From the NCBI RefSeq assembly GCF_014844135.1, contig NZ_CP041403.1:1054001-1118000 (forward strand): a DNA stretch of 64,000 nucleotides, read 5' to 3'. Below the pieces are notes generated by a model. That model had not been told where the DNA came from, searched no databases, and saw only the letters and a list, made by a program, of their open reading frames with translations. This stretch comes from Arcobacter sp. FWKO B (GTDB lineage: Bacteria; Campylobacterota; Campylobacteria; Campylobacterales; Arcobacteraceae). Shown in pieces: positions 1 through 64,000 of the stretch (position 1 is its first letter; the number at the start of each line of letters is the position of its first letter). A program made the translations under genes and the position numbers.

Positions 1-1
1 A

Positions 2-1429
2 CTTGTTGCCCTTTTTTATTTACTCGATAACTATGAACATCAAAGACTTGAACATACAAAACATAGTAATTACTTATCTATCAAAACATCTTATGATAAA
101 AATATAATTCAAAACTTACAAACATTCTATAATATCCAAGCACAAAGTATTTTATCAGATGAGATTATTGAAGCATTTGCCAAAAGAGATAGAGAAACTT
201 TATTTTTATTGGTTCAAAACAAATATAAACTTCTGCGAGATCAAGATGAGTTTTTTTATCAAATGCACTTTCATTCAAGTGATGGAACATCTTTTTTAAG
301 AGCCCACAAACCAGAGCTATTTGGAGAAGATATTACAAAACTTAGACCCATGGCAAAAGCAATACATATCGAACAAAAACCAATATCTGGATTTGAAATG
401 GGTTTACATGCCCTCTCATACAGAATATTTGTCCCAGTATTTCATAATAGCACATATATAGGTGCGTTAGAACTTGGTATCTTACCTAATAAAGTTCTTC
501 ACTTAGTAACATACTTTAACGAAATTTATGGATTATTATTTATATATAAAGAGAGCCTAAAATCAAATATAAACTCTATCCAATTTACTAATATAACAGA
601 TAAAGATTTGATTGATATTTTACCAATAGGGTTGGAAAAAGCATCTGAATATAGTGAATTAACATACAATGATAAATTTTATAGTATCTATAAATTTCCA
701 TTAATTGACTTTGTGGGCAACAATGTTGGTGAATTTATATTTTTTAATGATCTATCAGCTGAACATAAACTTCATAATGACACAAAAATTAATTTTTATA
801 TCATCATTTTTATATCTGCTATTTTTGTATTTTTTATCATAAATTATGGATTCAATCAAATAATATCAAAGCTACAAGATGCACATATTGCACTAAAAGA
901 GTATACTAAAATAATAGAAGAGATATCAATAACAGATGCCCTTACAAATCTATATAATAGAAGATATTTTAATGAAATACTACCAAGGCTTACAAATAGT
1001 TGCAAACGAGATGATGATTATATTTCATTTTTAATACTTGATATTGACTATTTCAAACAATACAATGATACATATGGACACAAAGCTGGAGATATCGTAC
1101 TACAAGATGTCGCAAATGTACTAAAAGATTCACTCAAACGGGGGACTGATTATGCATTTAGAATAGGTGGTGAAGAGTTTTGTATATTGTTTAAAGGATT
1201 AAACCCTAATGAAGCATTTTTATTTTCAGATAAAATAAGACAAAATATTGAGAATTTAAAAATACCCCATATTGGTAGCAAAACTAGTAAATATGTGACA
1301 GCCTCTTTTGGACTTGTTGTATTTAAAGGAACTACAATACCTGATGAAACAAAATTATATACTCTTGCAGATGAAGAGCTTTATCATGCAAAAGAAAATG
1401 GAAAAAACCAAGTAAGTATAAAAAAATAG
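2..1429 (+). CDS. Membrane diguanylate cyclase with periplasmic CACHE-like sensor (5' end missing)
   Basis: This signalling enzyme is predicted to make cyclic di-GMP from two GTP. The reading frame is open back to the window edge and encodes an N-terminal hydrophobic stretch, so the gene starts outside the window; a TTG at 209 is only an internal codon. A periplasmic sensor region resembling a double-CACHE domain comes first, then a transmembrane helix (about 790-855), a short linker and a C-terminal GGDEF domain. The signature is GGEEF (1166-1180), which predicts an active cyclase. RGTD lies exactly five residues upstream (1139-1150), matching the RxxD inhibitory site for product feedback. 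The ligand is unknown. The DsrE-like gene follows 16 bases later and may be co-transcribed. Confidence 0.9.
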   Translation, partial: LVALFYLLDNYEHQRLEHTKHSNYLSIKTSYDKNIIQNLQTFYNIQAQSILSDEIIEAFAKRDRETLFLLVQNKYKLLRDQDEFFYQMHFHSSDGTSFLRAHKPELFGEDITKLRPMAKAIHIEQKPISGFEMGLHALSYRIFVPVFHNSTYIGALELGILPNKVLHLVTYFNEIYGLLFIYKESLKSNINSIQFTNITDKDLIDILPIGLEKASEYSELTYNDKFYSIYKFPLIDFVGNNVGEFIFFNDLSAEHKLHNDTKINFYIIIFISAIFVFFIINYGFNQIISKLQDAHIALKEYTKIIEEISITDALTNLYNRRYFNEILPRLTNSCKRDDDYISFLILDIDYFKQYNDTYGHKAGDIVLQDVANVLKDSLKRGTDYAFRIGGEEFCILFKGLNPNEAFLFSDKIRQNIENLKIPHIGSKTSKYVTASFGLVVFKGTTIPDETKLYTLADEELYHAKENGKNQVSIKK

Positions 1430-1445
1430 ATATTTAAGGATAATA

Positions 1446-1784
1446 ATGACAAACAAACTTTTAATAGTATGGTCAAGTAGTGATATAGAAGTAGCTCGAA
1501 AACTTGTGTTATTATATGGCAGTGTGATATTGCCTCGTGGATATTGGGATGAGGCTACTATTATGATATGGGGTCCTAGTGCTAAGCTTTTGGCTGAAAG
1601 TAGTGAGCTTCAAGAAAAAGTAAAAGCTATCATGGCTACAGGGGTGAAGTTTAATGTATGTGTTGTATGTAGTGATGAGTATGGTGTATCTGATACTTTA
1701 GCAAGCTTAGGGGTAGAGCTTACTCATACTGGTGAAATGCTAACTCACGCACTGCAAAGTGATTGGAAAGTAATCACTTTTTAA
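1446..1784 (+). CDS. DsrE-like small protein
   Basis: The 112-residue soluble protein has the DsrE/YchN-like pattern: an N-terminal beta strand rich in I/V/W, an alternating alpha/beta order, and a conserved central stretch around IWGPSAKLL (about 41-49). Two cysteines at residues 72 and 75 sit where DsrE-type sulfur-carrier proteins can have reactive thiols, but a sulfurtransfer role is inferred. A good ribosome site (AAGGAT) lies five bases before the ATG. Its stop codon shares TTAA with the stop of the convergent tsaD gene. Confidence 0.75.
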
Positions 1785-2791
1785 AAGCTACTTCTTGGGC
1801 TGATATCAAGGCTATTTATATCACTAAAATCCCCTAGATTGTATTGCTCTATTGCACATCTTCCTATCATTGCTGCATTATCACTACAAAATTCTAGTGG
1901 TGATAATAGTAGCTTACAATCATACTCATGGCAAAGCTTTTCAAGTTCTCCTCGAAGTCTAATATTAGCACTTGCCCCTCCAACTATAGCAAAAATCTTT
2001 GGTCTAGTTAATTTGAAATATTTTTTTAATTTTTGCATTAGATGAGCAACTGCTGTATATTCAAAAGAGGCACAGATATTTTGTATGAATTCAGGTTGAA
2101 GGTTGAAGGTTGAAGGTTGAAGGTTTTGCTGTTCAGATTCTATGGCTAGTCTTACGGCGTTTTTTAGTCCGCTGTAGCTGAATTCTATATTTGGGCTGTT
2201 TTTTAGTGGGATGGGGAAATCATATGCTTTTTCATCTCCATCTACTGCCATTTTTGCTACTACTGGTCCACCAGGGTATCCAAGACCCAACATTTTAGCC
2301 ACTTTATCGAAACTCTCGCCAAAACTATCATCTTGAGTTTTTGCTACTACTTTCATATTATTTAAACTAGTTGCTTCTATTATTTGAGTGTGTCCACCAC
2401 TTACCAAAAGTACACTAAGAGGCATAACAGCTTTTTGGTTGATAAAAAGTGAATAAATATGCCCTTTTAGATGATTGACCGCTATTAGTGGGATATTTAG
2501 AGTAAGGCTCAATGCTTTTGCCATCATCACACCTTCTAGTAGTGTCACACTAAGTCCTGGTTCATTTGTAACTGCTATTGCTTTTAGATGGGGAAAATAC
2601 TCTTTGCACTCTTCTAAAATCTTTGGTAAAGCCTCAGTATGAAGTCTAGCTGCTAGTTCTGGAACTACTCCACCATATACACTATGTTCTAAATCTTGTG
2701 ATATTTTTTTGTGATATATTAGCTTATAGTCATCTATTTTTGTGATTGCTATAGAGCTGTCATCACAACTGCTTTCTATACTTAGTATCAT
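1781..2791 (-). CDS. tsaD: tRNA N6-adenosine threonylcarbamoyltransferase TsaD
   Basis: TsaD transfers the threonylcarbamoyl group from TC-AMP to A37 of ANN-decoding tRNAs, working with TsaB and TsaE in the cytoplasm. The sequence shows the ASKHA fold: an N-terminal [10 protein letters not shown] phosphate loop, the metal-binding pair H107 and H111 in NHLKGH, the LVSGGHTQ loop, and a C-terminal [10 protein letters not shown] motif. I chose the ATG at 2791, which overlaps the stop of the upstream hydrolase gene (ATGA), over the in-frame ATG at 2803. An unusual feature is a four-copy heptamer tract inside the coding region (2093-2125), which encodes a short Q/N/P/S/T-rich insert and would frameshift if its copy number changed by anything but a multiple of three. 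Confidence 0.96.
2093..2125. repeat. Heptanucleotide tandem repeat inside tsaD
   Basis: Four perfect copies of AGGTTGA (2093-2120) are followed by a partial fifth copy. On the coding strand the unit reads TTCAACC. Three extra units equal 21 bp, so the present number keeps frame relative to a single-copy ancestor. Related AGGNTNA heptamers occur at 3391-3404 and 15200-15213. Confidence 0.95.
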
Positions 2792-3318
2792 CTTTGTACC
2801 CATTCTAATGCACAGCTCAACTCACCAAAACCACTTGAAGTATTGATATGTCCTGCATTTTCCATTATTTTCATCCCTATATTTAGGCTACTTTGAAGGT
2901 TTATAGCTTCTTCGACGCTTATATATGGGTCATTGTCTCCACATGCCATTATTACCTCTTTGGTTCTCAAATCACTAGGTATTGGGTATGGCAAGAAGCT
3001 TTGAAGTTCTTTTAGTTCACATTTTTGAGACACAGGAGCTACAAGCATAAGTTTATCTACCTCATCGATATCATACTTTTCTACCAAATGAAACCAAAGA
3101 AGATTTGCCAAAGAGTGACATACTACAATATCAGGATTAAAATGTTTTATTTCACTATGAATAACTTCTAGCCACTCTTTCAAATCTGGATTATCACGAT
3201 TTGGAAGAGCTGGAAAAGATACTGTATAGTTTAATTTTATTAGTTCAGTTGCTAACCATGCCTGCCAATGGGGATAATCACTTCCTCCAAGTCCATGTAT
3301 AATAAGTACTTTTTTCAT
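2788..3318 (-). CDS. RBBP9/YdeN-like serine hydrolase
   Basis: This 176-residue alpha/beta hydrolase matches the small RBBP9-like family (DUF1057 type). It has an N-terminal [15 protein letters not shown] signature typical of the family, a nucleophile elbow CHSLA with the putative catalytic serine at residue 69, a DNDP segment carrying the likely acid, and a C-terminal [11 protein letters not shown] segment with the histidine. The usual GxSxG glycines are replaced by C and A, as is often seen in this family. It is translationally coupled to tsaD, whose ATG overlaps its stop. The substrate is unknown. Confidence 0.85.
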
Positions 3319-3357
3319 TTACTTTATTCCTTTGATAACTTTTATTCAACTATTTAA

Positions 3358-3404
3358 GACAAGCCCAGCTAAAGCTGGAGTTCCAATTACTTAAACCTTA
3401 AACC
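3358..3404. repeat. Small palindromic intergenic repeat (copy 1) with heptamer tail
   Basis: The order is GACAAGCCCAG, a tight hairpin (CCAGC, TAAA loop, GCTGG), GTTCCAAT, then two TTAAACC heptamers (3391-3404). The same order with a different hairpin interior occurs at 15144-15213. It fills most of the 95-bp gap between the hydrolase gene and the DUF1566 gene. No T-run follows the hairpin, so it is a poor intrinsic terminator. Confidence 0.6.
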
Positions 3405-3413
3405 CTAATTTAA

Positions 3414-3836
3414 TCAAATATTTCTAACACATCTTACATATTTATGATAAACTCTGTTATAGTAATATGGTGTACCACTTAAAAAATTCATATACCAAGC
3501 GTAAAAATTCAAGCTTCTCCATAGTGTATCACTTGCCCAGTAACCATCTGGCTTAATATGTCTAAAAACTCTATATATGTGATTTGGCTCGTTTGTTTTA
3601 TCCACAATAGTTTCCAACTCTTTAATAGTTGGCATTCTCCAATCATTATATCCACCAAGTGTAAGTGACTTACAATATGCTAAACCTTCCCTATGTGTAA
3701 AAGTTTTACTTGCTACTTCATAGTTATCCTGCCACATAAGGTTAAATTTTCTATCTATTACAGTTACATTTGTTCTTGAAAAATTACCCCATAAACTTTG
3801 TAAGACCAATACCAAGATAAAAAATATTTTTAACAT
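3414..3836 (-). CDS. Exported DUF1566 (Lcl C-terminal-like) protein
   Basis: The 140-residue protein has an N-terminal hydrophobic signal sequence (about 1-17). It then shows the DUF1566 pattern: LMWQD near the start of the mature part, a YCKS segment, the hallmark GYNDWRMPTIKEL, a YWASDT segment, and a closing VRCVRN. DUF1566 proteins are exported and mostly uncharacterised; no enzymatic role can be assigned. Its start overlaps the end of the preceding small membrane protein gene by 7 bases, so it is probably the last gene of the cdsA-dxr transcript. Confidence 0.8.
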   Translation of the reverse strand: MLKIFFILVLVLQSLWGNFSRTNVTVIDRKFNLMWQDNYEVASKTFTHREGLAYCKSLTLGGYNDWRMPTIKELETIVDKTNEPNHIYRVFRHIKPDGYWASDTLWRSLNFYAWYMNFLSGTPYYYNRVYHKYVRCVRNI

Positions 3837-4105
3837 GAAAAATCCTTTAGTTTATACTTACCAGATTCAAGCTTGCTTTTGGCACTATCTTTTATACACT
3901 CTATAAAAATTTGTCCCTCTTTTTCAAATACAAGCCCCACTAACTCTTTCGTATCTTCGTTTTTTGTTTGTATTAAAGTACTTTTATATATTTCATAATC
4001 TTTTGATAACTGTTCTTTTAAGTTTTTTTCAAATTTAGCTCTACCAACTATAAGATAAATAACAATAGCAACTACCATTATAAAAGGTATAATTAAATCT
4101 TCCAT
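3830..4105 (-). CDS. Small membrane-anchored protein of unknown function
   Basis: I do not recognise this 91-residue protein. It has one strong N-terminal transmembrane segment (about residues 5-20), then a charged, mostly helical cytoplasmic part rich in K and E. Its start overlaps the end of dxr by 13 bases and its end overlaps the DUF1566 gene by 7, so it is real and translationally coupled. No motif suggests a function. Confidence 0.7.
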   Translation of the reverse strand: MEDLIIPFIMVVAIVIYLIVGRAKFEKNLKEQLSKDYEIYKSTLIQTKNEDTKELVGLVFEKEGQIFIECIKDSAKSKLESGKYKLKDFSC

Positions 4106-5163
4106 AAGTACTCTTTTACCTCTTTATCTATCATAAATACATCATTAAGATTAGATGGTTTTACACTAATAAACTTTTCATATGCTTTAATAGTATTTTT
4201 TGAAATATCCAAAAATCCTATTTCACCTTTTAAAAACCTATAAACACCAACCTCATTTGCAGCATTTACAACTACTCCACGATTTGGATTTTCTAGTAAA
4301 TCGTTTTTTAGTTCCCAAATAGGATATTTTATTGCTTCAATTTTCCTAAATTCCAAACTTCCTATTTCACACAAATCCACATGAGGTACTATCATTTCAC
4401 TAACTTTTCCCAAAAGTGCATAAGCAATAGGAAGTTGCATATTTGGAGTTGCGATATGTGCAGTAGTACTGCCATCATTAAAGTTTATTAGAGCATGAAT
4501 TATAGACTTCGTCTCTATTACTGCATCAAGTTTTTTAGTACCAAAAAGCCACTTAGCTTCTAATAGCTCAAAAAGCTTATTTGTCATTGTTGCACTATCT
4601 ATAGTTATTTTACTTCCCATAGACCAATTTGGATGATTTAGTGCTTCTTTAATTGTGACATTTGCTAACTCAGCTACACTGTAATCTCTAAATGAACCAC
4701 CACTTGCAGTAATAGTCATACTTGAAATTTTTTTATCATTTTGCAAATACCAAAGTCCAAAATGTTCACTATCTATAGGGACAATTTTAGAAACATCCAA
4801 GAACTCTCCAGCAACAACTAAAGATTCTTTATTGGCAAGAGCTAATTTTTTACCACTTTTTATTGCTGCAACAGTTGGAGCAAGTCCCAAAAAACCAACA
4901 AGTGCATTTACAACCACTTTAGAATCAGCTTCTTCAACAGCTTTTACAATTTCTAACGCACCTGCTGTTACATTTTTATGATTTACTTTTGAAATATCTT
5001 CCTTATTAGCAATTACAACTTTTTGTGGTTTAAACTCTTTTATCTGTTCATTTAATAACTCAATACTATTACCAGCTACTAATACTTCAACTTCAAGATT
5101 AAATCGTTTCGCGACTTTGAGGGTATTTACCCCTATAGAGCCTGTACTGCCTAAAACGACCAT
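4093..5163 (-). CDS. dxr: 1-deoxy-D-xylulose 5-phosphate reductoisomerase (Dxr/IspC)
   Basis: Dxr carries out the first committed step of the MEP isoprenoid pathway, converting DXP to MEP with NADPH and a divalent metal. The N-terminal GSTGSIG dinucleotide loop (5-11), the NKESLV segment, the PIDSEH metal/substrate motif and the TASGGSF and NHPNWSMG segments are all visible. The length (356) is slightly short, as is usual in Campylobacterota. The start overlaps the end of cdsA by 13 bases, the cdsA-dxr pairing seen in many bacteria. Confidence 0.97.
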   Translation of the reverse strand: MVVLGSTGSIGVNTLKVAKRFNLEVEVLVAGNSIELLNEQIKEFKPQKVVIANKEDISKVNHKNVTAGALEIVKAVEEADSKVVVNALVGFLGLAPTVAAIKSGKKLALANKESLVVAGEFLDVSKIVPIDSEHFGLWYLQNDKKISSMTITASGGSFRDYSVAELANVTIKEALNHPNWSMGSKITIDSATMTNKLFELLEAKWLFGTKKLDAVIETKSIIHALINFNDGSTTAHIATPNMQLPIAYALLGKVSEMIVPHVDLCEIGSLEFRKIEAIKYPIWELKNDLLENPNRGVVVNAANEVGVYRFLKGEIGFLDISKNTIKAYEKFISVKPSNLNDVFMIDKEVKEYLWKI

Positions 5164-5918
5164 GAAATAAGCCTTAATAACACTACCATTACCACTGCAC
5201 CAAATAAATATCCATCTAGCCTATCTAAGACTCCACCATGTCCAGGGAAAATATCTCCACTATCTTTTACATTTGCTTCTCTTTTTAGATAGCTCTCAAA
5301 TAAATCACCAAATACAGATGCTATACTTACAAAAAATGAAACAACTAAAACACTTACCAAAGAAAAGCCCAAGAATGAGAACAGTACACCAAATACTGTA
5401 CCTATTATTACCCCTCCTATTACACCTTCTATAGTTTTATTTGGTGATGTCTCACTAAATTTTGTCTTACCTATACTTTTACCTACAAAATATGCCCCTA
5501 TATCAGTACCAGCAACGACTGCCAATAGCCATAAAAGTGCTAAAATACCAAATTCATAATACAATGATAATATAAATAAAAAAGGCACTAAAGGATATAA
5601 GAGAGGGGCTATGTTTTGCTTATCAAACTCTTTTGTATATGCAAGTTTTGCACCAAAAAGTAAAAATACTATAAATACCAAATCTATAGGATTTGGATAA
5701 AAATATGCACAAAGCCATATACCTATACTATAAGCATATAAAGATTTTTTTTGAGTGTTAATAAGAGCCATCATCTCTTTTAAACCTATAACCATCAAAA
5801 TACCAATCATAGCCCATATTACAAATGGAGAGTTAATTACCCCTACAATTGCAACAACAATCAGCATGACTAGAGCTGTTTTTATTCTAAGTGAACTTGA
5901 TTTTAGTAATTCCCACAT
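5151..5918 (-). CDS. cdsA: Phosphatidate cytidylyltransferase
   Basis: CdsA makes CDP-diacylglycerol from phosphatidic acid and CTP in the inner membrane, feeding phospholipid synthesis. The 255-residue protein is a polytopic membrane protein with about seven to eight hydrophobic segments. It has the C-terminal CDP-DAG synthase signature, with SYLKRE, KDSG, PGHGG and DRLD spaced as in the family. It is the first gene of the cdsA-dxr-small membrane protein-DUF1566 series. The NFACT gene ends 13 bases upstream on the same strand. Confidence 0.95.
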   Translation of the reverse strand: MWELLKSSSLRIKTALVMLIVVAIVGVINSPFVIWAMIGILMVIGLKEMMALINTQKKSLYAYSIGIWLCAYFYPNPIDLVFIVFLLFGAKLAYTKEFDKQNIAPLLYPLVPFLFILSLYYEFGILALLWLLAVVAGTDIGAYFVGKSIGKTKFSETSPNKTIEGVIGGVIIGTVFGVLFSFLGFSLVSVLVVSFFVSIASVFGDLFESYLKREANVKDSGDIFPGHGGVLDRLDGYLFGAVVMVVLLRLISWSF

Positions 5919-5931
5919 TTTGTACCTTTTT

Positions 5932-7257
5932 TTATACTTTTACTTTTATTGTTTGGTAGTTATTATACAAAACATTAGCTTTTGTTTGTATTTTTAACTC
6001 CCTTCTTTTGGTATAATCAACCCAATAATCACCACCATAACTTGTACTAAACTCCGCACAGATTTTTGCCGCTGTTTCAATAACATTAATTGGTAATTCT
6101 TTTTTTGAAGTTGGTACTATTACATGAGCAGATGGACTATCTTTTAAATGAAACCAAAAATCATTTGCTTTAGCATTTTCTAAAAGTTCTATATTTTCTC
6201 TTTCATTTCTTCCTAACATTATTTTATAGCCATCTACCATAAACAGCTGATAATTATGCTCTTTTTTTGTTTTTGTCTGATTTTTTTCTTTTTTAGGTAA
6301 ATAAAATTCAAGCTCATTTACACTTTTTGCATTCAAAATAATTTGCTGAACTTTTTTAATAAAAGAGAGTTTTTGCTCTAAATTTTCTTTTTCTATATAT
6401 AAATTTTGAGCTTTTTGTTTATACTTTTTGGCTGTTGTAAAAAGTTTATTTATATACATTGATACATTAGATACATTGGACAAATCAAAACTTACTTTAT
6501 TACCTGAAAAATCTTCTAAAACTACATCTTTTTGATATGGTTTTATTAAATAAGTATTAGACAATAGTATATTTGCTTTAATATATGTCTCTTGTGAATC
6601 TAATTCTAAAGCCTCTTTATTAGGGAGAGAATTGAGAATATTTTGTATTTTTTGTTCTTCCTTTTTAAGTAAATTTAATTTTACAGACTTTATATTTTGG
6701 AGTACTTTTGACTCTTTTTTATCATATATATCATATAGATACTCTTCAATATCATCAATTACTGAAGACTTTGGAGAATATGATGGTAAGGGGATAGCGT
6801 CAAGTTTTTGTCCAACTTTAACTACCCTTGTAGATATATTCTCACTAATATGTCTTAATGCTTCTAAAACTATTTCATTTTGATCAAGTATTATAATATT
6901 TGTATTTGTTCCTGTAAATTCAAGTTGTAAGTAAGTAATTTCCTCTTTATAACTACTCTTTGAAGATATTTCAAATCTAATTATCCTATCATTGTTAAGT
7001 AAAAAAACTTTTTTTATAGTAGTATTTGTAAATTTCTTTTGTAAAATAATATCAAATGGGGCGTTGAAGTTTCTTGACTCAACATTAGCATGTTTTATTT
7101 TATAAACTTGTGAATTTCCTTTTGTTAAATCAAAATATATTATATTCAATTTGTCAAATTCTATCTTTATTGTATTGTTATCTACCCTTTTTATTATTTT
7201 AATATTTTTAAAATTCTGAAGATATGTGACTATAGCACTTAGTTCGTAATGTTTCAT
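5932..7257 (-). CDS. NFACT (RqcH/FbpA-like) family protein
   Basis: The protein has the NFACT arrangement: an N-terminal NFACT-N domain, a central coiled-coil (about 240-300) and a C-terminal NFACT-R region with DFWFHLKDSPSAHVIV. In Firmicutes the homologue RqcH binds 60S-like 50S subunits with stalled peptidyl-tRNA and adds alanine tails; that role is an inference here. I prefer the ATG at 7257, which has GGA eight bases upstream, over the in-frame ATG at 7269, which has none. The 164-bp gap upstream separates it from a divergent exported protein and should hold both promoters. Confidence 0.85.
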   Translation of the reverse strand: MKHYELSAIVTYLQNFKNIKIIKRVDNNTIKIEFDKLNIIYFDLTKGNSQVYKIKHANVESRNFNAPFDIILQKKFTNTTIKKVFLLNNDRIIRFEISSKSSYKEEITYLQLEFTGTNTNIIILDQNEIVLEALRHISENISTRVVKVGQKLDAIPLPSYSPKSSVIDDIEEYLYDIYDKKESKVLQNIKSVKLNLLKKEEQKIQNILNSLPNKEALELDSQETYIKANILLSNTYLIKPYQKDVVLEDFSGNKVSFDLSNVSNVSMYINKLFTTAKKYKQKAQNLYIEKENLEQKLSFIKKVQQIILNAKSVNELEFYLPKKEKNQTKTKKEHNYQLFMVDGYKIMLGRNERENIELLENAKANDFWFHLKDSPSAHVIVPTSKKELPINVIETAAKICAEFSTSYGGDYWVDYTKRRELKIQTKANVLYNNYQTIKVKV

Positions 7258-7433
7258 AATTAAATCCATTCATATTATTAAATAATTTTTTTTAGTCACT
7301 CAATTTTGCCAAAAATACAAAATGTTACAAATTGGCTTGTATTATTATAAAACAAAATAATATCATAGTTTTAATTTAACTTTTATTTTAATTAGTTTAT
7401 AATGACTCAATTCAAAAAACTAAGGAGATTGTA

Positions 7434-7766
7434 ATGAACAAATTACTAAAAATCGCTATGGCTGGTGCTTTACTTTTAGGGATCACTGCTACTGTTGCAA
7501 GTGCTAGTCCAGATAGAGGTCAAAGAATATATCAAAAAGACTTAAATGGTCCTTGTAATGCTACAGGAGCAAAAGTTGCAGCTGCTCATTCTCAAGATGA
7601 GTGGAAAGATATTAAAGAATCAGGTAAACTTGGAGAAGCAATGAATAAAATTTGCCCAAATTTACCAGCAACTTTCTTTGAAGGTAAAAATGAAAGATAC
7701 ATAGATAGTCTATTTGATTTCTTTATCCACTATGCAAATGATTCAGGAAATGTACCATCTTGCTAA
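7434..7766 (+). CDS. Periplasmic cytochrome c-like protein without a heme site
   Basis: The 110-residue protein has a clear signal peptide (cleavage near ASA at 23-25). The mature part resembles small class I cytochromes c in layout (GQRIYQKDLNGPCNATG, then helices and a C-terminal HYANDSGNVPSC), but no CXXCH heme-binding motif exists. Three cysteines (41, 74, 110) remain. It may be a degenerate cytochrome-fold protein stabilised by a disulfide, or a thiol-carrying periplasmic protein; neither is proven. It has its own ribosome site (AAGGAG) and a strong terminator, so it is monocistronic. Confidence 0.6.
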   Translation: MNKLLKIAMAGALLLGITATVASASPDRGQRIYQKDLNGPCNATGAKVAAAHSQDEWKDIKESGKLGEAMNKICPNLPATFFEGKNERYIDSLFDFFIHYANDSGNVPSC

Positions 7767-7794
7767 TTAGTTAGTTCTATTTTTAAGATTATTT

Positions 7795-7824
7795 AAAGGG
7801 AGGGTTAATTGCCCTCCCTTTTTT
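7795..7824 (+). terminator. Intrinsic terminator
   Basis: A perfect ten-base stem (AAAGGGAGGG with CCCTCCCTTT) around a seven-base loop ends in a T-run, 28 bases after the stop of the cytochrome-like gene. Confidence 0.92.
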
Positions 7825-7925
7825 AGTGCATTGAATAATAATTTAAGAAAATAAGTTTAAATTATAAGTTGATTTTAATTAAAATCACTATAAAATGACT
7901 TAAATAAAAAATAAAAGGGGAAAAT

Positions 7926-8741
7926 ATGAAAAAGTTCATTAAGGGCTTATTGGCTGTTGCTTTATTAAGCACATCGTTGTTTGCTGCTTCAAATTTGAAA
8001 ATAATCAAAATGGAAGAGGCTAAAAAGTATTATGATGAGAAAAGTGCATTGTTTATAGATGCAAGACCACTTAATCTATACCTAAGAGGTACTATTCCTG
8101 GTGCTATATATATGGATTATAAAGAGTATGATAAACTAAAAAAATTTTTACCAGCTGATAAGAAAGTTACAATAGTGACTTTTTGTAATGGTTTAAAATG
8201 TGAACATTCTGATCACCTAGCAGAGTTTTTACAAAAAGATGGTTATAAAAATGTTTTAGTTTACAAAGGTGGATATCCTGAGTGGACTGAGAAAAAAGAG
8301 CCTGCAATGGGTATCTTAAAAGAGTGTAAAGAAGAGTCTAAAGAAGCTTACAAACCAAAAAGAGATGCTGTTACAATTAAAGGTGCTACAGTTCACTTAA
8401 TAGATGGTGATGATACTATGATAGATCAGTTCTGGTTTGCTCCTAAAGTTGTTGCTGGTGAAATACCTGCAAATGTTCAACTTATTGATATAAGAAAAGC
8501 AGATCAATTTGCTGAAGGTCATTTACCAGGTGCTATAAATGTACCATTAGATGCTGATGGCAAACTTGATGGAAGTAAACTTCCAAAAGATAAGTTCAAT
8601 GTAGTTTATTGTAATACTGGTATGCAATCAACTGGTGCTGTTTCTTCACTTAAAGACAATGATGGTAGTGTAGTATATTTTGATGCTACTATTAAATGTG
8701 AAGGTACTAAATGTACTGTTGAACCAAACGAATTATTATAA
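7926..8741 (+). CDS. Periplasmic tandem rhodanese-domain protein
   Basis: The 271-residue protein has a signal peptide (cleavage after LFA, about residue 20) and two rhodanese-like domains. The first has DARPLN and a loop beginning TFCNGLKC (C87, C92). The second has IDIRKADQFAEGHLPGAINVP and YCNTGMQSTG. A C-terminal tail adds two more cysteines in CEGTKC. Rhodaneses carry persulfide on the loop cysteine, so a role in periplasmic sulfur handling is likely but unproven. The loops differ from the classical CRxGxR form. It is a single-gene unit with its own ribosome site (AAGGGG) and terminator. Confidence 0.85.
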   Translation: MKKFIKGLLAVALLSTSLFAASNLKIIKMEEAKKYYDEKSALFIDARPLNLYLRGTIPGAIYMDYKEYDKLKKFLPADKKVTIVTFCNGLKCEHSDHLAEFLQKDGYKNVLVYKGGYPEWTEKKEPAMGILKECKEESKEAYKPKRDAVTIKGATVHLIDGDDTMIDQFWFAPKVVAGEIPANVQLIDIRKADQFAEGHLPGAINVPLDADGKLDGSKLPKDKFNVVYCNTGMQSTGAVSSLKDNDGSVVYFDATIKCEGTKCTVEPNELL

Positions 8742-8797
8742 TAGATTCAAATATATATTTTTCTAATAATAGTTATAAACTAGCGATATAATCGGTG

Positions 8798-8829
8798 GGG
8801 TTGGGCTTTTCGCCTAACCCTTTTTTTTT
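8798..8829 (+). terminator. Intrinsic terminator after the rhodanese gene
   Basis: The stem GGGTTGGGC pairs with GCCTAACCC (one G-U pair) across a five-base loop and is followed by nine T residues. Confidence 0.93.
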
Positions 8830-8898
8830 GTTTTATTAAGTATTAATTAATCATTTTAGGAGTAGACTTTTATCGAAATTTAATCAAAAGGACGCAAA

Positions 8899-10419
8899 AT
8901 GAAAAAAAGTGTACTCTCACTTTATGCAGCTGCAGCTCTTGCAACTGCTTCTTTTGCCGATAGTGGTACTGTAAATAGCGATATTTTAGCCCAACTTGAG
9001 GCACTCAAAGCTCAAATTGCTGCATTAGAAGCAAAAATGGCTGACAACACAAAAGAAATCGAAAAAGTTGACCAAAAACTTACAAGAACTAACAAAAATG
9101 TAAGTGATGTTAAAATCATGGCAGCAAATGACAACATCAAATGGGATGTTGATTTTAGAACTGCATTTGATTCTATCCACTACAAACATGCAAGTGGAAG
9201 AAAATCATCAAATCCTGATTTATTAACAAATAGATTATGGCTTGGTATGGGTTATGCACCAGATGCAAACAACCTATTTAAAGGTAAATTAGCTTACTAT
9301 AAATCATACGGGGATACTGCTAATCACTCACAATCAAATGTAAATCCAGGTAATGCAAACTTTGACTGGGTAACTAATGAAAATGCACTTGATAGCAATA
9401 TAAGGGTAAAAGAGGCTTACTGGCTATATATGAATGACACTCTAATGGGTAATAATGTACCTTGGACTGTAAGTGTAGGAAGAAGACCTAGTACAGATGG
9501 ACTTGGTATCAATCTAAGAGAAAATATGCAAGATAACTCTCCTTTAGCTCATACAGTAAATGTTGAGTTTGATGGACTAAGTGCAAAATTTGACCTTGAT
9601 AAAATCACTGGTGTTCAAGGTATGTGGTGGAAACTATGTACTGGTAGAGGCTTAACTAACGCAAAATCAAGATTCCAAAATGACGGTGCTGATTATGCAT
9701 ATGATGGAAATGAAACAAAAGATATCAATATGTATGGCTTTATTTTCGTACCATGGGACAATGGACAATACTCTGTTAGAACAAACTGGGCAAGAGCTGA
9801 GAATATGATAGGTTATGCAGCAGATGGTGCTGGTGATTATGTTAAAAGTAGTGGAAATTACCAATTCAAAAGCTTTGGTGATATAGATATGGCTACACTT
9901 ATGTTTAGAGCTGATGGTATAGGAACTGATATCAATGAATTTTTGGATGATACAATATTCTTTGCATCTGTTGCACAAAGTAAAACTAGACCAAAAAGCT
10001 CTGGTGTATCTACAGCAGGTGGTATGCTTGGATCTATGGAGAGCAAAACAGGACACTCTACTTGGATAGGTTTAAATATGCCTGATGGTTTTACTGATGA
10101 TGGAAGAATAGGACTAGAGTGGAATAAAGGTAGTAAATACTGGAGAAGTATGACTTATGGTGAAGATACTATGGCTGGTAGTAAAATAGCAGCAAGAGGA
10201 ACAGCATGGGAAGTTTACTATACAAAACCACTTACAAAAGCACTATTTTTTAATGCTAGATATACACATATCAAATATGACTATACTGGAAGCAATGCAT
10301 TCTTTGGAGATGATGGAGCACCTACAGCTATGTCTGTAGTAGAAGCAAATCCTACACCATATGGAGATCCTGTAAAAGAAGCATCTGATTTAAGATTGTC
10401 TATAAGTTATAAGTTCTAA
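8899..10419 (+). CDS. DUF3373-family outer-membrane porin
   Basis: This 506-residue exported protein has a signal peptide ending ASFA (about residue 20), then a short coiled-coil (about 28-62) like the periplasmic stalk of some major porins. The rest is rich in alternating beta strands and ends in a terminal phenylalanine (SISYKF), typical of outer-membrane barrels. Segments such as TNRLWLGMGYAP, VSVGRRPSTDGLG and EAYWLYM match DUF3373, a family common in Campylobacterota. The transported substrate is unknown. The gene stands alone between two terminators and is probably strongly expressed. Confidence 0.85.
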   Translation: MKKSVLSLYAAAALATASFADSGTVNSDILAQLEALKAQIAALEAKMADNTKEIEKVDQKLTRTNKNVSDVKIMAANDNIKWDVDFRTAFDSIHYKHASGRKSSNPDLLTNRLWLGMGYAPDANNLFKGKLAYYKSYGDTANHSQSNVNPGNANFDWVTNENALDSNIRVKEAYWLYMNDTLMGNNVPWTVSVGRRPSTDGLGINLRENMQDNSPLAHTVNVEFDGLSAKFDLDKITGVQGMWWKLCTGRGLTNAKSRFQNDGADYAYDGNETKDINMYGFIFVPWDNGQYSVRTNWARAENMIGYAADGAGDYVKSSGNYQFKSFGDIDMATLMFRADGIGTDINEFLDDTIFFASVAQSKTRPKSSGVSTAGGMLGSMESKTGHSTWIGLNMPDGFTDDGRIGLEWNKGSKYWRSMTYGEDTMAGSKIAARGTAWEVYYTKPLTKALFFNARYTHIKYDYTGSNAFFGDDGAPTAMSVVEANPTPYGDPVKEASDLRLSISYKF

Positions 10420-10441
10420 AAATCAAAAACTTATAAAAAAT

Positions 10442-10467
10442 AAAACCAGCATATAAAGCTGGTTTTA
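10442..10467. terminator. Terminator between convergent porin and glucosaminidase genes
   Basis: The stem AAAACCAGC pairs with GCTGGTTTT around a seven-base loop; T-rich on the plus side and A-rich on the other, so it can serve both convergent genes. Confidence 0.8.
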
Positions 10468-10474
10468 TTTGGGT

Positions 10475-11173
10475 TTAATCGTACTGACTTAAATCGTTTT
10501 CTTTTATCATATATCTTAATTTATCCACATAAACTTGTCCTGTACTAGAATACATCAATAAAGTCCCTGCCAATACATAACCATCTAAATCTTTATTTTC
10601 TTGCCTTAAAGCATACCTTTGCTTTCTAAAATCACTATATGCCCAGCCTATATTTAGATTTAACATATAATTAGCAACTGAATCCTGAATACTCTTAAAT
10701 ACTCTTATTCTATGAGTAGCACCCTCTTCTCTTTGGGCAGGTATTATACCTACACCACTATATGTCCACTGACCAAAAATATTGTTTGCTTCTTTTACAA
10801 ATCTACTTTTCCCCCATCCACTTTCAATAGCACCTTGTGCTAAAGCCAAAGATGGAGGAATAATATCTATTTTTCTTAGATACGACCTCAAATCATAAAG
10901 TCTTGCTATTCTATATTTTTTTTTGAGATATATAAGTCTTTTTATATTTAAAGAGCTAATATTAAAAATACTTTTATAAATAGTATTTTTAATAAATTCT
11001 CGTTCACTTAAGATTTTGTTGTTTTCTTTTTCTATTACTGGAAGCATTATACTTACAAATCTTTTTTTCAATTCATTTGTATTAGTTATTTGGTAGTAGC
11101 TTTGGGGGAAACTAGCCCCAAAAGCTTGCAAAGATAGTATTAAAAATAAAATATAAATTTTTAGTAATCTCAA
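10475..11173 (-). CDS. Bax-like exported glucosaminidase-domain protein
   Basis: The 232-residue protein has an N-terminal signal sequence and a C-terminal glucosaminidase (Flg_new/Bax-type) domain. The domain carries the catalytic-region motif QGAIESGWGKSRF, where the glutamate is the expected general acid, plus NNIFGQW and YMLNLN segments of the family. It probably cuts peptidoglycan glycan strands in the periplasm; Bax itself is poorly characterised. It lies 13 bases after dapF and is likely the last gene of the speE-coaE-dapF run. Confidence 0.85.
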   Translation of the reverse strand: MRLLKIYILFLILSLQAFGASFPQSYYQITNTNELKKRFVSIMLPVIEKENNKILSEREFIKNTIYKSIFNISSLNIKRLIYLKKKYRIARLYDLRSYLRKIDIIPPSLALAQGAIESGWGKSRFVKEANNIFGQWTYSGVGIIPAQREEGATHRIRVFKSIQDSVANYMLNLNIGWAYSDFRKQRYALRQENKDLDGYVLAGTLLMYSSTGQVYVDKLRYMIKENDLSQYD

Positions 11174-11186
11174 AAAATCATACTCC

Positions 11187-11978
11187 TTAAATGTTTACAC
11201 TAAAAAGCTTCTTCACAGGTCCTTTAAAATGTAATATTCCATTTTTCATAGTCATTGTAAGAAGCTCTCCACTTTTTGGATATACTCTAGTTACATCCTG
11301 AACTAAACCAAGATTATAAGCTCTTAAAAAACATGCTGCCATACCTGTACCACATGCTTGAGTTTCTGCTTCTACACCTCTTTCATAAGTTCTAACATAA
11401 AGCTTACCATTTTCTAGCTTTGCAAAGTTTACATTTGAATTATGTTTCTTTCTTAGCTTTCTTGCAATATCAATATTAAACTTATCAAGATCATCAACAA
11501 ATGTTACAAGATGTGGCACACCAGTATCAACCATCCACCACTCATATCCCTCTTCGCTAAAAGGTTCTTTTATTTCAGTAGGTTTTGTAAGTGCGATTTC
11601 AACAATATCATAAGATACATAACACTCAATAATCCCAGCACCAGTTAAAAACTTTATGCTATTTTTTGAAAGTCCATTATTATATGCATAAAGAGCACAT
11701 GCTCTTGCACCATTACCACACATAGCTGCTGTACTTCCATCGCTATTATAAAAAAGCCATTCAAAATCAACATTTTTTATATCAACTTTTTTATCACCCT
11801 CTTTTGTCTCAGGGAACTTAGTATCTGGAAAAATTGGAACAAGTACTATTAAACCATCTGCACCAATACCATTGTATCTATCACAATATTTCTTTGCCAA
11901 CTCACTATAATCTTTTTTGATAAATGTGTGAAATATCAAAAAATCATTGCCACTTGCACTATATTTTTGTAATGTCAT
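11187..11978 (-). CDS. dapF: Diaminopimelate epimerase
   Basis: DapF interconverts LL- and meso-diaminopimelate for lysine and peptidoglycan synthesis using two cysteines and no cofactor. Both active-site motifs are present: MCGNGARACA in the N-terminal half and ACGTGMAAC in the C-terminal half. The N-terminus (YSASGNDFLIF) is also typical. Length (263) is normal for the phylum. Its start overlaps the end of coaE by 20 bases. Confidence 0.96.
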   Translation of the reverse strand: MTLQKYSASGNDFLIFHTFIKKDYSELAKKYCDRYNGIGADGLIVLVPIFPDTKFPETKEGDKKVDIKNVDFEWLFYNSDGSTAAMCGNGARACALYAYNNGLSKNSIKFLTGAGIIECYVSYDIVEIALTKPTEIKEPFSEEGYEWWMVDTGVPHLVTFVDDLDKFNIDIARKLRKKHNSNVNFAKLENGKLYVRTYERGVEAETQACGTGMAACFLRAYNLGLVQDVTRVYPKSGELLTMTMKNGILHFKGPVKKLFSVNI

Positions 11979-12558
11979 GTATTACTCTCTCTACTTCTTT
12001 TTGTAAATGTTTGAGGTCTTGAGTATTGTCTATAACAAAAGTTGCCAAAGCTTTTTTGTCATCAATATTCATTTGTGATTTTATCCTTTTTTTGGCTTCA
12101 ATGTCACTTAAACCATCTCTTTGAATAATTCTTTGGAGTTGAAGTTCAGGTGTAGCATATACTACAATTGATTTTTTAATATCATAATTTTTAGTTTCAA
12201 AAAACAAAGGAATATCAATCAAATAAGGCTTTTGTGCTTTTTCAAAGATTTCAGCCTTTTTTATAATCGCCTTTTTGATAAGAGGATGCAAAAAGTTTTC
12301 AAGCTTTTTCCTCTCTTCATCATTGCTAAATATCAAACTACCAAGTTTTTTTCTATCTATTGTCCCATCTTGATTTATATATTCTTCTCCAAAAGTAACT
12401 TTAACAAAATCGATATTTTGACTAAGAATTTCTCTTGATAACTCATCAGCATCAATAATCAAAAAGCCATACAACATAAAAAATTTGCTAACAGTACTTT
12501 TGCCTGTACCAATGCCCCCTGTTAGAGCTATTGCATATTTGAAATTATCTTCTTGCAA
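11959..12558 (-). CDS. coaE: Dephospho-CoA kinase
   Basis: CoaE phosphorylates the 3'-hydroxyl of dephospho-CoA in the last step of coenzyme A synthesis. The P-loop GGIGTGKST, the DADEL segment after strand 3, the DIPLFFE motif and the LQRIIQRDGLS lid segment are all visible. An ATG at 12618 would add about 20 residues and overlap speE by 74 bases. I prefer a TTG at 12558, preceded by AAAGGA about ten bases upstream, which gives 199 residues, the normal length, and only a 14-base overlap. Confidence 0.9.
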   Translation of the reverse strand: MQEDNFKYAIALTGGIGTGKSTVSKFFMLYGFLIIDADELSREILSQNIDFVKVTFGEEYINQDGTIDRKKLGSLIFSNDEERKKLENFLHPLIKKAIIKKAEIFEKAQKPYLIDIPLFFETKNYDIKKSIVVYATPELQLQRIIQRDGLSDIEAKKRIKSQMNIDDKKALATFVIDNTQDLKHLQKEVERVIHDITKI

Positions 12559-13093
12559 TGTTTGTAAGTCCTTTGTGAATATATGTTGGATATGTGAAAC
12601 TACATTTGTGAAAATCACTATTATAATATTTCATTCCATCTAGTAAATCTGACCTTTGTAAAATAACATCACTTACAGGATGATATTTTTTTGATGCACA
12701 TATTGCTGTCATTCCACAAAAACTATATGGCATTGCTATCCAAAAACTCTCTCCTAAAAGTGTTAAATCATTTTTTAATTGTGCTTCATTCTCATCAAAA
12801 TTTACGCTTAATGTTGTAAACAATCCCTTGTCATTTAGTATTTTATTAAGATGTGCAACAAAAAAAGCATCAATAGTATTTCCAAGATTTATCACAACAT
12901 CTACATCATTTACACCACATTTTTCTATATTTTCATAAAAAGTTGCTTCAATTTTTTGAGAATTTAATATATTTTTTAAGTTCTCGCTTGCTTTTCCTAT
13001 AACTACTACTTTCTTTGGATTATAGTGACTACATAACGGTACTAGTGATATCATTTCATCAAATGCGATATTCTTGAGAGTTTCATTTATCAT
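12545..13093 (-). CDS. Short spermidine-synthase-like protein
   Basis: This resembles SpeE of Campylobacterota, which sits next to coaE in Helicobacter. It retains a Rossmann-like core (KKVVVIGKAS, VDVVINLG) and the C-terminal PYSFCGMTAICASKKYHP region. At 182 residues from the ATG at 13093 it lacks much of the N-terminal domain of full-length spermidine synthases (about 260). That start has AAAGGT seven bases upstream; the in-frame ATG at 13135 has no better site. Whether it still makes spermidine is uncertain. Confidence 0.7.
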   Translation of the reverse strand: MINETLKNIAFDEMISLVPLCSHYNPKKVVVIGKASENLKNILNSQKIEATFYENIEKCGVNDVDVVINLGNTIDAFFVAHLNKILNDKGLFTTLSVNFDENEAQLKNDLTLLGESFWIAMPYSFCGMTAICASKKYHPVSDVILQRSDLLDGMKYYNSDFHKCSFTYPTYIHKGLTNIARR

Positions 13094-13163
13094 TGTATTT
13101 ACCTTTAAATAAAAAAGTTTTGGGTATAATATCAAAAAAAGTTTAAAATTAAAGGATAGAAAA

Positions 13164-13361
13164 ATGTGTGGAGAAAAATTACAGCGATTTTTAATGGCAT
13201 TTGTACTATTAGTAGCATTTTATTTTATGAGTATAGGTTCAATTGTAGGTGTAGTATTACAATTTTTTGTTATAGGGATGATTCTTGTATGGGCAATAAC
13301 AGACTTTTGTCCATCAATTTGGTTTTTTAACAAATTCTTTGGCAAATGTGAGAAAAAATAG
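13164..13361 (+). CDS. Small DUF2892-like inner-membrane protein
   Basis: The 65-residue protein has two hydrophobic helices (about 10-28 and 30-47) separated by a short turn, then a cysteine-containing tail (CPSIWFFNKFFGKCEKK). This fits the YgaP-type transmembrane unit of DUF2892, often associated with rhodaneses or found alone. The ATG follows AAAGGAT. It is only two bases from purM and probably co-transcribed. Function unknown. Confidence 0.75.
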   Translation: MCGEKLQRFLMAFVLLVAFYFMSIGSIVGVVLQFFVIGMILVWAITDFCPSIWFFNKFFGKCEKK

Positions 13362-13363
13362 TT

Positions 13364-14359
13364 ATGAGCACAGTTAGCTATAAAGAAAGTGGCGTTGATA
13401 TAGATGCTGGTAATAGTTTTGTAGAGAACATCAAACCTTTTGTAAAAGCTACAAGAATTCCTGGTGTTTTAGGTGGAATTGGTTCTTTTGCTGGTGCATT
13501 TGAACTTCCAACTGGTTACAAAGAGCCTGTAATACTGGCTGGAACTGATGGTGTTGGTACAAAACTAAAACTAGCAATTGATAGTGATAGATTTGATACA
13601 GTTGGTATTGATCTTGTTGCTATGTGTTCAAATGATTTGATCTGTAACTTTGGGACACCTTTATTTTTCTTAGACTACTATGCAACTGGTAAACTTGAAG
13701 TTGACGAGGCTACACAAGTAGTAAAAGGGATTGCTGAAGGTTGTATTAGAAGTGAGTGTGCACTAATTGGTGGAGAGACTGCCGAAATGCCAGGAATGTA
13801 CCATGAGGGTGATTTTGACTTAGCTGGATTTTGTGTAGGGATTGCTGAAAAAAGCGAACTAGACCGTACTAGCAAAGTAAAAACAGGTGATGTTTTAGTT
13901 GCACTTCCAAGTTCAGGTATTCATTCAAACGGTTTTTCACTAGTAAGAAAAGTATTGTTTGAAAAAATGGGCAAAAAATTTGATGATGAATTTGAAGGCA
14001 AAAAATTAATAGATGTACTTTTAGAGCCAACAAGAATTTATGTAAAAGAATTTAAACAAAACAAACATATTATAAATGCTCTTGCACATATTACTGGTGG
14101 TGGTATAGTTGAAAACTTACCAAGAGTTCTTCCAGAGGGACTAAAAGCAGTAGTGCAAAAAGACAGTATTAGAGTTTTACCAATATTTAAACTAATAGGT
14201 ACTATGGTTGAAGAGACTGAAATGTACAGAGCATTTAATATGGGTGTAGGGATGATTTTAGTAGTAAATCCTGAAAATGTAGATGAAATTTTAGCTGCAA
14301 CAGATGGTTATGTAATAGGACATCTTGAAGCTGGTGAGAAAAAAGTGGAGATGATATAA
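13364..14359 (+). CDS. purM: Phosphoribosylformylglycinamidine cyclo-ligase (AIR synthetase)
   Basis: PurM closes FGAM to AIR with ATP in de novo purine synthesis. The N-terminal YKESGVDIDAGN segment is the family's opening motif. GTDGVGTKLKLA, VDLVAMCSNDL, GGETAEMPGMY and AHITGGGIVENLPRVLP are conserved nucleotide and substrate segments. Length (331) is normal. It follows the small membrane protein gene by two bases. Confidence 0.97.
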   Translation: MSTVSYKESGVDIDAGNSFVENIKPFVKATRIPGVLGGIGSFAGAFELPTGYKEPVILAGTDGVGTKLKLAIDSDRFDTVGIDLVAMCSNDLICNFGTPLFFLDYYATGKLEVDEATQVVKGIAEGCIRSECALIGGETAEMPGMYHEGDFDLAGFCVGIAEKSELDRTSKVKTGDVLVALPSSGIHSNGFSLVRKVLFEKMGKKFDDEFEGKKLIDVLLEPTRIYVKEFKQNKHIINALAHITGGGIVENLPRVLPEGLKAVVQKDSIRVLPIFKLIGTMVEETEMYRAFNMGVGMILVVNPENVDEILAATDGYVIGHLEAGEKKVEMI

Positions 14360-14378
14360 GTAGTAATTAGTTATTTGG

Positions 14379-14421
14379 TATATTGGCTATTAGTAAGAAA
14401 AGCTTACTAGCCAATATATTA
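14379..14421. other. Long imperfect hairpin downstream of purM
   Basis: TATATTGGCTA(TT)AGTAAG pairs with CTTACTAGCCAATATA around a short loop. No clean T-run follows, so it may be a weak terminator or an mRNA 3'-end stabiliser. It lies 20 bases after the purM stop and 23 bases before the next start. Confidence 0.55.
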
Positions 14422-14443
14422 TATTGTAACTCAAGGAAAATAA

Positions 14444-15112
14444 ATGAAAAAACTTATTTTAACTTCAGCGTTGATTGCTATAAGTGCAAGTGCAACTGTG
14501 ATTGTTGATGAAATACAAGCATCCAAATCTGTATATCCTGATATTATGGTAACTTCTTTTAGTGTAACAAAAAAATCAAAAACTCCAAATGAGATATTGG
14601 CTTCTTTTAGAAATATTCATGAACATATCCAATATGAAAAAACAAAAGCTATCAAATGTGAAGGTGGACAACACTATATTACACCAGAATATAGCTATGA
14701 TAAAGGCATCAGAACACAACTAGGATACAGTGGGAGTGTCAGTTATAGATGTGAGTTTAAAAAAATAGATGCATTTAATGATATTATCAATTTTAAACTA
14801 AAAACTGATGAAGCAATATCTCTAAATCCTATAAATTGGGAAGTGTCCAATACTCAAAATGATAAAATTCAAGTTGAGCTAGAAAATGAGATTTATCAAA
14901 AAACATTCCAAAAACAACAAAATCTATCAAATATATTTAATAAAGCTTGTATTATAAAAGAGATCAACTTTGTAACAAATATTGACTTACAACCAATGCC
15001 AAGAATGATGACATCCAAAATGGCAAGTAGCGATATGATGGAGAGTTTTGAACCAACAAAAGATGAGCAAACTATAACCAAAAAAGCTTATGTGGCTATT
15101 GAGTGTAAGTGA
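14444..15112 (+). CDS. Exported SIMPL/DUF541-like protein
   Basis: The 222-residue protein has a signal peptide (MKKLILTSALIAISASA) and a SIMPL/DUF541-like body: repeated short strands, a Y/C-rich GYSGSVSYRCEF segment, and a central helix with INPINWEVSN-like text. Four cysteines could form disulfides in the periplasm. SIMPL proteins have no settled biochemical role. The assignment is moderate. It is preceded by a ribosome site (AAGGAAA). Confidence 0.55.
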   Translation: MKKLILTSALIAISASATVIVDEIQASKSVYPDIMVTSFSVTKKSKTPNEILASFRNIHEHIQYEKTKAIKCEGGQHYITPEYSYDKGIRTQLGYSGSVSYRCEFKKIDAFNDIINFKLKTDEAISLNPINWEVSNTQNDKIQVELENEIYQKTFQKQQNLSNIFNKACIIKEINFVTNIDLQPMPRMMTSKMASSDMMESFEPTKDEQTITKKAYVAIECK

Positions 15113-15143
15113 TTTAGTTTGTAGATGGTAGGTGCTAGAAAAG

Positions 15144-15220
15144 GACAAGCCCAGTCTTGTGTTTGCACTCTCTTTGAGAAAGACTCGGGTTCCAATCCCT
15201 TCATCCTTCATCCTTAACTC
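15144..15220. repeat. Small palindromic intergenic repeat (copy 2) with heptamer tail reaching into lspA
   Basis: GACAAGCCCAG and a stem CCCAGTCTT/AAGACTCGGG (one bulged base) around a 20-base loop are followed by GTTCCAAT and two TTCATCC heptamers (15200-15213) plus a degenerate third. It matches copy 1 at 3358-3404 in order and flanking words. The heptamers encode the last residues and stop codon of lspA. Confidence 0.6.
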
Positions 15221-15644
15221 TAAAATGTATCCAAAAAATCCAAGCTACTGCTACATTTATCATAACATCTGCTAGGTTGAATATAGCAAATTCAAAACCA
15301 CAATGCCAGTACACATAATCAACTACACCAATATGAATAAATCTATCAAATATATTGCTTATTCCTGAAGCAAATATCAAAGCAATTGGATATAAATAAG
15401 TTACTAGTGTTTGTCTATCTTTATACAAATAGATAGAAATTCCCACCAATAAAAGTATTTGTATATACTTTAAGTACTCACCTAAAAATGCAAACATAGA
15501 AAAAGCTACACCTGTATTATAAGCAAGGACAAAAGAGATACATTTGCTTTCAAAATTTAAACCATTTACAAAAAGATATTTTATAAATTGATCAACAACT
15601 ATTACAGTTGCAAAAATTATCAACGCTTTTAGTTTTGAACTCAT
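15201..15644 (-). CDS. lspA: Lipoprotein signal peptidase (signal peptidase II)
   Basis: LspA cleaves signal peptides from prolipoproteins at the lipobox in the inner membrane. Four hydrophobic segments are visible. The catalytic aspartates lie in SNIFDRF and in FNLADVMINV, with VVDY and FAIFN nearby, as in the family. Length (147) is slightly short. Its last codons (KDEG and stop) are made of the GGATGAA heptamer repeat, so the C-terminal tail has been reshaped by that repeat. It follows glmM by six bases. Confidence 0.95.
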   Translation of the reverse strand: MSSKLKALIIFATVIVVDQFIKYLFVNGLNFESKCISFVLAYNTGVAFSMFAFLGEYLKYIQILLLVGISIYLYKDRQTLVTYLYPIALIFASGISNIFDRFIHIGVVDYVYWHCGFEFAIFNLADVMINVAVAWIFWIHFRVKDEG

Positions 15645-15650
15645 ATATGA

Positions 15651-16988
15651 TTAACCAAGAGTTTTTCTAAAAAACGATGTTAAATCTTCTATTGCATTAT
15701 CTACATCTTTTTGATTTTTACCCTCAACTAAGATTCTGAGTTTGTTTTCAGTACCAGAATATCTTATCAAATCTCTAAGCCCTTTTTTTCTTAACTCATC
15801 TAATTTTTCATCTAGACCTTTTATTTCACTTAGTGGGATTTTTTGTTCAACTTTAAGATTCTTTAATACTTGTGGATATAATTTAAAAGGATTTAATACT
15901 GAACTTGCTTTTTTGCCACTTTTTATCATCATTGCAAGTACTTGTAAAGCAGATGCCAGTCCATCTCCTGTTTTTGCCACATCACTAAAAATTATATGCC
16001 CACTTTGCTCTCCACCAAAATTAACACCCTCTTTTTTCATAATATCAAGTACATACTTATCACCAACATCAGCACGGTAAAGTTTAATTCCATGGGATTT
16101 TAAATAATCTTCCAAAGCTTGGTTACTCATAACTGTAGCTACACAACCATCACCTTTTAGAAGTTTTTCACCTTTTAAGTAAACACTTAGTGCTCCAATT
16201 AATTTATCTCCATCAACAACATTTCCTTTTTCATCAACAACTACAAGTCTATCTGCATCACCATCAAGTGCAATACCAATATCTGCACGATATTCATGAA
16301 CTATTTTTGATAATTTATTAGGATGAAGAGCTCCACATTCATCATTGATATTGTACCCATTTGGTGTATTGTTTAATGTAATTACTTCAGCACCAAGTTC
16401 TTGTAAGATAGTTGGTGCAACTTTATATGCAGCACCATTTGCACAATCAAGAACTATTCTAAGACTATTTAGACTTAACTCTTTTGGAAAAGTACTTTTT
16501 ATATGTACAATATATCTTCCTATTACATCATCAATTCTTTTTGACGACCCGATATCTAAACCAGTACATTGAGATGACTTAATGATTTCATCATCGAAAT
16601 ATATTTCTTCAATTGCTTTTTCACAACTATTTTGAAGTTTGTCACCAAGATGATTGAAAAACTTTACACCATTATCTTCAAAAGGGTTATGTGAAGCACT
16701 AAGCATAATTCCAGCATCACATCTCATACTTTCTGTCAAAAATGCAATAGCAGGAGTAGGCATAGGTCCTATTTGAATCACATTGTATCCAACGGCAGTC
16801 AAACCACTTACAAGTGCATTTTCTATCATATAACCACTTCTTCTGGTATCTTTTCCAAGTAAAATTTTGTTTGTAGTTGAATGTTTTCTAAAATAAATAC
16901 CAGCAGCCATAGCAAGTCTAAGGGCAACTTCAGCACTTAAGAACTCCCCTGCTTTGCCTCTTACGCCATCTGTACCAAATAGTTTCAT
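15651..16988 (-). CDS. glmM: Phosphoglucosamine mutase
   Basis: GlmM converts glucosamine-6-phosphate to glucosamine-1-phosphate for UDP-GlcNAc synthesis, the precursor of peptidoglycan and pseudaminic acid. The phosphoserine loop SASHNP (S99), the metal-binding DGDADR, the sugar-binding GGEQSGH and the C-terminal [11 protein letters not shown] phosphate site are all present. Length is 445. The lspA gene follows directly. GlmU, the next enzyme, lies at the far end of the window. Confidence 0.97.
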
Positions 16989-17086
16989 AATAACCTCTTA
17001 TTTTGTAAAATTTTTGTTTAACCTAACTTTAATATATATTTTTGTAGTATTCTATCCTTAAAAAATTTATAAAGAGGTTAAATATA

Positions 17087-17347
17087 ATGGCAAACCATAA
17101 ATCTGCTGCAAAAAGAGCAAAGCAAACGATAGTAAAAACAGAAAGAAATAGATTCTATAAAACAAGAATCAAGAATATTACTAGAAGTGTTTTAGAAGCT
17201 GTTGACGCAAATGACAAAGAAAAAGCTACTGAAAACATGAAAACTGCGAACAAATACTTCCACCACTGTGTAAGTAAAGGTATTCTAAAAAAAGGTACAG
17301 CAGCTAGAAAAGTAGGAAGATTACAATTAAGAGTAAACGCACTTTAA
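17087..17347 (+). CDS. rpsT: 30S ribosomal protein S20
   Basis: S20 binds 16S rRNA in the body of the small subunit. The 86-residue, lysine-rich sequence opens [13 protein letters not shown] and contains the helical [26 protein letters not shown] segment typical of the family. It is divergently placed from glmM across a 98-bp gap, which should contain both promoters, and has a clear ribosome site (AGAGG). prfA follows 72 bases downstream. Confidence 0.97.
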
Positions 17348-17419
17348 TAGTGTAATCTCCCTTTTTAGGTAGACTTTCTTCTCGACAATCCTTGAACTAA
17401 TAAAATAGGTAAATAATTA

Positions 17420-18484
17420 ATGCACAAAAAACTTCAACCGTTTATAGATAGATACAATGAGATAAATGAGCTTTTAATGGCTCCTGACATCACAAATGAT
17501 ATCAAAAAAATGACTGCACTCTCAAAAGAGCAATCTTCTCTTGCAGATATTGTATCTAAGGCAAAAGAATACATAAAAACTATAGACGATATTGAAGAAA
17601 ATAAAGCATTGCTTGAAGATAAAGAATTAGGTGATCTTGCTAAAGAGGAACTCAAAGTATTAGAGCCAAGAAAAGAAGAGCTCGAAGAAGAGATAAAAAT
17701 CTTACTTTTACCAACTGACCCAAATGATGACAAGAATATTTACCTTGAGCTTCGTGCAGGAACTGGTGGAGATGAAGCTGCAATATTTGTAGGAAATCTT
17801 TTTAGAGCTTATGTACGATATGCCGAGGTTAAAAACTGGAAAGTTGAGCTTATTAGCTCAAGTGATAGTGACGCTGGTGGGTACAAAGAGATAGTCGCTT
17901 TATTTAGAGGTGAAAAAGTTTATAGCCGTCTTAAATATGAAGGTGGTACTCATAGAGTTCAAAGAGTTCCTGCTACAGAGTCTCAAGGAAGAGTCCATAC
18001 ATCAGCTATAACAGTTGCTGTTATGCCTGAAGTTGATGATGTGGATATTCAAATCAACCCAAATGATTTAAAAATTGATGTTATGAGAAGTAGTGGTTGT
18101 GGTGGACAAAGTGTAAATACAACTGATAGTGCGGTAAGAATTACCCATATACCTACTGGTATCGTTGTAACAAACCAAGATCAAAAATCACAACACAAAA
18201 ACAAAGAAAAAGCTATGAATGTTCTAAAAGCAAGACTTTATGAACTTGAAATGCAAGAACAAATAGAAAAAGAAGGGGCTGATAGAAAAGCCCAAGTTGG
18301 TACAGGGGATAGAAGCGGAAGAATCAGAACATACAATTACCCACAAAACAGAGTTACTGATCATAGAATAAATTTAACCCTTTATAGACTAGAACAACTT
18401 ATGAATGATGGTGTATTTGATGAGCTAATAGATCCTCTTATTGCTGATCATCAAGCAAGACTAATAGAAGCTAACGGTCTTTAA
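17420..18484 (+). CDS. prfA: Peptide chain release factor 1
   Basis: RF1 releases the peptide at UAA and UAG. The GGQ motif lies in [20 protein letters not shown] and the codon-recognition tripeptide region is in [12 protein letters not shown], about where PxT-type motifs lie. The N-terminal helical domain and C-terminal KAR...E...Q segments match the family at 354 residues. rpsT-prfA adjacency is conserved in Campylobacterota. Confidence 0.97.
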
Positions 18485-18489
18485 ACAAT

Positions 18490-18517
18490 AAGGTAAAACA
18501 CTTTGTTTTTACCTTTT
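18490..18517 (+). terminator. Intrinsic terminator after prfA
   Basis: AAGGTAAAAC pairs with GTTTTTACCTT (one bulge) and is followed by T residues, starting six bases after the prfA stop. It separates prfA from the pse operon. Confidence 0.8.
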
Positions 18518-18630
18518 TCTTCGTAATCTTACTTCATAATAAAAAAAATTAATCTTTTAATATTATTTTAATTGTTCTCTTACGACATTTATGCTACCAT
18601 TATTAACAAATGTATAAATCAAATAAATGA

Positions 18631-20757
<2,127 letters not shown>

Positions 20758-20765
<8 letters not shown>

Positions 20766-21597
20766 TAAATGTGTAGCTATTATCCCAGCACGAGGTGGAA
20801 GCAAAAGGATACCAAGAAAAAATATAAAAGATTTTTGCGGTAAACCTATGATTGCATATAGTATAAATGCAGCTCTTGGAACTGGACTTTTTGATAAAGT
20901 AGTGGTATCCACTGATGATGAAGAGATAGCAAAAGTGGCTACTGAATATGGGGCAGAGGTGCCATTTATTAGACCAGCTGAGCTAAGTGATGATTATACT
21001 GGAACTGGCGATGTTATTAACCATGCTATTAAATGGTTGGCAAATAATGGACATAAGTATGAGTATGTTTGCACCATATATGCAACAGCTCCTTTAATTC
21101 AAACAAAATATATTATAGAAGGTTTTGAAAAACTTAAAAATTCAAATGCCCATATGGCTTTTAGCGTTACTAGTATGCCATTTCCAATTCAAAGAACTTT
21201 TAAGATAAATAGTAATGGAAGATGTGAAATGTTTTGGCCAGAAAATTTCTCAAAAAGAAGTCAAGACTTAGAAGATGCATATCAAGATGCTGGACAGTTT
21301 TATTGGGAAAATTTGAATAATAGTTTTTCAGATATTCCTTTTGGAAAAGATAGTATCCCTATAGTTCTTCCTAGGCATTTAGTACAAGATATTGATACTA
21401 TTGAAGATTGGATGAGGGCTGAGTATCTGTATAAAAGTATATTTCAAGATGAATTTGATCAATGGAATAAATTAAAAAAACAACTACACAAAGCGGTAAA
21501 CGAGTTTATGAAAATTACCCCTTCACAAAGAAGGGGAATGCCAACTAGGGCGAAAAGTAACACGAGTATACCAAAAGATGATGGAAATGTCAAGTAA
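20758..21597 (+). CDS. pseF: CMP-pseudaminic acid synthetase with atypical C-terminal extension
   Basis: PseF activates pseudaminic acid with CTP to CMP-Pse. The nucleotide motif ARGGSKRIPRKN (11-22), the KVVVSTDDEEIA and YATAPLIQ segments and the QDIDTIEDWMRAEYLY ending match the family, whose members usually stop near residue 232. Here about 47 more residues follow. The extra part begins FDQWNKLKKQLH, a run that resembles the start of PemK/MazF-type toxins, and ends in a low-complexity PSQRRGMPTRAKSNTS stretch encoded over a hairpin (21518-21536). The extension looks acquired; it is probably not needed for catalysis. It overlaps the start of pseG. Confidence 0.9.
21518..21536. repeat. Hairpin within the pseF 3' extension, possible inserted palindromic element
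   Basis: CCCCTTC pairs with GAAGGGG around a five-base loop and is followed by AATGCCAACTAGGGCG. It is much richer in G+C than the flanking DNA and lies in the part of pseF beyond the family's normal end. Its layout (hairpin, then TxCCAA) recalls the elements at 3358 and 15144, but the match is loose. Confidence 0.4.
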
Positions 21598-22513
21598 ACA
21601 AAATATTCTATTTCGTGCTGACTCATCTTCAAGCATTGGTATAGGGCATATTATGAGAGATTTAGTCTTAGCCAAACAGTTTGAAGGTAGCAATATTATA
21701 TTTGCTTGTATGGAGCTTGAAGGCAATATTATAAATCAAATCCCATATCAAGTAATAAGACTCAAAAGTAACCATATAGATGAAATGGATACCATAATAA
21801 AAGAGTATAAAATAGATATGATAGTGATAGATCATTATGGTATAGATGAAGCTTACGAAAAACAACTCAAAACTCAAAACTCAAAACTCAAAATTTTATC
21901 ATTTGATGATACTTATGAAAAACATTATTGTGATATACTACTTAATCATAATATTTATGCACAAAAAGAAAAGTATATAAACTTGGTACCAAAAGAGTGT
22001 GAAGTAAGATGTGGTGAAAAATATACACTCATAAGAGATGAGTTTCTAAAAGTAAACAAAAGGCTAACGAGGAAAAACAAATTAAACACTCAACCCTCAA
22101 TATTTAAGATTTTTATAGCTATGGGTGGTGCGGATACAGCAAATTTAAATTTGAATATATTGAAAATATTAAGATTTTTTGGTAATATTGAAGTACATAT
22201 ATTAACTACTCAAGCAAACAAAAATTTGAAAGAGTTAATTAGATATACAAAAAATAAAAAGTGGGTTAAATTGCATATAAATTCAAATCAAGTTGCAAAG
22301 ATATTAGCTCAATGCGACTTGGCAATTATTACACCAAGTGTCACTGTCCATGAAGTTATGACATTGGGTATTGATTTTATTGCTATCAAAACGGCTTCTA
22401 ATCAAGGATTAATGTATAAATATTTAAAAGCTAAAAGGTACCTAGTTTTAGAAAAATTTGTAAGGTATAGTATTTATAACTATTTAAAATCAATTATTAT
22501 GGGAGATAGATAA
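21578..22513 (+). CDS. pseG: UDP-2,4-diacetamido-2,4,6-trideoxy-beta-L-altropyranose hydrolase
   Basis: PseG removes UDP from the PseH product. The N-terminal ILFRADSSSSIGIGHIMRDLVLA motif holds the catalytic histidine typical of the family, and the C-terminal half has a GT28-like IFIAMGGADTANLNLNIL nucleotide-binding stretch. The exact start (ATG at 21578 or 21587) is unclear because both lie in the pseF overlap. A four-copy ACTCAAA tract (21865-21892) encodes a K/Q/N/S-rich insert between two conserved blocks. Length is 311, about 35 residues above the shortest homologues. Confidence 0.92.
   Translation: MMEMSSKQNILFRADSSSSIGIGHIMRDLVLAKQFEGSNIIFACMELEGNIINQIPYQVIRLKSNHIDEMDTIIKEYKIDMIVIDHYGIDEAYEKQLKTQNSKLKILSFDDTYEKHYCDILLNHNIYAQKEKYINLVPKECEVRCGEKYTLIRDEFLKVNKRLTRKNKLNTQPSIFKIFIAMGGADTANLNLNILKILRFFGNIEVHILTTQANKNLKELIRYTKNKKWVKLHINSNQVAKILAQCDLAIITPSVTVHEVMTLGIDFIAIKTASNQGLMYKYLKAKRYLVLEKFVRYSIYNYLKSIIMGDR
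21865..21892. repeat. Heptanucleotide tandem repeat inside pseG
   Basis: Four perfect copies of ACTCAAA in a row inside the pseG coding region. As in tsaD, the present copy number keeps frame with a single-copy ancestor (three extra units equal 21 bp). Confidence 0.95.
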
Positions 22514-23020
22514 ATGGAAGATATTCAGCTAATAAATTTTACAGAATTAACTAATGAAGAACAGATTATGGTACTAAATTGGAGGAATGACCCACTTATA
22601 AAAGAGTGGATGTATAACAAAAATAATATCTCTATTGAAGAGCATCTAAATTTCATTGAATCATTAAAAAACTCTAAAGATAAACTTTATTTCTTGGTTA
22701 AAAATAAAGTTGATTTTTTAGGTGTTGTTGATTTCACAAATATTAGTACTAAGAATGTTTTTTTTGGTCTATACGCAAATCCTAACTCAAAGATACCAGG
22801 TATAGGAAGACTACTTGATGAAATATGTATAAACTATGCATTTAATACTTTACACGCAGATATCTTGAGTTTAGAGGTTTATAGCGACAATTTGAAAACT
22901 ATTAACTTACATAAAAAATATAAGTTTCAAGAAGTAGGTAGAAAATTTATTGATAATAAAGAAGTGGTATGTATGAAATTAAGATATGATGAATATAAGG
23001 GCTCACTATGTGCAAAATAG
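22514..23020 (+). CDS. pseH: UDP-4-amino-4,6-dideoxy-N-acetyl-beta-L-altrosamine N-acetyltransferase
   Basis: PseH is a GNAT-fold enzyme that acetylates the C4 amino group with acetyl-CoA. The N-terminal VLNWRNDPLIKEWMYNKNNIS motif is the hallmark of PseH, and GIGRLLDEICINYAF supplies the CoA-binding turn. Length (168) is normal. The start directly follows the pseG stop and the end overlaps pseI by 13 bases. Confidence 0.93.
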   Translation: MEDIQLINFTELTNEEQIMVLNWRNDPLIKEWMYNKNNISIEEHLNFIESLKNSKDKLYFLVKNKVDFLGVVDFTNISTKNVFFGLYANPNSKIPGIGRLLDEICINYAFNTLHADILSLEVYSDNLKTINLHKKYKFQEVGRKFIDNKEVVCMKLRYDEYKGSLCAK

Positions 23021-24051
23021 GAAATTTTGATTTAAACAATGATGGTACATATATAATAGCAGAACTTAGTGCAAACCATAATGGTAGTCTACAAAATGCT
23101 CTTGATACTATTAAAGCTGCTAAAGAAATAGGTGCAAATGCTATAAAAATACAGACATATACAGCTGATACTATTACTTTAAAATGCTACAATGATGATT
23201 TTAGAATTACTCAAGGTACTCTATGGGATGGTAAGTATCTGTATGATTTATATAAAGAAGCATATACTCCTTGGGAGTGGCATAAAGAGTTATTTGACTA
23301 TGCAAGAAGTATTGACATTGATATATTTTCAACACCATTTGATAAGACCGCAGTTGATTTTCTTGAACAATTTAATCCATCAGCATACAAAATAGCCTCA
23401 TTTGAAATAACAGACCATGAACTTATAAGATATACTGCATCAAAAATGAAACCCATTATTATAAGTACTGGTATAGCTACAATAGATGAGATACAAGATG
23501 CTGTAAATATATGTAGAAGTGTCAATAATCATAATATTATACTATTAAAGTGTACTAGTGCTTATCCTGCACCACTAGAAGACTCAAATCTTAAAATGAT
23601 CCCTAACTTAGCTGAAACTTTTGGTGTAATATCAGGTTTTTCTGATCATACTTTAGGTATAACAGCACCTATTGTTGCAGTGACACTTGGAGCTAAAGTT
23701 ATTGAAAAACACTTTATTTTAGATAAATCAATAGGTGGACCAGATAGTGATTTTAGTTTGGATAAAGAAGAGTTTGCAATGATGATTCAAGCAGTTAGAG
23801 ATACTCAAAAACTTATTGGCAGAATTGATTATAACTTAACACACAAGCAACTTAAAAGTAGAGAACACAGTAGAAGTCTTTATATAAGTAAAGATATCAA
23901 AAAAGGTGAAATATTTAGTGATGAAAATATTAAAAGTGTAAGACCAGGATATGGTCTACATCCAAAATACTTAAATAATATTTTAGGTAATACAGCAACA
24001 AAAGATTATAAATTTGGAGATAGAGTAAAAATGAAGGATAGTAATATATGA
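23008..24051 (+). CDS. pseI: Pseudaminic acid synthase
   Basis: PseI condenses the free hexose with phosphoenolpyruvate to make pseudaminic acid. It is a NeuB-family protein: a TIM barrel with AELSANHNGSL, AIKIQTYTADTITL, STPFDKTAVDFLE, GFSDHT and VIEKHFILD motifs, followed by a C-terminal SAF (antifreeze-like) domain from about residue 290. Length 347. It overlaps pseH and the methylase gene on either side. Confidence 0.95.
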   Translation: MCKIGNFDLNNDGTYIIAELSANHNGSLQNALDTIKAAKEIGANAIKIQTYTADTITLKCYNDDFRITQGTLWDGKYLYDLYKEAYTPWEWHKELFDYARSIDIDIFSTPFDKTAVDFLEQFNPSAYKIASFEITDHELIRYTASKMKPIIISTGIATIDEIQDAVNICRSVNNHNIILLKCTSAYPAPLEDSNLKMIPNLAETFGVISGFSDHTLGITAPIVAVTLGAKVIEKHFILDKSIGGPDSDFSLDKEEFAMMIQAVRDTQKLIGRIDYNLTHKQLKSREHSRSLYISKDIKKGEIFSDENIKSVRPGYGLHPKYLNNILGNTATKDYKFGDRVKMKDSNI

Positions 24052-24671
24052 ATTATACAACAGAACAAGAAAAATTTTGGGCTTCACAAGAGTGGGCACA
24101 GGCCTATATTCAAAGGAATGATCATAAATTTGTAAGAAATAATATAGCATTATTCTCTAAAATCTTAAACTCAACTCGTGGAATAGGCAGTATGATTGAA
24201 TTTGGATCAAATATAGGACTTAATCTTATAGCTCTTAAACAATTAGTTCCTGATATGACTATAGATGCAATTGAGATAAATCCTATTGCATGTGAAGAAT
24301 TGCAAAAACTTAACTTCTTAAATAAAATTTATAATGATTCAATATTAGAAATTGACTTAAAATCAACCTATGATTTGGTTTTAATTAAAGGGGTGCTAAT
24401 ACATATCAACCCTGATTTTTTGGATACTGTATATGAAAAATTATATAATGCAAGTAACAAGTATATTGTTGTTGCTGAATATTATAATCCAACACCAGTA
24501 AGTATAGACTATCGTGGACATAAAGACAAACTTTTTAAAAGGGATTTTGCTGGAGAAATGATGGAAAAGTTTAGTGATCTTAAACTTTTAGACTATGGTT
24601 TTGTATACCATAAAGACAACAATTTTCCGCAAGATGATACAACTTGGTTTTTATTGGAAAAAGTAAATTAA
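24048..24671 (+). CDS. Pseudaminic acid biosynthesis-associated methylase
   Basis: This 207-residue class I SAM methyltransferase-like protein starts with TTEQEKFWASQEWAQAYI, the hallmark of the methylase family (TIGR03587) that co-occurs with pse genes. The SAM loop is EFGSNIGLNL, followed by AIEINP and a LIKGVLIHINPD motif. Its substrate is unknown; methylation of pseudaminic acid or its carrier is a reasonable inference. The start overlaps pseI by four bases, so it is the last gene of the operon. Confidence 0.88.
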   Translation: MNYTTEQEKFWASQEWAQAYIQRNDHKFVRNNIALFSKILNSTRGIGSMIEFGSNIGLNLIALKQLVPDMTIDAIEINPIACEELQKLNFLNKIYNDSILEIDLKSTYDLVLIKGVLIHINPDFLDTVYEKLYNASNKYIVVAEYYNPTPVSIDYRGHKDKLFKRDFAGEMMEKFSDLKLLDYGFVYHKDNNFPQDDTTWFLLEKVN

Positions 24672-24688
24672 TACAAGGTATAAAAGCT

Positions 24689-24723
24689 GTGTAGTATAAT
24701 TGATTAATTAGATTATACTACAC
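24689..24723. terminator. Bidirectional terminator between the pse operon and the glycosylation island
   Basis: A perfect twelve-base stem, GTGTAGTATAAT with ATTATACTACAC, surrounds an eleven-base loop, with A/T-rich flanks on both sides. Two long convergent operons end here. Confidence 0.8.
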
Positions 24724-24727
24724 TTAT

Positions 24728-25810
24728 TTAACATAATATTTCGGTTACAATTTCTTCTACATTTACAGCCATTTCTTCCAAAATCTTTGTATCTATAGAA
24801 GTTCCTATCATATTTTGTGCTTTCTCGATAAGATCTACTTCATTATCCACCCAAACCATTAAGTTATTGTCTATTTGATATTTATCATAATGACAAATAA
24901 AACTTCTTGTTGAAATGGTAGGTGTTCCTAAGAAACATGCCTCAGTATTTAAAGTTCCACCGCCACCTATAAAGAGGTCTGCAAATTTTAGTAAATGTTG
25001 AACTTTGACTTTTTCCTCTAAAACTATTGCAAAAGGAAATTCTTCTTTAAGATATTCACTCTCATATCTTGGAATTAAAACAATATTAACATCTAAAAGT
25101 TTGTGCAATACTGGTAGAGCTTCATATAAAAAAGGATATTTTCGTGATACATAACTTGATTTGTACTCTTCTTCTCTTATAACAATAGTTTTCTTACTAT
25201 AATCAATATTATAATTTTTCAAAACTTCTTGGACATATTCAAAATCATACTCGAAATTTTGCAGCCAAATAAGTGGATCTATAAAATCATAATCAAATAT
25301 TTGTTCATCATCAAGTCCAAATCGTTTTATAATTTCATTTGGAACAACAAATGGCTTAAACATTTTTGTAGCAATTGGTATAGTAAGTCTAGCTTGTGGT
25401 AAAGCCCTTTTAAAATTTTCTTTATGATCAGATAATGGGATATCATAAAAGTTAATAATAGGAATTCCCAAACCAAATGCAGCCCTACATCCATCAACAG
25501 ATGATAAACAAACTAATTTTTCTATATTATGATGAGCTAAATATTCTATAATTTGATACTGTCTATCTAGTGAAGCTCTAAATTTTGAGACTAAAGAATC
25601 TCCACCGAAATTACCAATATTTAAAAATTCTAAATTATATAAATTTAACAATTCAACTGTTTCTTTATACCCGTCACCACCTCTTGTAGTGATAAGAACT
25701 TTTTTATGTTTTTTAATTTCTTTTATCATTGGCTCAAAAAATAAAACTGATTTTGGAGTTACAAGATCAAACCATATTGTGCTACTTACATTATTATCAA
25801 CTTCTATCAT
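24728..25810 (-). CDS. DUF354-type, GT-B-like protein
   Basis: The 360-residue protein has two Rossmann-like halves as in the DUF354 family, which resembles UDP-GlcNAc 2-epimerase/GT-B folds. The N-terminal half opens with TIWFDLVTPKSVLFFEPMI, a DUF354 pattern, and has LITTRGGDGYKETVEL; the C-terminal half has HLLKFADLFIGGGGTLNTEACFLGTPTIST, a nucleotide-sugar-binding style GGGGT loop. It is the last gene of the 27-gene island. The reaction is unknown. Its start overlaps the asnB-like stop by one base. Confidence 0.7.
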   Translation of the reverse strand: MIEVDNNVSSTIWFDLVTPKSVLFFEPMIKEIKKHKKVLITTRGGDGYKETVELLNLYNLEFLNIGNFGGDSLVSKFRASLDRQYQIIEYLAHHNIEKLVCLSSVDGCRAAFGLGIPIINFYDIPLSDHKENFKRALPQARLTIPIATKMFKPFVVPNEIIKRFGLDDEQIFDYDFIDPLIWLQNFEYDFEYVQEVLKNYNIDYSKKTIVIREEEYKSSYVSRKYPFLYEALPVLHKLLDVNIVLIPRYESEYLKEEFPFAIVLEEKVKVQHLLKFADLFIGGGGTLNTEACFLGTPTISTRSFICHYDKYQIDNNLMVWVDNEVDLIEKAQNMIGTSIDTKILEEMAVNVEEIVTEILC

Positions 25811-27564
25811 TACATATATACCTTTTCATACCATCTAGCAAAAATATATAAATTCCAAACATGTTGCTTGAATCTTTTTTCTTTTGCTTCATTATACAAG
25901 AACTTGACAAAATCCATATTAAAAAGATTTAATTCTTTATTAACTCTTTCTATTTTAGTTAAAATCTCACTATGATACTCATCATAAAGCCACTCAATAA
26001 ATGGGGAGCTAAACCCTTTTTTTTGTCTATGAACTATTTCATTTGGCAGATACTTAGTAGCTATTTGTTTTAATAAATATTTATTTGTATTTCCAAGTTT
26101 TACTTTATCATCAACTCCAAGCATATACTCAACTAATCTATAATCCAAAAAAGGTGCTCTAAGCTCAAGTGAATGTGCCATAGACATTCTATCTATTTTA
26201 GTCATTAAAACTTCAGCAATCCAAATTTTAAAGTCAATATATGTTAGCCATTTTACTGGTGAATATGTGCTTTGGTATTTATTTAGTAAATCTCTTTCAC
26301 TGTGATTTGAAAGAAGTAGTCTTTTTTGGTTCGTTGTAAATGTTTCACCACAACTTCGGTAAATATGTTCATTTAAAAAAGCCCTATTATTGTATTCCCA
26401 TTCTTTTGTAAGATTAAAATCTTCTTGTTTAGATTGGGTATTATTGTAATAGTTTAACATTTTAAAATAATTATCATACCCTAAAAAACTCTCATCGCTA
26501 CCTTCTCCTGATAGTGCAACTGTAATCCCATGTTTATGAATATATTCACTTAATAGATATGTTGGAACTGATGCACTATCACCAAAAGGTTCATCAGTAT
26601 GGTTTAGCATTTTATCTATTGTATCTATAAAATCTTTTTTACTAATTATTAGTTCATGATGGTTTGATTTTATATGTTTTGCAACAATTTTAGCATATAA
26701 TAATTCACTATAATGTATATGTTCGTCATAGCCGATGCAAAATGTATTTATTGTTTTTTTACTCTGCTTAGCATACAGTGCTGAAACCAGTGAGGAATCA
26801 ATACCTCCTGATAATAATGTAGCCACTTCTACATCACCTACAAGTCTATTATTCACACTTTTTAATAAAATATTTTCTACATCTTCTAAAATACTTTTTT
26901 CATCAAAATATTTAGTCTCTATATTATTTATATCATAATATTTATCTATATTGATATGGTTACCTTTTAAGGTTAGACTATATCCAGAAGGTAGCTTATT
27001 TATACCTGTATAAAAAGTATTGTTGTTTAGTGGAGCTAAGAATGATAAATACTCATCTAAAGCACTTAAATTAACTTTAGGGGTAAATCCTAATAAATTC
27101 AAAATTGATTTGATTTCACTGGCATATATAAACTTCCCATTTTGAAAATAATAGTAAAAAGGTTTTTTACCAAACCTGTCCCTTGCACAAAAAAATTGTT
27201 GTAGTTTTTTATCATATATACAAAAAGAAAACATACCATTTAATTTGTCTAAGAATTTAATTCCATATTTTTGATACAATCTTATCAAAACTTCTGTATC
27301 TGATTTAGTTTTACACAAAAGATTTTCATTCAAAGTAAGTTCTTTATAATTATAAATTTCACCATTAAATGTTATGATAATATCATCAAATATCATAGGT
27401 TGATTTGCTTCATCATCCAAATCAATTATACTAAGCCTTGTGTGCCCAAATAAATTTCCGTCAAATTCATATGATTTTTGGTTATCTGGTCCCCTGTGCT
27501 TTAATAAATTTACTGCTTTATCAAAATTATTTGATATAAAATTTGCTCCTACTATTCCACACAT
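25810..27564 (-). CDS. Asparagine synthetase-like glutamine amidotransferase
   Basis: The protein has the AsnB layout: Cys2 of MCGIVGA as N-terminal nucleophile of the glutaminase domain, RHRGPDNQ-type residues, then the ATP-pyrophosphatase synthetase domain with LLSGGIDSS and SGEGSDESFLGY. Length 584. In surface polysaccharide clusters such enzymes often amidate a sugar acid or peptide carboxylate instead of aspartate, so I give no gene symbol. It is coupled to the methyltransferase before it and DUF354 after it. Confidence 0.88.
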   Translation of the reverse strand: MCGIVGANFISNNFDKAVNLLKHRGPDNQKSYEFDGNLFGHTRLSIIDLDDEANQPMIFDDIIITFNGEIYNYKELTLNENLLCKTKSDTEVLIRLYQKYGIKFLDKLNGMFSFCIYDKKLQQFFCARDRFGKKPFYYYFQNGKFIYASEIKSILNLLGFTPKVNLSALDEYLSFLAPLNNNTFYTGINKLPSGYSLTLKGNHINIDKYYDINNIETKYFDEKSILEDVENILLKSVNNRLVGDVEVATLLSGGIDSSLVSALYAKQSKKTINTFCIGYDEHIHYSELLYAKIVAKHIKSNHHELIISKKDFIDTIDKMLNHTDEPFGDSASVPTYLLSEYIHKHGITVALSGEGSDESFLGYDNYFKMLNYYNNTQSKQEDFNLTKEWEYNNRAFLNEHIYRSCGETFTTNQKRLLLSNHSERDLLNKYQSTYSPVKWLTYIDFKIWIAEVLMTKIDRMSMAHSLELRAPFLDYRLVEYMLGVDDKVKLGNTNKYLLKQIATKYLPNEIVHRQKKGFSSPFIEWLYDEYHSEILTKIERVNKELNLFNMDFVKFLYNEAKEKRFKQHVWNLYIFARWYEKVYM

Positions 27565-28577
27565 TACTTTTCAAGTTTCCTTGCGATAACTCCTATACCA
27601 CCTTCTAAAACATGAAGTTTTATAACCTCTAGATCTAACTTACTAAGCCAGTCTTTAACTTCATTTACAGTATATCTCTCTGAAACCTTTGGATAATACC
27701 AGTCAAACACAACCATATGATTATCTTCAAAACTCATATTCTCATTCCAAAATGTTTTAATAAATTTATAATAAATAAACCTTTGAAGATTATATTCTCC
27801 AGCTTCTATCTCTAACTCTTCTATATCATCTTTTACTACTATATTCTTATTATAAAGTTCTTGTGCTAATTTTGTAATAGGTATAAGCTTGTCCCACGCT
27901 TCTTGTGGTTTGAGATCTGAAACTAGACTGCGTATAAAATCATCTGTAAAATCTCTTAGAGGTGCAGCTTTTCTATAAACATCAAAAAATATTATGCCAC
28001 CATTTTTCAATACATTTGTCAAAGATTTTATCCCCTCAAATGTATTTCCAGTGTGTTGTAAGATAGCATGACACACAACAACATCAAATGAATTTTCTTT
28101 AAAAGGAGGATTGATAAGATTACCTTTAAAATAGTTGATATTATCAAATATAGTAGATAAGTTTTCTTTCGCTTTAAAAACAGCATCGGATAAATCTGTT
28201 GCATATATCTCTTTAGCATATTTAGCAAATATATGTTCAACTCTTCCACTACCTATTGCTGGGTCATATACAACCTTATTATATATATATTCTTTTAGTT
28301 CATCTTCACATATCCCATACCTATCAAAAAACAACTGTCTACTATATATTTTTGAACCATCATTATGACCCATATCAGAATTGTGCCATTGCCATCCAAA
28401 TGCTTCTGTAGTTTGTTTAACCTCCTCAATTTTATCTTGTGTTTTATCAGATAAAATTGAGAAATCCACAATACCATTTCTTGTTTTATAAGACTTGCTA
28501 CATGATTTACACACCACACTATCGGCACTAATTTTTAATTCTTCACCACAGTTTATACATTTAAATATATTTAACAT
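27564..28577 (-). CDS. SAM methyltransferase with N-terminal zinc ribbon
   Basis: Residues 1-40 hold a CxxC...CxxC zinc-ribbon (CINCGEEL and CKSCSKSY) resembling Trm112-like domains. A class I SAM domain follows with DPAIGSGRVEHIFA as motif I, ATDLSD as motif II and VVVCHAILQHTGN as the post-II region. The C-terminal 100 residues are helical and lack a known motif. The substrate is unknown. It overlaps the upstream radical SAM gene by seven bases and the asnB-like gene by one. Confidence 0.8.
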   Translation of the reverse strand: MLNIFKCINCGEELKISADSVVCKSCSKSYKTRNGIVDFSILSDKTQDKIEEVKQTTEAFGWQWHNSDMGHNDGSKIYSRQLFFDRYGICEDELKEYIYNKVVYDPAIGSGRVEHIFAKYAKEIYATDLSDAVFKAKENLSTIFDNINYFKGNLINPPFKENSFDVVVCHAILQHTGNTFEGIKSLTNVLKNGGIIFFDVYRKAAPLRDFTDDFIRSLVSDLKPQEAWDKLIPITKLAQELYNKNIVVKDDIEELEIEAGEYNLQRFIYYKFIKTFWNENMSFEDNHMVVFDWYYPKVSERYTVNEVKDWLSKLDLEVIKLHVLEGGIGVIARKLEK

Positions 28578-29569
28578 CTATTTTCCTCTTTATCTTGCTG
28601 TAACCCCGTTTGTTTGCCCCAAGGGAACTCTATTTTGTGAGCACATAATGCCGAGCAAGGTTGGCACTTCTTATCTTTAACTTTTTTAATCACTTCAATT
28701 GCTCGATTAGAATCAAGCAATTTATCTAAATTGCCATTAAAATCGCCTAAATTCCCCATTTTCAGAAAATCTAAACACTCATGGCAAGGAAATACATTCC
28801 CATAAGGATCTATTACCAGAGCTCTTTCACCCATATAGCACTCAAAAATTGGTACATTATTTTGGTATATAGACTTTGCCCATAACCAATTTGGTCTTCG
28901 TCTATCATCAAGCCATTTTACCTTATCAAGTAATTGCTCAATTTCATTTAAGCCATCATTTGTATGTAAATATGGTTTGCTTGTATTTTTAAGTAAGTTA
29001 GCACTTCTAGCATATCCAATAAAATATCCTATACCATTTTCTTTTGCAAAATTTACAAACCAAGGGATATCTTTGTAGTTTTCCTTATAAACAATCATTG
29101 TAACTCTTAAATTAATTCCCAAAGTTTTAAGTAACTTTATACTCTCTTGAACTTTCTGATAACCATTCTTTACTAATCTAATTTTTTTGTAATTCTTTTC
29201 AGACCCATCAAGTGATATATCAATTCTAAAGTTCTCTTTTTTTATGTATTTTAAACATTCCAAAGTTACTTCATAATGTTTCTTAGGATACCAACCACTT
29301 ATATTCGTATGGATAAATGCATTTGGTCTATTTTCAGAAATAATGCGTACCACATCAATATATTTAGAACTTAACTGAGATTCTCCTGCTGTAAGGTCAA
29401 AATAATTTGTTTCTTTTAGATATTTTGATTTAAAGATACTCTCAAATAATGTAATATTCAATTCATCATTGGTTATTTTATCTTTATCATATTGCCATAT
29501 ATTACAATTAGTACATTCTCCAGGACAAAAAAGTGAAACCATATAATTTACATCTTCGATTTTATACAT
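28571..29569 (-). CDS. Radical SAM/SPASM protein (family A, copy 1)
   Basis: The 332-residue protein has the radical SAM cluster motif CPGECTNC (C15, C19, C22) at its start, a LTAGESQLSSKY segment resembling the GGE SAM-binding motif, and a C-terminal SPASM-type set of cysteines (CYMGERA, CHEC, CQPCSALC) expected to bind auxiliary Fe-S clusters. It ends EFPWGKQTG, nearly the same as the paralogue at 31780-32766. Radical SAM/SPASM enzymes modify peptides or sugars; the substrate is unknown here. It lies between two methyltransferase genes. Confidence 0.88.
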   Translation of the reverse strand: MYKIEDVNYMVSLFCPGECTNCNIWQYDKDKITNDELNITLFESIFKSKYLKETNYFDLTAGESQLSSKYIDVVRIISENRPNAFIHTNISGWYPKKHYEVTLECLKYIKKENFRIDISLDGSEKNYKKIRLVKNGYQKVQESIKLLKTLGINLRVTMIVYKENYKDIPWFVNFAKENGIGYFIGYARSANLLKNTSKPYLHTNDGLNEIEQLLDKVKWLDDRRRPNWLWAKSIYQNNVPIFECYMGERALVIDPYGNVFPCHECLDFLKMGNLGDFNGNLDKLLDSNRAIEVIKKVKDKKCQPCSALCAHKIEFPWGKQTGLQQDKEENRC

Positions 29570-30659
29570 TGGTTTTAATCCCCTCCCACAAGTATAAAAT
29601 ATCTACACCCTCAGGAAGATTCTTACACATTTGGTTCTGAATCTGCTTATTTGATGTACATAATATAACTAAATCACCTTTTTGAAATGAATCAATTTTT
29701 TTTAGATTAAATAGTTTATCTTTGGTAATATTGTCATCAGTATAGTAAATATCTTTGTCTTCTAATAATGGTTTTAATTTAACATAAGTCCATAAATAGA
29801 AATTGCTAATTCCATAAAAAATAATTCGTTGATATTTGTTAATTATTTCATAACACTTTTCTTGATGCTTATTAAAATCTTGAAATAAATCTATTATTTT
29901 ATCTGTATCTATTTTTGTAACTGCTGATTTATTAGTTTTTATATTTTGTTTTTGAAATAACACATATATAAACTCTGTGTCATCAACCTTGTTTATATCA
30001 TATTCTTGGAAAATGTTTTGTAGTGTTTGTGTTGTAAAATAATTTACATGATCAGGTGTAAAATCTTCTATAAAGTTCTTTAATGAATTAATAAGATTAG
30101 GAACTTCAATAAATACTTTTCCATCATTTTTTAAAACTTTACTCAATGTTTCTACAAAGTCTTTAGGAAATTTTATATGTTCTAATGTATGTCGCAAAAC
30201 TATCAAATCAAATTTTGTATTAAATAAATCAGCTTCAAAAAATGAATTTATAGTTGGAACTTTCAAATCTTTAAATTCTGTTGGTTCACACCCCAATATA
30301 TTTATATTATTAAATCTCTCTTTTAATAAATATAAAAAATCACCTCGATTTGAACCAATTTCAAGTACATTAAATTCTATGGTATTATCTATATGTTCTG
30401 ATATAAACTCCAAAGCTTTTAAATTGTTGTAATTTCTATTTGGAAAATTATACATATCTGATATTTTATATGATTTATATAGCGTAGATATATTTTCATT
30501 ATATTGTTCTGTATATGCTGATGATTGAAAAACAAAATTACATTTAGAACAAATATCTACTTTTAAATCAATACACTTACTATTCAGGGATATTCCATAG
30601 GGCATATTATGATTTTTATATACTACAAAGCTTTTTTGATTACAAATTGGACATTTCAT
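29562..30659 (-). CDS. SAM C-methyltransferase-like protein with zinc knuckle and Rossmann C-terminus
   Basis: The protein starts with a zinc knuckle (CPICNQ and CSKCNFVFQ). A SAM domain follows (VLEIGSNRGDFLYLL, VLRHTLEHIKFPKDFVE). The last third is Rossmann-like (IIFYGISNFYLWTYVKLKPLL), as in sugar C-methyltransferases of the TylCIII/NovU type. I chose the ATG at 30659, which overlaps the upstream TGA (ATGA), over a GTG at 30674. Substrate not known; a nucleotide sugar is most likely. Confidence 0.8.
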   Translation of the reverse strand: MKCPICNQKSFVVYKNHNMPYGISLNSKCIDLKVDICSKCNFVFQSSAYTEQYNENISTLYKSYKISDMYNFPNRNYNNLKALEFISEHIDNTIEFNVLEIGSNRGDFLYLLKERFNNINILGCEPTEFKDLKVPTINSFFEADLFNTKFDLIVLRHTLEHIKFPKDFVETLSKVLKNDGKVFIEVPNLINSLKNFIEDFTPDHVNYFTTQTLQNIFQEYDINKVDDTEFIYVLFQKQNIKTNKSAVTKIDTDKIIDLFQDFNKHQEKCYEIINKYQRIIFYGISNFYLWTYVKLKPLLEDKDIYYTDDNITKDKLFNLKKIDSFQKGDLVILCTSNKQIQNQMCKNLPEGVDILYLWEGIKTNV

Positions 30660-31783
30660 AATATTTTCAACCACTCTTTCAATATTATATTTGAATCAAA
30701 TCTCTTATTTATAATTTCATTGCCTAAAGCTATTGATTCTTCTTGTAACGATTCATTGTTGCATACACTATAAACTTTTTCTGCCAATTCAATATAATTT
30801 GCATTTGTCAAATTATTACATAATTCACTTGAGCCTGTTTTGAATTTATAACTTACTATAGGAACTCCTAAAATTAACGACTCCACAAAAACAGCTGGTA
30901 GCCCCTCATATAAAGAACTTGAAATATACAATTTAGCATTATTAAGATATTTATACGGGTTTTTTTGTTTACCCCGAAACAATATATCTTCATTAAGTTG
31001 AAACTCAGAAACTAAAGCCTTACATTCATTTATAAGATAACCATCTCCTATAAAAATCAGTTTTTCTTTAATATTATATGTATCTTTTAAATATTTATAT
31101 GCCAGTATAATATCTTTTTGATTCTTTTGTTTATTAAAATGTCCTATATTAATAAAATATGGAATATCTAATTCTAAATTCTCATTTCCTTTTTTTCTTA
31201 TATTCTCAATATCAAAAACATTATAAATACTTACAGTATTTTCAATTTTATAATTTTGTTTTAATAATATTGCCAATTCATCACAAACACAATGTACATT
31301 TTTTACATATTTATTCATTAGTTTTGGCAACACTCTTTTATATATAAAATCTGGTAATAAATGTATCATTGTATTATTATATAAATAATCCCAATTATTT
31401 CTTACAGAACAAATTATTTTTACATTTAAACCTATAGAACTTATTATACAAATAAGTGCAAAATAATCATCTACAGCTAATATTGTATCAAATTTTTTTG
31501 TTTTAAGAAACTTTCTAGTTTTAAAAATCCTTACTAAAAAAATAATAAAACCATAAAGATATGATAACAAAAAATATTTGTGTTTATTTTTTAGAATAAA
31601 CTCTGGAACAGATATAGCTTCTATAATACTTACTTTACCAGTGTGTGGTAAGTCTATTTTATTTTTAAAAAGTAACAATTCAGTATTAAACTTCTTTGAT
31701 AGTTCTATTTCCAACTGGCTTATACGATTATCAACCCCTCCTGCAAGAGAATACAAGGAATGAAATACGATTAATAAATTCAT
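30656..31783 (-). CDS. Glycosyltransferase family 4 protein
   Basis: This is a GT-B retaining glycosyltransferase: an N-terminal acceptor domain opening MNLLIVFHSLYSLAGGVDNRI, an INIGHFNKQKNQKDII hinge region, and a C-terminal nucleotide-sugar domain ending in LYISSSLYEGLPAVFVESLILGVPIVSYK, with the E-x7-E type motif. I chose the ATG at 31783, which overlaps the stop of the preceding radical SAM gene, over an in-frame codon at 31810. Donor and acceptor unknown. Confidence 0.88.
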   Translation of the reverse strand: MNLLIVFHSLYSLAGGVDNRISQLEIELSKKFNTELLLFKNKIDLPHTGKVSIIEAISVPEFILKNKHKYFLLSYLYGFIIFLVRIFKTRKFLKTKKFDTILAVDDYFALICIISSIGLNVKIICSVRNNWDYLYNNTMIHLLPDFIYKRVLPKLMNKYVKNVHCVCDELAILLKQNYKIENTVSIYNVFDIENIRKKGNENLELDIPYFINIGHFNKQKNQKDIILAYKYLKDTYNIKEKLIFIGDGYLINECKALVSEFQLNEDILFRGKQKNPYKYLNNAKLYISSSLYEGLPAVFVESLILGVPIVSYKFKTGSSELCNNLTNANYIELAEKVYSVCNNESLQEESIALGNEIINKRFDSNIILKEWLKIL

Positions 31784-32766
31784 CCTATCATTCCAGTATG
31801 TTTCCCCCAAGGGAACTCAATTTTGTGTGCACATAATAACTTACAAGGTTGGCAATTCTTTTTTTCTATATTTTCTAAAACTTTTAACGCTTTTTTGTCA
31901 AATAATAATTTGTCTAAATCTCCATTATATTCTTTTATATTTCCCATAGACAACATATTGTTTAATCTTCGTTCCTGAGCGCCACCACATGGGAAAACCT
32001 CCCCATAAGCATCAATCATAATTGATCTTTTCCCCATAAAACAATTAAATACAGGGGTATTATTTAAATAAACAGATTTAGCCCATAACCAATTTGAGAA
32101 ATGTTTTGTATCCATAAAACCTATTCTTTCTAGGGCTTTCTCTATTTCATCTATTTCATTTATTTCAAACTGATTAATCTTTCCTATATTGTTAAAATTT
32201 TCACTTTCCACAGCAAAGCCTATATACCAACCAACACCTTTTTTTTCACACATTTGTACAAATTGTTCAATAGATTTATAGTTTTGCTTATAAACAATCA
32301 TAACAAATGTTGGTTTTAGTCCAAGCTTTAACAGCTCATCTGTCGTTTCCATGGCTTTTTCCCAGCCATTTTTTGTCAGTCTTACTTTTTCATAATCTTG
32401 TTTTAGACCATCTATTGATATATCTATTCTAAACTTACCCTTTTGAAACAACTCAAGACCTTTATGTGCTATCTCTAATGTTCTCTTTAAATGCCATCCG
32501 CTCGTATTTGAATGGATTGAAGCACTAGGTTTGTACTTTGAAATCAACTCCAATATAGGGATAAATTTAGGACTTAATTGGGATTCTCCACCAGTTAACG
32601 AAAAATAAAAAGTATCTTTTAAAACAGAACTTTGTATAATCTTTTCAAATATCTCAATATCTACCTCATCCTTAATTCTTGGGTCAGTTTGATAAATATT
32701 ACAATTAACACATTTACCTGGGCAAAATCTTGTGATTGGGTATATTAAGTCATCTATTTTGTACAT
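31780..32766 (-). CDS. Radical SAM/SPASM protein (family A, copy 2)
   Basis: A 328-residue paralogue of the protein at 28571-29569: the cluster motif CPGKCVNC is at the same residues (C15, C19, C22). LTGGESQLSPKF, RIDISIDGLKQDYEKVRLTKNG, NWLWAKSVYLNN and the ending EFPWGKHTG align closely. SPASM-type cysteines lie near CFMGKRS, CGG and CQPCKLLC. Its stop overlaps the glycosyltransferase start. The two copies are separated by a glycosyltransferase and a methyltransferase, so the duplication is not a simple tandem. Confidence 0.88.
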   Translation of the reverse strand: MYKIDDLIYPITRFCPGKCVNCNIYQTDPRIKDEVDIEIFEKIIQSSVLKDTFYFSLTGGESQLSPKFIPILELISKYKPSASIHSNTSGWHLKRTLEIAHKGLELFQKGKFRIDISIDGLKQDYEKVRLTKNGWEKAMETTDELLKLGLKPTFVMIVYKQNYKSIEQFVQMCEKKGVGWYIGFAVESENFNNIGKINQFEINEIDEIEKALERIGFMDTKHFSNWLWAKSVYLNNTPVFNCFMGKRSIMIDAYGEVFPCGGAQERRLNNMLSMGNIKEYNGDLDKLLFDKKALKVLENIEKKNCQPCKLLCAHKIEFPWGKHTGMIG

Positions 32767-32775
32767 TTACTACCC

Positions 32776-33780
32776 TCAATTTGGACATTCTTCACACAAT
32801 GGTATGTTTACTTGTCTTATATGTTTTTCTCTAAATCTGCACATTTCTTTGGAATTATAAATATCATTAAAATTACTTTGTTTCAAATTACCAAAAACCA
32901 ATGGTTTTGTTACTTTTTGACAACATTGTATTATATCACAATTTTTTGTCACATATATATTTGAAAATCCCCAGCTACAAAAGCCTTGCATTTTTCTTGG
33001 ATACCATATTGTAAGACTAAAACTATCATCTTTACAATAACTGTTTACTATATGTTCCCAGTCAATTAGATTGTTTTTATCAACAAATTCTTTAAAATGT
33101 TGATATTTTACAGAATCGATAGCATAATTGTTTGAAGTTGCTTGTATATGAAGTTTATCAATTTTTAGTATATTTGCCAAATCGTATAATTTTCTTATAT
33201 TTTGGTAGTTTTTGTAATTTGCTGTGAAATTAATATTTACATGAAAATAATGTTTTTCTTTTTCTTTTACCGCTTTTTTAATGTTATCAAACAATTTATC
33301 TATTGAAACACCTTTTCTTATTTCTAAAAGAAGTTTATCATCTGGACTATCAACAGAGAAATTAACTTCGTCTATGTAAGGTATGATAGATGAGTCAAAT
33401 AACGAACCATTATTATAAACTTCTACATAAAAACCTTTTTCTTTTGCATATTTAGCCATTTGTATATAGTCTTTGTTTAAAAATGGCTCACCCAAGCCAC
33501 TTAAACATATATTAGTAACACTTGAAGGCAACTTATCAACGATAATTTTAAAATCATCAAAAGACATATCATATTTTACTTTTTCTTTCTCAAGTTCATC
33601 AATAGGGCACATAATACAATTGTAGTTACATCTATTTGTAGGCTCTATTTGTACTCTTGTAACTCCATTTTTACTATGATATTCCAAAAATTCTTTTCTC
33701 TTTTGTTCAAATTTATGCAGATCTTTTAAATCATGATACCATAAGTTAAAATTTTTTATGACTTCATCATAGTTATTCAT
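32776..33780 (-). CDS. Radical SAM/SPASM protein (family B, copy 1)
   Basis: The 334-residue protein has an N-terminal preamble of about 45 residues, then CNYNCIMC (C51, C55, C58), a LSGLGEPFLN motif for SAM binding, and a SPASM region (WYPRK...GFCSWGF, CCQK, CEECPN). With the proteins at 34555-35580 and 39415-40446 it forms a trio sharing the preamble and the WYPR/K...G(F/I)C segment. It overlaps the methyltransferase gene before it by eight bases. Substrate unknown. Confidence 0.87.
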   Translation of the reverse strand: MNNYDEVIKNFNLWYHDLKDLHKFEQKRKEFLEYHSKNGVTRVQIEPTNRCNYNCIMCPIDELEKEKVKYDMSFDDFKIIVDKLPSSVTNICLSGLGEPFLNKDYIQMAKYAKEKGFYVEVYNNGSLFDSSIIPYIDEVNFSVDSPDDKLLLEIRKGVSIDKLFDNIKKAVKEKEKHYFHVNINFTANYKNYQNIRKLYDLANILKIDKLHIQATSNNYAIDSVKYQHFKEFVDKNNLIDWEHIVNSYCKDDSFSLTIWYPRKMQGFCSWGFSNIYVTKNCDIIQCCQKVTKPLVFGNLKQSNFNDIYNSKEMCRFREKHIRQVNIPLCEECPN

Positions 33781-34543
33781 CTATTTTCTCACATACTACC
33801 AAATAATTTGGGCAAAATTTCTTATTTTGAACTAAGTCTAAAATCAAACCAAATATATTATTTATAAAAAAAAGAACTAAAATGGGCAATAAAAATACTG
33901 TATTTCTAAGAAACTTTAAATAGACATTCTTATTCCAAACCTGCCAAATAAAACTATTCCAAATAGATACCAAAGCTGTTCCTGCATAACCTAAATAGTG
34001 ATATTCTATTATCTTATATCCATGTTTTTTTAACATATATCTCAATCCATACTCAGAAAATCTAAAATAATCATTTGGTTCACCATGAATATGATATATA
34101 AAAGGTACAGAAATTACGCACTTTCCGTTGTATTTTAATACTCTTTTTATTTCCGTTAAGACTTTTTCATAATCATCTATATGCTCTAAAACTTGATTTA
34201 ATAAAATCGTATCCGCATAATTATTTTCAAAAGGTAAACTCTTTGCATCTGCATTTATCATATTAGTGTTGTTTTTATATGTTGTTGCTGATGTATCATT
34301 TTTATCTACACTTATATACATTGTAATATTTTTTAGATATTTTTTATATGGAGAGTTACCAGAGCCAACATCTAGACATATCCCCTTGATAAACTTTTCA
34401 GAAGAAATAATCATAAATTTCTTTAAATAATACCAATTTAAAAATGCACTATTCCATGGAGCAACATTTGGTGCGTAAGTATCTAAAGTAATCAAAGGAA
34501 TAATATTTTTAGAAATATACTCGGTTAAATTATGAATTCCCAT
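33773..34543 (-). CDS. Membrane-anchored SAM methyltransferase
   Basis: The 256-residue protein has a class I SAM domain (CLDVGSGNSPYKKYL as motif I, VDKNDTS, TILLNQVLEHIDDYEKVL) and a FIYHIHGEPNDYFRFSEYGL segment common in polysaccharide-locus methyltransferases. Two hydrophobic helices near residues 205-240 would tether it to the inner membrane. The acceptor may be a lipid-linked glycan, but this is inference. It sits between two radical SAM genes of family B. Confidence 0.8.
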   Translation of the reverse strand: MGIHNLTEYISKNIIPLITLDTYAPNVAPWNSAFLNWYYLKKFMIISSEKFIKGICLDVGSGNSPYKKYLKNITMYISVDKNDTSATTYKNNTNMINADAKSLPFENNYADTILLNQVLEHIDDYEKVLTEIKRVLKYNGKCVISVPFIYHIHGEPNDYFRFSEYGLRYMLKKHGYKIIEYHYLGYAGTALVSIWNSFIWQVWNKNVYLKFLRNTVFLLPILVLFFINNIFGLILDLVQNKKFCPNYLVVCEKIDE

Positions 34544-34554
34544 TATTCTTCTTT

Positions 34555-35580
34555 TTATATAGGATAGCCATCAGAACATAAACTACAAATAGGATGTTTA
34601 CTAAAATTATAGTGTGCATTCCTAACATTACTCATTATCGGATGTTCAAAAGCTTCTTCAATAGACATATCATTTATGTTTCCGATTACTGTATTATTTG
34701 ATCTACAACAAAGATTTATATTTCCATTTTTATCTATCATAATTTCATTGAATGTAAATCTACAAAATCCTATCATATCTCTTTTTGGATACCATAAATA
34801 AAGTGGGAAATTGTAATCTTTTGATTCATATGTCTCTACAAAATAATCCCAATTAACTTCATCTATAGATTTGTGCAAGTCAGTTTCTAATTTCTTAAAT
34901 TTATCACCATTAAGATAATAAAAATTATTATTCACAGATGTAATAAATAACTCATCAACTTGAGCTTCTTCACAAAACTCCATTAAGTTATACCCTTCTC
35001 TCCAATTAATATAGCTACATACCATATTTATACTTATTTTTGTATTTAATTTGTACCTATTTCTTAATGATACAGCTTTTTTAATATTTTCTGCAGTAAT
35101 TGTAGAATTCTGAATACCTCTAATTTGTTTAAATACATTTTCACTAATTGCATCATAAGAGAAAATAACTTTATTAAAATATTTAAGTAAATTTAAATCA
35201 AATAAAATTGAATTTGTAAAAATATCAATTTTATAATTCTTATTATATATGTATTGTATCATTTCTTTGTAGAGTGGATGTATTGTAGCCTCACCATAAC
35301 TTGTTAAATTTATTGTTTCAACAGATTTAGGTAAATTATCAATTATATTTTGGAATATATCCCAACTCATATCAGATGATTTTTCATCTTGATTATACTC
35401 AGAATTAGCACACATAACACAATTATAATTACATTTTTTGGTTATTTCTAATTGGATAACTTTTAAGTTTTTATCGTTCATAAATCTGTTTCTAGTTTCT
35501 TCTCTTAACTCACTAAAATTTTTATTAAAATTTGTATACCATTTTAGATGATTCTTTCTCAATTCTATTTTATTATTCAC
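34555..35580 (-). CDS. Radical SAM/SPASM protein (family B, copy 2)
   Basis: A 341-residue member of the trio, with cluster motif CNYNCVMC (C50, C54, C57), a LTSYGEATIHP motif, WYPKRDMIGFCRFTF and a SPASM cysteine set (CCRSNN, CSLCSDG). It overlaps the GT2 gene before it by eight bases. Compared with copy 1 the preamble keeps the K/W/Y-rich pattern but the body has diverged, so the enzymes may act on different positions or substrates. Confidence 0.87.
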   Translation of the reverse strand: MNNKIELRKNHLKWYTNFNKNFSELREETRNRFMNDKNLKVIQLEITKKCNYNCVMCANSEYNQDEKSSDMSWDIFQNIIDNLPKSVETINLTSYGEATIHPLYKEMIQYIYNKNYKIDIFTNSILFDLNLLKYFNKVIFSYDAISENVFKQIRGIQNSTITAENIKKAVSLRNRYKLNTKISINMVCSYINWREGYNLMEFCEEAQVDELFITSVNNNFYYLNGDKFKKLETDLHKSIDEVNWDYFVETYESKDYNFPLYLWYPKRDMIGFCRFTFNEIMIDKNGNINLCCRSNNTVIGNINDMSIEEAFEHPIMSNVRNAHYNFSKHPICSLCSDGYPI

Positions 35581-36745
35581 TGAACTCCCCGTTTATATCA
35601 AAAATAAATTGATCATTTTGCAGTAAGTCAATAATCTCGACATCACAAAAATTCCTAATTTTTTTATACATTAAATGCAAAAGCCTATATTTAAAAGTTG
35701 CAATTATTACTAAATCGTTTGAAGATACTTTATTTATAAAATTTTCAAAAGATATATACCCATGAATTTCTCTCATATCATCTACTATTTCATATTTAAT
35801 TAATTCTTTATCAAAAAATTTTCTTAACTCAGCACCTGCGTCTCCGCCACCATATATAAAGATATTATTAAACTTTTCAAACTTAATATTTTGAAATATT
35901 TTGTTAAAAAGCTCATTAGATTTAGAAATATGATAATTAGATTTAATTGCCTCTAATAAATAGTTAACTTCTTTATTATTCCAACTATTTATAAATTGGT
36001 CTTCAACGCCTATGCTTAAAGCCAGTTTATTTACTTCATAAGGAGAGGATATGTAATTAAACACTTCCAAAAGCATATTACCCCTATGTTGCTTACTAAT
36101 TTGATTTATATTTGTATTTTTCCATCTATAGACATATTTATCAACAAAATAAATCTTTTTTGAAAGAATGGCACATTTTAATATCGCTGTCCAATCTGGT
36201 GCATATACATATGGCAAAGTAGTAGTGAAAGCATTACATTCTACAAATATATTTTTTTGAAAGATAAAAGTACTAAAACCAATGTAGTCTCTAAAATCAA
36301 ACCATTCTTTTAAAAAACTAATATTGTCGTATATAGGTTTAAAGTTATAATTGTTTCTAGCAACAACTGTACCACTTTCTATTTCTTGTCTTGCAAAAAA
36401 CATACTTGCACCAATATCGTTTTTTAATAAGTGTATAACATCATCGATATACTGAGGTTCAATTAATCTATCATCATCTGATAGATTAATAAAATATTCT
36501 CCTCTTGATTGACAAATTGCATTTTGCAGATTTGTAGAATATCCCCTAATACCTTTATTTTGTATAAATTTAACCCATGGAAATTCTTGTCTAACCATCT
36601 CAGCAGTACCATCAATTGAATTATCATCAGCTATAATAACTTCTGTATCACTATTTGATTTAAAATATTCTGCATAAAAATATAAATTGTCTCTAAGTAT
36701 TTCTTTTCTATTATAAGTAGTAATTATTATACTTATGTAAATCAT
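35573..36745 (-). CDS. GT2 glycosyltransferase fused to a Rossmann-like domain
   Basis: Residues 1-250 form a GT-A family 2 domain: IYISIIITTYNRKEILRDNL, IIADDNSIDGTAEMV and NLSDDDRLIEPQYID (the DxD-type site). Residues about 285-390 have a Rossmann-like start (IFIYGGGDAGAELRKFF) and an IIATFKYR stretch, resembling the C-terminal domain of the methyltransferase at 29562-30659. The extra domain could bind a nucleotide or sugar. It overlaps its neighbours by 4 to 8 bases. Confidence 0.82.
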   Translation of the reverse strand: MIYISIIITTYNRKEILRDNLYFYAEYFKSNSDTEVIIADDNSIDGTAEMVRQEFPWVKFIQNKGIRGYSTNLQNAICQSRGEYFINLSDDDRLIEPQYIDDVIHLLKNDIGASMFFARQEIESGTVVARNNYNFKPIYDNISFLKEWFDFRDYIGFSTFIFQKNIFVECNAFTTTLPYVYAPDWTAILKCAILSKKIYFVDKYVYRWKNTNINQISKQHRGNMLLEVFNYISSPYEVNKLALSIGVEDQFINSWNNKEVNYLLEAIKSNYHISKSNELFNKIFQNIKFEKFNNIFIYGGGDAGAELRKFFDKELIKYEIVDDMREIHGYISFENFINKVSSNDLVIIATFKYRLLHLMYKKIRNFCDVEIIDLLQNDQFIFDINGEFSE

Positions 36746-37617
36746 AATCTTTCCTGATTGATAACTGTACTAACTATAATATCATGAATAGCTTTTTCAG
36801 TTGAAATAAAATGTATCTTATGAAATTTTTCATGAAACTTTTCACTATCAACAACTACATTATAGTCTCTATTTGTTTTTGACTCTAAAAATGTTAAGTC
36901 AACATGAAAATCAATATTATCACATATTAAATTAACATATTCAATAATTTGCATAGATTTGTTACATGAAATGTTATATATACCATCTATTTGATTATCA
37001 ATAGCATATTTTATAATTAATAATAAATTATTAATATAAATAAATTCTCTATAAGAGTGACCGCCATTAACAATATTAATATTTTTGCTATTAAAAGCCC
37101 CATTAATTATATTATTTAATGTACTTTTGCATTTATAATCTCCAAAGACACCTTGTAATCTAAATATAGTTAGTTTAGTATTGCTTAATAAATTTAACAA
37201 TATATCTTCACTTACCAATTTGGACAAAGAGTAGTAGTCATGTGGTTTAGGTGACAGATCATCAACAATAACCTTATTTTGATTTCCATATATATCCAAA
37301 GTGCTTAAAAAAATGAGTTGTCTAAACTCTTGATTCTTAAGAAAAACACTCAAATTATAAATCATTTTTATATTCTTGCAAAATGTATCAAAATTATTAC
37401 CCACTAATCTAGTAATCGATGATGTAACTACTAAAATTGTATTTTCATCAATTTCTTTTAAAGCATTATTGATACTATTTATACATAAAAGATTGCATTC
37501 TTTACTACTCAATCCTTTTATATCATAACCATCTTGTAAACTTAAATAATATTCCAACTCTTTACCTACAAAACCAGTGGAACCAATGATATAAATCTTC
37601 TTATTATAATTTTGCAT
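36742..37617 (-). CDS. NAD-dependent epimerase/dehydratase (extended SDR)
   Basis: The 291-residue protein has a nucleotide loop IIGSTGFVGKELEYYL near the N-terminus, a serine-rich VTSSITRLVG stretch, the catalytic YYSLSKL (YxxxK) and a NGGHSYREFIYINNLL substrate segment. It should act on a nucleotide-linked sugar as epimerase, dehydratase or reductase; which one cannot be told. It overlaps the radical SAM gene before it by 14 bases. Confidence 0.82.
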   Translation of the reverse strand: MQNYNKKIYIIGSTGFVGKELEYYLSLQDGYDIKGLSSKECNLLCINSINNALKEIDENTILVVTSSITRLVGNNFDTFCKNIKMIYNLSVFLKNQEFRQLIFLSTLDIYGNQNKVIVDDLSPKPHDYYSLSKLVSEDILLNLLSNTKLTIFRLQGVFGDYKCKSTLNNIINGAFNSKNINIVNGGHSYREFIYINNLLLIIKYAIDNQIDGIYNISCNKSMQIIEYVNLICDNIDFHVDLTFLESKTNRDYNVVVDSEKFHEKFHKIHFISTEKAIHDIIVSTVINQERL

Positions 37618-38662
37618 TTTTTATCCAACCACAATTTTTGCAAGCGGGAAATGTTCCATTACATTTTAAAGTATCCTTAAAATATGAAGCTTCTTCACTT
37701 TGAATAATATTTAAAAGGCTATCATTTTTTATATTTCCCCATGTATAACTCAAGCATGGATAAACATTGCCATCAAAATTAATATGAATACTTGACCAAG
37801 GAAAAATACACTCTTTTATACTATTCTTGTTATACTCATTTTGAATAATATCTAAATAATCAATACTATCATCAGAATTTAGATTCATTATAGCTGGATG
37901 TAAAAAAACCTTTCTATTTACTTGTTTTTTTAAATCATTTTTAACTCTTAATAAACTAGTTTTAATAATATCCCAATATTGGTACTTGAATTGATTGTTT
38001 ACATCAAATGCATCTTTATCCATTGGTTGTAAAGAGTGTTGGAAATCTGACCCTTTAAGAAATTGAAATGCGAAAGTATCACATTTAAGTTCATCAAAAG
38101 CAAAATTGTATACTTCAAATAAGTCACTACTATTAGTATCTAATATTGTACATTTAATATCCAATAATGTTTTACTATTAAGTGATTGTTTTATTCTATG
38201 AAAAGTTTTAATATTTTTTAGTAGTTCATTCCATTGTTTTAAAGAACTTCCTCTTACATGGTTAGTTATAGAATCTATTGAAATTGATAATACTTTAAAA
38301 TGTTCTTGAGAAAGAAGAGTGGTTAATATTGACTCATTTAACATTAATCCATTTGAAATTAAATTACAATTATGATTTTTAGTTACATATAAAAACAATT
38401 CATTAAAATATTTATATAATAATGGTTCTCCTCCCGTGAAAGTGATCTGTGCATAAGAGGGCAACTGGTCAACTAATCTTACCCATGTATCTAAATCCAA
38501 AGTCATTTTGTCTGAAATACTTGACTGAAAACAAAAAGGACATTGCAAATTACACTTATTTGTCAAAACAAATACATATCTTGCTGGTAAATTTGATGTA
38601 AGATATAAAGAATTACTCAAATTGATAAAATGTTGCCTAAATGATGTATCCAATATCATCAA
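37604..38662 (-). CDS. Radical SAM/SPASM protein (family C)
   Basis: The 352-residue protein has CNLQCPFC (C37, C41, C44), ITFTGGEPLLYKYF as the SAM-binding motif, and SPASM cysteines in ECIFPWSSIHINFDGNVYPC and ACKNCGW. It looks closer to peptide-modifying or activating radical SAM enzymes than to families A and B. It overlaps the SDR gene by four bases. Confidence 0.87.
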   Translation of the reverse strand: MMILDTSFRQHFINLSNSLYLTSNLPARYVFVLTNKCNLQCPFCFQSSISDKMTLDLDTWVRLVDQLPSYAQITFTGGEPLLYKYFNELFLYVTKNHNCNLISNGLMLNESILTTLLSQEHFKVLSISIDSITNHVRGSSLKQWNELLKNIKTFHRIKQSLNSKTLLDIKCTILDTNSSDLFEVYNFAFDELKCDTFAFQFLKGSDFQHSLQPMDKDAFDVNNQFKYQYWDIIKTSLLRVKNDLKKQVNRKVFLHPAIMNLNSDDSIDYLDIIQNEYNKNSIKECIFPWSSIHINFDGNVYPCLSYTWGNIKNDSLLNIIQSEEASYFKDTLKCNGTFPACKNCGWIKNAKL

Positions 38663-39408
38663 AAAACCCCACCATCTATAGTTACAAATGAACCTGTAGA
38701 ATAGCTACATAAATCAGATACATTGAACAATACTTGATGTGCTACTTCTTCAAAAGTTGCAACTCTTTTTATTGCAGTTTTATTGTTTAAGTATTCTTGA
38801 AATCCTTCAGGGTCATTATTACACCACTCCAAAAAACCACTATCTTGAGAAAGCATCACTCCTGGTAGTACGGTAGTTACAACAATACCACTTTGAGCTA
38901 ATTCCAGACCTAAAGCTCTCGAGTAACTGTTCAACGCAGATTTTGCTGTTACATACAATGGAGTTGCCCAACCTCTAATTGAAGCAATTGAAGATATATG
39001 AACAATCCTACCCCAGCCATTACTCTTCATATTAGGAACAAATGCATTATTCAACTCTATTGCTATTTCAAGATTAAACTTCATCACATCTTTCCATATT
39101 TTAATATCACTTAATGCACTTTTTGTTTTTAATGTACCACCAATACAATGGATAATTATATCTATAGAACCTATGTCTTCTAGTATTATATTACACAAAC
39201 TGATGATATTAGTATTCATTAAGTCATAGCAATAATAAATATGTCCATCACCTTCAAGCTGAGATATGGCGTTTTTTAAACCATGTTCATTTTTTGCAAT
39301 TAATATACATTTAACTCCCTCTTGGGATAAAAGTTTTGCACATTCTAATCCCAGTCCCCTACTACCACCAGTTATTAAAGCTATTTTATTTTTAATATTT
39401 AGATTCAT
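38659..39408 (-). CDS. Short-chain dehydrogenase/reductase
   Basis: A classical SDR of 249 residues: ALITGGSRGLGLECA cofactor motif, NxxG region in CIGGTLKT, catalytic serine in HISSIASIRG, and YVTAKSALNS as the YxxxK pair. C-terminal FVTIDGGVF is typical. The likely substrate is a sugar or fatty acyl intermediate, but nothing fixes this. It lies between two radical SAM genes. Confidence 0.88.
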   Translation of the reverse strand: MNLNIKNKIALITGGSRGLGLECAKLLSQEGVKCILIAKNEHGLKNAISQLEGDGHIYYCYDLMNTNIISLCNIILEDIGSIDIIIHCIGGTLKTKSALSDIKIWKDVMKFNLEIAIELNNAFVPNMKSNGWGRIVHISSIASIRGWATPLYVTAKSALNSYSRALGLELAQSGIVVTTVLPGVMLSQDSGFLEWCNNDPEGFQEYLNNKTAIKRVATFEEVAHQVLFNVSDLCSYSTGSFVTIDGGVF

Positions 39409-39414
39409 TACGCT

Positions 39415-40446
39415 CTATCTGATCCCTTTGCCAAGATTACAACCATCACAATTATCTAATGGCAAATCATTCATATGTGCTTCTCTAAATTTACTCATCT
39501 CTTCACCGTAAAATATTTCTTCAAAAGATTGTTCCTTTAGATTACCAAAAACTCTTGGATTGTTATTATAATAAAAGCAACAGTCTCTTAAACTCCCATC
39601 AACATCTATAACAACTCTCCATGCTCCATACAAACAAATACCTTTATAATTATCCCTTGGATACCAAGCTGTTAGTTTAAAGTTGTAGTTTTTGTTGCAA
39701 TAACTATCTATAGTCCACTTCCAATCTACAAAATCATTACTTTTAACTAACTCTTTATTCATATCATGCCATCCTTCATCAAGGGGACTATACAAATTCA
39801 AATATGGGGTAAGTCTCAATTCATCAATCCCCGCAACTTCACAAAATTCAAAAACATTTGTTATATCACTAGCATTTTCATGCCCCATAATAAAATTAAT
39901 TTGTATATTTGTATTATATTTTTCTTTATTCCTCAATTGCACCGTATCAATAATTTTTTGTAATAAATTATTACCATTAACACCCTTTCTAATTCTTTCC
40001 AATAACTCTTTATTGACACCATCAAGAGAGAAAATAAGTGTATCAAAATATTTCAAATGTGATAATTTAAACATTGAACCATTACAAAATGCAGATAGTG
40101 TTCTTCCACTTGCTTTTATTAACTGTAACATTTCTTCATAATTTGGATGCATTCCTGCTTCTCCAAAACTAGTCATATCAATATTTTTTACACTTTTGGG
40201 TAATTTATTCAATATAGTTTTAAAAAGTTCAAAATCCATATTAGGAGCTTGATTGCTATCACCATACAATTCCTGTCTAGTACATTGAACACAAGTAAAG
40301 TTACATTTTCTTGTAACATGTATTTGTGCATTCTCACAAATAGGTTCCAAGTAATAATCGTTAATCATCCTTGCCTTATGCGTTTTATAATCAAAATTAA
40401 TAAACCATTTATTAAAATTATTTAACACTTCTTCTTTATTATTCAT
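39415..40446 (-). CDS. Radical SAM/SPASM protein (family B, copy 3)
   Basis: The third trio member. Counted from a TTG at 40458, the cluster motif CNFTCVQC lies at C52, C56 and C59; I prefer the ATG at 40446 because it gives the N-terminus MNNKEEVLNNFNKWF, like copy 1, with AAGGATTGGG upstream. TSFGEAGMHPNY is the SAM-binding motif and WYPRDNYKGICLYGA leads to SPASM cysteines CCFYYN and CDGCNLG. Substrate unknown. Confidence 0.87.
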   Translation of the reverse strand: MNNKEEVLNNFNKWFINFDYKTHKARMINDYYLEPICENAQIHVTRKCNFTCVQCTRQELYGDSNQAPNMDFELFKTILNKLPKSVKNIDMTSFGEAGMHPNYEEMLQLIKASGRTLSAFCNGSMFKLSHLKYFDTLIFSLDGVNKELLERIRKGVNGNNLLQKIIDTVQLRNKEKYNTNIQINFIMGHENASDITNVFEFCEVAGIDELRLTPYLNLYSPLDEGWHDMNKELVKSNDFVDWKWTIDSYCNKNYNFKLTAWYPRDNYKGICLYGAWRVVIDVDGSLRDCCFYYNNNPRVFGNLKEQSFEEIFYGEEMSKFREAHMNDLPLDNCDGCNLGKGIR

Positions 40447-40489
40447 TCTTTTACCCAATCCTTAATTATATTGATATTTTATAAAATCA

Positions 40490-42379
40490 TTACTCATTCA
40501 ACATAGAGATAAAACTACTTGTATCATAATGCAAATAATTCTTATCTATATAATTTTTAAAGTATTTACCAGAGCTAATCCTAACTTCTGCGTCATTTAT
40601 TAATAATTCTAAAGAATCTTTATATATTTTAATATTCAATGCAACCATTGGGTATTTGAGACCTTGGTAATACTTTTGTGCAACTGTTATTTGACTATTA
40701 TAGTCATGAGTATCATTTTTTAATGTTACAATTGGCTTCGATCTAGACATAAATTCCAAAGTTGACAGTCCTTGTGGCAATGGAAATGTATTTGGCCAAA
40801 TATCAATTATTCCACAATATAAATGCGAGTCAACATATCCAGGGAAATACCATCTGTGTTGAAGTCCAAATTTTTCAACTTCACTTAATATGTACTCCCT
40901 ATCACCATTTCCACAAGCAATATATATAACATCTTGATTTTTTAACATTACATCACATATTGTGTCAATATACTCTTTAGAGGCAATTTTATTTAATCTT
41001 CCTATTGTGCCTAATATAACTGCATTCATAGGATATTTTTTTCTTTCTTCTTTAATCTTATTTTCATCAATGCTTTGAATTAAAAAAGAGTTCTCAATAA
41101 TATCTGTAATGCCAACATACTTATATCCAAACTTTTCAAAAATACCTACACCTAATGTATGAGTAAATCTACTATCAATTCCTTTTACATCATATATATA
41201 ATTTCCATGACTCCAATAAAGTTGTTTTGGTGCAGTCCTTGTACTAAATAAGAAATTGTATTCCACCCTAGTATTATTGCCAATTACTATATCAATCTCT
41301 TCATCCATTATAAGTTGTCTTAACCGTATACTTCTACCAACAATATCATAAAAGGATGAAATATCTTCATTATCAAATTCTTTGTGGCAATCAATATATT
41401 TAAAATTTAAATTCTGAAATTTTAAACTCAAATCATCAAATCTTTTATCTCTAAAACAACCTATTTCTTTAACATTCAGATTTATTATTATAAATTCATA
41501 TTTATTGTCTGGATTCTCACTTAAGAATTTTATTAAGCTATAATGTACTTTATCGACTGATGTCTCTAATATAGCATGAAATATAAAAGCAACTTTAATT
41601 TTTTCTTTTTTACTATCATAAACCTTTTTATTCTCTAATAAATTATATTTAGGCATCATAATATCATAAATATAATCGCTAAGTGGCTTTTCTATCAAAG
41701 AATTAAACTGTTGCATATCTTCTTGTATCTGAGACAAACTATTCCAAGATAAATTTAAAGGTTGATGAAGATAGAAAATAAGATTATCATCTTGATTACT
41801 AAGAGCTTTTTGATATACTTTATATAACTCATCAAACATTATTCTTGAATAAGTACCAAATTTGATAAATAGTCCACTATAATAATAATATACAAATATC
41901 CTGCTTTGTTTATATTCAAGTGTATTTGACCAAAAATAGTCATCAAACATATACTTAGCTAAATCTCTATAATACCTATCTAGTTTCTCTACAGTAAACA
42001 ATGTAGTTATAAAAACAAAGTTACTTCCCATATCTTCTAGGTTCTCAAACTTGGATAATAAGTTAAAATAATTTCCTCTTACCTCATCAACTTGATTAAT
42101 ATTTATAAGAACATTGACAATATATGCCAAATGCAATATTTTCATATCGGTGGTTAAAGAGTCTAAATAATTATTGTTAATATTTATAGAAATCTTATTC
42201 GCAATATTTTTCACTTCTGAAGTAATTTCAAAACCATTAAATTCTTCTACAAAATTTGTTATAGCTATTAATTGCAAAATTTCATTTTGGGATATATTAC
42301 TTGATTGTATTTCTATGCTACCAATTTGTTCTAATAGTGTTTTAATGATATTATTAACTTGAATTAATTGTTCATTCAT
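40490..42379 (-). CDS. Large GT-B (GT41-like) glycosyltransferase
   Basis: The 629-residue protein has an all-helical N-terminal half that looks like degenerate TPR or HMW1C-type helical repeats. The GT-B C-terminal half has SHGNYIYD, ILGTIGRLNKIASKEYIDTI, WYFPGYVDSHLYCGIIDIWPNTFPLPQGLSTLEFMSRSKPIVTLK. The last resembles the nucleotide-sugar site of GT41 enzymes (O-GlcNAc transferase and bacterial HMW1C), which glycosylate proteins. I infer a protein- or peptide-directed role, with moderate confidence. It is separated from its neighbours by about 3 and 44 bases. Confidence 0.7.
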   Translation of the reverse strand: MNEQLIQVNNIIKTLLEQIGSIEIQSSNISQNEILQLIAITNFVEEFNGFEITSEVKNIANKISININNNYLDSLTTDMKILHLAYIVNVLININQVDEVRGNYFNLLSKFENLEDMGSNFVFITTLFTVEKLDRYYRDLAKYMFDDYFWSNTLEYKQSRIFVYYYYSGLFIKFGTYSRIMFDELYKVYQKALSNQDDNLIFYLHQPLNLSWNSLSQIQEDMQQFNSLIEKPLSDYIYDIMMPKYNLLENKKVYDSKKEKIKVAFIFHAILETSVDKVHYSLIKFLSENPDNKYEFIIINLNVKEIGCFRDKRFDDLSLKFQNLNFKYIDCHKEFDNEDISSFYDIVGRSIRLRQLIMDEEIDIVIGNNTRVEYNFLFSTRTAPKQLYWSHGNYIYDVKGIDSRFTHTLGVGIFEKFGYKYVGITDIIENSFLIQSIDENKIKEERKKYPMNAVILGTIGRLNKIASKEYIDTICDVMLKNQDVIYIACGNGDREYILSEVEKFGLQHRWYFPGYVDSHLYCGIIDIWPNTFPLPQGLSTLEFMSRSKPIVTLKNDTHDYNSQITVAQKYYQGLKYPMVALNIKIYKDSLELLINDAEVRISSGKYFKNYIDKNYLHYDTSSFISMLNE

Positions 42380-42382
42380 TTT

Positions 42383-43111
42383 TTAAACTTTCTTTTTTAT
42401 ACTATCAACAAAATCCAATACCTCTATTTGTGCTAAAGCATAACTAGGTATATCACCAATGTCTTTTAAATATATATCATTTAAAAAAGTATTTATTCTG
42501 CCTATAAGTAAAGGCATTACTTCTATTGAAAAGTCTATTTTATCACTTTTAAACTGAGATAAAACATCAAATATTTCAGGCTCAAATATATATACAGCAC
42601 CATTTGCAAGATTTGATGGTGGGTTATCAACTTTTTCATAAAACGAAGTAACCACTTTATTCTCATTTATTTCAACAATACCACATTTTTTTGGATTGTC
42701 TGTGTAAAATGTCATCATTGTCATAATACAATTATCAGGTCTATCTTTATGTGCATTTAAAAATGCTTCAAAATCACAAAAACATAAATTATCAGCATGT
42801 ATCACCATAAAAGGTTTGTTATCATTAAAAAAATCTTTATTTGCTAAAAGTGTGCCACCAGTTAGTAGCAATTCTGGTTCATATGTAAGCTTTACTTTAT
42901 CTTTAAATTGTGATTGTTCTAAATACGCTTGAACTTGCTTATGTAAATAATGCGTATTGACTAAAAACTCATCAACTCCTATTTGACTTAAGCTCTCAAA
43001 CCAATACTCAAGTAATGGTTTCCCATTAATAGGTACCAAACATTTTGGAACAAAATTTGTTATAGGTCTTAATCTAGTTCCTAAGCCAGCAGATAATAAA
43101 AGGGCTTTCAT
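42383..43111 (-). CDS. Sugar-1-phosphate nucleotidyltransferase (HddC-like)
   Basis: A 242-residue GT-A-like nucleotidyltransferase: LLSAGLGTRLRPITNFVPKCLVPINGKPLL is the NTP motif, and VIHADN is the metal-binding Asp region. It is close to the family of mannose-1-phosphate guanylyltransferase and HddC (heptose-1-phosphate guanylyltransferase). A role in activating the sugar made by the neighbouring HldE-like protein is plausible. Its start overlaps that gene's stop by four bases. Confidence 0.85.
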   Translation of the reverse strand: MKALLLSAGLGTRLRPITNFVPKCLVPINGKPLLEYWFESLSQIGVDEFLVNTHYLHKQVQAYLEQSQFKDKVKLTYEPELLLTGGTLLANKDFFNDNKPFMVIHADNLCFCDFEAFLNAHKDRPDNCIMTMMTFYTDNPKKCGIVEINENKVVTSFYEKVDNPPSNLANGAVYIFEPEIFDVLSQFKSDKIDFSIEVMPLLIGRINTFLNDIYLKDIGDIPSYALAQIEVLDFVDSIKKKV

Positions 43112-44574
43112 ATTTGCAACTCTTTTAATACTTCATCTTTTTGTATAGGAACATTTCCCAATCTTCCAACTTGAATAGCAGCACATAATGAACCTATATA
43201 AGCACTTTCCCAAATATTATTACCCAATGCTAAAGATAAAGATGTTGCTGTCAAGAAAGAATCACCTGCACCTGCTACATCTTTTGGTGATATATTTAAT
43301 GCTGATAGTTTATCAATTAATATATCTCCTTTTTGATTTCTCCCAGCAAAAATTAATATTCCTTCCTTACCTAAAGTAGTAATCAAATATTGACAATTTA
43401 ATTTTTTTTGTATTTTATCTGAAAGAACAACTAACCCTGATTCAAAGTCATTAATACCAAGGCGTGCTTCTCTTTCAGTAGGTGTAAGGAGATTTGCGTT
43501 AATAAATCTACAAATGTCACCATTTTGTGATGAAGATTGACTATCAGCTGAAATAAATATATTATTTTCATTACAAATTCTTGTTATATTGTCAACTAAT
43601 GTTTTTGGTAAACTACCATAACTAAAATCAGAAAATATAACCAAATCATATTTTGACTTTAATTCCCTAAACTTCTCTAATATTTTTTGTTGAAACTCTT
43701 TAGCAATAGAATGTGATTTAAGATGATTCACTCTAAGAAGTGTTTTATCAGATGCCCTAAAACGCTGTTTTAATGTGGTTGGTCTTGTTTTATCTTTATA
43801 TAAAAATGAATTAACTTTATAATTATCTAACATATCTTTAACATAGTTAGTTGTACTATCCTCACCAATGACTGAATAATAATCAACATTTGCGCCAAGA
43901 CCCCTAGCATGAGCAGCCACAATAGAAGCACCTCCTAAAAAGAGTTGATTTGACAACGGAGTAACAACAATAGTGGGATCTTCTTGACTCATACCAACAG
44001 GATCACATATAATATACTCATCAACTATTGTATCACCAAATACTGCGATATTTAGATTCTGAAAGTTATCAATAATGTCTTTGAGATTTTTTTTATATAT
44101 ATTATGCCTATTAAAATACTCTACTGGTGTTTGGATAGTATTTAGGTCAATATTCATAAACTCTTTTTTTAATAATTCAAAAGATGAAAACCCTATAGTA
44201 CCAGAACTAAATAATAATTTACCACCATAACTCTTTAACAACTCTTCTTCAAGGTTTTCTTCATTTTCATGTTCTTTCCCTTTTACTACTATATCAGGTC
44301 TTAATAATAAAATACACTCTAAATAATCATCTACAATTAATGCATAATCTACAAAAACTGAATTTAGTATCCCTTCTAATCTAAGCTCTTTATCTATTAA
44401 ATCTGTTAAATCATCTTTTTCATTAACTCCAACAACCAAAATATCTGCATTTTCTTTAGCAAATTTTAATAGTCTTTGATGTCCTGTATGTAATATATTA
44501 AAATTACCTGCTACAAAAGCTACTGTTTTTGTCTTATCTATAGATTCTTTTATTTGTTTTATTTGTTCTAACAT
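43108..44574 (-). CDS. HldE-like bifunctional protein with domains in reversed order
   Basis: Residues 1-150 form a cytidylyltransferase-like domain (VAGNFNILHTGHQRLL, with the HTGH motif; VVKGKEHENE). Residues 170-488 form a PfkB/ribokinase-type sugar kinase: GDTIVDEYI, FLGGASIVAAHARGLGA, and DVAGAGDSFLTATSL with the catalytic Asp. E. coli HldE has the kinase first and the nucleotidyltransferase second; here the order is swapped. The predicted role is to phosphorylate and activate a heptose-like sugar. It is coupled to the ADH gene before it and the HddC-like gene after it. Confidence 0.85.
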   Translation of the reverse strand: MLEQIKQIKESIDKTKTVAFVAGNFNILHTGHQRLLKFAKENADILVVGVNEKDDLTDLIDKELRLEGILNSVFVDYALIVDDYLECILLLRPDIVVKGKEHENEENLEEELLKSYGGKLLFSSGTIGFSSFELLKKEFMNIDLNTIQTPVEYFNRHNIYKKNLKDIIDNFQNLNIAVFGDTIVDEYIICDPVGMSQEDPTIVVTPLSNQLFLGGASIVAAHARGLGANVDYYSVIGEDSTTNYVKDMLDNYKVNSFLYKDKTRPTTLKQRFRASDKTLLRVNHLKSHSIAKEFQQKILEKFRELKSKYDLVIFSDFSYGSLPKTLVDNITRICNENNIFISADSQSSSQNGDICRFINANLLTPTEREARLGINDFESGLVVLSDKIQKKLNCQYLITTLGKEGILIFAGRNQKGDILIDKLSALNISPKDVAGAGDSFLTATSLSLALGNNIWESAYIGSLCAAIQVGRLGNVPIQKDEVLKELQI

Positions 44575-44576
44575 AT

Positions 44577-45602
44577 TTACATCTTTATTAAAGCTCTATT
44601 TATTTTTCTATTTTCTAAATCATTAAGAGCTTCATTGATATCATCTAGTGAATATATTTTTGAAAGCAACAATTCAAGGGGTAATTTACCATCTAAATAT
44701 AACTTTGCAAAATGTGGTATATCCATATCAGGATTTGAAGATCCACCCCAAGAACCTCTAATTTGTTTGCCACAAATTAAGTCAAATGGATCTAATGAAA
44801 TTTTATCACCATGCTTTGGATGTGATGCAAATATTGTTAGTCCATTATTATTTAATGATTCAAATGACTGTTCAATAACATTTGCCAATCCTGAAGCTTC
44901 AATACAATAGTCACATCCACCTTCTGTTAACTCTTTAATTTTTTGGACAACATTATCTATCTTTTTTGGATTAATTGTATGTGTAGCTCCAAACTTTTTT
45001 GCAAGCTCAAGCTTAGTATCTTCAACATCTACAGCAATCAACATTTTAGGATTGTATAAATTTGTTGCCATTAGTGAAACAAGCCCTATACCTCCAAGCC
45101 CAAATACAGCTATTTTAGCATTTTCTTTTGGTTGCAATTCGTTGATTACAATACCAGCACCTGTGGGAATTGCACACCCAAATAAAACTCCTATATCAAA
45201 AGGTATCCCTTCAGGCAAAAGTGTCAATCTATTTTCAGATACAACTGCCATTTCATTAAAAGTAGTAACTCTTCCTGCATTAATAATCTGATTCTCACTC
45301 AAATATTTAGGAGGATTTGCTTCTATCCCACTGCTTTTAATCCATCCTAATATTACCTTATCCCCTTTTTTAACTTTAGTTACACCATCACCAATATCAA
45401 TAACTTCACCTGTTCCCTCATGACCAAGTAAATGGGGTAAAAATTTATCTTCACCTCTATTTCCTCTTGCTTCCATTAGCTGAGAGTGACACACTCCACT
45501 ATAGTGTAATTTAATCAATACTTGTCCATATTCCAAAGGCATATACTGAATATTCTTTATTACTAGAGGTAGATTTGTTTTTTCTAAAATTGCTGCTTTC
45601 AT
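44577..45602 (-). CDS. Zinc-dependent alcohol dehydrogenase (MDR family)
   Basis: A 341-residue MDR protein: CHSQLME and the GHEGTGEV catalytic zinc segment near the N-terminus, then VFGLGGIGLVSLM and AVDVEDTKLELAKKFGA for NAD(H). The four-cysteine structural zinc lobe normally present after the catalytic zinc region is absent (KGDKVILGWIKSSGIEANPPKYL). The NAGRVTTFNEMAVV stretch resembles class III/aldehyde-type ADHs. It may oxidise or reduce a sugar intermediate of this island. Confidence 0.85.
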   Translation of the reverse strand: MKAAILEKTNLPLVIKNIQYMPLEYGQVLIKLHYSGVCHSQLMEARGNRGEDKFLPHLLGHEGTGEVIDIGDGVTKVKKGDKVILGWIKSSGIEANPPKYLSENQIINAGRVTTFNEMAVVSENRLTLLPEGIPFDIGVLFGCAIPTGAGIVINELQPKENAKIAVFGLGGIGLVSLMATNLYNPKMLIAVDVEDTKLELAKKFGATHTINPKKIDNVVQKIKELTEGGCDYCIEASGLANVIEQSFESLNNNGLTIFASHPKHGDKISLDPFDLICGKQIRGSWGGSSNPDMDIPHFAKLYLDGKLPLELLLSKIYSLDDINEALNDLENRKINRALIKM

Positions 45603-45695
45603 TTGTATCCTTGTTTGTTCATATCCAAGTTAATACTAAAGTTATATAATTGTTCTAACTTAAAATATAACTTTTTTTATATCACTAACTAAATT
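45603..45695. promoter_or_regulatory. Largest gap in the island; possible internal promoter or hairpin
   Basis: This 93-base stretch is the only gap in the island longer than about 45 bases. AGTTATAT (45640-45647) and ATATAACT (45665-45672) could pair, and on the minus strand TATA-rich sequence could act as a -10 element for the ADH-to-DUF354 half. AAGGAT lies before the ADH ATG. I see nothing decisive. Confidence 0.3.
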
Positions 45696-46355
45696 TTATG
45701 GGATAAACCAGTAGTAATCACCACTATAACCAGCTTCTTTAAAAAATTCTTTCCATTCATCTGTATGCATCATAGTTAATGCAGTCAAATTCCAAGCTTC
45801 CATTCTTCTTTTTTCTTCATCATCTCTATACGCATCTAATGTTATAAAAGCATCTTTTTTTGTAACACGCATTATTTCTTTTAGTGCTATTTTCATATCT
45901 TCTTTATTAAGATTATGTAAAGTTGTAATTGAAATTACCAAATCAAAACTATTATCTTCAAAAGGTAAACTTCTTGCATCTGCTACTTGTAAATGCTCTT
46001 TAACTTCATCTTTTGCATTTTCTATAGCATACTTTGAAATATCAATTCCTTTTACATTAATTCCTGGAATAAGTCTTTGAAAATCATAAAGCATAAATCC
46101 TTTTGCACACCCTATGTCTAAAATCTTACTATTTTCATTTAGATTATAGAACTCTTTGAATGTTGGTATTACTGGCTCCCAAAATCTTGGATTGTAGCTA
46201 AAACCACCATAACCATGGCTTCTATCTCCATCAAAAAACTCTTTACCAAATTTCCTAGCCAACTCTCTATCTTGTTGTGTTTTTTCCTCAAGTCTTTTTG
46301 TTAAATCTCTTTTTGTTTTTGGATAATTGCACATTAAGTCAATTTCAGTTCCCAT
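45696..46355 (-). CDS. Class I SAM methyltransferase
   Basis: The 219-residue protein has ILDIGCAKGFMLYDF (SAM motif I), KGIDISKYAI (motif II) and LVISITTLHNLNKEDM (post-II), with an N-terminal charged helix and an RSHGYGGFSYNPRFWEP segment found in glycan-locus methyltransferases. It lies ten bases after the epimerase gene. Substrate unknown. Confidence 0.85.
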   Translation of the reverse strand: MGTEIDLMCNYPKTKRDLTKRLEEKTQQDRELARKFGKEFFDGDRSHGYGGFSYNPRFWEPVIPTFKEFYNLNENSKILDIGCAKGFMLYDFQRLIPGINVKGIDISKYAIENAKDEVKEHLQVADARSLPFEDNSFDLVISITTLHNLNKEDMKIALKEIMRVTKKDAFITLDAYRDDEEKRRMEAWNLTALTMMHTDEWKEFFKEAGYSGDYYWFIP

Positions 46356-46365
46356 TTTAAATCCT

Positions 46366-47358
46366 TTATGCTTTATGTATATAGTAATCTGGTGTATCTT
46401 TTAAATAATCATAATTGTCATCAATCCATTTTATAACTTCACGAATGCCCTCTTTCAATTTACACTTTGGTGTATACCCAAGTTCATTAATCAATTTCGT
46501 ATTATCCATTAAATACACACTATCTTGACTTTTCCTATCATCTACAATTTCAACAAAATCTGACATCCTTACATCCATTTCTTTACAAATAAGATTTACT
46601 AAATCATATATTGAGATTGATTTTGTATCACTTATATGAAATATCTCACCTGATTTTGCATCTTTTGCTATTTTAAGGGTTGCAGAGCTTACATCATCAA
46701 TGTGAATAAAACTTCTTACAGCCTTCCCACCACCTTGTAGGTGTAATTTAGTATTCTTTTTAATAGATAAAATAGTCTTTGGAATAATCCTATAAAGTTG
46801 TTGATACGCGCCATAAACATTGGCTGCTCTTGTAAAATTTACTGGAAATTGCATCGTATTATAAAAACTATATAAAAATAAGTCTGCACTAGCCTTTGAC
46901 GCAGCATAAGGTGATGATGGGGCAAAACACATAGACTCTTGTTGATTTACACAGCTACCATAAACTTCTGGAGTAGAGATTTGAACAAATTTTTTTATAA
47001 AATCAAATTTATAAATTTTATGAACTAAATTAACAATTGCAGTAACATTTGTATTTATCCAATGCAAAGGTTCATCCCAACTTTGAGCTACCATTCCTTG
47101 TGCAGCAAAATTAATAATATAATCTATTCTCTCTCTAGCAATAATCTCAACTATTTTATCTATATCATTATTTAAATCCAATTTAAAAAACTTAACACTA
47201 GATGATAACTTGTGATTTTTATAAGCTAATAAAGAACTATGGTACTCATCGCATCTACTTACTGCAAAAATTGAAGCATCCTTTTCATGGTCTAAGCAAT
47301 ATTTTATAAATGAACCACCAGAAAAACTATTGCTACCTAAAATCAAATATTTCATCAC
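46366..47358 (-). CDS. NAD-dependent sugar epimerase/dehydratase (extended SDR)
   Basis: A 330-residue extended SDR: LILGSNSFSGGSFIKY is an altered nucleotide motif, SSPYAASKASADLF has the catalytic YxxxK pair, and NFTRAANVYGAYQ and GGGKAVRSFIHIDDV are typical of dTDP-glucose and GDP-mannose 4,6-dehydratases. The reaction is likely dehydration or epimerisation of a nucleotide sugar. Its start overlaps the transketolase pyrimidine-domain gene by four bases. Confidence 0.85.
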   Translation of the reverse strand: MMKYLILGSNSFSGGSFIKYCLDHEKDASIFAVSRCDEYHSSLLAYKNHKLSSSVKFFKLDLNNDIDKIVEIIARERIDYIINFAAQGMVAQSWDEPLHWINTNVTAIVNLVHKIYKFDFIKKFVQISTPEVYGSCVNQQESMCFAPSSPYAASKASADLFLYSFYNTMQFPVNFTRAANVYGAYQQLYRIIPKTILSIKKNTKLHLQGGGKAVRSFIHIDDVSSATLKIAKDAKSGEIFHISDTKSISIYDLVNLICKEMDVRMSDFVEIVDDRKSQDSVYLMDNTKLINELGYTPKCKLKEGIREVIKWIDDNYDYLKDTPDYYIHKA

Positions 47359-47840
47359 AAAGACCTCATGTAAACTGGCCCATTGTGTTCAATCATCTCT
47401 CTTACTGCTTTACTAACATTCTCTTTAGTTGGAGAAAGTATCAAAATATTTTCAAGTATTGAAATCAATTTTATATCATCTTCTCCCATACAATGACTTC
47501 TTCCGAGTTGTGCAAAATAGTCATTAGCACCAACACCTATAATTTTTACATTTAAATTATGTTCATTTACATCATATCTTAATTGTTCAAAAGCTCTCAT
47601 AGTAATAAATGGAATTTGTGAATAGATAATAGGTTTTAATCCACACATACACATTCCAGCAACAAAGCTTACAGTTGCTTGTTCATTAATCCCTATATTA
47701 TATGCTCTATTTGGAATTTTAAAAAAATCATCAAGCACTGCAAAACCCATATCACCAGCTAAAAGAACCATTTTCTCATCAGCCTCAAAATATTTAAAAA
47801 GCTCTTTCATAACATCTTGCTTAGAGACTAAATCACTCAT
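47355..47840 (-). CDS. Transketolase-like subunit, pyrimidine-binding domain only
   Basis: The 161-residue protein matches the central Pyr domain of transketolase-like TPP enzymes: LLAGDMGFAVLDDF, YNIGINEQATVSFVAGM (the glutamate that activates TPP) and PFITMRAFEQLRYDV. The usual transketolase C-terminal domain (about 130 more residues) is missing. It ends in a clean overlap with the next gene and begins with an eight-base overlap with the N-terminal subunit gene, so a compact form is more likely than a frameshift. Confidence 0.85.
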   Translation of the reverse strand: MSDLVSKQDVMKELFKYFEADEKMVLLAGDMGFAVLDDFFKIPNRAYNIGINEQATVSFVAGMCMCGLKPIIYSQIPFITMRAFEQLRYDVNEHNLNVKIIGVGANDYFAQLGRSHCMGEDDIKLISILENILILSPTKENVSKAVREMIEHNGPVYMRSL

Positions 47841-48633
47841 TTTCTAACTCCAATATATATCCATCTTGAGTAGGACATCTAAAATGGTGTTTTTCAGAGT
47901 GTTCAAGTATATCTATCCCTTTACCCTTAACTGTTCTTGCAAACATCACTGAAAAATTCTTATGCTTGTTATTATAAAAATCATCAAAACACTTTGAAAT
48001 ACTCTGCTCATCGTGACCATTTATATCATAGAAGCCATCATCTAAAAAACTACTTAAAACACTTGAAAGTCTATTGTTGTCAAGTGCTATATTTTCAACC
48101 CTACCCATTGCCTGCAAATCATTAGCATCTATAATTACCATCAAATTATCAAGCTTAAATCTATATGCCATCATAAGTGCTTCAAAATTACTTCCCTCTT
48201 GCATTTCACCATCACCTACCATACACACAACCTTATTTGGCATATTTTGTATTTTAAATGCCTGTGCCATGCCTACTGCTATTGGTAGTCCATGTCCCAA
48301 TGAACCAGTTGAAGCCTCTATCATGTAAGCTTCATTCTTTGTTAAACACCCTTTGATTGACGCCTTATCGGTATAAAAGTTTTCCAGTTCTTCACTGGGT
48401 AATATCCCTAATTCATTCAATATTACATAGTATGCATATGCTCCATGCCCTTTAGATAAAATAAATCTATCTCTACTTTCTAAAAAGGGGTTTGTTTTAT
48501 CATAGCTTAAATATTTATCAAATAATACTGTTAAAATTTCAACAGTAGAAAGTGAAGGTGCCAAATGCCCTGCACCACTTTTACATGACAACTCAATAGT
48601 TTTCTTTCTTATAATATTTGAATCCATACCCAT
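47833..48633 (-). CDS. Transketolase-like subunit, TPP/PP-binding domain
   Basis: The 266-residue protein is the PP domain half of a split transketolase: KSGAGHLAPSLSTVEILTVL, RFILSKGHGAYAYY, STGSLGHGLPIAVGMA, and MVGDGEMQEGSNFEALMMAYRFKLDNLMVIIDAND (the GDG-x(n)-N TPP site). With the neighbouring Pyr subunit it should move a two-carbon ketol unit. In this setting it may supply or extend a sugar, for example to sedoheptulose-7-phosphate for the GmhA-like enzyme. Confidence 0.9.
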   Translation of the reverse strand: MGMDSNIIRKKTIELSCKSGAGHLAPSLSTVEILTVLFDKYLSYDKTNPFLESRDRFILSKGHGAYAYYVILNELGILPSEELENFYTDKASIKGCLTKNEAYMIEASTGSLGHGLPIAVGMAQAFKIQNMPNKVVCMVGDGEMQEGSNFEALMMAYRFKLDNLMVIIDANDLQAMGRVENIALDNNRLSSVLSSFLDDGFYDINGHDEQSISKCFDDFYNNKHKNFSVMFARTVKGKGIDILEHSEKHHFRCPTQDGYILELENE

Positions 48634-48635
48634 AC

Positions 48636-49730
48636 CTATATAAAATTAACATGTGGACTAGGATTTTTTAAGTTCCAAAGATACCTATTAACCTCATCCA
48701 TCCTACAATTCTTTCTACACATAGTTATATCTAAATCATTACTAATAAAGTTTAGATTTTTTCTTCTTTTATCACCTTCCCATATATTTTGAAATGAATT
48801 GTCATTAATATTACCAAGTTTAAAATCTTCATTTCCCAAAAAAGCACTACAACTATAAACCGAACCATCAGCCATAATATAAGCCCAAAAATTTGGAGTT
48901 GCATAGCACTTATCATATGGCTGTTTAGTTTCTTCAAGTTTCTTCATTGTGTTACTTCTAAATATAATATTAAATTCTGAAGTTTCATACTGTTTAAGCT
49001 CTACTTCCAAATCCATCATATTTTGATATGTTAAACCTTCATATATTCTTGAAGTACCATATAAACTTTGTGTATATGGTTTAATGACTAAATAATCTAT
49101 CCCACTATCAGCTAAAATCCTTGCTAAATTTACAACTGTATCTTTGTTTTCAGGTAGTAATAAAAGCTGTGCTCCTATTGTACAAGTGTAATTTTTCTCT
49201 TTTCGTATCTTAACAGCAAGCTTTAAATTTGAAATAACTTTATCAAAATCTTCTTCTTTAGTATTATGTATTTTTGCATATGTCTCTTTTGTCCCAGCAT
49301 TTATACTAACTTTTATCCATTTACAATTTCTTGTATAATTCTCGAGTGTTGTTTCATTCATAGCAACTGCATTAGTCGTAAGAGATGTATCTATTCCAAC
49401 TTCACTACAAACATCCAATATATTTGGTAATGGCTTATATAATGTTGGTTCACCTTCACCTGCAAACATTATACTTTTTACCCCAAGCTTAGCCATTTCT
49501 TTAATTCTTGTAGTAAGTACTTCCTCATTTTGCTTAATACTTTTATATCCGATATAATCTACAGAACAAAAAGTACATCTATGATTACAAGAACCTATAG
49601 GTGTTATTTCAACATATATGGGATATAGTTCTTTTAAACCTTCCCATTTACCTTTTGATTCATACCATTTTGCAACCCTTGACGGATGATAAATTAATTT
49701 ATGACTGTCTATTGCATACTTATCTAACAT
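48636..49730 (-). CDS. Radical SAM/SPASM protein (family D)
   Basis: The 364-residue protein has CNHRCTFC (C48, C52, C55), MFAGEGEPTLYKPL for SAM binding, a KVSINAGTKETYAKIH segment, and SPASM cysteines around KCYATPNFW, CSAF and MCRKNCR. It ends DEVNRYLWNLKNP. It is not closely related to families A to C and is the first radical SAM gene in transcription order. It overlaps the glycosyltransferase gene before it by 11 bases. Confidence 0.88.
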   Translation of the reverse strand: MLDKYAIDSHKLIYHPSRVAKWYESKGKWEGLKELYPIYVEITPIGSCNHRCTFCSVDYIGYKSIKQNEEVLTTRIKEMAKLGVKSIMFAGEGEPTLYKPLPNILDVCSEVGIDTSLTTNAVAMNETTLENYTRNCKWIKVSINAGTKETYAKIHNTKEEDFDKVISNLKLAVKIRKEKNYTCTIGAQLLLLPENKDTVVNLARILADSGIDYLVIKPYTQSLYGTSRIYEGLTYQNMMDLEVELKQYETSEFNIIFRSNTMKKLEETKQPYDKCYATPNFWAYIMADGSVYSCSAFLGNEDFKLGNINDNSFQNIWEGDKRRKNLNFISNDLDITMCRKNCRMDEVNRYLWNLKNPSPHVNFI

Positions 49731-51177
49731 CTTTATTTTCCATTACTTGAACAATATTTAGTATTTTTATCACCATTTTATCATATGATATATCTTTAGA
49801 TATTTGTGTACAATCCTTCAAAGGTTTTTCCCCTATTAAAGTTTTTAATTCATCAAATGTACTAAAAGACAATACATTATCTTCATAATTAAACTCTTCT
49901 TTTAAAAGATTACCTTTATATAATAGTGGTATCGTATCACAAGCTGACATTTCAAAAACTCTTTGCTGATATCTATATTGAGGATGTACAGAAATTGCAT
50001 ATTTTGCACTATTATAAACTTTGGCCATTTCTTCACCATAAGCTAAAAGCCCCTTATAATGTGGAGCAACTTCAGGAATATTTAACCAAGTATCAGTTCC
50101 ATATACTTCTATTTCTATATTTTCAAGTTTACACATCCAAACTATAACTCTTCGTCTTACAAACGATGTTATAATAGATGTCCTAAAAGTATCTTCCTCA
50201 ATCTTAAGGTTTTTCGCATATTCAGAAATCTTATCTTCACTTAAACTATTATTATCAATATCTTTATAAATATTTTGTTTCACATCATCAGGGATATTAT
50301 AATCTTTTTCAAAGTTGTAATCACTTCCTAAAAATACTATTTTATTTTCTTTTTTTATAGTTTCATCTCTATAAAATATCTTTGGATTTGTTGCAAACTG
50401 CTGACTCATTATTTTTGATTTATCTACACCCTTATTTATTAAAGCCGTTTTAAACTCATCAAATAGTGTAAAGATATAATCTCTATCCCTTAATCTAATC
50501 TCTTCTTCATCATAAAGTATTGACATAGGATCTTGAAACCACACAAAATTAAATACCTTATCATTTAAAAATGTATTATTTATATGATCAAGATTAAATA
50601 TTATATGCGGGTTATACTCATATATATTTTTAAGATGCCATAAAAAGTCTGCATTATTATGGCTATCATTAGCTCCCCAAGATTGCATCTCATTTTCTTC
50701 AATAGATACAAATGTATCATATCCCATATCATTAAATGCATCTGCTAAATTTTTTGCAACATATTGTAAAACAGTAGTACATCTTGTGGTAATAAATAAA
50801 ACTCTCAAGGGCTCACTAAAATCTAGTGTTTGCTCAGAAATAAGCTTTTTATAAGTGTTGGCAATTTCATATTTTTTATTCCAAGCAATAGTTTGTAACT
50901 GACTAATATATGATACTAACTCTCTTTGTTGTTCATTAGTAAAAGTCATATCTTCACTAAAAACAACATCACTAATCATTCTATTTGGAGTAAGTGTCAT
51001 ATAATCACATATTCTATCTACAGGTACACTAATTAAGTTTTTATATGGTGTCTTTTCATCAAGTTGTCCATTATAATAACATATCTGTAATTGGTTAAAT
51101 AGACTAAATTGATTTTGCTTTCTAGCCTCTTTATATGCATCTTTATAATTAAAAAAATATTTATCCATATAATTCAC
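49720..51177 (-). CDS. CgeB/DUF3880-like glycosyltransferase
   Basis: The 485-residue protein has a helical N-terminus, a Rossmann-like middle (LRVLFITTRCTTVLQYVAKNL) and a C-terminal GT1-type segment YAISVHPQYRYQQRVFEMSACDTIPLLY, as in CgeB/YkvP-like glycosyltransferases. A MIDVV-like donor site is not obvious. It should add a sugar, possibly to a protein or carbohydrate acceptor. It overlaps the GmhA-like gene by four bases. Confidence 0.75.
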   Translation of the reverse strand: MNYMDKYFFNYKDAYKEARKQNQFSLFNQLQICYYNGQLDEKTPYKNLISVPVDRICDYMTLTPNRMISDVVFSEDMTFTNEQQRELVSYISQLQTIAWNKKYEIANTYKKLISEQTLDFSEPLRVLFITTRCTTVLQYVAKNLADAFNDMGYDTFVSIEENEMQSWGANDSHNNADFLWHLKNIYEYNPHIIFNLDHINNTFLNDKVFNFVWFQDPMSILYDEEEIRLRDRDYIFTLFDEFKTALINKGVDKSKIMSQQFATNPKIFYRDETIKKENKIVFLGSDYNFEKDYNIPDDVKQNIYKDIDNNSLSEDKISEYAKNLKIEEDTFRTSIITSFVRRRVIVWMCKLENIEIEVYGTDTWLNIPEVAPHYKGLLAYGEEMAKVYNSAKYAISVHPQYRYQQRVFEMSACDTIPLLYKGNLLKEEFNYEDNVLSFSTFDELKTLIGEKPLKDCTQISKDISYDKMVIKILNIVQVMENKDVR

Positions 51178-51755
51178 TCACTTTTATTGTAACTTTTTAT
51201 ATAATACGAGTATATTATATGATCCAATATCATATGCATATCTTCAACAAGTCCATATTCATTTGATTTTGTTTGCACATGAAAATTAACATCTGATATT
51301 TTTTTTAGATATCCTCCATCAAATCCAGTTACACCAATAATCTTGCTACCTATTTCTTTAGCATAATCTACTGCTTTTATAATATTTGCTGAATTACCAC
51401 TACACGATATTGCAATAATAACATCATCTTTTTTTAATAGCCCTTTTAATTGCATATAAAAAATATTATCATATCCTATATCATTAGCGATTGCAGTACA
51501 TACTGGAGTGTTATCCGCCAAACTTACAATATCTAAATTTATTATATCTCTTCTTCTTAGTCCAGCACCTAAATCATTCACCATATGAGAGGCGGTTGAA
51601 GCACTACCACCATTACCTATTACATATATCTTAGATTGATTTATTTTTGTAGTTTCCAAAAGCTTAATAATATCTGATATAACATTATAGTCAATACCAT
51701 CAAGTAAGTTCTTTAAGTTATCAATGTACTCAAAAACAAAATCTTTTAAACTCAT
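51174..51755 (-). CDS. SIS-domain isomerase (GmhA-like)
   Basis: The 193-residue protein is a SIS-fold sugar isomerase: IYVIGNGGSASTASHMVNDL and DVIIAISCSGNSANIIKAVDYAKEIG are the phosphosugar-binding serine-rich motifs of GmhA (sedoheptulose-7-phosphate isomerase). The YGLVEDMHMILDHIIYSYY ending also fits. With the HldE-like protein and the transketolase halves it suggests a heptose-like precursor route. It lies 28 bases after the Maf gene. Confidence 0.85.
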   Translation of the reverse strand: MSLKDFVFEYIDNLKNLLDGIDYNVISDIIKLLETTKINQSKIYVIGNGGSASTASHMVNDLGAGLRRRDIINLDIVSLADNTPVCTAIANDIGYDNIFYMQLKGLLKKDDVIIAISCSGNSANIIKAVDYAKEIGSKIIGVTGFDGGYLKKISDVNFHVQTKSNEYGLVEDMHMILDHIIYSYYIKSYNKSE

Positions 51756-51782
51756 ACTTTACCTTATTATAATCTTCATTTT

Positions 51783-53744
51783 TTAATCTATTATCTTTTT
51801 TATTTCTTTAAAAACTTCAACAACACCTAAAGACCACATAAGATTAATTTTAACGAGACTTTCTTTTGTATATAAATCTTTTTGCTTCAAGTTTAACAAA
51901 AAGTTTATATATGTATCAGACAATTCTATGTATTGTAAAAATATATTACCAAACATTGCACTTGTCATCCCTTTGCTTTGTTCAAGTATCCATAACATAA
52001 TGTCAAGTTTTTTTTGTAATAAATCATCCCTTGAGTCAATCTTCAAATCTTTATATTTATTGACTTTGTTAATTATCCTATTTATTATCTTAATATCATT
52101 TGAATAATCAGGAACTTCTAAAATCTCTGAAATACCATCAATTTCTTTTTGTACATTAAACTCTTTCTGTGGAAAGTACTCTATTTTTTCATGCATTTGC
52201 TCATATTTTAGTGGATTAAATCCCTCAATATATACACCATCCGAAAGATTAAATACCTTAAACTTATAAAATGATTCTAGGTCATACTTCGTAGTTTCAA
52301 ATGATTCTTTGAAAGGTAATAAACTTCTATTTGTTTTGACATTTTCTCTTAGATTTCCTTTTACCTCAAGAATATCATATATAGAAACTAGCTCATTCCC
52401 AGCCTTTTTGACATCAATATCTTCCACTTGTGTATAAGAACTATCAGCAGCATATCTACTTCCAGTATCTTGATTAAATGCTGCATCAGTACCTATTGTA
52501 TATAACTCATCTGCACCCAAATGAACAGCTACTTTAAATGAAAACGCACCAACATTTGTAACACTCCCCAACCAACCTATTCTACTAACAAGTGGCATAC
52601 TTTGAGAAAATACATAATGTTTCCCTTTGACTACTTTTAAAACATCAGGATGTTGTTGGGATAAAAATATTATAGAGCTATTATCTAAATATTTAGGATC
52701 ATCTGTTGTTAGATATTTAGCACACAATTCTGATGGATCTATAGATACAACAATATCAGGTCTAATACGATGCTTTTCCAATTTTCTCAAAATTACATCC
52801 ACACATATTATCACAAATTTATCTTGATGTTCTTCTATCCAATCTATATAATTATCCAATGATGGACCAGCACTTATTAAAAGTACTTTTTTACCTTTTA
52901 ATATCTTTTTTTCATGTATTAAGTCAACATTTACAAATCTACTTTTGTCTTTAATAAATTCTATTGTTCTATGTAAGTTATCTATAACTTTTTTATAAGG
53001 GAAAAACATGGCTGAGTTATTGCCAAAGAAATCAACTACTTCATTATATATATAGTTATAACCTTCTAATAAAAGATGGTGTTTAATATTATAGTTCATA
53101 TAATTATGGTATTGATAAAAAGCTCCTAATATTGACATTCTTTTGAGTTGAGAGTCCCCTACAGATAAAAATAGTTTTTTATTTCCTTTATCAAACTCAC
53201 TATAATCAATCATAAATAAAGACAACCTAAAAATCTCTAAATTTGGCTCTATTATCATTGTTACAAGTGGGTTTAATTTTTTATTTATCTCATGAATATG
53301 AAGTCCAAGTCCAGTACCTATAAAAATATATTTATAAATTTTCTGAAATTCAATATTTTCAAAGTCAACAGTTTTATTCATATACTCAATAATTGGCATT
53401 ACATCTTTATACTCTTGGCTTACAACAAGCTTGATTCCAGTTTGATCTTTTCTTAATAAATCAAGTGAACCATCTTTTGTAAAATTTGCATGTTCTTTTC
53501 TATAATCAGCATCTTCATAGCTATTTGTATGATAAAATAATCCATTATTTTCTAAACTTAATATATCAAAACAGCCATCTATATACTCTAAAGAATACTT
53601 TATTTCATATTCGCCAGTTTGAATCTTTTTTGAAAGTTCATCAACACTATTATAAGTATCCAAGTAATTCTCTTCTAAAAACTTCATATTTTTAAGATAG
53701 ATTTCAACTATAATATCACTTAGATTATCTAACTCTTCATTCAT
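51783..53744 (-). CDS. Maf-type motility accessory factor (flagellin glycosyltransferase candidate)
   Basis: The 653-residue protein matches the Maf/DUF115 (MptE-like) family: KKVLLISAGPSLDNYIDWIEEHQDKFVIICVDVILRKL with a central Rossmann-like DUF115 domain and DIVVSIDPSE. Maf proteins transfer pseudaminic or legionaminic acid to flagellin in Campylobacterota and other phyla. It is the first gene of the island; the flagellins lie 150 bases upstream. AT-rich DNA between the flagellin terminator and its ATG includes a TATAAT-like stretch near 53772-53779. Confidence 0.85.
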   Translation of the reverse strand: MNEELDNLSDIIVEIYLKNMKFLEENYLDTYNSVDELSKKIQTGEYEIKYSLEYIDGCFDILSLENNGLFYHTNSYEDADYRKEHANFTKDGSLDLLRKDQTGIKLVVSQEYKDVMPIIEYMNKTVDFENIEFQKIYKYIFIGTGLGLHIHEINKKLNPLVTMIIEPNLEIFRLSLFMIDYSEFDKGNKKLFLSVGDSQLKRMSILGAFYQYHNYMNYNIKHHLLLEGYNYIYNEVVDFFGNNSAMFFPYKKVIDNLHRTIEFIKDKSRFVNVDLIHEKKILKGKKVLLISAGPSLDNYIDWIEEHQDKFVIICVDVILRKLEKHRIRPDIVVSIDPSELCAKYLTTDDPKYLDNSSIIFLSQQHPDVLKVVKGKHYVFSQSMPLVSRIGWLGSVTNVGAFSFKVAVHLGADELYTIGTDAAFNQDTGSRYAADSSYTQVEDIDVKKAGNELVSIYDILEVKGNLRENVKTNRSLLPFKESFETTKYDLESFYKFKVFNLSDGVYIEGFNPLKYEQMHEKIEYFPQKEFNVQKEIDGISEILEVPDYSNDIKIINRIINKVNKYKDLKIDSRDDLLQKKLDIMLWILEQSKGMTSAMFGNIFLQYIELSDTYINFLLNLKQKDLYTKESLVKINLMWSLGVVEVFKEIKKIID

Positions 53745-53790
53745 ATATAATGCCTTAATTTTATTTTATTTATTATATCTATTTTAAAAT

Positions 53791-53823
53791 AAAAAAACCC
53801 AAGCCTTTTAAAGACTTGGGTTT
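53791..53823 (-). terminator. Flagellin terminator copy 1
   Basis: The stem AAACCCAAG with CTTGGGTTT (minus strand) is followed by a T-run. Identical copies follow the other two flagellins. It separates flagellin transcription from the maf gene. Confidence 0.93.
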
Positions 53824-53849
53824 ACTTATTTGCAAAAAGAACATCAAGA

Positions 53850-53882
53850 CTATTGTAACAGTCTCATAACATTCTCAAGGAA
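53850..53882 (-). repeat. Relic of a flagellin 3' end (copy 1)
   Basis: After the flagellin stop, the minus strand reads FLENVMRLLQ and a stop, repeating the last residues of the upstream gene (QNVMRLLQ). It is untranslated in the present arrangement. See the findings for the other copies. Confidence 0.75.
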
Positions 53883-53894
53883 ACTTAGATAAGA

Positions 53895-54749
53895 CTACTG
53901 AAGTAGTCTCATCACATTTTGTTGAATCATATTTGCTTGGCTCATTGCATATGTTCCAGCTTGTGCCACGATATTTTGTTTATTGAAGTTTGCACTCTCT
54001 GCTGCATAATCAACATCTCTAATAACTGACTCTGCCGCTTTAATATTTGTTTGTTGCGTCATCATATTTCTTAAAGCTGATTCAAGTTGGTTTTGAGTCG
54101 AACCAACCTCAGATCTCCAAGTATTCAGCTGATTTATAGCTGAGTCTACACTCGCCATATGAGCTCTTGCAGCTCCTGCACTCCATCCACCATTTGCAGC
54201 AGAAATTTTAAGTGCTGACATACCTTGAAGACCAGCAGTATTAGCTCTTGTTCCAGCTGTTAAAGTAATAGTATTCGTTGATTTCTCACCCATTTGAAAT
54301 ATCTGTGAAGCTGCTGATGCAGTACCACCAGCTGATTGTTGTAATAATGAGATACCATTGTAGTTCGTTTGAACAGCAATATTATTAAGCTGTGTTAAAA
54401 GCTTATCAATATCTTTTCCAATCGCTTTTCTACCTTCACTTGAAGTTGTAGCAGTTCCAGCTTGGATTAATTTTTGTTTTACAATATCTAAGATATTTGA
54501 TTGCTCCGCCATAGCCTTATCAGCAATTTGTGTTAACGAAACAGCTGAGTTACCATTTGCTATTGATTGACCAATCGAACTTGCCTGCGTTCTAAGCTTA
54601 TCAGCTATTGCAAGACCTGACGCATCATCTGATGCTTTATTGATTCTTAAACCTGAGCTTAACTTCTCCAACGAGTTTCTAATATTATTATTAGTAAGTG
54701 TTGCTGACTCTTGAGCATTTAATGACTGTACATTTGTATTTATTCTCAT
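53895..54749 (-). CDS. Flagellin (copy 1, identical to copy 2)
   Basis: The 284-residue protein forms the flagellar filament. It has the conserved N-terminal D0/D1 region (MRINTNVQSLNAQ; LSSGLRINKASDDASGLAIADKLR) and C-terminal D1/D0 region (ESVIRDVDYAAESANFNKQNI; QQNVMRLLQ), joined by a very short central part, so the D2/D3 domains are lacking. An upstream in-frame ATG at 54800 is not the start; the flagellin N-terminus and AAAGGATCG site point to 54749. The protein is identical to copy 2. A seven-base stem (53892-53909) spans the stop codon. Confidence 0.96.
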   Translation of the reverse strand: MRINTNVQSLNAQESATLTNNNIRNSLEKLSSGLRINKASDDASGLAIADKLRTQASSIGQSIANGNSAVSLTQIADKAMAEQSNILDIVKQKLIQAGTATTSSEGRKAIGKDIDKLLTQLNNIAVQTNYNGISLLQQSAGGTASAASQIFQMGEKSTNTITLTAGTRANTAGLQGMSALKISAANGGWSAGAARAHMASVDSAINQLNTWRSEVGSTQNQLESALRNMMTQQTNIKAAESVIRDVDYAAESANFNKQNIVAQAGTYAMSQANMIQQNVMRLLQ

Positions 54750-54785
54750 CTTCGATCCTTTGTCTTTATTTTCTTCACTAAGAGA

Positions 54786-54818
54786 AGTATGACATAACAT
54801 TTCTTAATATTAGCTTAA
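54786..54818 (-). promoter_or_regulatory. Flagellin promoter copy 1 (tandem TTAAG motif)
   Basis: On the minus strand TTAAGCTAATATTAAG (54803-54818) is followed by exactly 11 bases and CATACT (54786-54791), a likely -10. The same arrangement precedes the other flagellins. The start codon lies about 50 bases further on. Confidence 0.7.
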
Positions 54819-54893
54819 ATATAATAAATTTAAGCCAGCTTTTTACAAATTCTTGTTTATCTAAAAAATATTATTTATACCAACTCAACAAAT

Positions 54894-54926
54894 AAAAAAA
54901 CCCAAGCCTTTTAAAGACTTGGGTTT
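54894..54926 (-). terminator. Flagellin terminator copy 2
   Basis: Same stem-loop as copies 1 and 3, with an identical loop region and T-run (minus strand). Confidence 0.93.
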
Positions 54927-54952
54927 ACTTATTTGCAAAAAGAAGATCAAGA

Positions 54953-54985
54953 CTATTGTAACAGTCTCATAACATTTTCAAGGAA
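54953..54985 (-). repeat. Relic of a flagellin 3' end (copy 2)
   Basis: The minus strand again encodes FLENVMRLLQ and a stop, a few bases after the stop of flagellin copy 2, and is nearly identical to relic 1. Confidence 0.75.
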
Positions 54986-54991
54986 ATATCG

Positions 54992-55846
54992 TTATTGTAA
55001 TAGCCTCATTACATTCTGTTGAATCATATTTGCTTGGCTCATTGCATATGTTCCAGCTTGTGCCACGATATTTTGTTTATTGAAGTTTGCACTCTCTGCT
55101 GCATAATCAACATCTCTAATAACTGACTCTGCCGCTTTAATATTTGTTTGTTGCGTCATCATATTTCTTAAAGCTGATTCAAGTTGGTTTTGAGTCGAAC
55201 CAACCTCAGATCTCCAAGTATTCAGCTGATTTATAGCTGAGTCTACACTCGCCATATGAGCTCTTGCAGCTCCTGCACTCCATCCACCATTTGCAGCAGA
55301 AATTTTAAGTGCTGACATACCTTGAAGACCAGCAGTATTAGCTCTTGTTCCAGCTGTTAAAGTAATAGTATTCGTTGATTTCTCACCCATTTGAAATATC
55401 TGTGAAGCTGCTGATGCAGTACCACCAGCTGATTGTTGTAATAATGAGATACCATTGTAGTTCGTTTGAACAGCAATATTATTAAGCTGTGTTAAAAGCT
55501 TATCAATATCTTTTCCAATCGCTTTTCTACCTTCACTTGAAGTTGTAGCAGTTCCAGCTTGGATTAATTTTTGTTTTACAATATCTAAGATATTTGATTG
55601 CTCCGCCATAGCCTTATCAGCAATTTGTGTTAACGAAACAGCTGAGTTACCATTTGCTATTGATTGACCAATCGAACTTGCCTGCGTTCTAAGCTTATCA
55701 GCTATTGCAAGACCTGACGCATCATCTGATGCTTTATTGATTCTTAAACCTGAGCTTAACTTCTCCAACGAGTTTCTAATATTATTATTAGTAAGTGTTG
55801 CTGACTCTTGAGCATTTAATGACTGTACATTTGTGTTTATTCTCAT
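54992..55846 (-). CDS. Flagellin (copy 2, identical to copy 1)
   Basis: The protein is identical to copy 1, and the DNA is identical over 817 bp (55018-55834 compared with 53921-54737). The only differences are at the extreme 5' end (one synonymous site) and in the last codons, where this copy uses different synonymous triplets. This points to recent gene conversion or duplication. It has a normal AAAGGAT ribosome site before the ATG and the tandem TTAAG promoter motif upstream. Confidence 0.97.
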   Translation of the reverse strand: MRINTNVQSLNAQESATLTNNNIRNSLEKLSSGLRINKASDDASGLAIADKLRTQASSIGQSIANGNSAVSLTQIADKAMAEQSNILDIVKQKLIQAGTATTSSEGRKAIGKDIDKLLTQLNNIAVQTNYNGISLLQQSAGGTASAASQIFQMGEKSTNTITLTAGTRANTAGLQGMSALKISAANGGWSAGAARAHMASVDSAINQLNTWRSEVGSTQNQLESALRNMMTQQTNIKAAESVIRDVDYAAESANFNKQNIVAQAGTYAMSQANMIQQNVMRLLQ

Positions 55847-55884
55847 CTTCCATCCTTTGTTCTAAAATTTTTCTTCATACGAGA

Positions 55885-55917
55885 AGTATGACACATCAAT
55901 TCTTAATATTAGCTTAA
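55885..55917 (-). promoter_or_regulatory. Flagellin promoter copy 2 (tandem TTAAG motif)
   Basis: TTAAGCTAATATTAAG (55902-55917), 11 bases, then CATACT (55885-55890), identical in layout to copy 1, about 40 bases before the ATG. Confidence 0.7.
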
Positions 55918-55946
55918 CAGATCCAAATTTATAGCAATTTATGAAA

Positions 55947-55980
55947 ATAAAAAAACCCAAGCCTTTTAAAGACTTGGGTT
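55947..55980 (-). terminator. Flagellin terminator copy 3
   Basis: Same stem-loop and T-run as copies 1 and 2, following the third flagellin. Confidence 0.9.
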
Positions 55981-55991
55981 AAAAAAATATA

Positions 55992-56066
55992 CTTAAATGA
56001 TCTCAAAACATTTTTAAGAAAATGTACTAAACAATACTCTAATAGCCTTAAAATATTTTCAAGGAA
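55992..56066 (-). repeat. Two degenerate relics of a flagellin 3' end
   Basis: Between the third flagellin and its terminator the minus strand encodes FLENILRLLE (56037-56066) and, further on, FLKNVLRSFK (55992-56021). Both are diverged versions of the flagellin ending seen in the other two relics. Confidence 0.65.
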
Positions 56067-56102
56067 ACATATTAAGACTACTGAAGTAGTCTTAATATGT
56101 TT
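56065..56102 (-). other. Perfect 17-base hairpin across the stop codon of the third flagellin
   Basis: AAACATATTAAGACTAC pairs perfectly with GTAGTCTTAATATGTTT around a TGAA loop (plus-strand reading); the stop codon is in the stem. Copy 1 has a seven-base version of the same stem-loop at its stop. Confidence 0.9.
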
Positions 56103-56929
56103 TGTTGCACTTGGTTAGATTGACTCATTGCAAATGTACCAGCTTGTGATACTATGTTTTGTTTATTGAAGTTTGCACTCTCCGCTGCATAATCAACATC
56201 TCTAATAACTGACTCTGCCGCTTTAATATTTGTTTGTTGCGTCATCATATTTCTAATCGCTGATTCAACTTGATTTTGAGTAGAACCAAAATCAGCTCTC
56301 CAAGTATTTAACTGATTTATTGCAGAATCTATACCAGCCATATGACCCCTTGCAGCTCCTGCACTCCATCCACCGTTATTAGCACTCAACTTTAATGCCG
56401 ATAAACCTTGAAGCTTTTTAGTGTTTGCCTGTATACCTGATGATAGGGAAATAACATTTGTAGACTTCTCACCCATTTGAAACTCTAACTTTGCAGTCGT
56501 AACACTTGCTGAAGCACCTTGTAACAATGGAATACCATTATAGTTAGTTTGTTTTGCTATCTCATCAAGCTGTGTTAAAAGCTTTCCTATATCTTTACCG
56601 ATTGCTTTTCTACCCTCATCAGATGTTGTAGCAGTTCCAGCTTGGATTAACTTTTGTTTTACAATATCTAAGATATTTGATTGCTCTGCCATAGCCTTAT
56701 CAGCAATTTGAAGTAATGAAACAGCTGAGTTACCATTTGCTATAGACTGTCCTATTGAACTTGCTTGTGTTCTAAGCTTATCAGCTATTGCCAAACCTGA
56801 TGCATCATCTGATGCTTTATTTATTCTTAGTCCCGAACTTAATTTTTCTAGTGAGTTTCTTAGGTTTGAGTTAATTTGAGTGTTGCTTTCTTGTGCAGTT
56901 AGTGAGCTGACATTCGTGTTGATTCTCAT
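56078..56929 (-). CDS. Flagellin (divergent copy)
   Basis: The 283-residue protein shares the D0/D1 ends with the other two flagellins but differs in the middle (GASASVTTAKLEF) and in scattered positions, ending QQNILRLLQ. It too lacks D2/D3. It may be a minor or hook-proximal filament subunit, an inference from other Campylobacterota with two flagellins. It has two copies of the tandem TTAAG promoter motif upstream. Its 3' end is embedded in a long perfect hairpin. Confidence 0.95.
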   Translation of the reverse strand: MRINTNVSSLTAQESNTQINSNLRNSLEKLSSGLRINKASDDASGLAIADKLRTQASSIGQSIANGNSAVSLLQIADKAMAEQSNILDIVKQKLIQAGTATTSDEGRKAIGKDIGKLLTQLDEIAKQTNYNGIPLLQGASASVTTAKLEFQMGEKSTNVISLSSGIQANTKKLQGLSALKLSANNGGWSAGAARGHMAGIDSAINQLNTWRADFGSTQNQVESAIRNMMTQQTNIKAAESVIRDVDYAAESANFNKQNIVSQAGTFAMSQSNQVQQNILRLLQ

Positions 56930-56971
56930 TTAGTTACCTTCTTTATTTTTTAGTCAATATTTATTAAAGAA

Positions 56972-57004
56972 AGGATAACTAAATATATCTTAATAATAGC
57001 TTAA
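56972..57004 (-). promoter_or_regulatory. Flagellin promoter copy 3, proximal (tandem TTAAG motif)
   Basis: TTAAGCTATTATTAAG (56989-57004), 11 bases, then TATCCT (56972-56977), about 43 bases before the ATG. Confidence 0.65.
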
Positions 57005-57040
57005 ATATGAAAAATTGCAGAATTAACCAATAGTCTCGAA

Positions 57041-57073
57041 ATAATAACATTACATTTCTTAATGTTCGCTTAA
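57041..57073 (-). promoter_or_regulatory. Flagellin promoter copy 3, distal (tandem TTAAG motif)
   Basis: TTAAGCGAACATTAAG (57058-57073), 11 bases, then TATTAT (57041-57046), a near-consensus -10. It lies about 70 bases upstream of the proximal copy. Confidence 0.65.
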
Positions 57074-57109
57074 TATTCAATTATTTTTAAGAAAAGTTAA
57101 GTAAAAAAG

Positions 57110-58252
57110 CTATTTTTTGATTAATATTGCTCCACTTTCTATATGTTCACTCCAAACAAACTGGTCAAAAAAGGCAAATTTCACAATATTATGTGTCTCA
57201 TTTAATATTTTTAAATCCCTATAAAGTGTATCTGGGCTACAAGATATATAAATGATTGTATCAAATTTACTCACTAATTTAGTAGTGTCTATATCTAAAC
57301 CTGCTCTTGGGGGATCAACAAAGATAGTTGATGATGGATAGCTACTAGTAGATATGGAGTTAAAAATATTTGAAAAGGTATATTTTGATAAGTCAATATC
57401 TTTAAGTCTGTTAAATATTCTCTCACCTTTTAATGCACTTGTAAATTCTTCACTACTCATTCTAATAAACTCTATATTATCTATACCATTTAAATCACAA
57501 CTTTGTTTTGCACTTGCAATAGATGTTTTTGATATCTCTGTAGCTAACACTTTATCAAACTTTTTACTCAATGGAAGGGTAAAGTTACCTCCTCCACAAT
57601 AAAGTTCACACAAATCACCATTTTTAGATAGATTATTTAATACCCAAGATACCATTTGTGTATTCATATATCTATTTGGCTGAGAAAAAGCTCCCTCTTT
57701 TTGAATAATGCTAAATATAGTATCTGAAATATGTAATTTATTAGTAATAAAATCTTCATCTAATACAATTTTTTGTCCTCGACTTCTTCCTATGACTTTA
57801 ATATTGAGTTCGTCTTGAAGTTGTTTTGCCTTTTTTATCCATTCATCTTCTAATTTCTTATGGTATACCAAAGTTACAAGTATTTCATCCTCACTTGTCA
57901 TAAACTCTACCATAAAAACTCTTTGCAACAAAACTTCACTATTATTTATTTTTTCAAGAAGTTTTGGCATAAATTCTTGAATTTGTTCATTGACTATTAA
58001 ACACTTATCTATACATAAATAGTTTTTATCCCTATCAACCATAGCATATGAAACTTTTTGGTCATTGTGATATAACTTAAATTCTGCCCTAGCCCTAAAG
58101 CTTACTTCAGATGACCTAAACACTTCAAACTCTCCATTATAAAACTCCATAAATTTTTCTTTATGAGATTTTATTTTATAATCCAATTGTTCTTGATAAG
58201 TCATACCACCAAGTAAACAACTTCCACACTTACCTATATATTTACAATCCAT
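57110..58252 (-). CDS. trmA: tRNA (uracil-5-)-methyltransferase
   Basis: TrmA methylates U54 in the T-loop of tRNA using SAM. The core SAM motif is LCELYCGGGNFTLPL, and VDPPRAGLD and the catalytic-loop YISCSPDTLYRDL are visible, with the active cysteine. The N-terminus has CKYIGKCGSCLLGG, a cysteine cluster typical of the Campylobacterota form but absent from E. coli TrmA, though related RumA enzymes bind an Fe-S cluster there. Its start overlaps the TPR-protein stop by eleven bases. Confidence 0.93.
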   Translation of the reverse strand: MDCKYIGKCGSCLLGGMTYQEQLDYKIKSHKEKFMEFYNGEFEVFRSSEVSFRARAEFKLYHNDQKVSYAMVDRDKNYLCIDKCLIVNEQIQEFMPKLLEKINNSEVLLQRVFMVEFMTSEDEILVTLVYHKKLEDEWIKKAKQLQDELNIKVIGRSRGQKIVLDEDFITNKLHISDTIFSIIQKEGAFSQPNRYMNTQMVSWVLNNLSKNGDLCELYCGGGNFTLPLSKKFDKVLATEISKTSIASAKQSCDLNGIDNIEFIRMSSEEFTSALKGERIFNRLKDIDLSKYTFSNIFNSISTSSYPSSTIFVDPPRAGLDIDTTKLVSKFDTIIYISCSPDTLYRDLKILNETHNIVKFAFFDQFVWSEHIESGAILIKK

Positions 58253-59678
58253 CATTATTTTCCACTTTCTTAAAATTTATTATTTTTTCTTTTAAAATAT
58301 CAACTATATTATCAATATTGTTTAAATCAAATTCAAAGGCTTGAGCACTATCGTACCATAAACACTTCCCATTTTTACCAGACCATCTCCAATCAAACAT
58401 ATTTTTATGTACCAATACATATGTATTTTGACCCAATGCACCACTTAAGTGAGCAACCGCTGTATCTACTGATATAACCATATCTAAAGCACTTATAAAA
58501 ACAGCAGTATCATAAAAATCTTTAAAATCTACACCTACATTTTCAACTGGATATTGTTCTATATTATCGAATCTATCTATTTGTAAACTATAAAATTTTG
58601 TATTATCTATAGAATATAATTTTTCTAAGGTTTTTGGCTCTATATTTCTTATTTTATCACTTTCATTATGAATTCCACCTCGAAATACAATTCCGATATT
58701 TTTTTTATCATTTCTAATTGAATATTTTTCTTTAATCATTTGAATGTCATTGGTATCAACATCTAGATATTTATCTGTTGGACTATTTGTATCCAACTCC
58801 AAACAATGTGGAATACTCATCAATGGTATACAATAATCAAAATTCATATTCGAATCAACGACACTTAGCATTTGTTTTTCTGGAAAATTATATGAAAAGA
58901 GTCTATTCAAACTATTTTGTATACCTATACTAACAAAATCTATATTATTAAGATTTTTTAAAAATCTTGAAAATATAATATTATCACCTAAGCCCTGCTC
59001 ATGATAAATCAATAAAGATTTCACATTAGATAGATCATCTCCCTCTTTAAAAGGTAAATAATTATATTCTCCTTGTCTTTGTGGTAAAAGTTTTCTGTAT
59101 TCATAATATTTATATGCATTATAATAGTCTTGCTTTAGGAAATATACATATGATAATTCAAAATTAGCAGTTGTATCTTCTTTGTTATATAAAAGTATTT
59201 GCTTTAAATTATATTCCATTTTATCAAGTTCTTTTTTTGCCTGATAAATTTTTGCAAAACATCTATATGCATCAATATTTTTTAAATCCAACTTCAAAGC
59301 TTGTTTTGCATTTTCATATGCTTGATTATAATCCCCTAAAGATAAATAAGCTGTTGATATATTGCTATATACTAAAGATATATCTGCTCTTAATTTCAAT
59401 ACCTTTTTCCACATAGATATTGCTTCAGTAAAGTTTTCTTCAATACTCAATATGTTGCCTAACATATAATAACTTTCAAAAAAATCTGGGTCTAGTTCTA
59501 TTGTAGTTAAAAAACAACTTTTTGCGAATTCATAGTTTTTTAAATCAAATAAAATCTTGCCATACAAAAACCACCCTTTTGCACTAGTAGGCTCTGTTTG
59601 TAAGAAATTTGTACAAAACTCCATAGCTTTTTGATAATCTTTGTCATGATAACTTCTTAAGGCTATATCATAACTCAT
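58242..59678 (-). CDS. TPR protein with GT9-like C-terminal domain
   Basis: Residues 1-200 hold about five to six TPR repeats (pattern ...A...Y...G...A...). Residues about 215-470 form a heptosyltransferase/GT9-like domain: LLIYHEQGLGDNIIFSRFLKNL and SALDMVISVDTAVAHLSGALGQNTYVLVHKNMFDWRWSG, with the D-T-x-x-x-H motif. Such fusions are common near flagella and may glycosylate protein. It lies upstream of trmA and the flagellins, though it has no sequence resemblance to Maf. Target unknown. Confidence 0.8.
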   Translation of the reverse strand: MSYDIALRSYHDKDYQKAMEFCTNFLQTEPTSAKGWFLYGKILFDLKNYEFAKSCFLTTIELDPDFFESYYMLGNILSIEENFTEAISMWKKVLKLRADISLVYSNISTAYLSLGDYNQAYENAKQALKLDLKNIDAYRCFAKIYQAKKELDKMEYNLKQILLYNKEDTTANFELSYVYFLKQDYYNAYKYYEYRKLLPQRQGEYNYLPFKEGDDLSNVKSLLIYHEQGLGDNIIFSRFLKNLNNIDFVSIGIQNSLNRLFSYNFPEKQMLSVVDSNMNFDYCIPLMSIPHCLELDTNSPTDKYLDVDTNDIQMIKEKYSIRNDKKNIGIVFRGGIHNESDKIRNIEPKTLEKLYSIDNTKFYSLQIDRFDNIEQYPVENVGVDFKDFYDTAVFISALDMVISVDTAVAHLSGALGQNTYVLVHKNMFDWRWSGKNGKCLWYDSAQAFEFDLNNIDNIVDILKEKIINFKKVENNDGL

Positions 59679-59731
59679 ATTTTAACCCTTTTTATTTCCA
59701 TACTTTTACTAATATTTTGTTATTATATCAT

Positions 59732-61321
59732 ATGATAAATAAATGGCAAGAAGAACTAAAAAAACTATTAAACTGTGATTTAGCACAAATGTATCCAACA
59801 GCTAGGAAGCTAAATAGAAGGTTGCACTTTTTTGTAGGACCTACAAATAGTGGAAAAACTTATGAGGCATTGTCTCATCTCAAAAAAGCTGATTGTGGCA
59901 CATATCTAGCACCGCTTAGGTTATTAGCACTTGAAGGATATGAGGAACTAAAAAAATCTGGAGTGAAAGCATCTTTAATTACAGGTGAAGAAGAAATCTT
60001 TGATGAAGATGGTACACATATTAGTTCTACAATAGAGATGATTAGCTATGATTTAGTAGTTGATGTCTGTGTTATAGATGAAGTACAAATGCTTGAAGAT
60101 GATGATAGAGGTTGGGCTTGGGTAAATGCCATATTGGGAGCACCTGCATATGATGTATATATGACTGGTAGTGTAAATGCTCTTGATGCAGTCAAAAAAA
60201 TAGCATCATATCTTGGTGAAGAACTTATAGTAAAAAAGTTTCAAAGAAAAAATGAGCTTATACTTGATGAAAACTTTACATCAATCAAAAAACTACATCC
60301 AAAAACAGCTTTGATAGCTTTTAGTCGAGCTGATGTTCTCTCACTTAAAGCAAAACTATCAAAAAAACATACAGTATCTGTAATATATGGAAATCTCAGT
60401 CCTGAAGTTAGGAAAGAAGAAGCAAGAAGGTTTAGGGATGGGCAAAGTGATATTCTAATAGCAACTGATGCTATAGCTATGGGACTTAATCTTCCTATAA
60501 AAACTCTACTTTTTACAACAGCACAAAAATTTGATGGTAAAAGTAGACGACTTCTTAGCACAAATGAAATAGTGCAAATTGCTGGGCGTGCTGGAAGATA
60601 TGGACATCATGAACAAGGGCATATTGGTGCTACTGATAAAACTACACTAGATCACATCAAGTACTCTTTGTCACTACCAATAAAAACCATTAAACCACCA
60701 TTTAGAGTAAAAGCAACAACGGCTCAAATAGAATCACTTTCAGCTCACATAAAAAGTAAGAATTTATTTGATATAGCCCTTTTTTATGCTAAACATATGA
60801 AGTTTTCAGGACCCTTTGTAGCTGCAAATATTTCATCAATGCTAGAGGCAACAAAACTTATCGAAAATGTTGCCAAAGAGATGAGCTTAGAAACAAAATA
60901 TATTTTATCTCAAGCTCCAATATCAACTAAATCACCACTTGTAAGAAATGCATTTATCAAATTTATAGAATTTATAAAAAAACAAAAAATTGTTTACTAC
61001 AGACCTTCAATAGAGATATATAAACACGCAAAAGATGAAGATGAATTATTAAAAGCAGAAGATGAAATAAGAAAGATATCACTTTACCTATGGCTTAGCT
61101 ATAAATTCCCAGATTTATTTGTAGATGCGAAAAAAGCAATAAGTTATAGAGGACTTGTCAATCAATTCATAGAAAATTCGCTAAAAATAGGCATAAAAAG
61201 AAAAAAAACTTTTGAATATTCTCAAAATAGCACAAAAAAAAGAGACGAAATTAATAAAAAACAACCTGTACAAAGCCGTCCATATAAAAGAAAAGCTAAA
61301 AGCAGTAAAAGTTCATTTTAA
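59732..61321 (+). CDS. SUV3-like DExH-box helicase
   Basis: The 529-residue protein has the Walker A motif GPTNSGKTYEAL, an LAPLRLLALEGY segment, CVIDEVQML as motif II, an MTGS motif III and the helicase C-terminal DILIATDAIAMGLNLP and IVQIAGRAGRYG. It is closest to SUV3-type RNA helicases, known best from mitochondria and from some bacteria. I chose the ATG at 59732 because the TTG at 59717 has no better ribosome site. The C-terminal 60 residues are very basic, suggesting RNA binding. Confidence 0.85.
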   Translation: MINKWQEELKKLLNCDLAQMYPTARKLNRRLHFFVGPTNSGKTYEALSHLKKADCGTYLAPLRLLALEGYEELKKSGVKASLITGEEEIFDEDGTHISSTIEMISYDLVVDVCVIDEVQMLEDDDRGWAWVNAILGAPAYDVYMTGSVNALDAVKKIASYLGEELIVKKFQRKNELILDENFTSIKKLHPKTALIAFSRADVLSLKAKLSKKHTVSVIYGNLSPEVRKEEARRFRDGQSDILIATDAIAMGLNLPIKTLLFTTAQKFDGKSRRLLSTNEIVQIAGRAGRYGHHEQGHIGATDKTTLDHIKYSLSLPIKTIKPPFRVKATTAQIESLSAHIKSKNLFDIALFYAKHMKFSGPFVAANISSMLEATKLIENVAKEMSLETKYILSQAPISTKSPLVRNAFIKFIEFIKKQKIVYYRPSIEIYKHAKDEDELLKAEDEIRKISLYLWLSYKFPDLFVDAKKAISYRGLVNQFIENSLKIGIKRKKTFEYSQNSTKKRDEINKKQPVQSRPYKRKAKSSKSSF

Positions 61322-61367
61322 TAGATAAATAGATATAATAAATACCAAATTAATCAAGAAGGTATCA

Positions 61368-63305
61368 ATGTTTAAAATCTTTAAAAGTGACTATAACGAA
61401 GAATTAAAAAAAGAACTTTTCAAAGAAATTATCAGTGAAGATAAAATCCAAAAGCTAATAAGTCGTGGGGCTGATATAAATCAAACTGATATAAGTGGAA
61501 GAACGCTCCTTTTTGAGCTAGTTAAAAAGAAAAAAATAGAATCTATGAAAATTCTTATTAAGCATGGCATAGATTTAAACATTGAAGACAAATATGGTAA
61601 AACAGTTTTAAACGAAGCCATCAATAAAGAAGATACCATCATGATAAGATTTTTACTAGAAAATGGTGCTAGTATAAATCATATCAACCAATCAGGCAGA
61701 ACGATACTTCAAGATGTTGCCCTAGAGGGTAACCATAGAATTTTTAAAATCTTAATAAACTATGACCCAGATTTAAGTATAGCGGATAAATATGGCAAAA
61801 ATGTATTGTTTGATGCTGTAATAGGTGGGAATATTGATATAGTCAAAGATACTCTTGATAGAACACCAAATGCAAATGCCCTTGACATAAATGGTCAAAG
61901 TGTAATTTTTGAAGCTGTTTTATGCGAAAATACTGAAATCCCAAAATTCCTAATCGAGCAAGGACTTGATGTAACATTAAGTGATAAAAATAGACAAAGC
62001 CCTATTTACAACGCTTTAATACTTGGAATAAAAAATCTTGAGATAATACAGCTACTTGTTGAAAAGGGAGCTAGACTAAATCAAAAAGATAAAGATGATA
62101 GAACTTTACTTGATGAGATACTTTATATCTTATCCCTTACACAAGACCTTTTTGCAAAAGTTGATGGTAAATACAAACTTGTAAGAAAAGACAGAGGCTA
62201 TTTAGCTCTTACTTCAGCTTTGATTGAAATGGGACTTGCAGTTGATAGGACTGATAAAGATGGAAAAACTGTACTTTTCAAAGAGGTTATGCGACACAAT
62301 TATGAAACATTGGAATTTTTAATAAATGCAGGTGTAGATATAAATGCTACAGATAAGAATAAAAAAACTGTTCTTTTTTATGCTGTATTTGAAGGTAACA
62401 AGAATGTAGATATGATAGACTTTTTAATAAAAAGTGGTGCTGATATTAATAAACAAGATGATGAAGAAAATACAATAATAGATGATTTAGTTGAGATGAT
62501 CCTTATTCAAAGAGAAGATAAAAAACCAACTAATAGACTATTTTTAAAAGTTGATTCAGAAGCAGATTATATATCTGTTTTAAAAAGATTACTTTTATTA
62601 AATCCAAAGATAAACAAACCAAAAAGAAATGGGCAAACAGCACTTTTCAAAGCAATTTTATTTAATGATTTAGAACTAATAGAAGTTTTACTAAATAATG
62701 GTGCTGATGCTAATTTAAAAGACAATGAAGGGAATACCCCCTTATCATTGCTTGTTGATAATGGTTTAAAAATCAAAAAACTATCTAGCAAAGAGTTTTT
62801 TATCAAAAAATTAATCTTTTTGCTAAAATATAGACTTGATATAAATGCTAAAGATAGAGAAGGAAGAACAGTTCTTCATAAGGCTGTAATGGCTGATGAT
62901 CTTGAAGTGGTAGACAAACTACTCCAGAAAAAACCAAATATGAATATCAAAGACAAACAAGGAAGAACAGCACTTCATCATACCCAATGGAAGGGTAACT
63001 ATAAAATAGCCCATTTACTTATTCGTGCAGGTGCTGGATTAAATGAAGTTGATGCTGCGGGGTATACTGTTTTAAACTATGCAACGATACTAGGTCATAT
63101 AAAACTTATGATGATTTTAATCAAATCAGGTTGCTTGATGTATAACAAACACAAAAAAAGTGTAACAGTTACAAAATTCTTCTTGGCTAAAGAAGACCAA
63201 TTGGACAAAATATTAAGTGAGCCAGTAACTGACCAAAGAATGAAAGCAGCTTTGGCTCAAGCTGTATCAATATTAAAAAAAGAAATTCATGAAGTAGAGA
63301 TGTAA
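61368..63305 (+). CDS. Large ankyrin-repeat protein
   Basis: The 645-residue protein consists almost entirely of ankyrin repeats (about 15 to 17), recognisable by the D-x-x-G-x-T-x-L/F motif: DISGRTLLFE, DKYGKTVLNE, DKDGKTVLFK, DREGRTVLHK, DKQGRTALHH and similar, with alternating helices and RGADIN-type turns. There is no signal peptide or membrane segment, so a cytoplasmic scaffold or interaction role is likely. It starts 46 bases after the helicase gene and ends one base before glmU. Confidence 0.9.
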   Translation: MFKIFKSDYNEELKKELFKEIISEDKIQKLISRGADINQTDISGRTLLFELVKKKKIESMKILIKHGIDLNIEDKYGKTVLNEAINKEDTIMIRFLLENGASINHINQSGRTILQDVALEGNHRIFKILINYDPDLSIADKYGKNVLFDAVIGGNIDIVKDTLDRTPNANALDINGQSVIFEAVLCENTEIPKFLIEQGLDVTLSDKNRQSPIYNALILGIKNLEIIQLLVEKGARLNQKDKDDRTLLDEILYILSLTQDLFAKVDGKYKLVRKDRGYLALTSALIEMGLAVDRTDKDGKTVLFKEVMRHNYETLEFLINAGVDINATDKNKKTVLFYAVFEGNKNVDMIDFLIKSGADINKQDDEENTIIDDLVEMILIQREDKKPTNRLFLKVDSEADYISVLKRLLLLNPKINKPKRNGQTALFKAILFNDLELIEVLLNNGADANLKDNEGNTPLSLLVDNGLKIKKLSSKEFFIKKLIFLLKYRLDINAKDREGRTVLHKAVMADDLEVVDKLLQKKPNMNIKDKQGRTALHHTQWKGNYKIAHLLIRAGAGLNEVDAAGYTVLNYATILGHIKLMMILIKSGCLMYNKHKKSVTVTKFFLAKEDQLDKILSEPVTDQRMKAALAQAVSILKKEIHEVEM

Positions 63306-63306
63306 A

Positions 63307-64000
63307 ATGCAAAATTTATCAATTATTATACTTGCTGCTGGTGCAGGAACTAGGATGAAATCAAGCTTACCGAAAGTGCTACATAAAATATCTGGCAAAG
63401 AGATGTTGTACTACAGTATCAAAGAATCACAAAAACTTAGCGATGATATTCATGTGGTTTTATATAATCAAGCTGATTTAGTCCAAAAAAGTATGGAAAA
63501 ATATTTTGATAATATCAATTTCCATATACAAGACTTTACAAATCTCCCAGGAACTGGTGGAGCAGTAATGGGAATAACTCCAAAACACGATAAGGTTTTG
63601 GTACTTAATGGTGATATGCCTTTGATTGAAGCAAATGAATTAGAAAAACTATGTATCTCTTCAAAAGATACTCCTATAGTTATGACTGTATTAGGCCTTG
63701 GAAATGCAAACGGCTATGGAAGGGTTATTATAGAAAATGGCAATGTAAAAAAGATTGTGGAACAAAAAGATTGCAATGAAGTTGAACTCAAAGTAAACAC
63801 TGCAAATGCTGGTATTTATTGTTTTGATAAAGATTTTCTATTATCCCATCTTCCAAAACTCTCAAACAATAATGCCCAAAAAGAGTATTATATAACAGAC
63901 CTTGTGGAAATGGCTATAAATCAGGGTTTAAGCGTAGTACCTGTTACCGTAAATGAAGAGAACTTCAAAGGGGTAAATTCAAAATATGATTTATCTGGGG
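63307..64000 (+). CDS. glmU: Bifunctional UDP-GlcNAc pyrophosphorylase/glucosamine-1-phosphate acetyltransferase (3' end missing)
   Basis: The first 231 codons are present and run off the window. The N-terminal uridylyltransferase domain shows ILAAGAGTRMKSSLPKVLHKISGKEML (the LxxGxGTxM...PK motif), LNGDMPLI with the metal Asp, NGYGRVI and KEYYITDLVEMA. GlmU makes UDP-GlcNAc, the substrate for PseB and for cell wall synthesis. It directly follows the ankyrin gene. Confidence 0.95.
   Translation, partial: MQNLSIIILAAGAGTRMKSSLPKVLHKISGKEMLYYSIKESQKLSDDIHVVLYNQADLVQKSMEKYFDNINFHIQDFTNLPGTGGAVMGITPKHDKVLVLNGDMPLIEANELEKLCISSKDTPIVMTVLGLGNANGYGRVIIENGNVKKIVEQKDCNEVELKVNTANAGIYCFDKDFLLSHLPKLSNNNAQKEYYITDLVEMAINQGLSVVPVTVNEENFKGVNSKYDLSG

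Follow-up and report, generated by a model that had tools for sequence, protein, structure and literature searches.

A putative Maf-type flagellin glycosylation island with seven Twitch-type radical SAM enzymes in Arcobacter sp. FWKO B

Introduction

What does a run of 27 genes beside the flagellins of Arcobacter sp. FWKO B make, and on what do its seven radical SAM enzymes act? We address this question in a window of 64,000 nucleotides, the whole stretch of DNA analysed (contig NZ_CP041403.1, positions 1,054,001 to 1,118,000); coordinates below are those of the window. The reading that we favor, with a probability of roughly two in three, is that of a Maf-type flagellin glycosylation island in which Twitch radical SAM enzymes tailor nucleotide-activated sugars.

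Layout and boundaries of the island

ORF calls between 24728 and 53744 give 27 genes, all on the minus strand and, as the preliminary description had stated, mostly overlapping or within ten bases of each other: 16 of the 26 junctions overlap, 22 overlap or leave a gap of at most 10 bp, and the remaining four measure 11, 27, 31 and 93 bp. The ends are marked by the following features.

53895..56929, minus strand: three flagellin genes, upstream context (flagellin domains; whole-genome PF00669 matches)
53795..53823, minus strand: strong terminator between the last flagellin gene and Maf (13-bp stem and T run)
51783..53744, minus strand: Maf-type flagellin glycosyltransferase, opening the island (PF20157 and PF01973, over cut-off)
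24689..24723 (approximate), no strand assigned: hairpin between the island and the convergent pse operon (13-bp stem, -14.8 kcal/mol, z -3.8 against shuffles)
18646..24051, plus strand: pseB-C-F-G-H-I, complete pseudaminic acid operon, convergent context (6/6 over NCBIfam equivalog cut-offs)

The domain matches of the first gene uphold its earlier identification as Maf-type, and it lies directly downstream of the flagellins, across the terminator. At the opposite end a terminator shared with the pse operon had been proposed; the hairpin does stand out from shuffled sequences, but it has no clear T tail and does not satisfy the terminator scan. Sigma-70 promoter scans of the locus performed no better than on shuffles.

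Membership in the Maf type is indicated by a flagellin gene adjoining Maf, a complete nonulosonic acid pathway nearby, and the lack of lipid-linked export genes among the 27. Pfam scans of the island proteins found no flippase, polymerase, lipid-carrier transferase or transporter, which fits cytoplasmic assembly, and hydrophobic stretches in these proteins are single and scattered only. Maf glycosylation takes place in the cytoplasm, before export (PMC4065374). The Maf/pseudaminic acid systems of Aeromonas, Campylobacter and Clostridium, for which cytoplasmic assembly is expected, have the same combination of flagellin, Maf and complete Pse pathway (PMC4065374), whereas here it is accompanied by a 27-gene set that contains an amidotransferase, a heptose-like module and, in all, seven Twitch radical SAM enzymes.

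Radical SAM enzymes of the Twitch type

Seven island proteins score above the Pfam cut-offs of both Radical_SAM (PF04055) and SPASM (PF13186), and all seven carry the CxxxCxxC motif together with a Radical_SAM domain over cut-off, in agreement with the number first reported.

28571..29569, minus strand: rSAM1, type A (model pLDDT 91.5)
31780..32766, minus strand: rSAM2, type A (syntenic relatives 82% and 75%)
32776..33780, minus strand: rSAM3, type B (syntenic relatives 55-61%)
34555..35580, minus strand: rSAM4, type B
37604..38662, minus strand: rSAM5, type C (45% relative in the heptose module of genome G050)
39415..40458, minus strand: rSAM6, type B (conserved C, CC, CxxC)
48636..49730, minus strand: rSAM7, type D, heptose module (four invariant C-terminal Cys, no invariant spare)

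The concentration of these genes is far from random: the 29-kb island holds seven of the nine SPASM-type genes in the genome (chance P ~2e-12) and seven of its 28 radical SAM matches (chance P ~6e-8). Their initial placement in the SPASM class is correct solely as a Pfam label. SPASM enzymes bind two auxiliary clusters through a seven-cysteine motif (PMC6231123), whereas only 4-5 C-terminal cysteines are conserved in each island type, and we therefore reject that class. The conserved positions correspond to the four cysteines typical of a Twitch domain, and the invariant ones align with the four of BtrN. Judged by this cysteine pattern, the island enzymes are of the Twitch type, with a truncated SPASM domain and one predicted auxiliary cluster. 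No NCBIfam equivalog was found for any of the seven, and PHROGs returned generic radical SAM families only.

At the level of structure, radical SAM identity is borne out by the rSAM1 model, for which the nearest folds are BlsE (Z 22.4) and SkfB (Z 22.1), with DesII also close. BtrN, whose cysteine alignment the island enzymes share, oxidises an aminocyclitol, and BlsE and DesII act on sugar nucleotides. All three resemble the island enzymes in joining a radical SAM core to an auxiliary-cluster domain, but identity in structural alignments is 11-16%, and here several such enzymes occur in one locus. As BtrN, DesII and BlsE come from antibiotic pathways, one might suspect a secondary-metabolite cluster, for instance for an aminoglycoside-like compound, inserted beside flagellin. 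We consider this highly improbable: exporter, resistance and polyketide/peptide genes were not found among the 27, and the place beside Maf and flagellin is conserved in several families.

A heptose-like module and its second copy

Together with rSAM7, eight further genes would form a module for a modified heptose-like sugar.

51174..51755, minus strand: SIS-domain sugar isomerase, GmhA-like (PF13580; closest solved structures: phosphoheptose isomerases, E 3e-23)
47833..48633, minus strand: split transketolase, thiamine diphosphate-binding half (PF00456)
47355..47840, minus strand: split transketolase, pyrimidine-binding half (PF02779)
46366..47358, minus strand: NDP-sugar 4,6-dehydratase-like SDR enzyme (PF16363; dTDP-glucose 4,6-dehydratase structures, E 3e-44)
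45696..46355, minus strand: methyltransferase d (PF08241; second genomic copy 85% identical)
44577..45602, minus strand: zinc-type alcohol dehydrogenase (PF00107, PF08240)
43108..44574, minus strand: HldE-like kinase/nucleotidyltransferase (PF00294, PF01467; domain order reversed relative to the NCBIfam HldE model)
42383..43111, minus strand: sugar-1-phosphate nucleotidyltransferase, HddC-like (PF00483; solved matches include "6-deoxy-D-manno-heptose pathway" proteins)

The best solved matches of the GmhA-, HldE- and HddC-like proteins are heptose-pathway enzymes of the GmhA, HldE/HddA and HddC types; for the HldE-like protein the sole strong one is a heptose 7-phosphate kinase. All of the module enzymes score below NCBIfam equivalog cut-offs, the SIS isomerase and the rfaE domain models of the HldE-like protein included, and the sugar could therefore differ. 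In Campylobacter, Burkholderia and Yersinia, the GDP-(6-deoxy-)heptose of capsules is made by pathways with GmhA, a kinase, HddC and a 4,6-dehydratase. The island likewise groups isomerase-, heptose kinase-, nucleotidyltransferase- and dehydratase-like enzymes, but it adds the split transketolase, the alcohol dehydrogenase, a methyltransferase and rSAM7.

Several genomes have rSAM7 with GmhA-, HldE- and HddC-like genes. Elsewhere in the present genome, a second copy of the module, including an rSAM7 copy (78% identical), lies within a Wzx/Wzz polysaccharide locus, where its neighbors are Wzx, Wzz, ManC and a gene of the GDP-mannose-dehydratase family. The repetition of the module in such a locus favors a sugar, and not the flagellin protein, as the substrate. 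The same repetition, along with radical SAM/DUF354 pairs found away from flagellin in Deferribacterota, would also suit a surface polysaccharide (LPS or capsule) locus merely adjoining the flagellin genes. We regard this as unlikely, since Wzx, Wzy, Wzz, a lipid-carrier transferase and an ABC exporter were not found among the 27 proteins, Maf is the first gene, the flagellin/Maf linkage is kept across families, and the genome already has its separate Wzx/Wzz locus.

Other island genes

The remaining genes are as follows.

49720..51177, minus strand: GT-B-type glycosyltransferase, 485 aa (PF13524; a 34% relative adjoins rSAM7 in genome G408)
40490..42379, minus strand: probable large GT-B-like glycosyltransferase, 629 aa (sub-threshold Pfam matches only, Glyco_trans_1_4)
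38659..39408, minus strand: short-chain dehydrogenase (PF00106)
36742..37617, minus strand: NAD-dependent epimerase/dehydratase (PF01370; its relative in G050 adjoins the rSAM5 relative)
35573..36745, minus strand: family 2 glycosyltransferase (PF00535)
33773..34543, minus strand: methyltransferase c (PF08241; syntenic in genomes G048 and G229)
30656..31810, minus strand: group 1 glycosyltransferase (PF00534; start codon uncertain, 31-bp overlap)
29562..30674, minus strand: methyltransferase b (PF13489)
27564..28577, minus strand: methyltransferase a (PF08241)
25810..27564, minus strand: AsnB-like glutamine amidotransferase (PF00733, PF13537; TIGR01536 over cut-off)
24728..25810, minus strand: DUF354 protein with a UDP-GlcNAc 2-epimerase fold, last island gene (PF04007; model pLDDT 88)

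Pfam confirms four methyltransferases (a to d; PF08241, PF13489). One of the five or so glycosyltransferases first supposed, the last gene, has an epimerase fold. Its model aligns with UDP-GlcNAc 2-epimerases at Z 31 over 336 residues, and with glycosyltransferases at Z ~22; on this fold ranking it is unlikely to be a glycosyltransferase. The 629-residue protein is a probable glycosyltransferase. Its relatives, which recur in related loci, show the same sub-threshold Glyco_trans_1_4 match; a PDB search with it gave no match.

Recurrence in other genomes

We reject the idea that the locus is unique or a one-off: other genera and families also have flagellin/Maf-linked islands, syntenic with it or parallel to it. 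The block of methyltransferase c, rSAM3, rSAM2, the group 1 glycosyltransferase, methyltransferase b, rSAM1, the AsnB-like protein and the DUF354 protein is conserved next to flagellin and Maf in G048, which belongs to another genus, has outer flanking genes identical in kind and carries six radical SAM genes in its island, and in G229, which belongs to another family. In G144, eight SPASM-type matches lie within 25 kb of that genome's own flagellin/Maf genes. A set of 23 other Campylobacterota, selected for having several SPASM genes each, contains 106 of them, and 43 of these are found within 30 kb of Maf where 4.6 are expected, a ~9-fold excess. Thus, the link to flagellin is conserved and not accidental, as the block in G048 and G229 and this excess both attest. 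In all seven assessable Campylobacterota genomes, the type A radical SAM gene has a flagellin or Maf gene within ~35 kb, and DUF354 accompanies this type at 21 of 22 loci from several phyla.

In Deferribacterota, the type A radical SAM/DUF354 pair is found far from flagellin genes. Because of these loci, and because the heptose-like module also serves the polysaccharide locus, the enzymes are not flagellin-specific, and we reject a flagellin-only role for them. The same two observations bear on the alternatives first offered, namely that the enzymes build a chemically unusual glycan, which is favored, or modify the carrier protein, which is disfavored. Action on flagellin itself or on a small peptide, by RiPP-like cross-links or epimerisation, does have points in its support: peptide maturases account for several weak NCBIfam matches, the presence of Maf ties the flagellin protein to the locus, and SkfB, one of the two closest folds of rSAM1, modifies peptides and fits as well as BlsE, which counts against the sugar reading. 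Against it stand the sugar-nucleotide enzymes that neighbor these genes, the duplication of rSAM7 in a polysaccharide locus without flagellin, and the scant intergenic room, no internal gap being wider than 93 bp and that one holding no forward ORF of at least 20 aa. Indeed, the island junctions leave no room for a RiPP precursor, and Pfam scans of the 27 proteins gave no peptide-binding RRE or PqqD domain. We judge a peptide substrate very unlikely.

Proposed function of the island

The gene content, gene families, Twitch cysteine pattern, DUF354 fold and conserved linkage are what is observed at this locus. For the substrates, the reactions, the order of steps and the place of the product on flagellin, we infer the following scheme under the sugar-tailoring reading. 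Maf and pseudaminic acid, supplied by the convergent pse operon, would start the glycan on cytoplasmic flagellin, and the island glycosyltransferases would extend it with unusual sugars that the island itself makes. One may be a modified NDP-heptose, produced by the SIS isomerase, the HldE-like and HddC-like proteins, the 4,6-dehydratase-like SDR, the split transketolase, the dehydrogenase, a methyltransferase and rSAM7. A second sugar could be made, and amidated or methylated, by rSAM1 and rSAM2, the AsnB-like amidotransferase, the DUF354 epimerase-fold protein and methyltransferases. With the 5'-deoxyadenosyl radical, all seven radical SAM enzymes would cleave unactivated C-H bonds in the sugars, and their single auxiliary Fe-S cluster would accept electrons or anchor the substrate, like those of BtrN or MoaA.

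Relation to published work

The assertion that no island with so many radical SAM enzymes had been described stands for the open-access literature searched, in which we found no such publication. A link between radical SAM enzymes and flagellin glycosylation was likewise not found in that open-access literature, and the Clostridium flagellin glycosylation papers examined do not mention radical SAM enzymes. If our reading is correct, the flagellar filament would offer a product that can be seen and tested for a large class of radical SAM enzymes, most of them uncharacterised, and flagellin glycans would be predicted with chemistry that pse/leg systems are not known to have. Compact, co-conserved sets lend themselves to in vitro substrate tests: type A radical SAM enzymes with DUF354, often with the AsnB-like amidotransferase, and rSAM7 with the heptose-like module.

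The wider generalization, to which we give an even chance, is that in Campylobacterota, and occasionally in other phyla, sets of Twitch radical SAM enzymes build flagellin glycan sugars, as a widespread and undescribed branch of protein glycosylation in which radical C-H chemistry makes monosaccharides and which is phase-variable in some species. This would bear on surface variation in these bacteria. For Campylobacter fetus subsp. testudinum, a published table lists, by annotation names and with no role or pathway put forward, phase-variable radical SAM genes along with adjacent-numbered methyltransferase and dehydrogenase genes (PMC6321876).

Layout of the island

The genome that carries the window is complete (2.24 Mb), with the window at 1054001-1118000. 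The features that concern us are as follows, in window positions.

18646-24051, convergent with the island: pseudaminic acid (pse) operon
24728-53744, minus strand: island of 27 genes
24728 (left coordinate), minus strand: DUF354 gene
28571, 31780, 32776, 34555, 37604, 39415 and 48636 (left coordinates), minus strand: radical SAM genes rSAM1 to rSAM7
51783-53744, minus strand: Maf, flagellin glycosyltransferase
53895-56929: three consecutive flagellin genes

The preliminary description had proposed a tightly packed, one-way island that begins with Maf, and we find this to be so: all 27 reading frames lie on the minus strand, 22 of the 26 junctions overlap (16) or are at most 10 bp, and Maf is the first gene, with the flagellin genes upstream. 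The island is AT-richer than the surrounding window sequence (GC 27.3% versus 30.8%). Downstream, a complete pseBCFGHI operon is directed towards it; of the terminator that the two were said to share, a 13-bp hairpin is present between them, but it has no clear T tail. The last two flagellin genes are identical at 847 of 855 aligned coding positions, and an identical strong terminator is repeated behind each of the three, a pattern suggestive of recent duplication or gene conversion.

Flagellar glycosylation islands are already known, and are exchanged as replacement islands (PMC4033161). What appears new is the presence of radical SAM enzymes as their components, of which we found no description in the open-access library searched; in C. 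fetus, phase-variable radical SAM genes are listed without an assigned role (PMC6321876). In Pfam scans, none of the 27 proteins was recognised as a flippase or exporter, which, together with the analogy of Aeromonas Maf biology (PMC4065374), suggests that the glycan would be assembled in the cytoplasm.

Seven radical SAM enzymes of four types

All seven putative radical SAM/SPASM proteins exceed the Pfam cut-offs for both domains. They fall into four sequence types, A (rSAM1 and 2, 47% identical), B (rSAM3, 4 and 6), C (rSAM5) and D (rSAM7), and because identity between types is mostly about 20%, they do not represent one recently amplified gene. Four C-terminal cysteines are conserved among relatives of every type (few relatives in the case of B and C), with one spare extra in A and B. 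In a profile search these four align with those of BtrN, a pattern described as a Twitch domain as opposed to the seven-cysteine SPASM motif (PMC6231123). The folds closest to the predicted rSAM1 structure (pLDDT 91.5) are BlsE (Z 22.4), SkfB (22.1), SuiB (20.2) and DesII (19.7), and with BlsE and SkfB tied at the top, the fold does not distinguish a sugar from a peptide substrate. Function is poorly predictable from similarity within this subfamily (PMC6231123); dehydrogenation, epimerisation, deoxygenation and decarboxylation are candidate reactions among which sequence cannot choose.

A recurring association with flagellin and Maf

The left half of the island, with gene order kept, adjoins flagellin and Maf in another genus (G048, where the outer flanking genes are also the same) and in another family (G229). 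Type A genes lie within about 35 kb of flagellin or Maf in 7/7 assessable Campylobacterota genomes, that is, those with both on one long-enough contig, the remaining assemblies being too fragmented; the distance is 12 kb in a Thermodesulfovibrionales genome, and four Deferribacterota genomes have type A genes without this linkage. Two more radical SAM genes (CPLECAYC, CPLECPYC; loci L014 and L022) occur together in G048 and G034, away from the flagellin island. For a wider test, we picked 24 low-contig genomes with at least three SPASM genes and then left out the window's own. The remaining 23 hold 106 SPASM genes, 43 of them no more than 30 kb from a Maf-domain gene (4.6 expected), and 16 genomes have at least one such gene (4.0 expected); the excess is large, even though the P values are nominal, the genomes being mutually related and selected on SPASM number.

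With nine SPASM genes, the window's genome is in the top 1% of 397 sampled from the phylum, exceeded by G144 (12), G280 and G420. In G144, eight SPASM-type matches lie within 25 kb of flagellin and Maf genes. In the complete genome G408, which belongs to another family, a run of genes that terminates at FliD and FliS comprises Maf, the heptose module described below, rSAM7 (75% identity), DUF354 (72%), AsnB and additional radical SAM genes. The window's island is therefore a member of a recurring class.

Many genes in the radical-SAM-rich loci of G144 (L053, L054) and G280 (L055) contain poly-C/G tracts of 8-13 bases (14 in 40 kb and 13 in 20 kb), an arrangement that points to combinatorial phase variation; tracts of this kind are absent from the window's island. 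At L054:6878-8028 a poly-C tract marks the point where a second rSAM7-type gene breaks into two frames.

Type A enzymes and DUF354

A search of about 85,000 species genomes for type A relatives, which are rare (6/397 phylum genomes), gave 22 loci in Campylobacterota, Deferribacterota, Thermodesulfovibrionales, Myxococcota, Methylomirabilis, Desulfonauticus and others. A same-strand DUF354 gene accompanies the enzyme in 21, mostly as the next gene; the sole exception is on a short contig that runs out. An AsnB-like amidotransferase lies between or near the pair in nine loci, and an SDR-family sugar-nucleotide enzyme precedes it in several. The DUF354 model (pLDDT 88) matches UDP-GlcNAc 2-epimerases (Z 31) better than glycosyltransferases (about 22). 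Because of this pairing, the SDR neighbours and the epimerase-like model, type A enzymes probably act in a nucleotide-sugar pathway. A large protein with a CPYKCxFC-type motif, about 860 aa in several cases, recurs near the pair (L034, L036, L038, L040 and similar loci).

A heptose-like module with rSAM7

rSAM7 belongs to a module of SIS isomerase (GmhA-like), HldE-like, HddC-like, dehydratase-like SDR, split transketolase, alcohol dehydrogenase and methyltransferase genes, found as a set in five other Campylobacterota genomes (G013, G015, G022, G050, G408), with a similar set on an Azospirillum plasmid. On a Solidesulfovibrio plasmid, a relative of rSAM7 (45% identical) has SIS and PfkB genes as neighbours, with pse genes nearby. 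Heptose-pathway enzymes are the nearest solved structures for the isomerase, kinase and nucleotidyltransferase, all three of which score below the NCBIfam equivalog cut-offs. A second copy of the module lies about 85 kb upstream in the same genome (L003, G000:C1:1008001-1028000; identity 78% for rSAM7, 85% for the methyltransferase, 79% for the transketolase half), adjoining Wzx-, Wzz-, ManC- and GDP-mannose-dehydratase-family genes. L003 is a Wzx/Wzz polysaccharide locus, and mainly because a copy sits there, we propose a sugar as the likely substrate of rSAM7. A 93-bp gap in the island copy (window 45603-45695) is filled in L003 by two short reading frames without a Pfam match.
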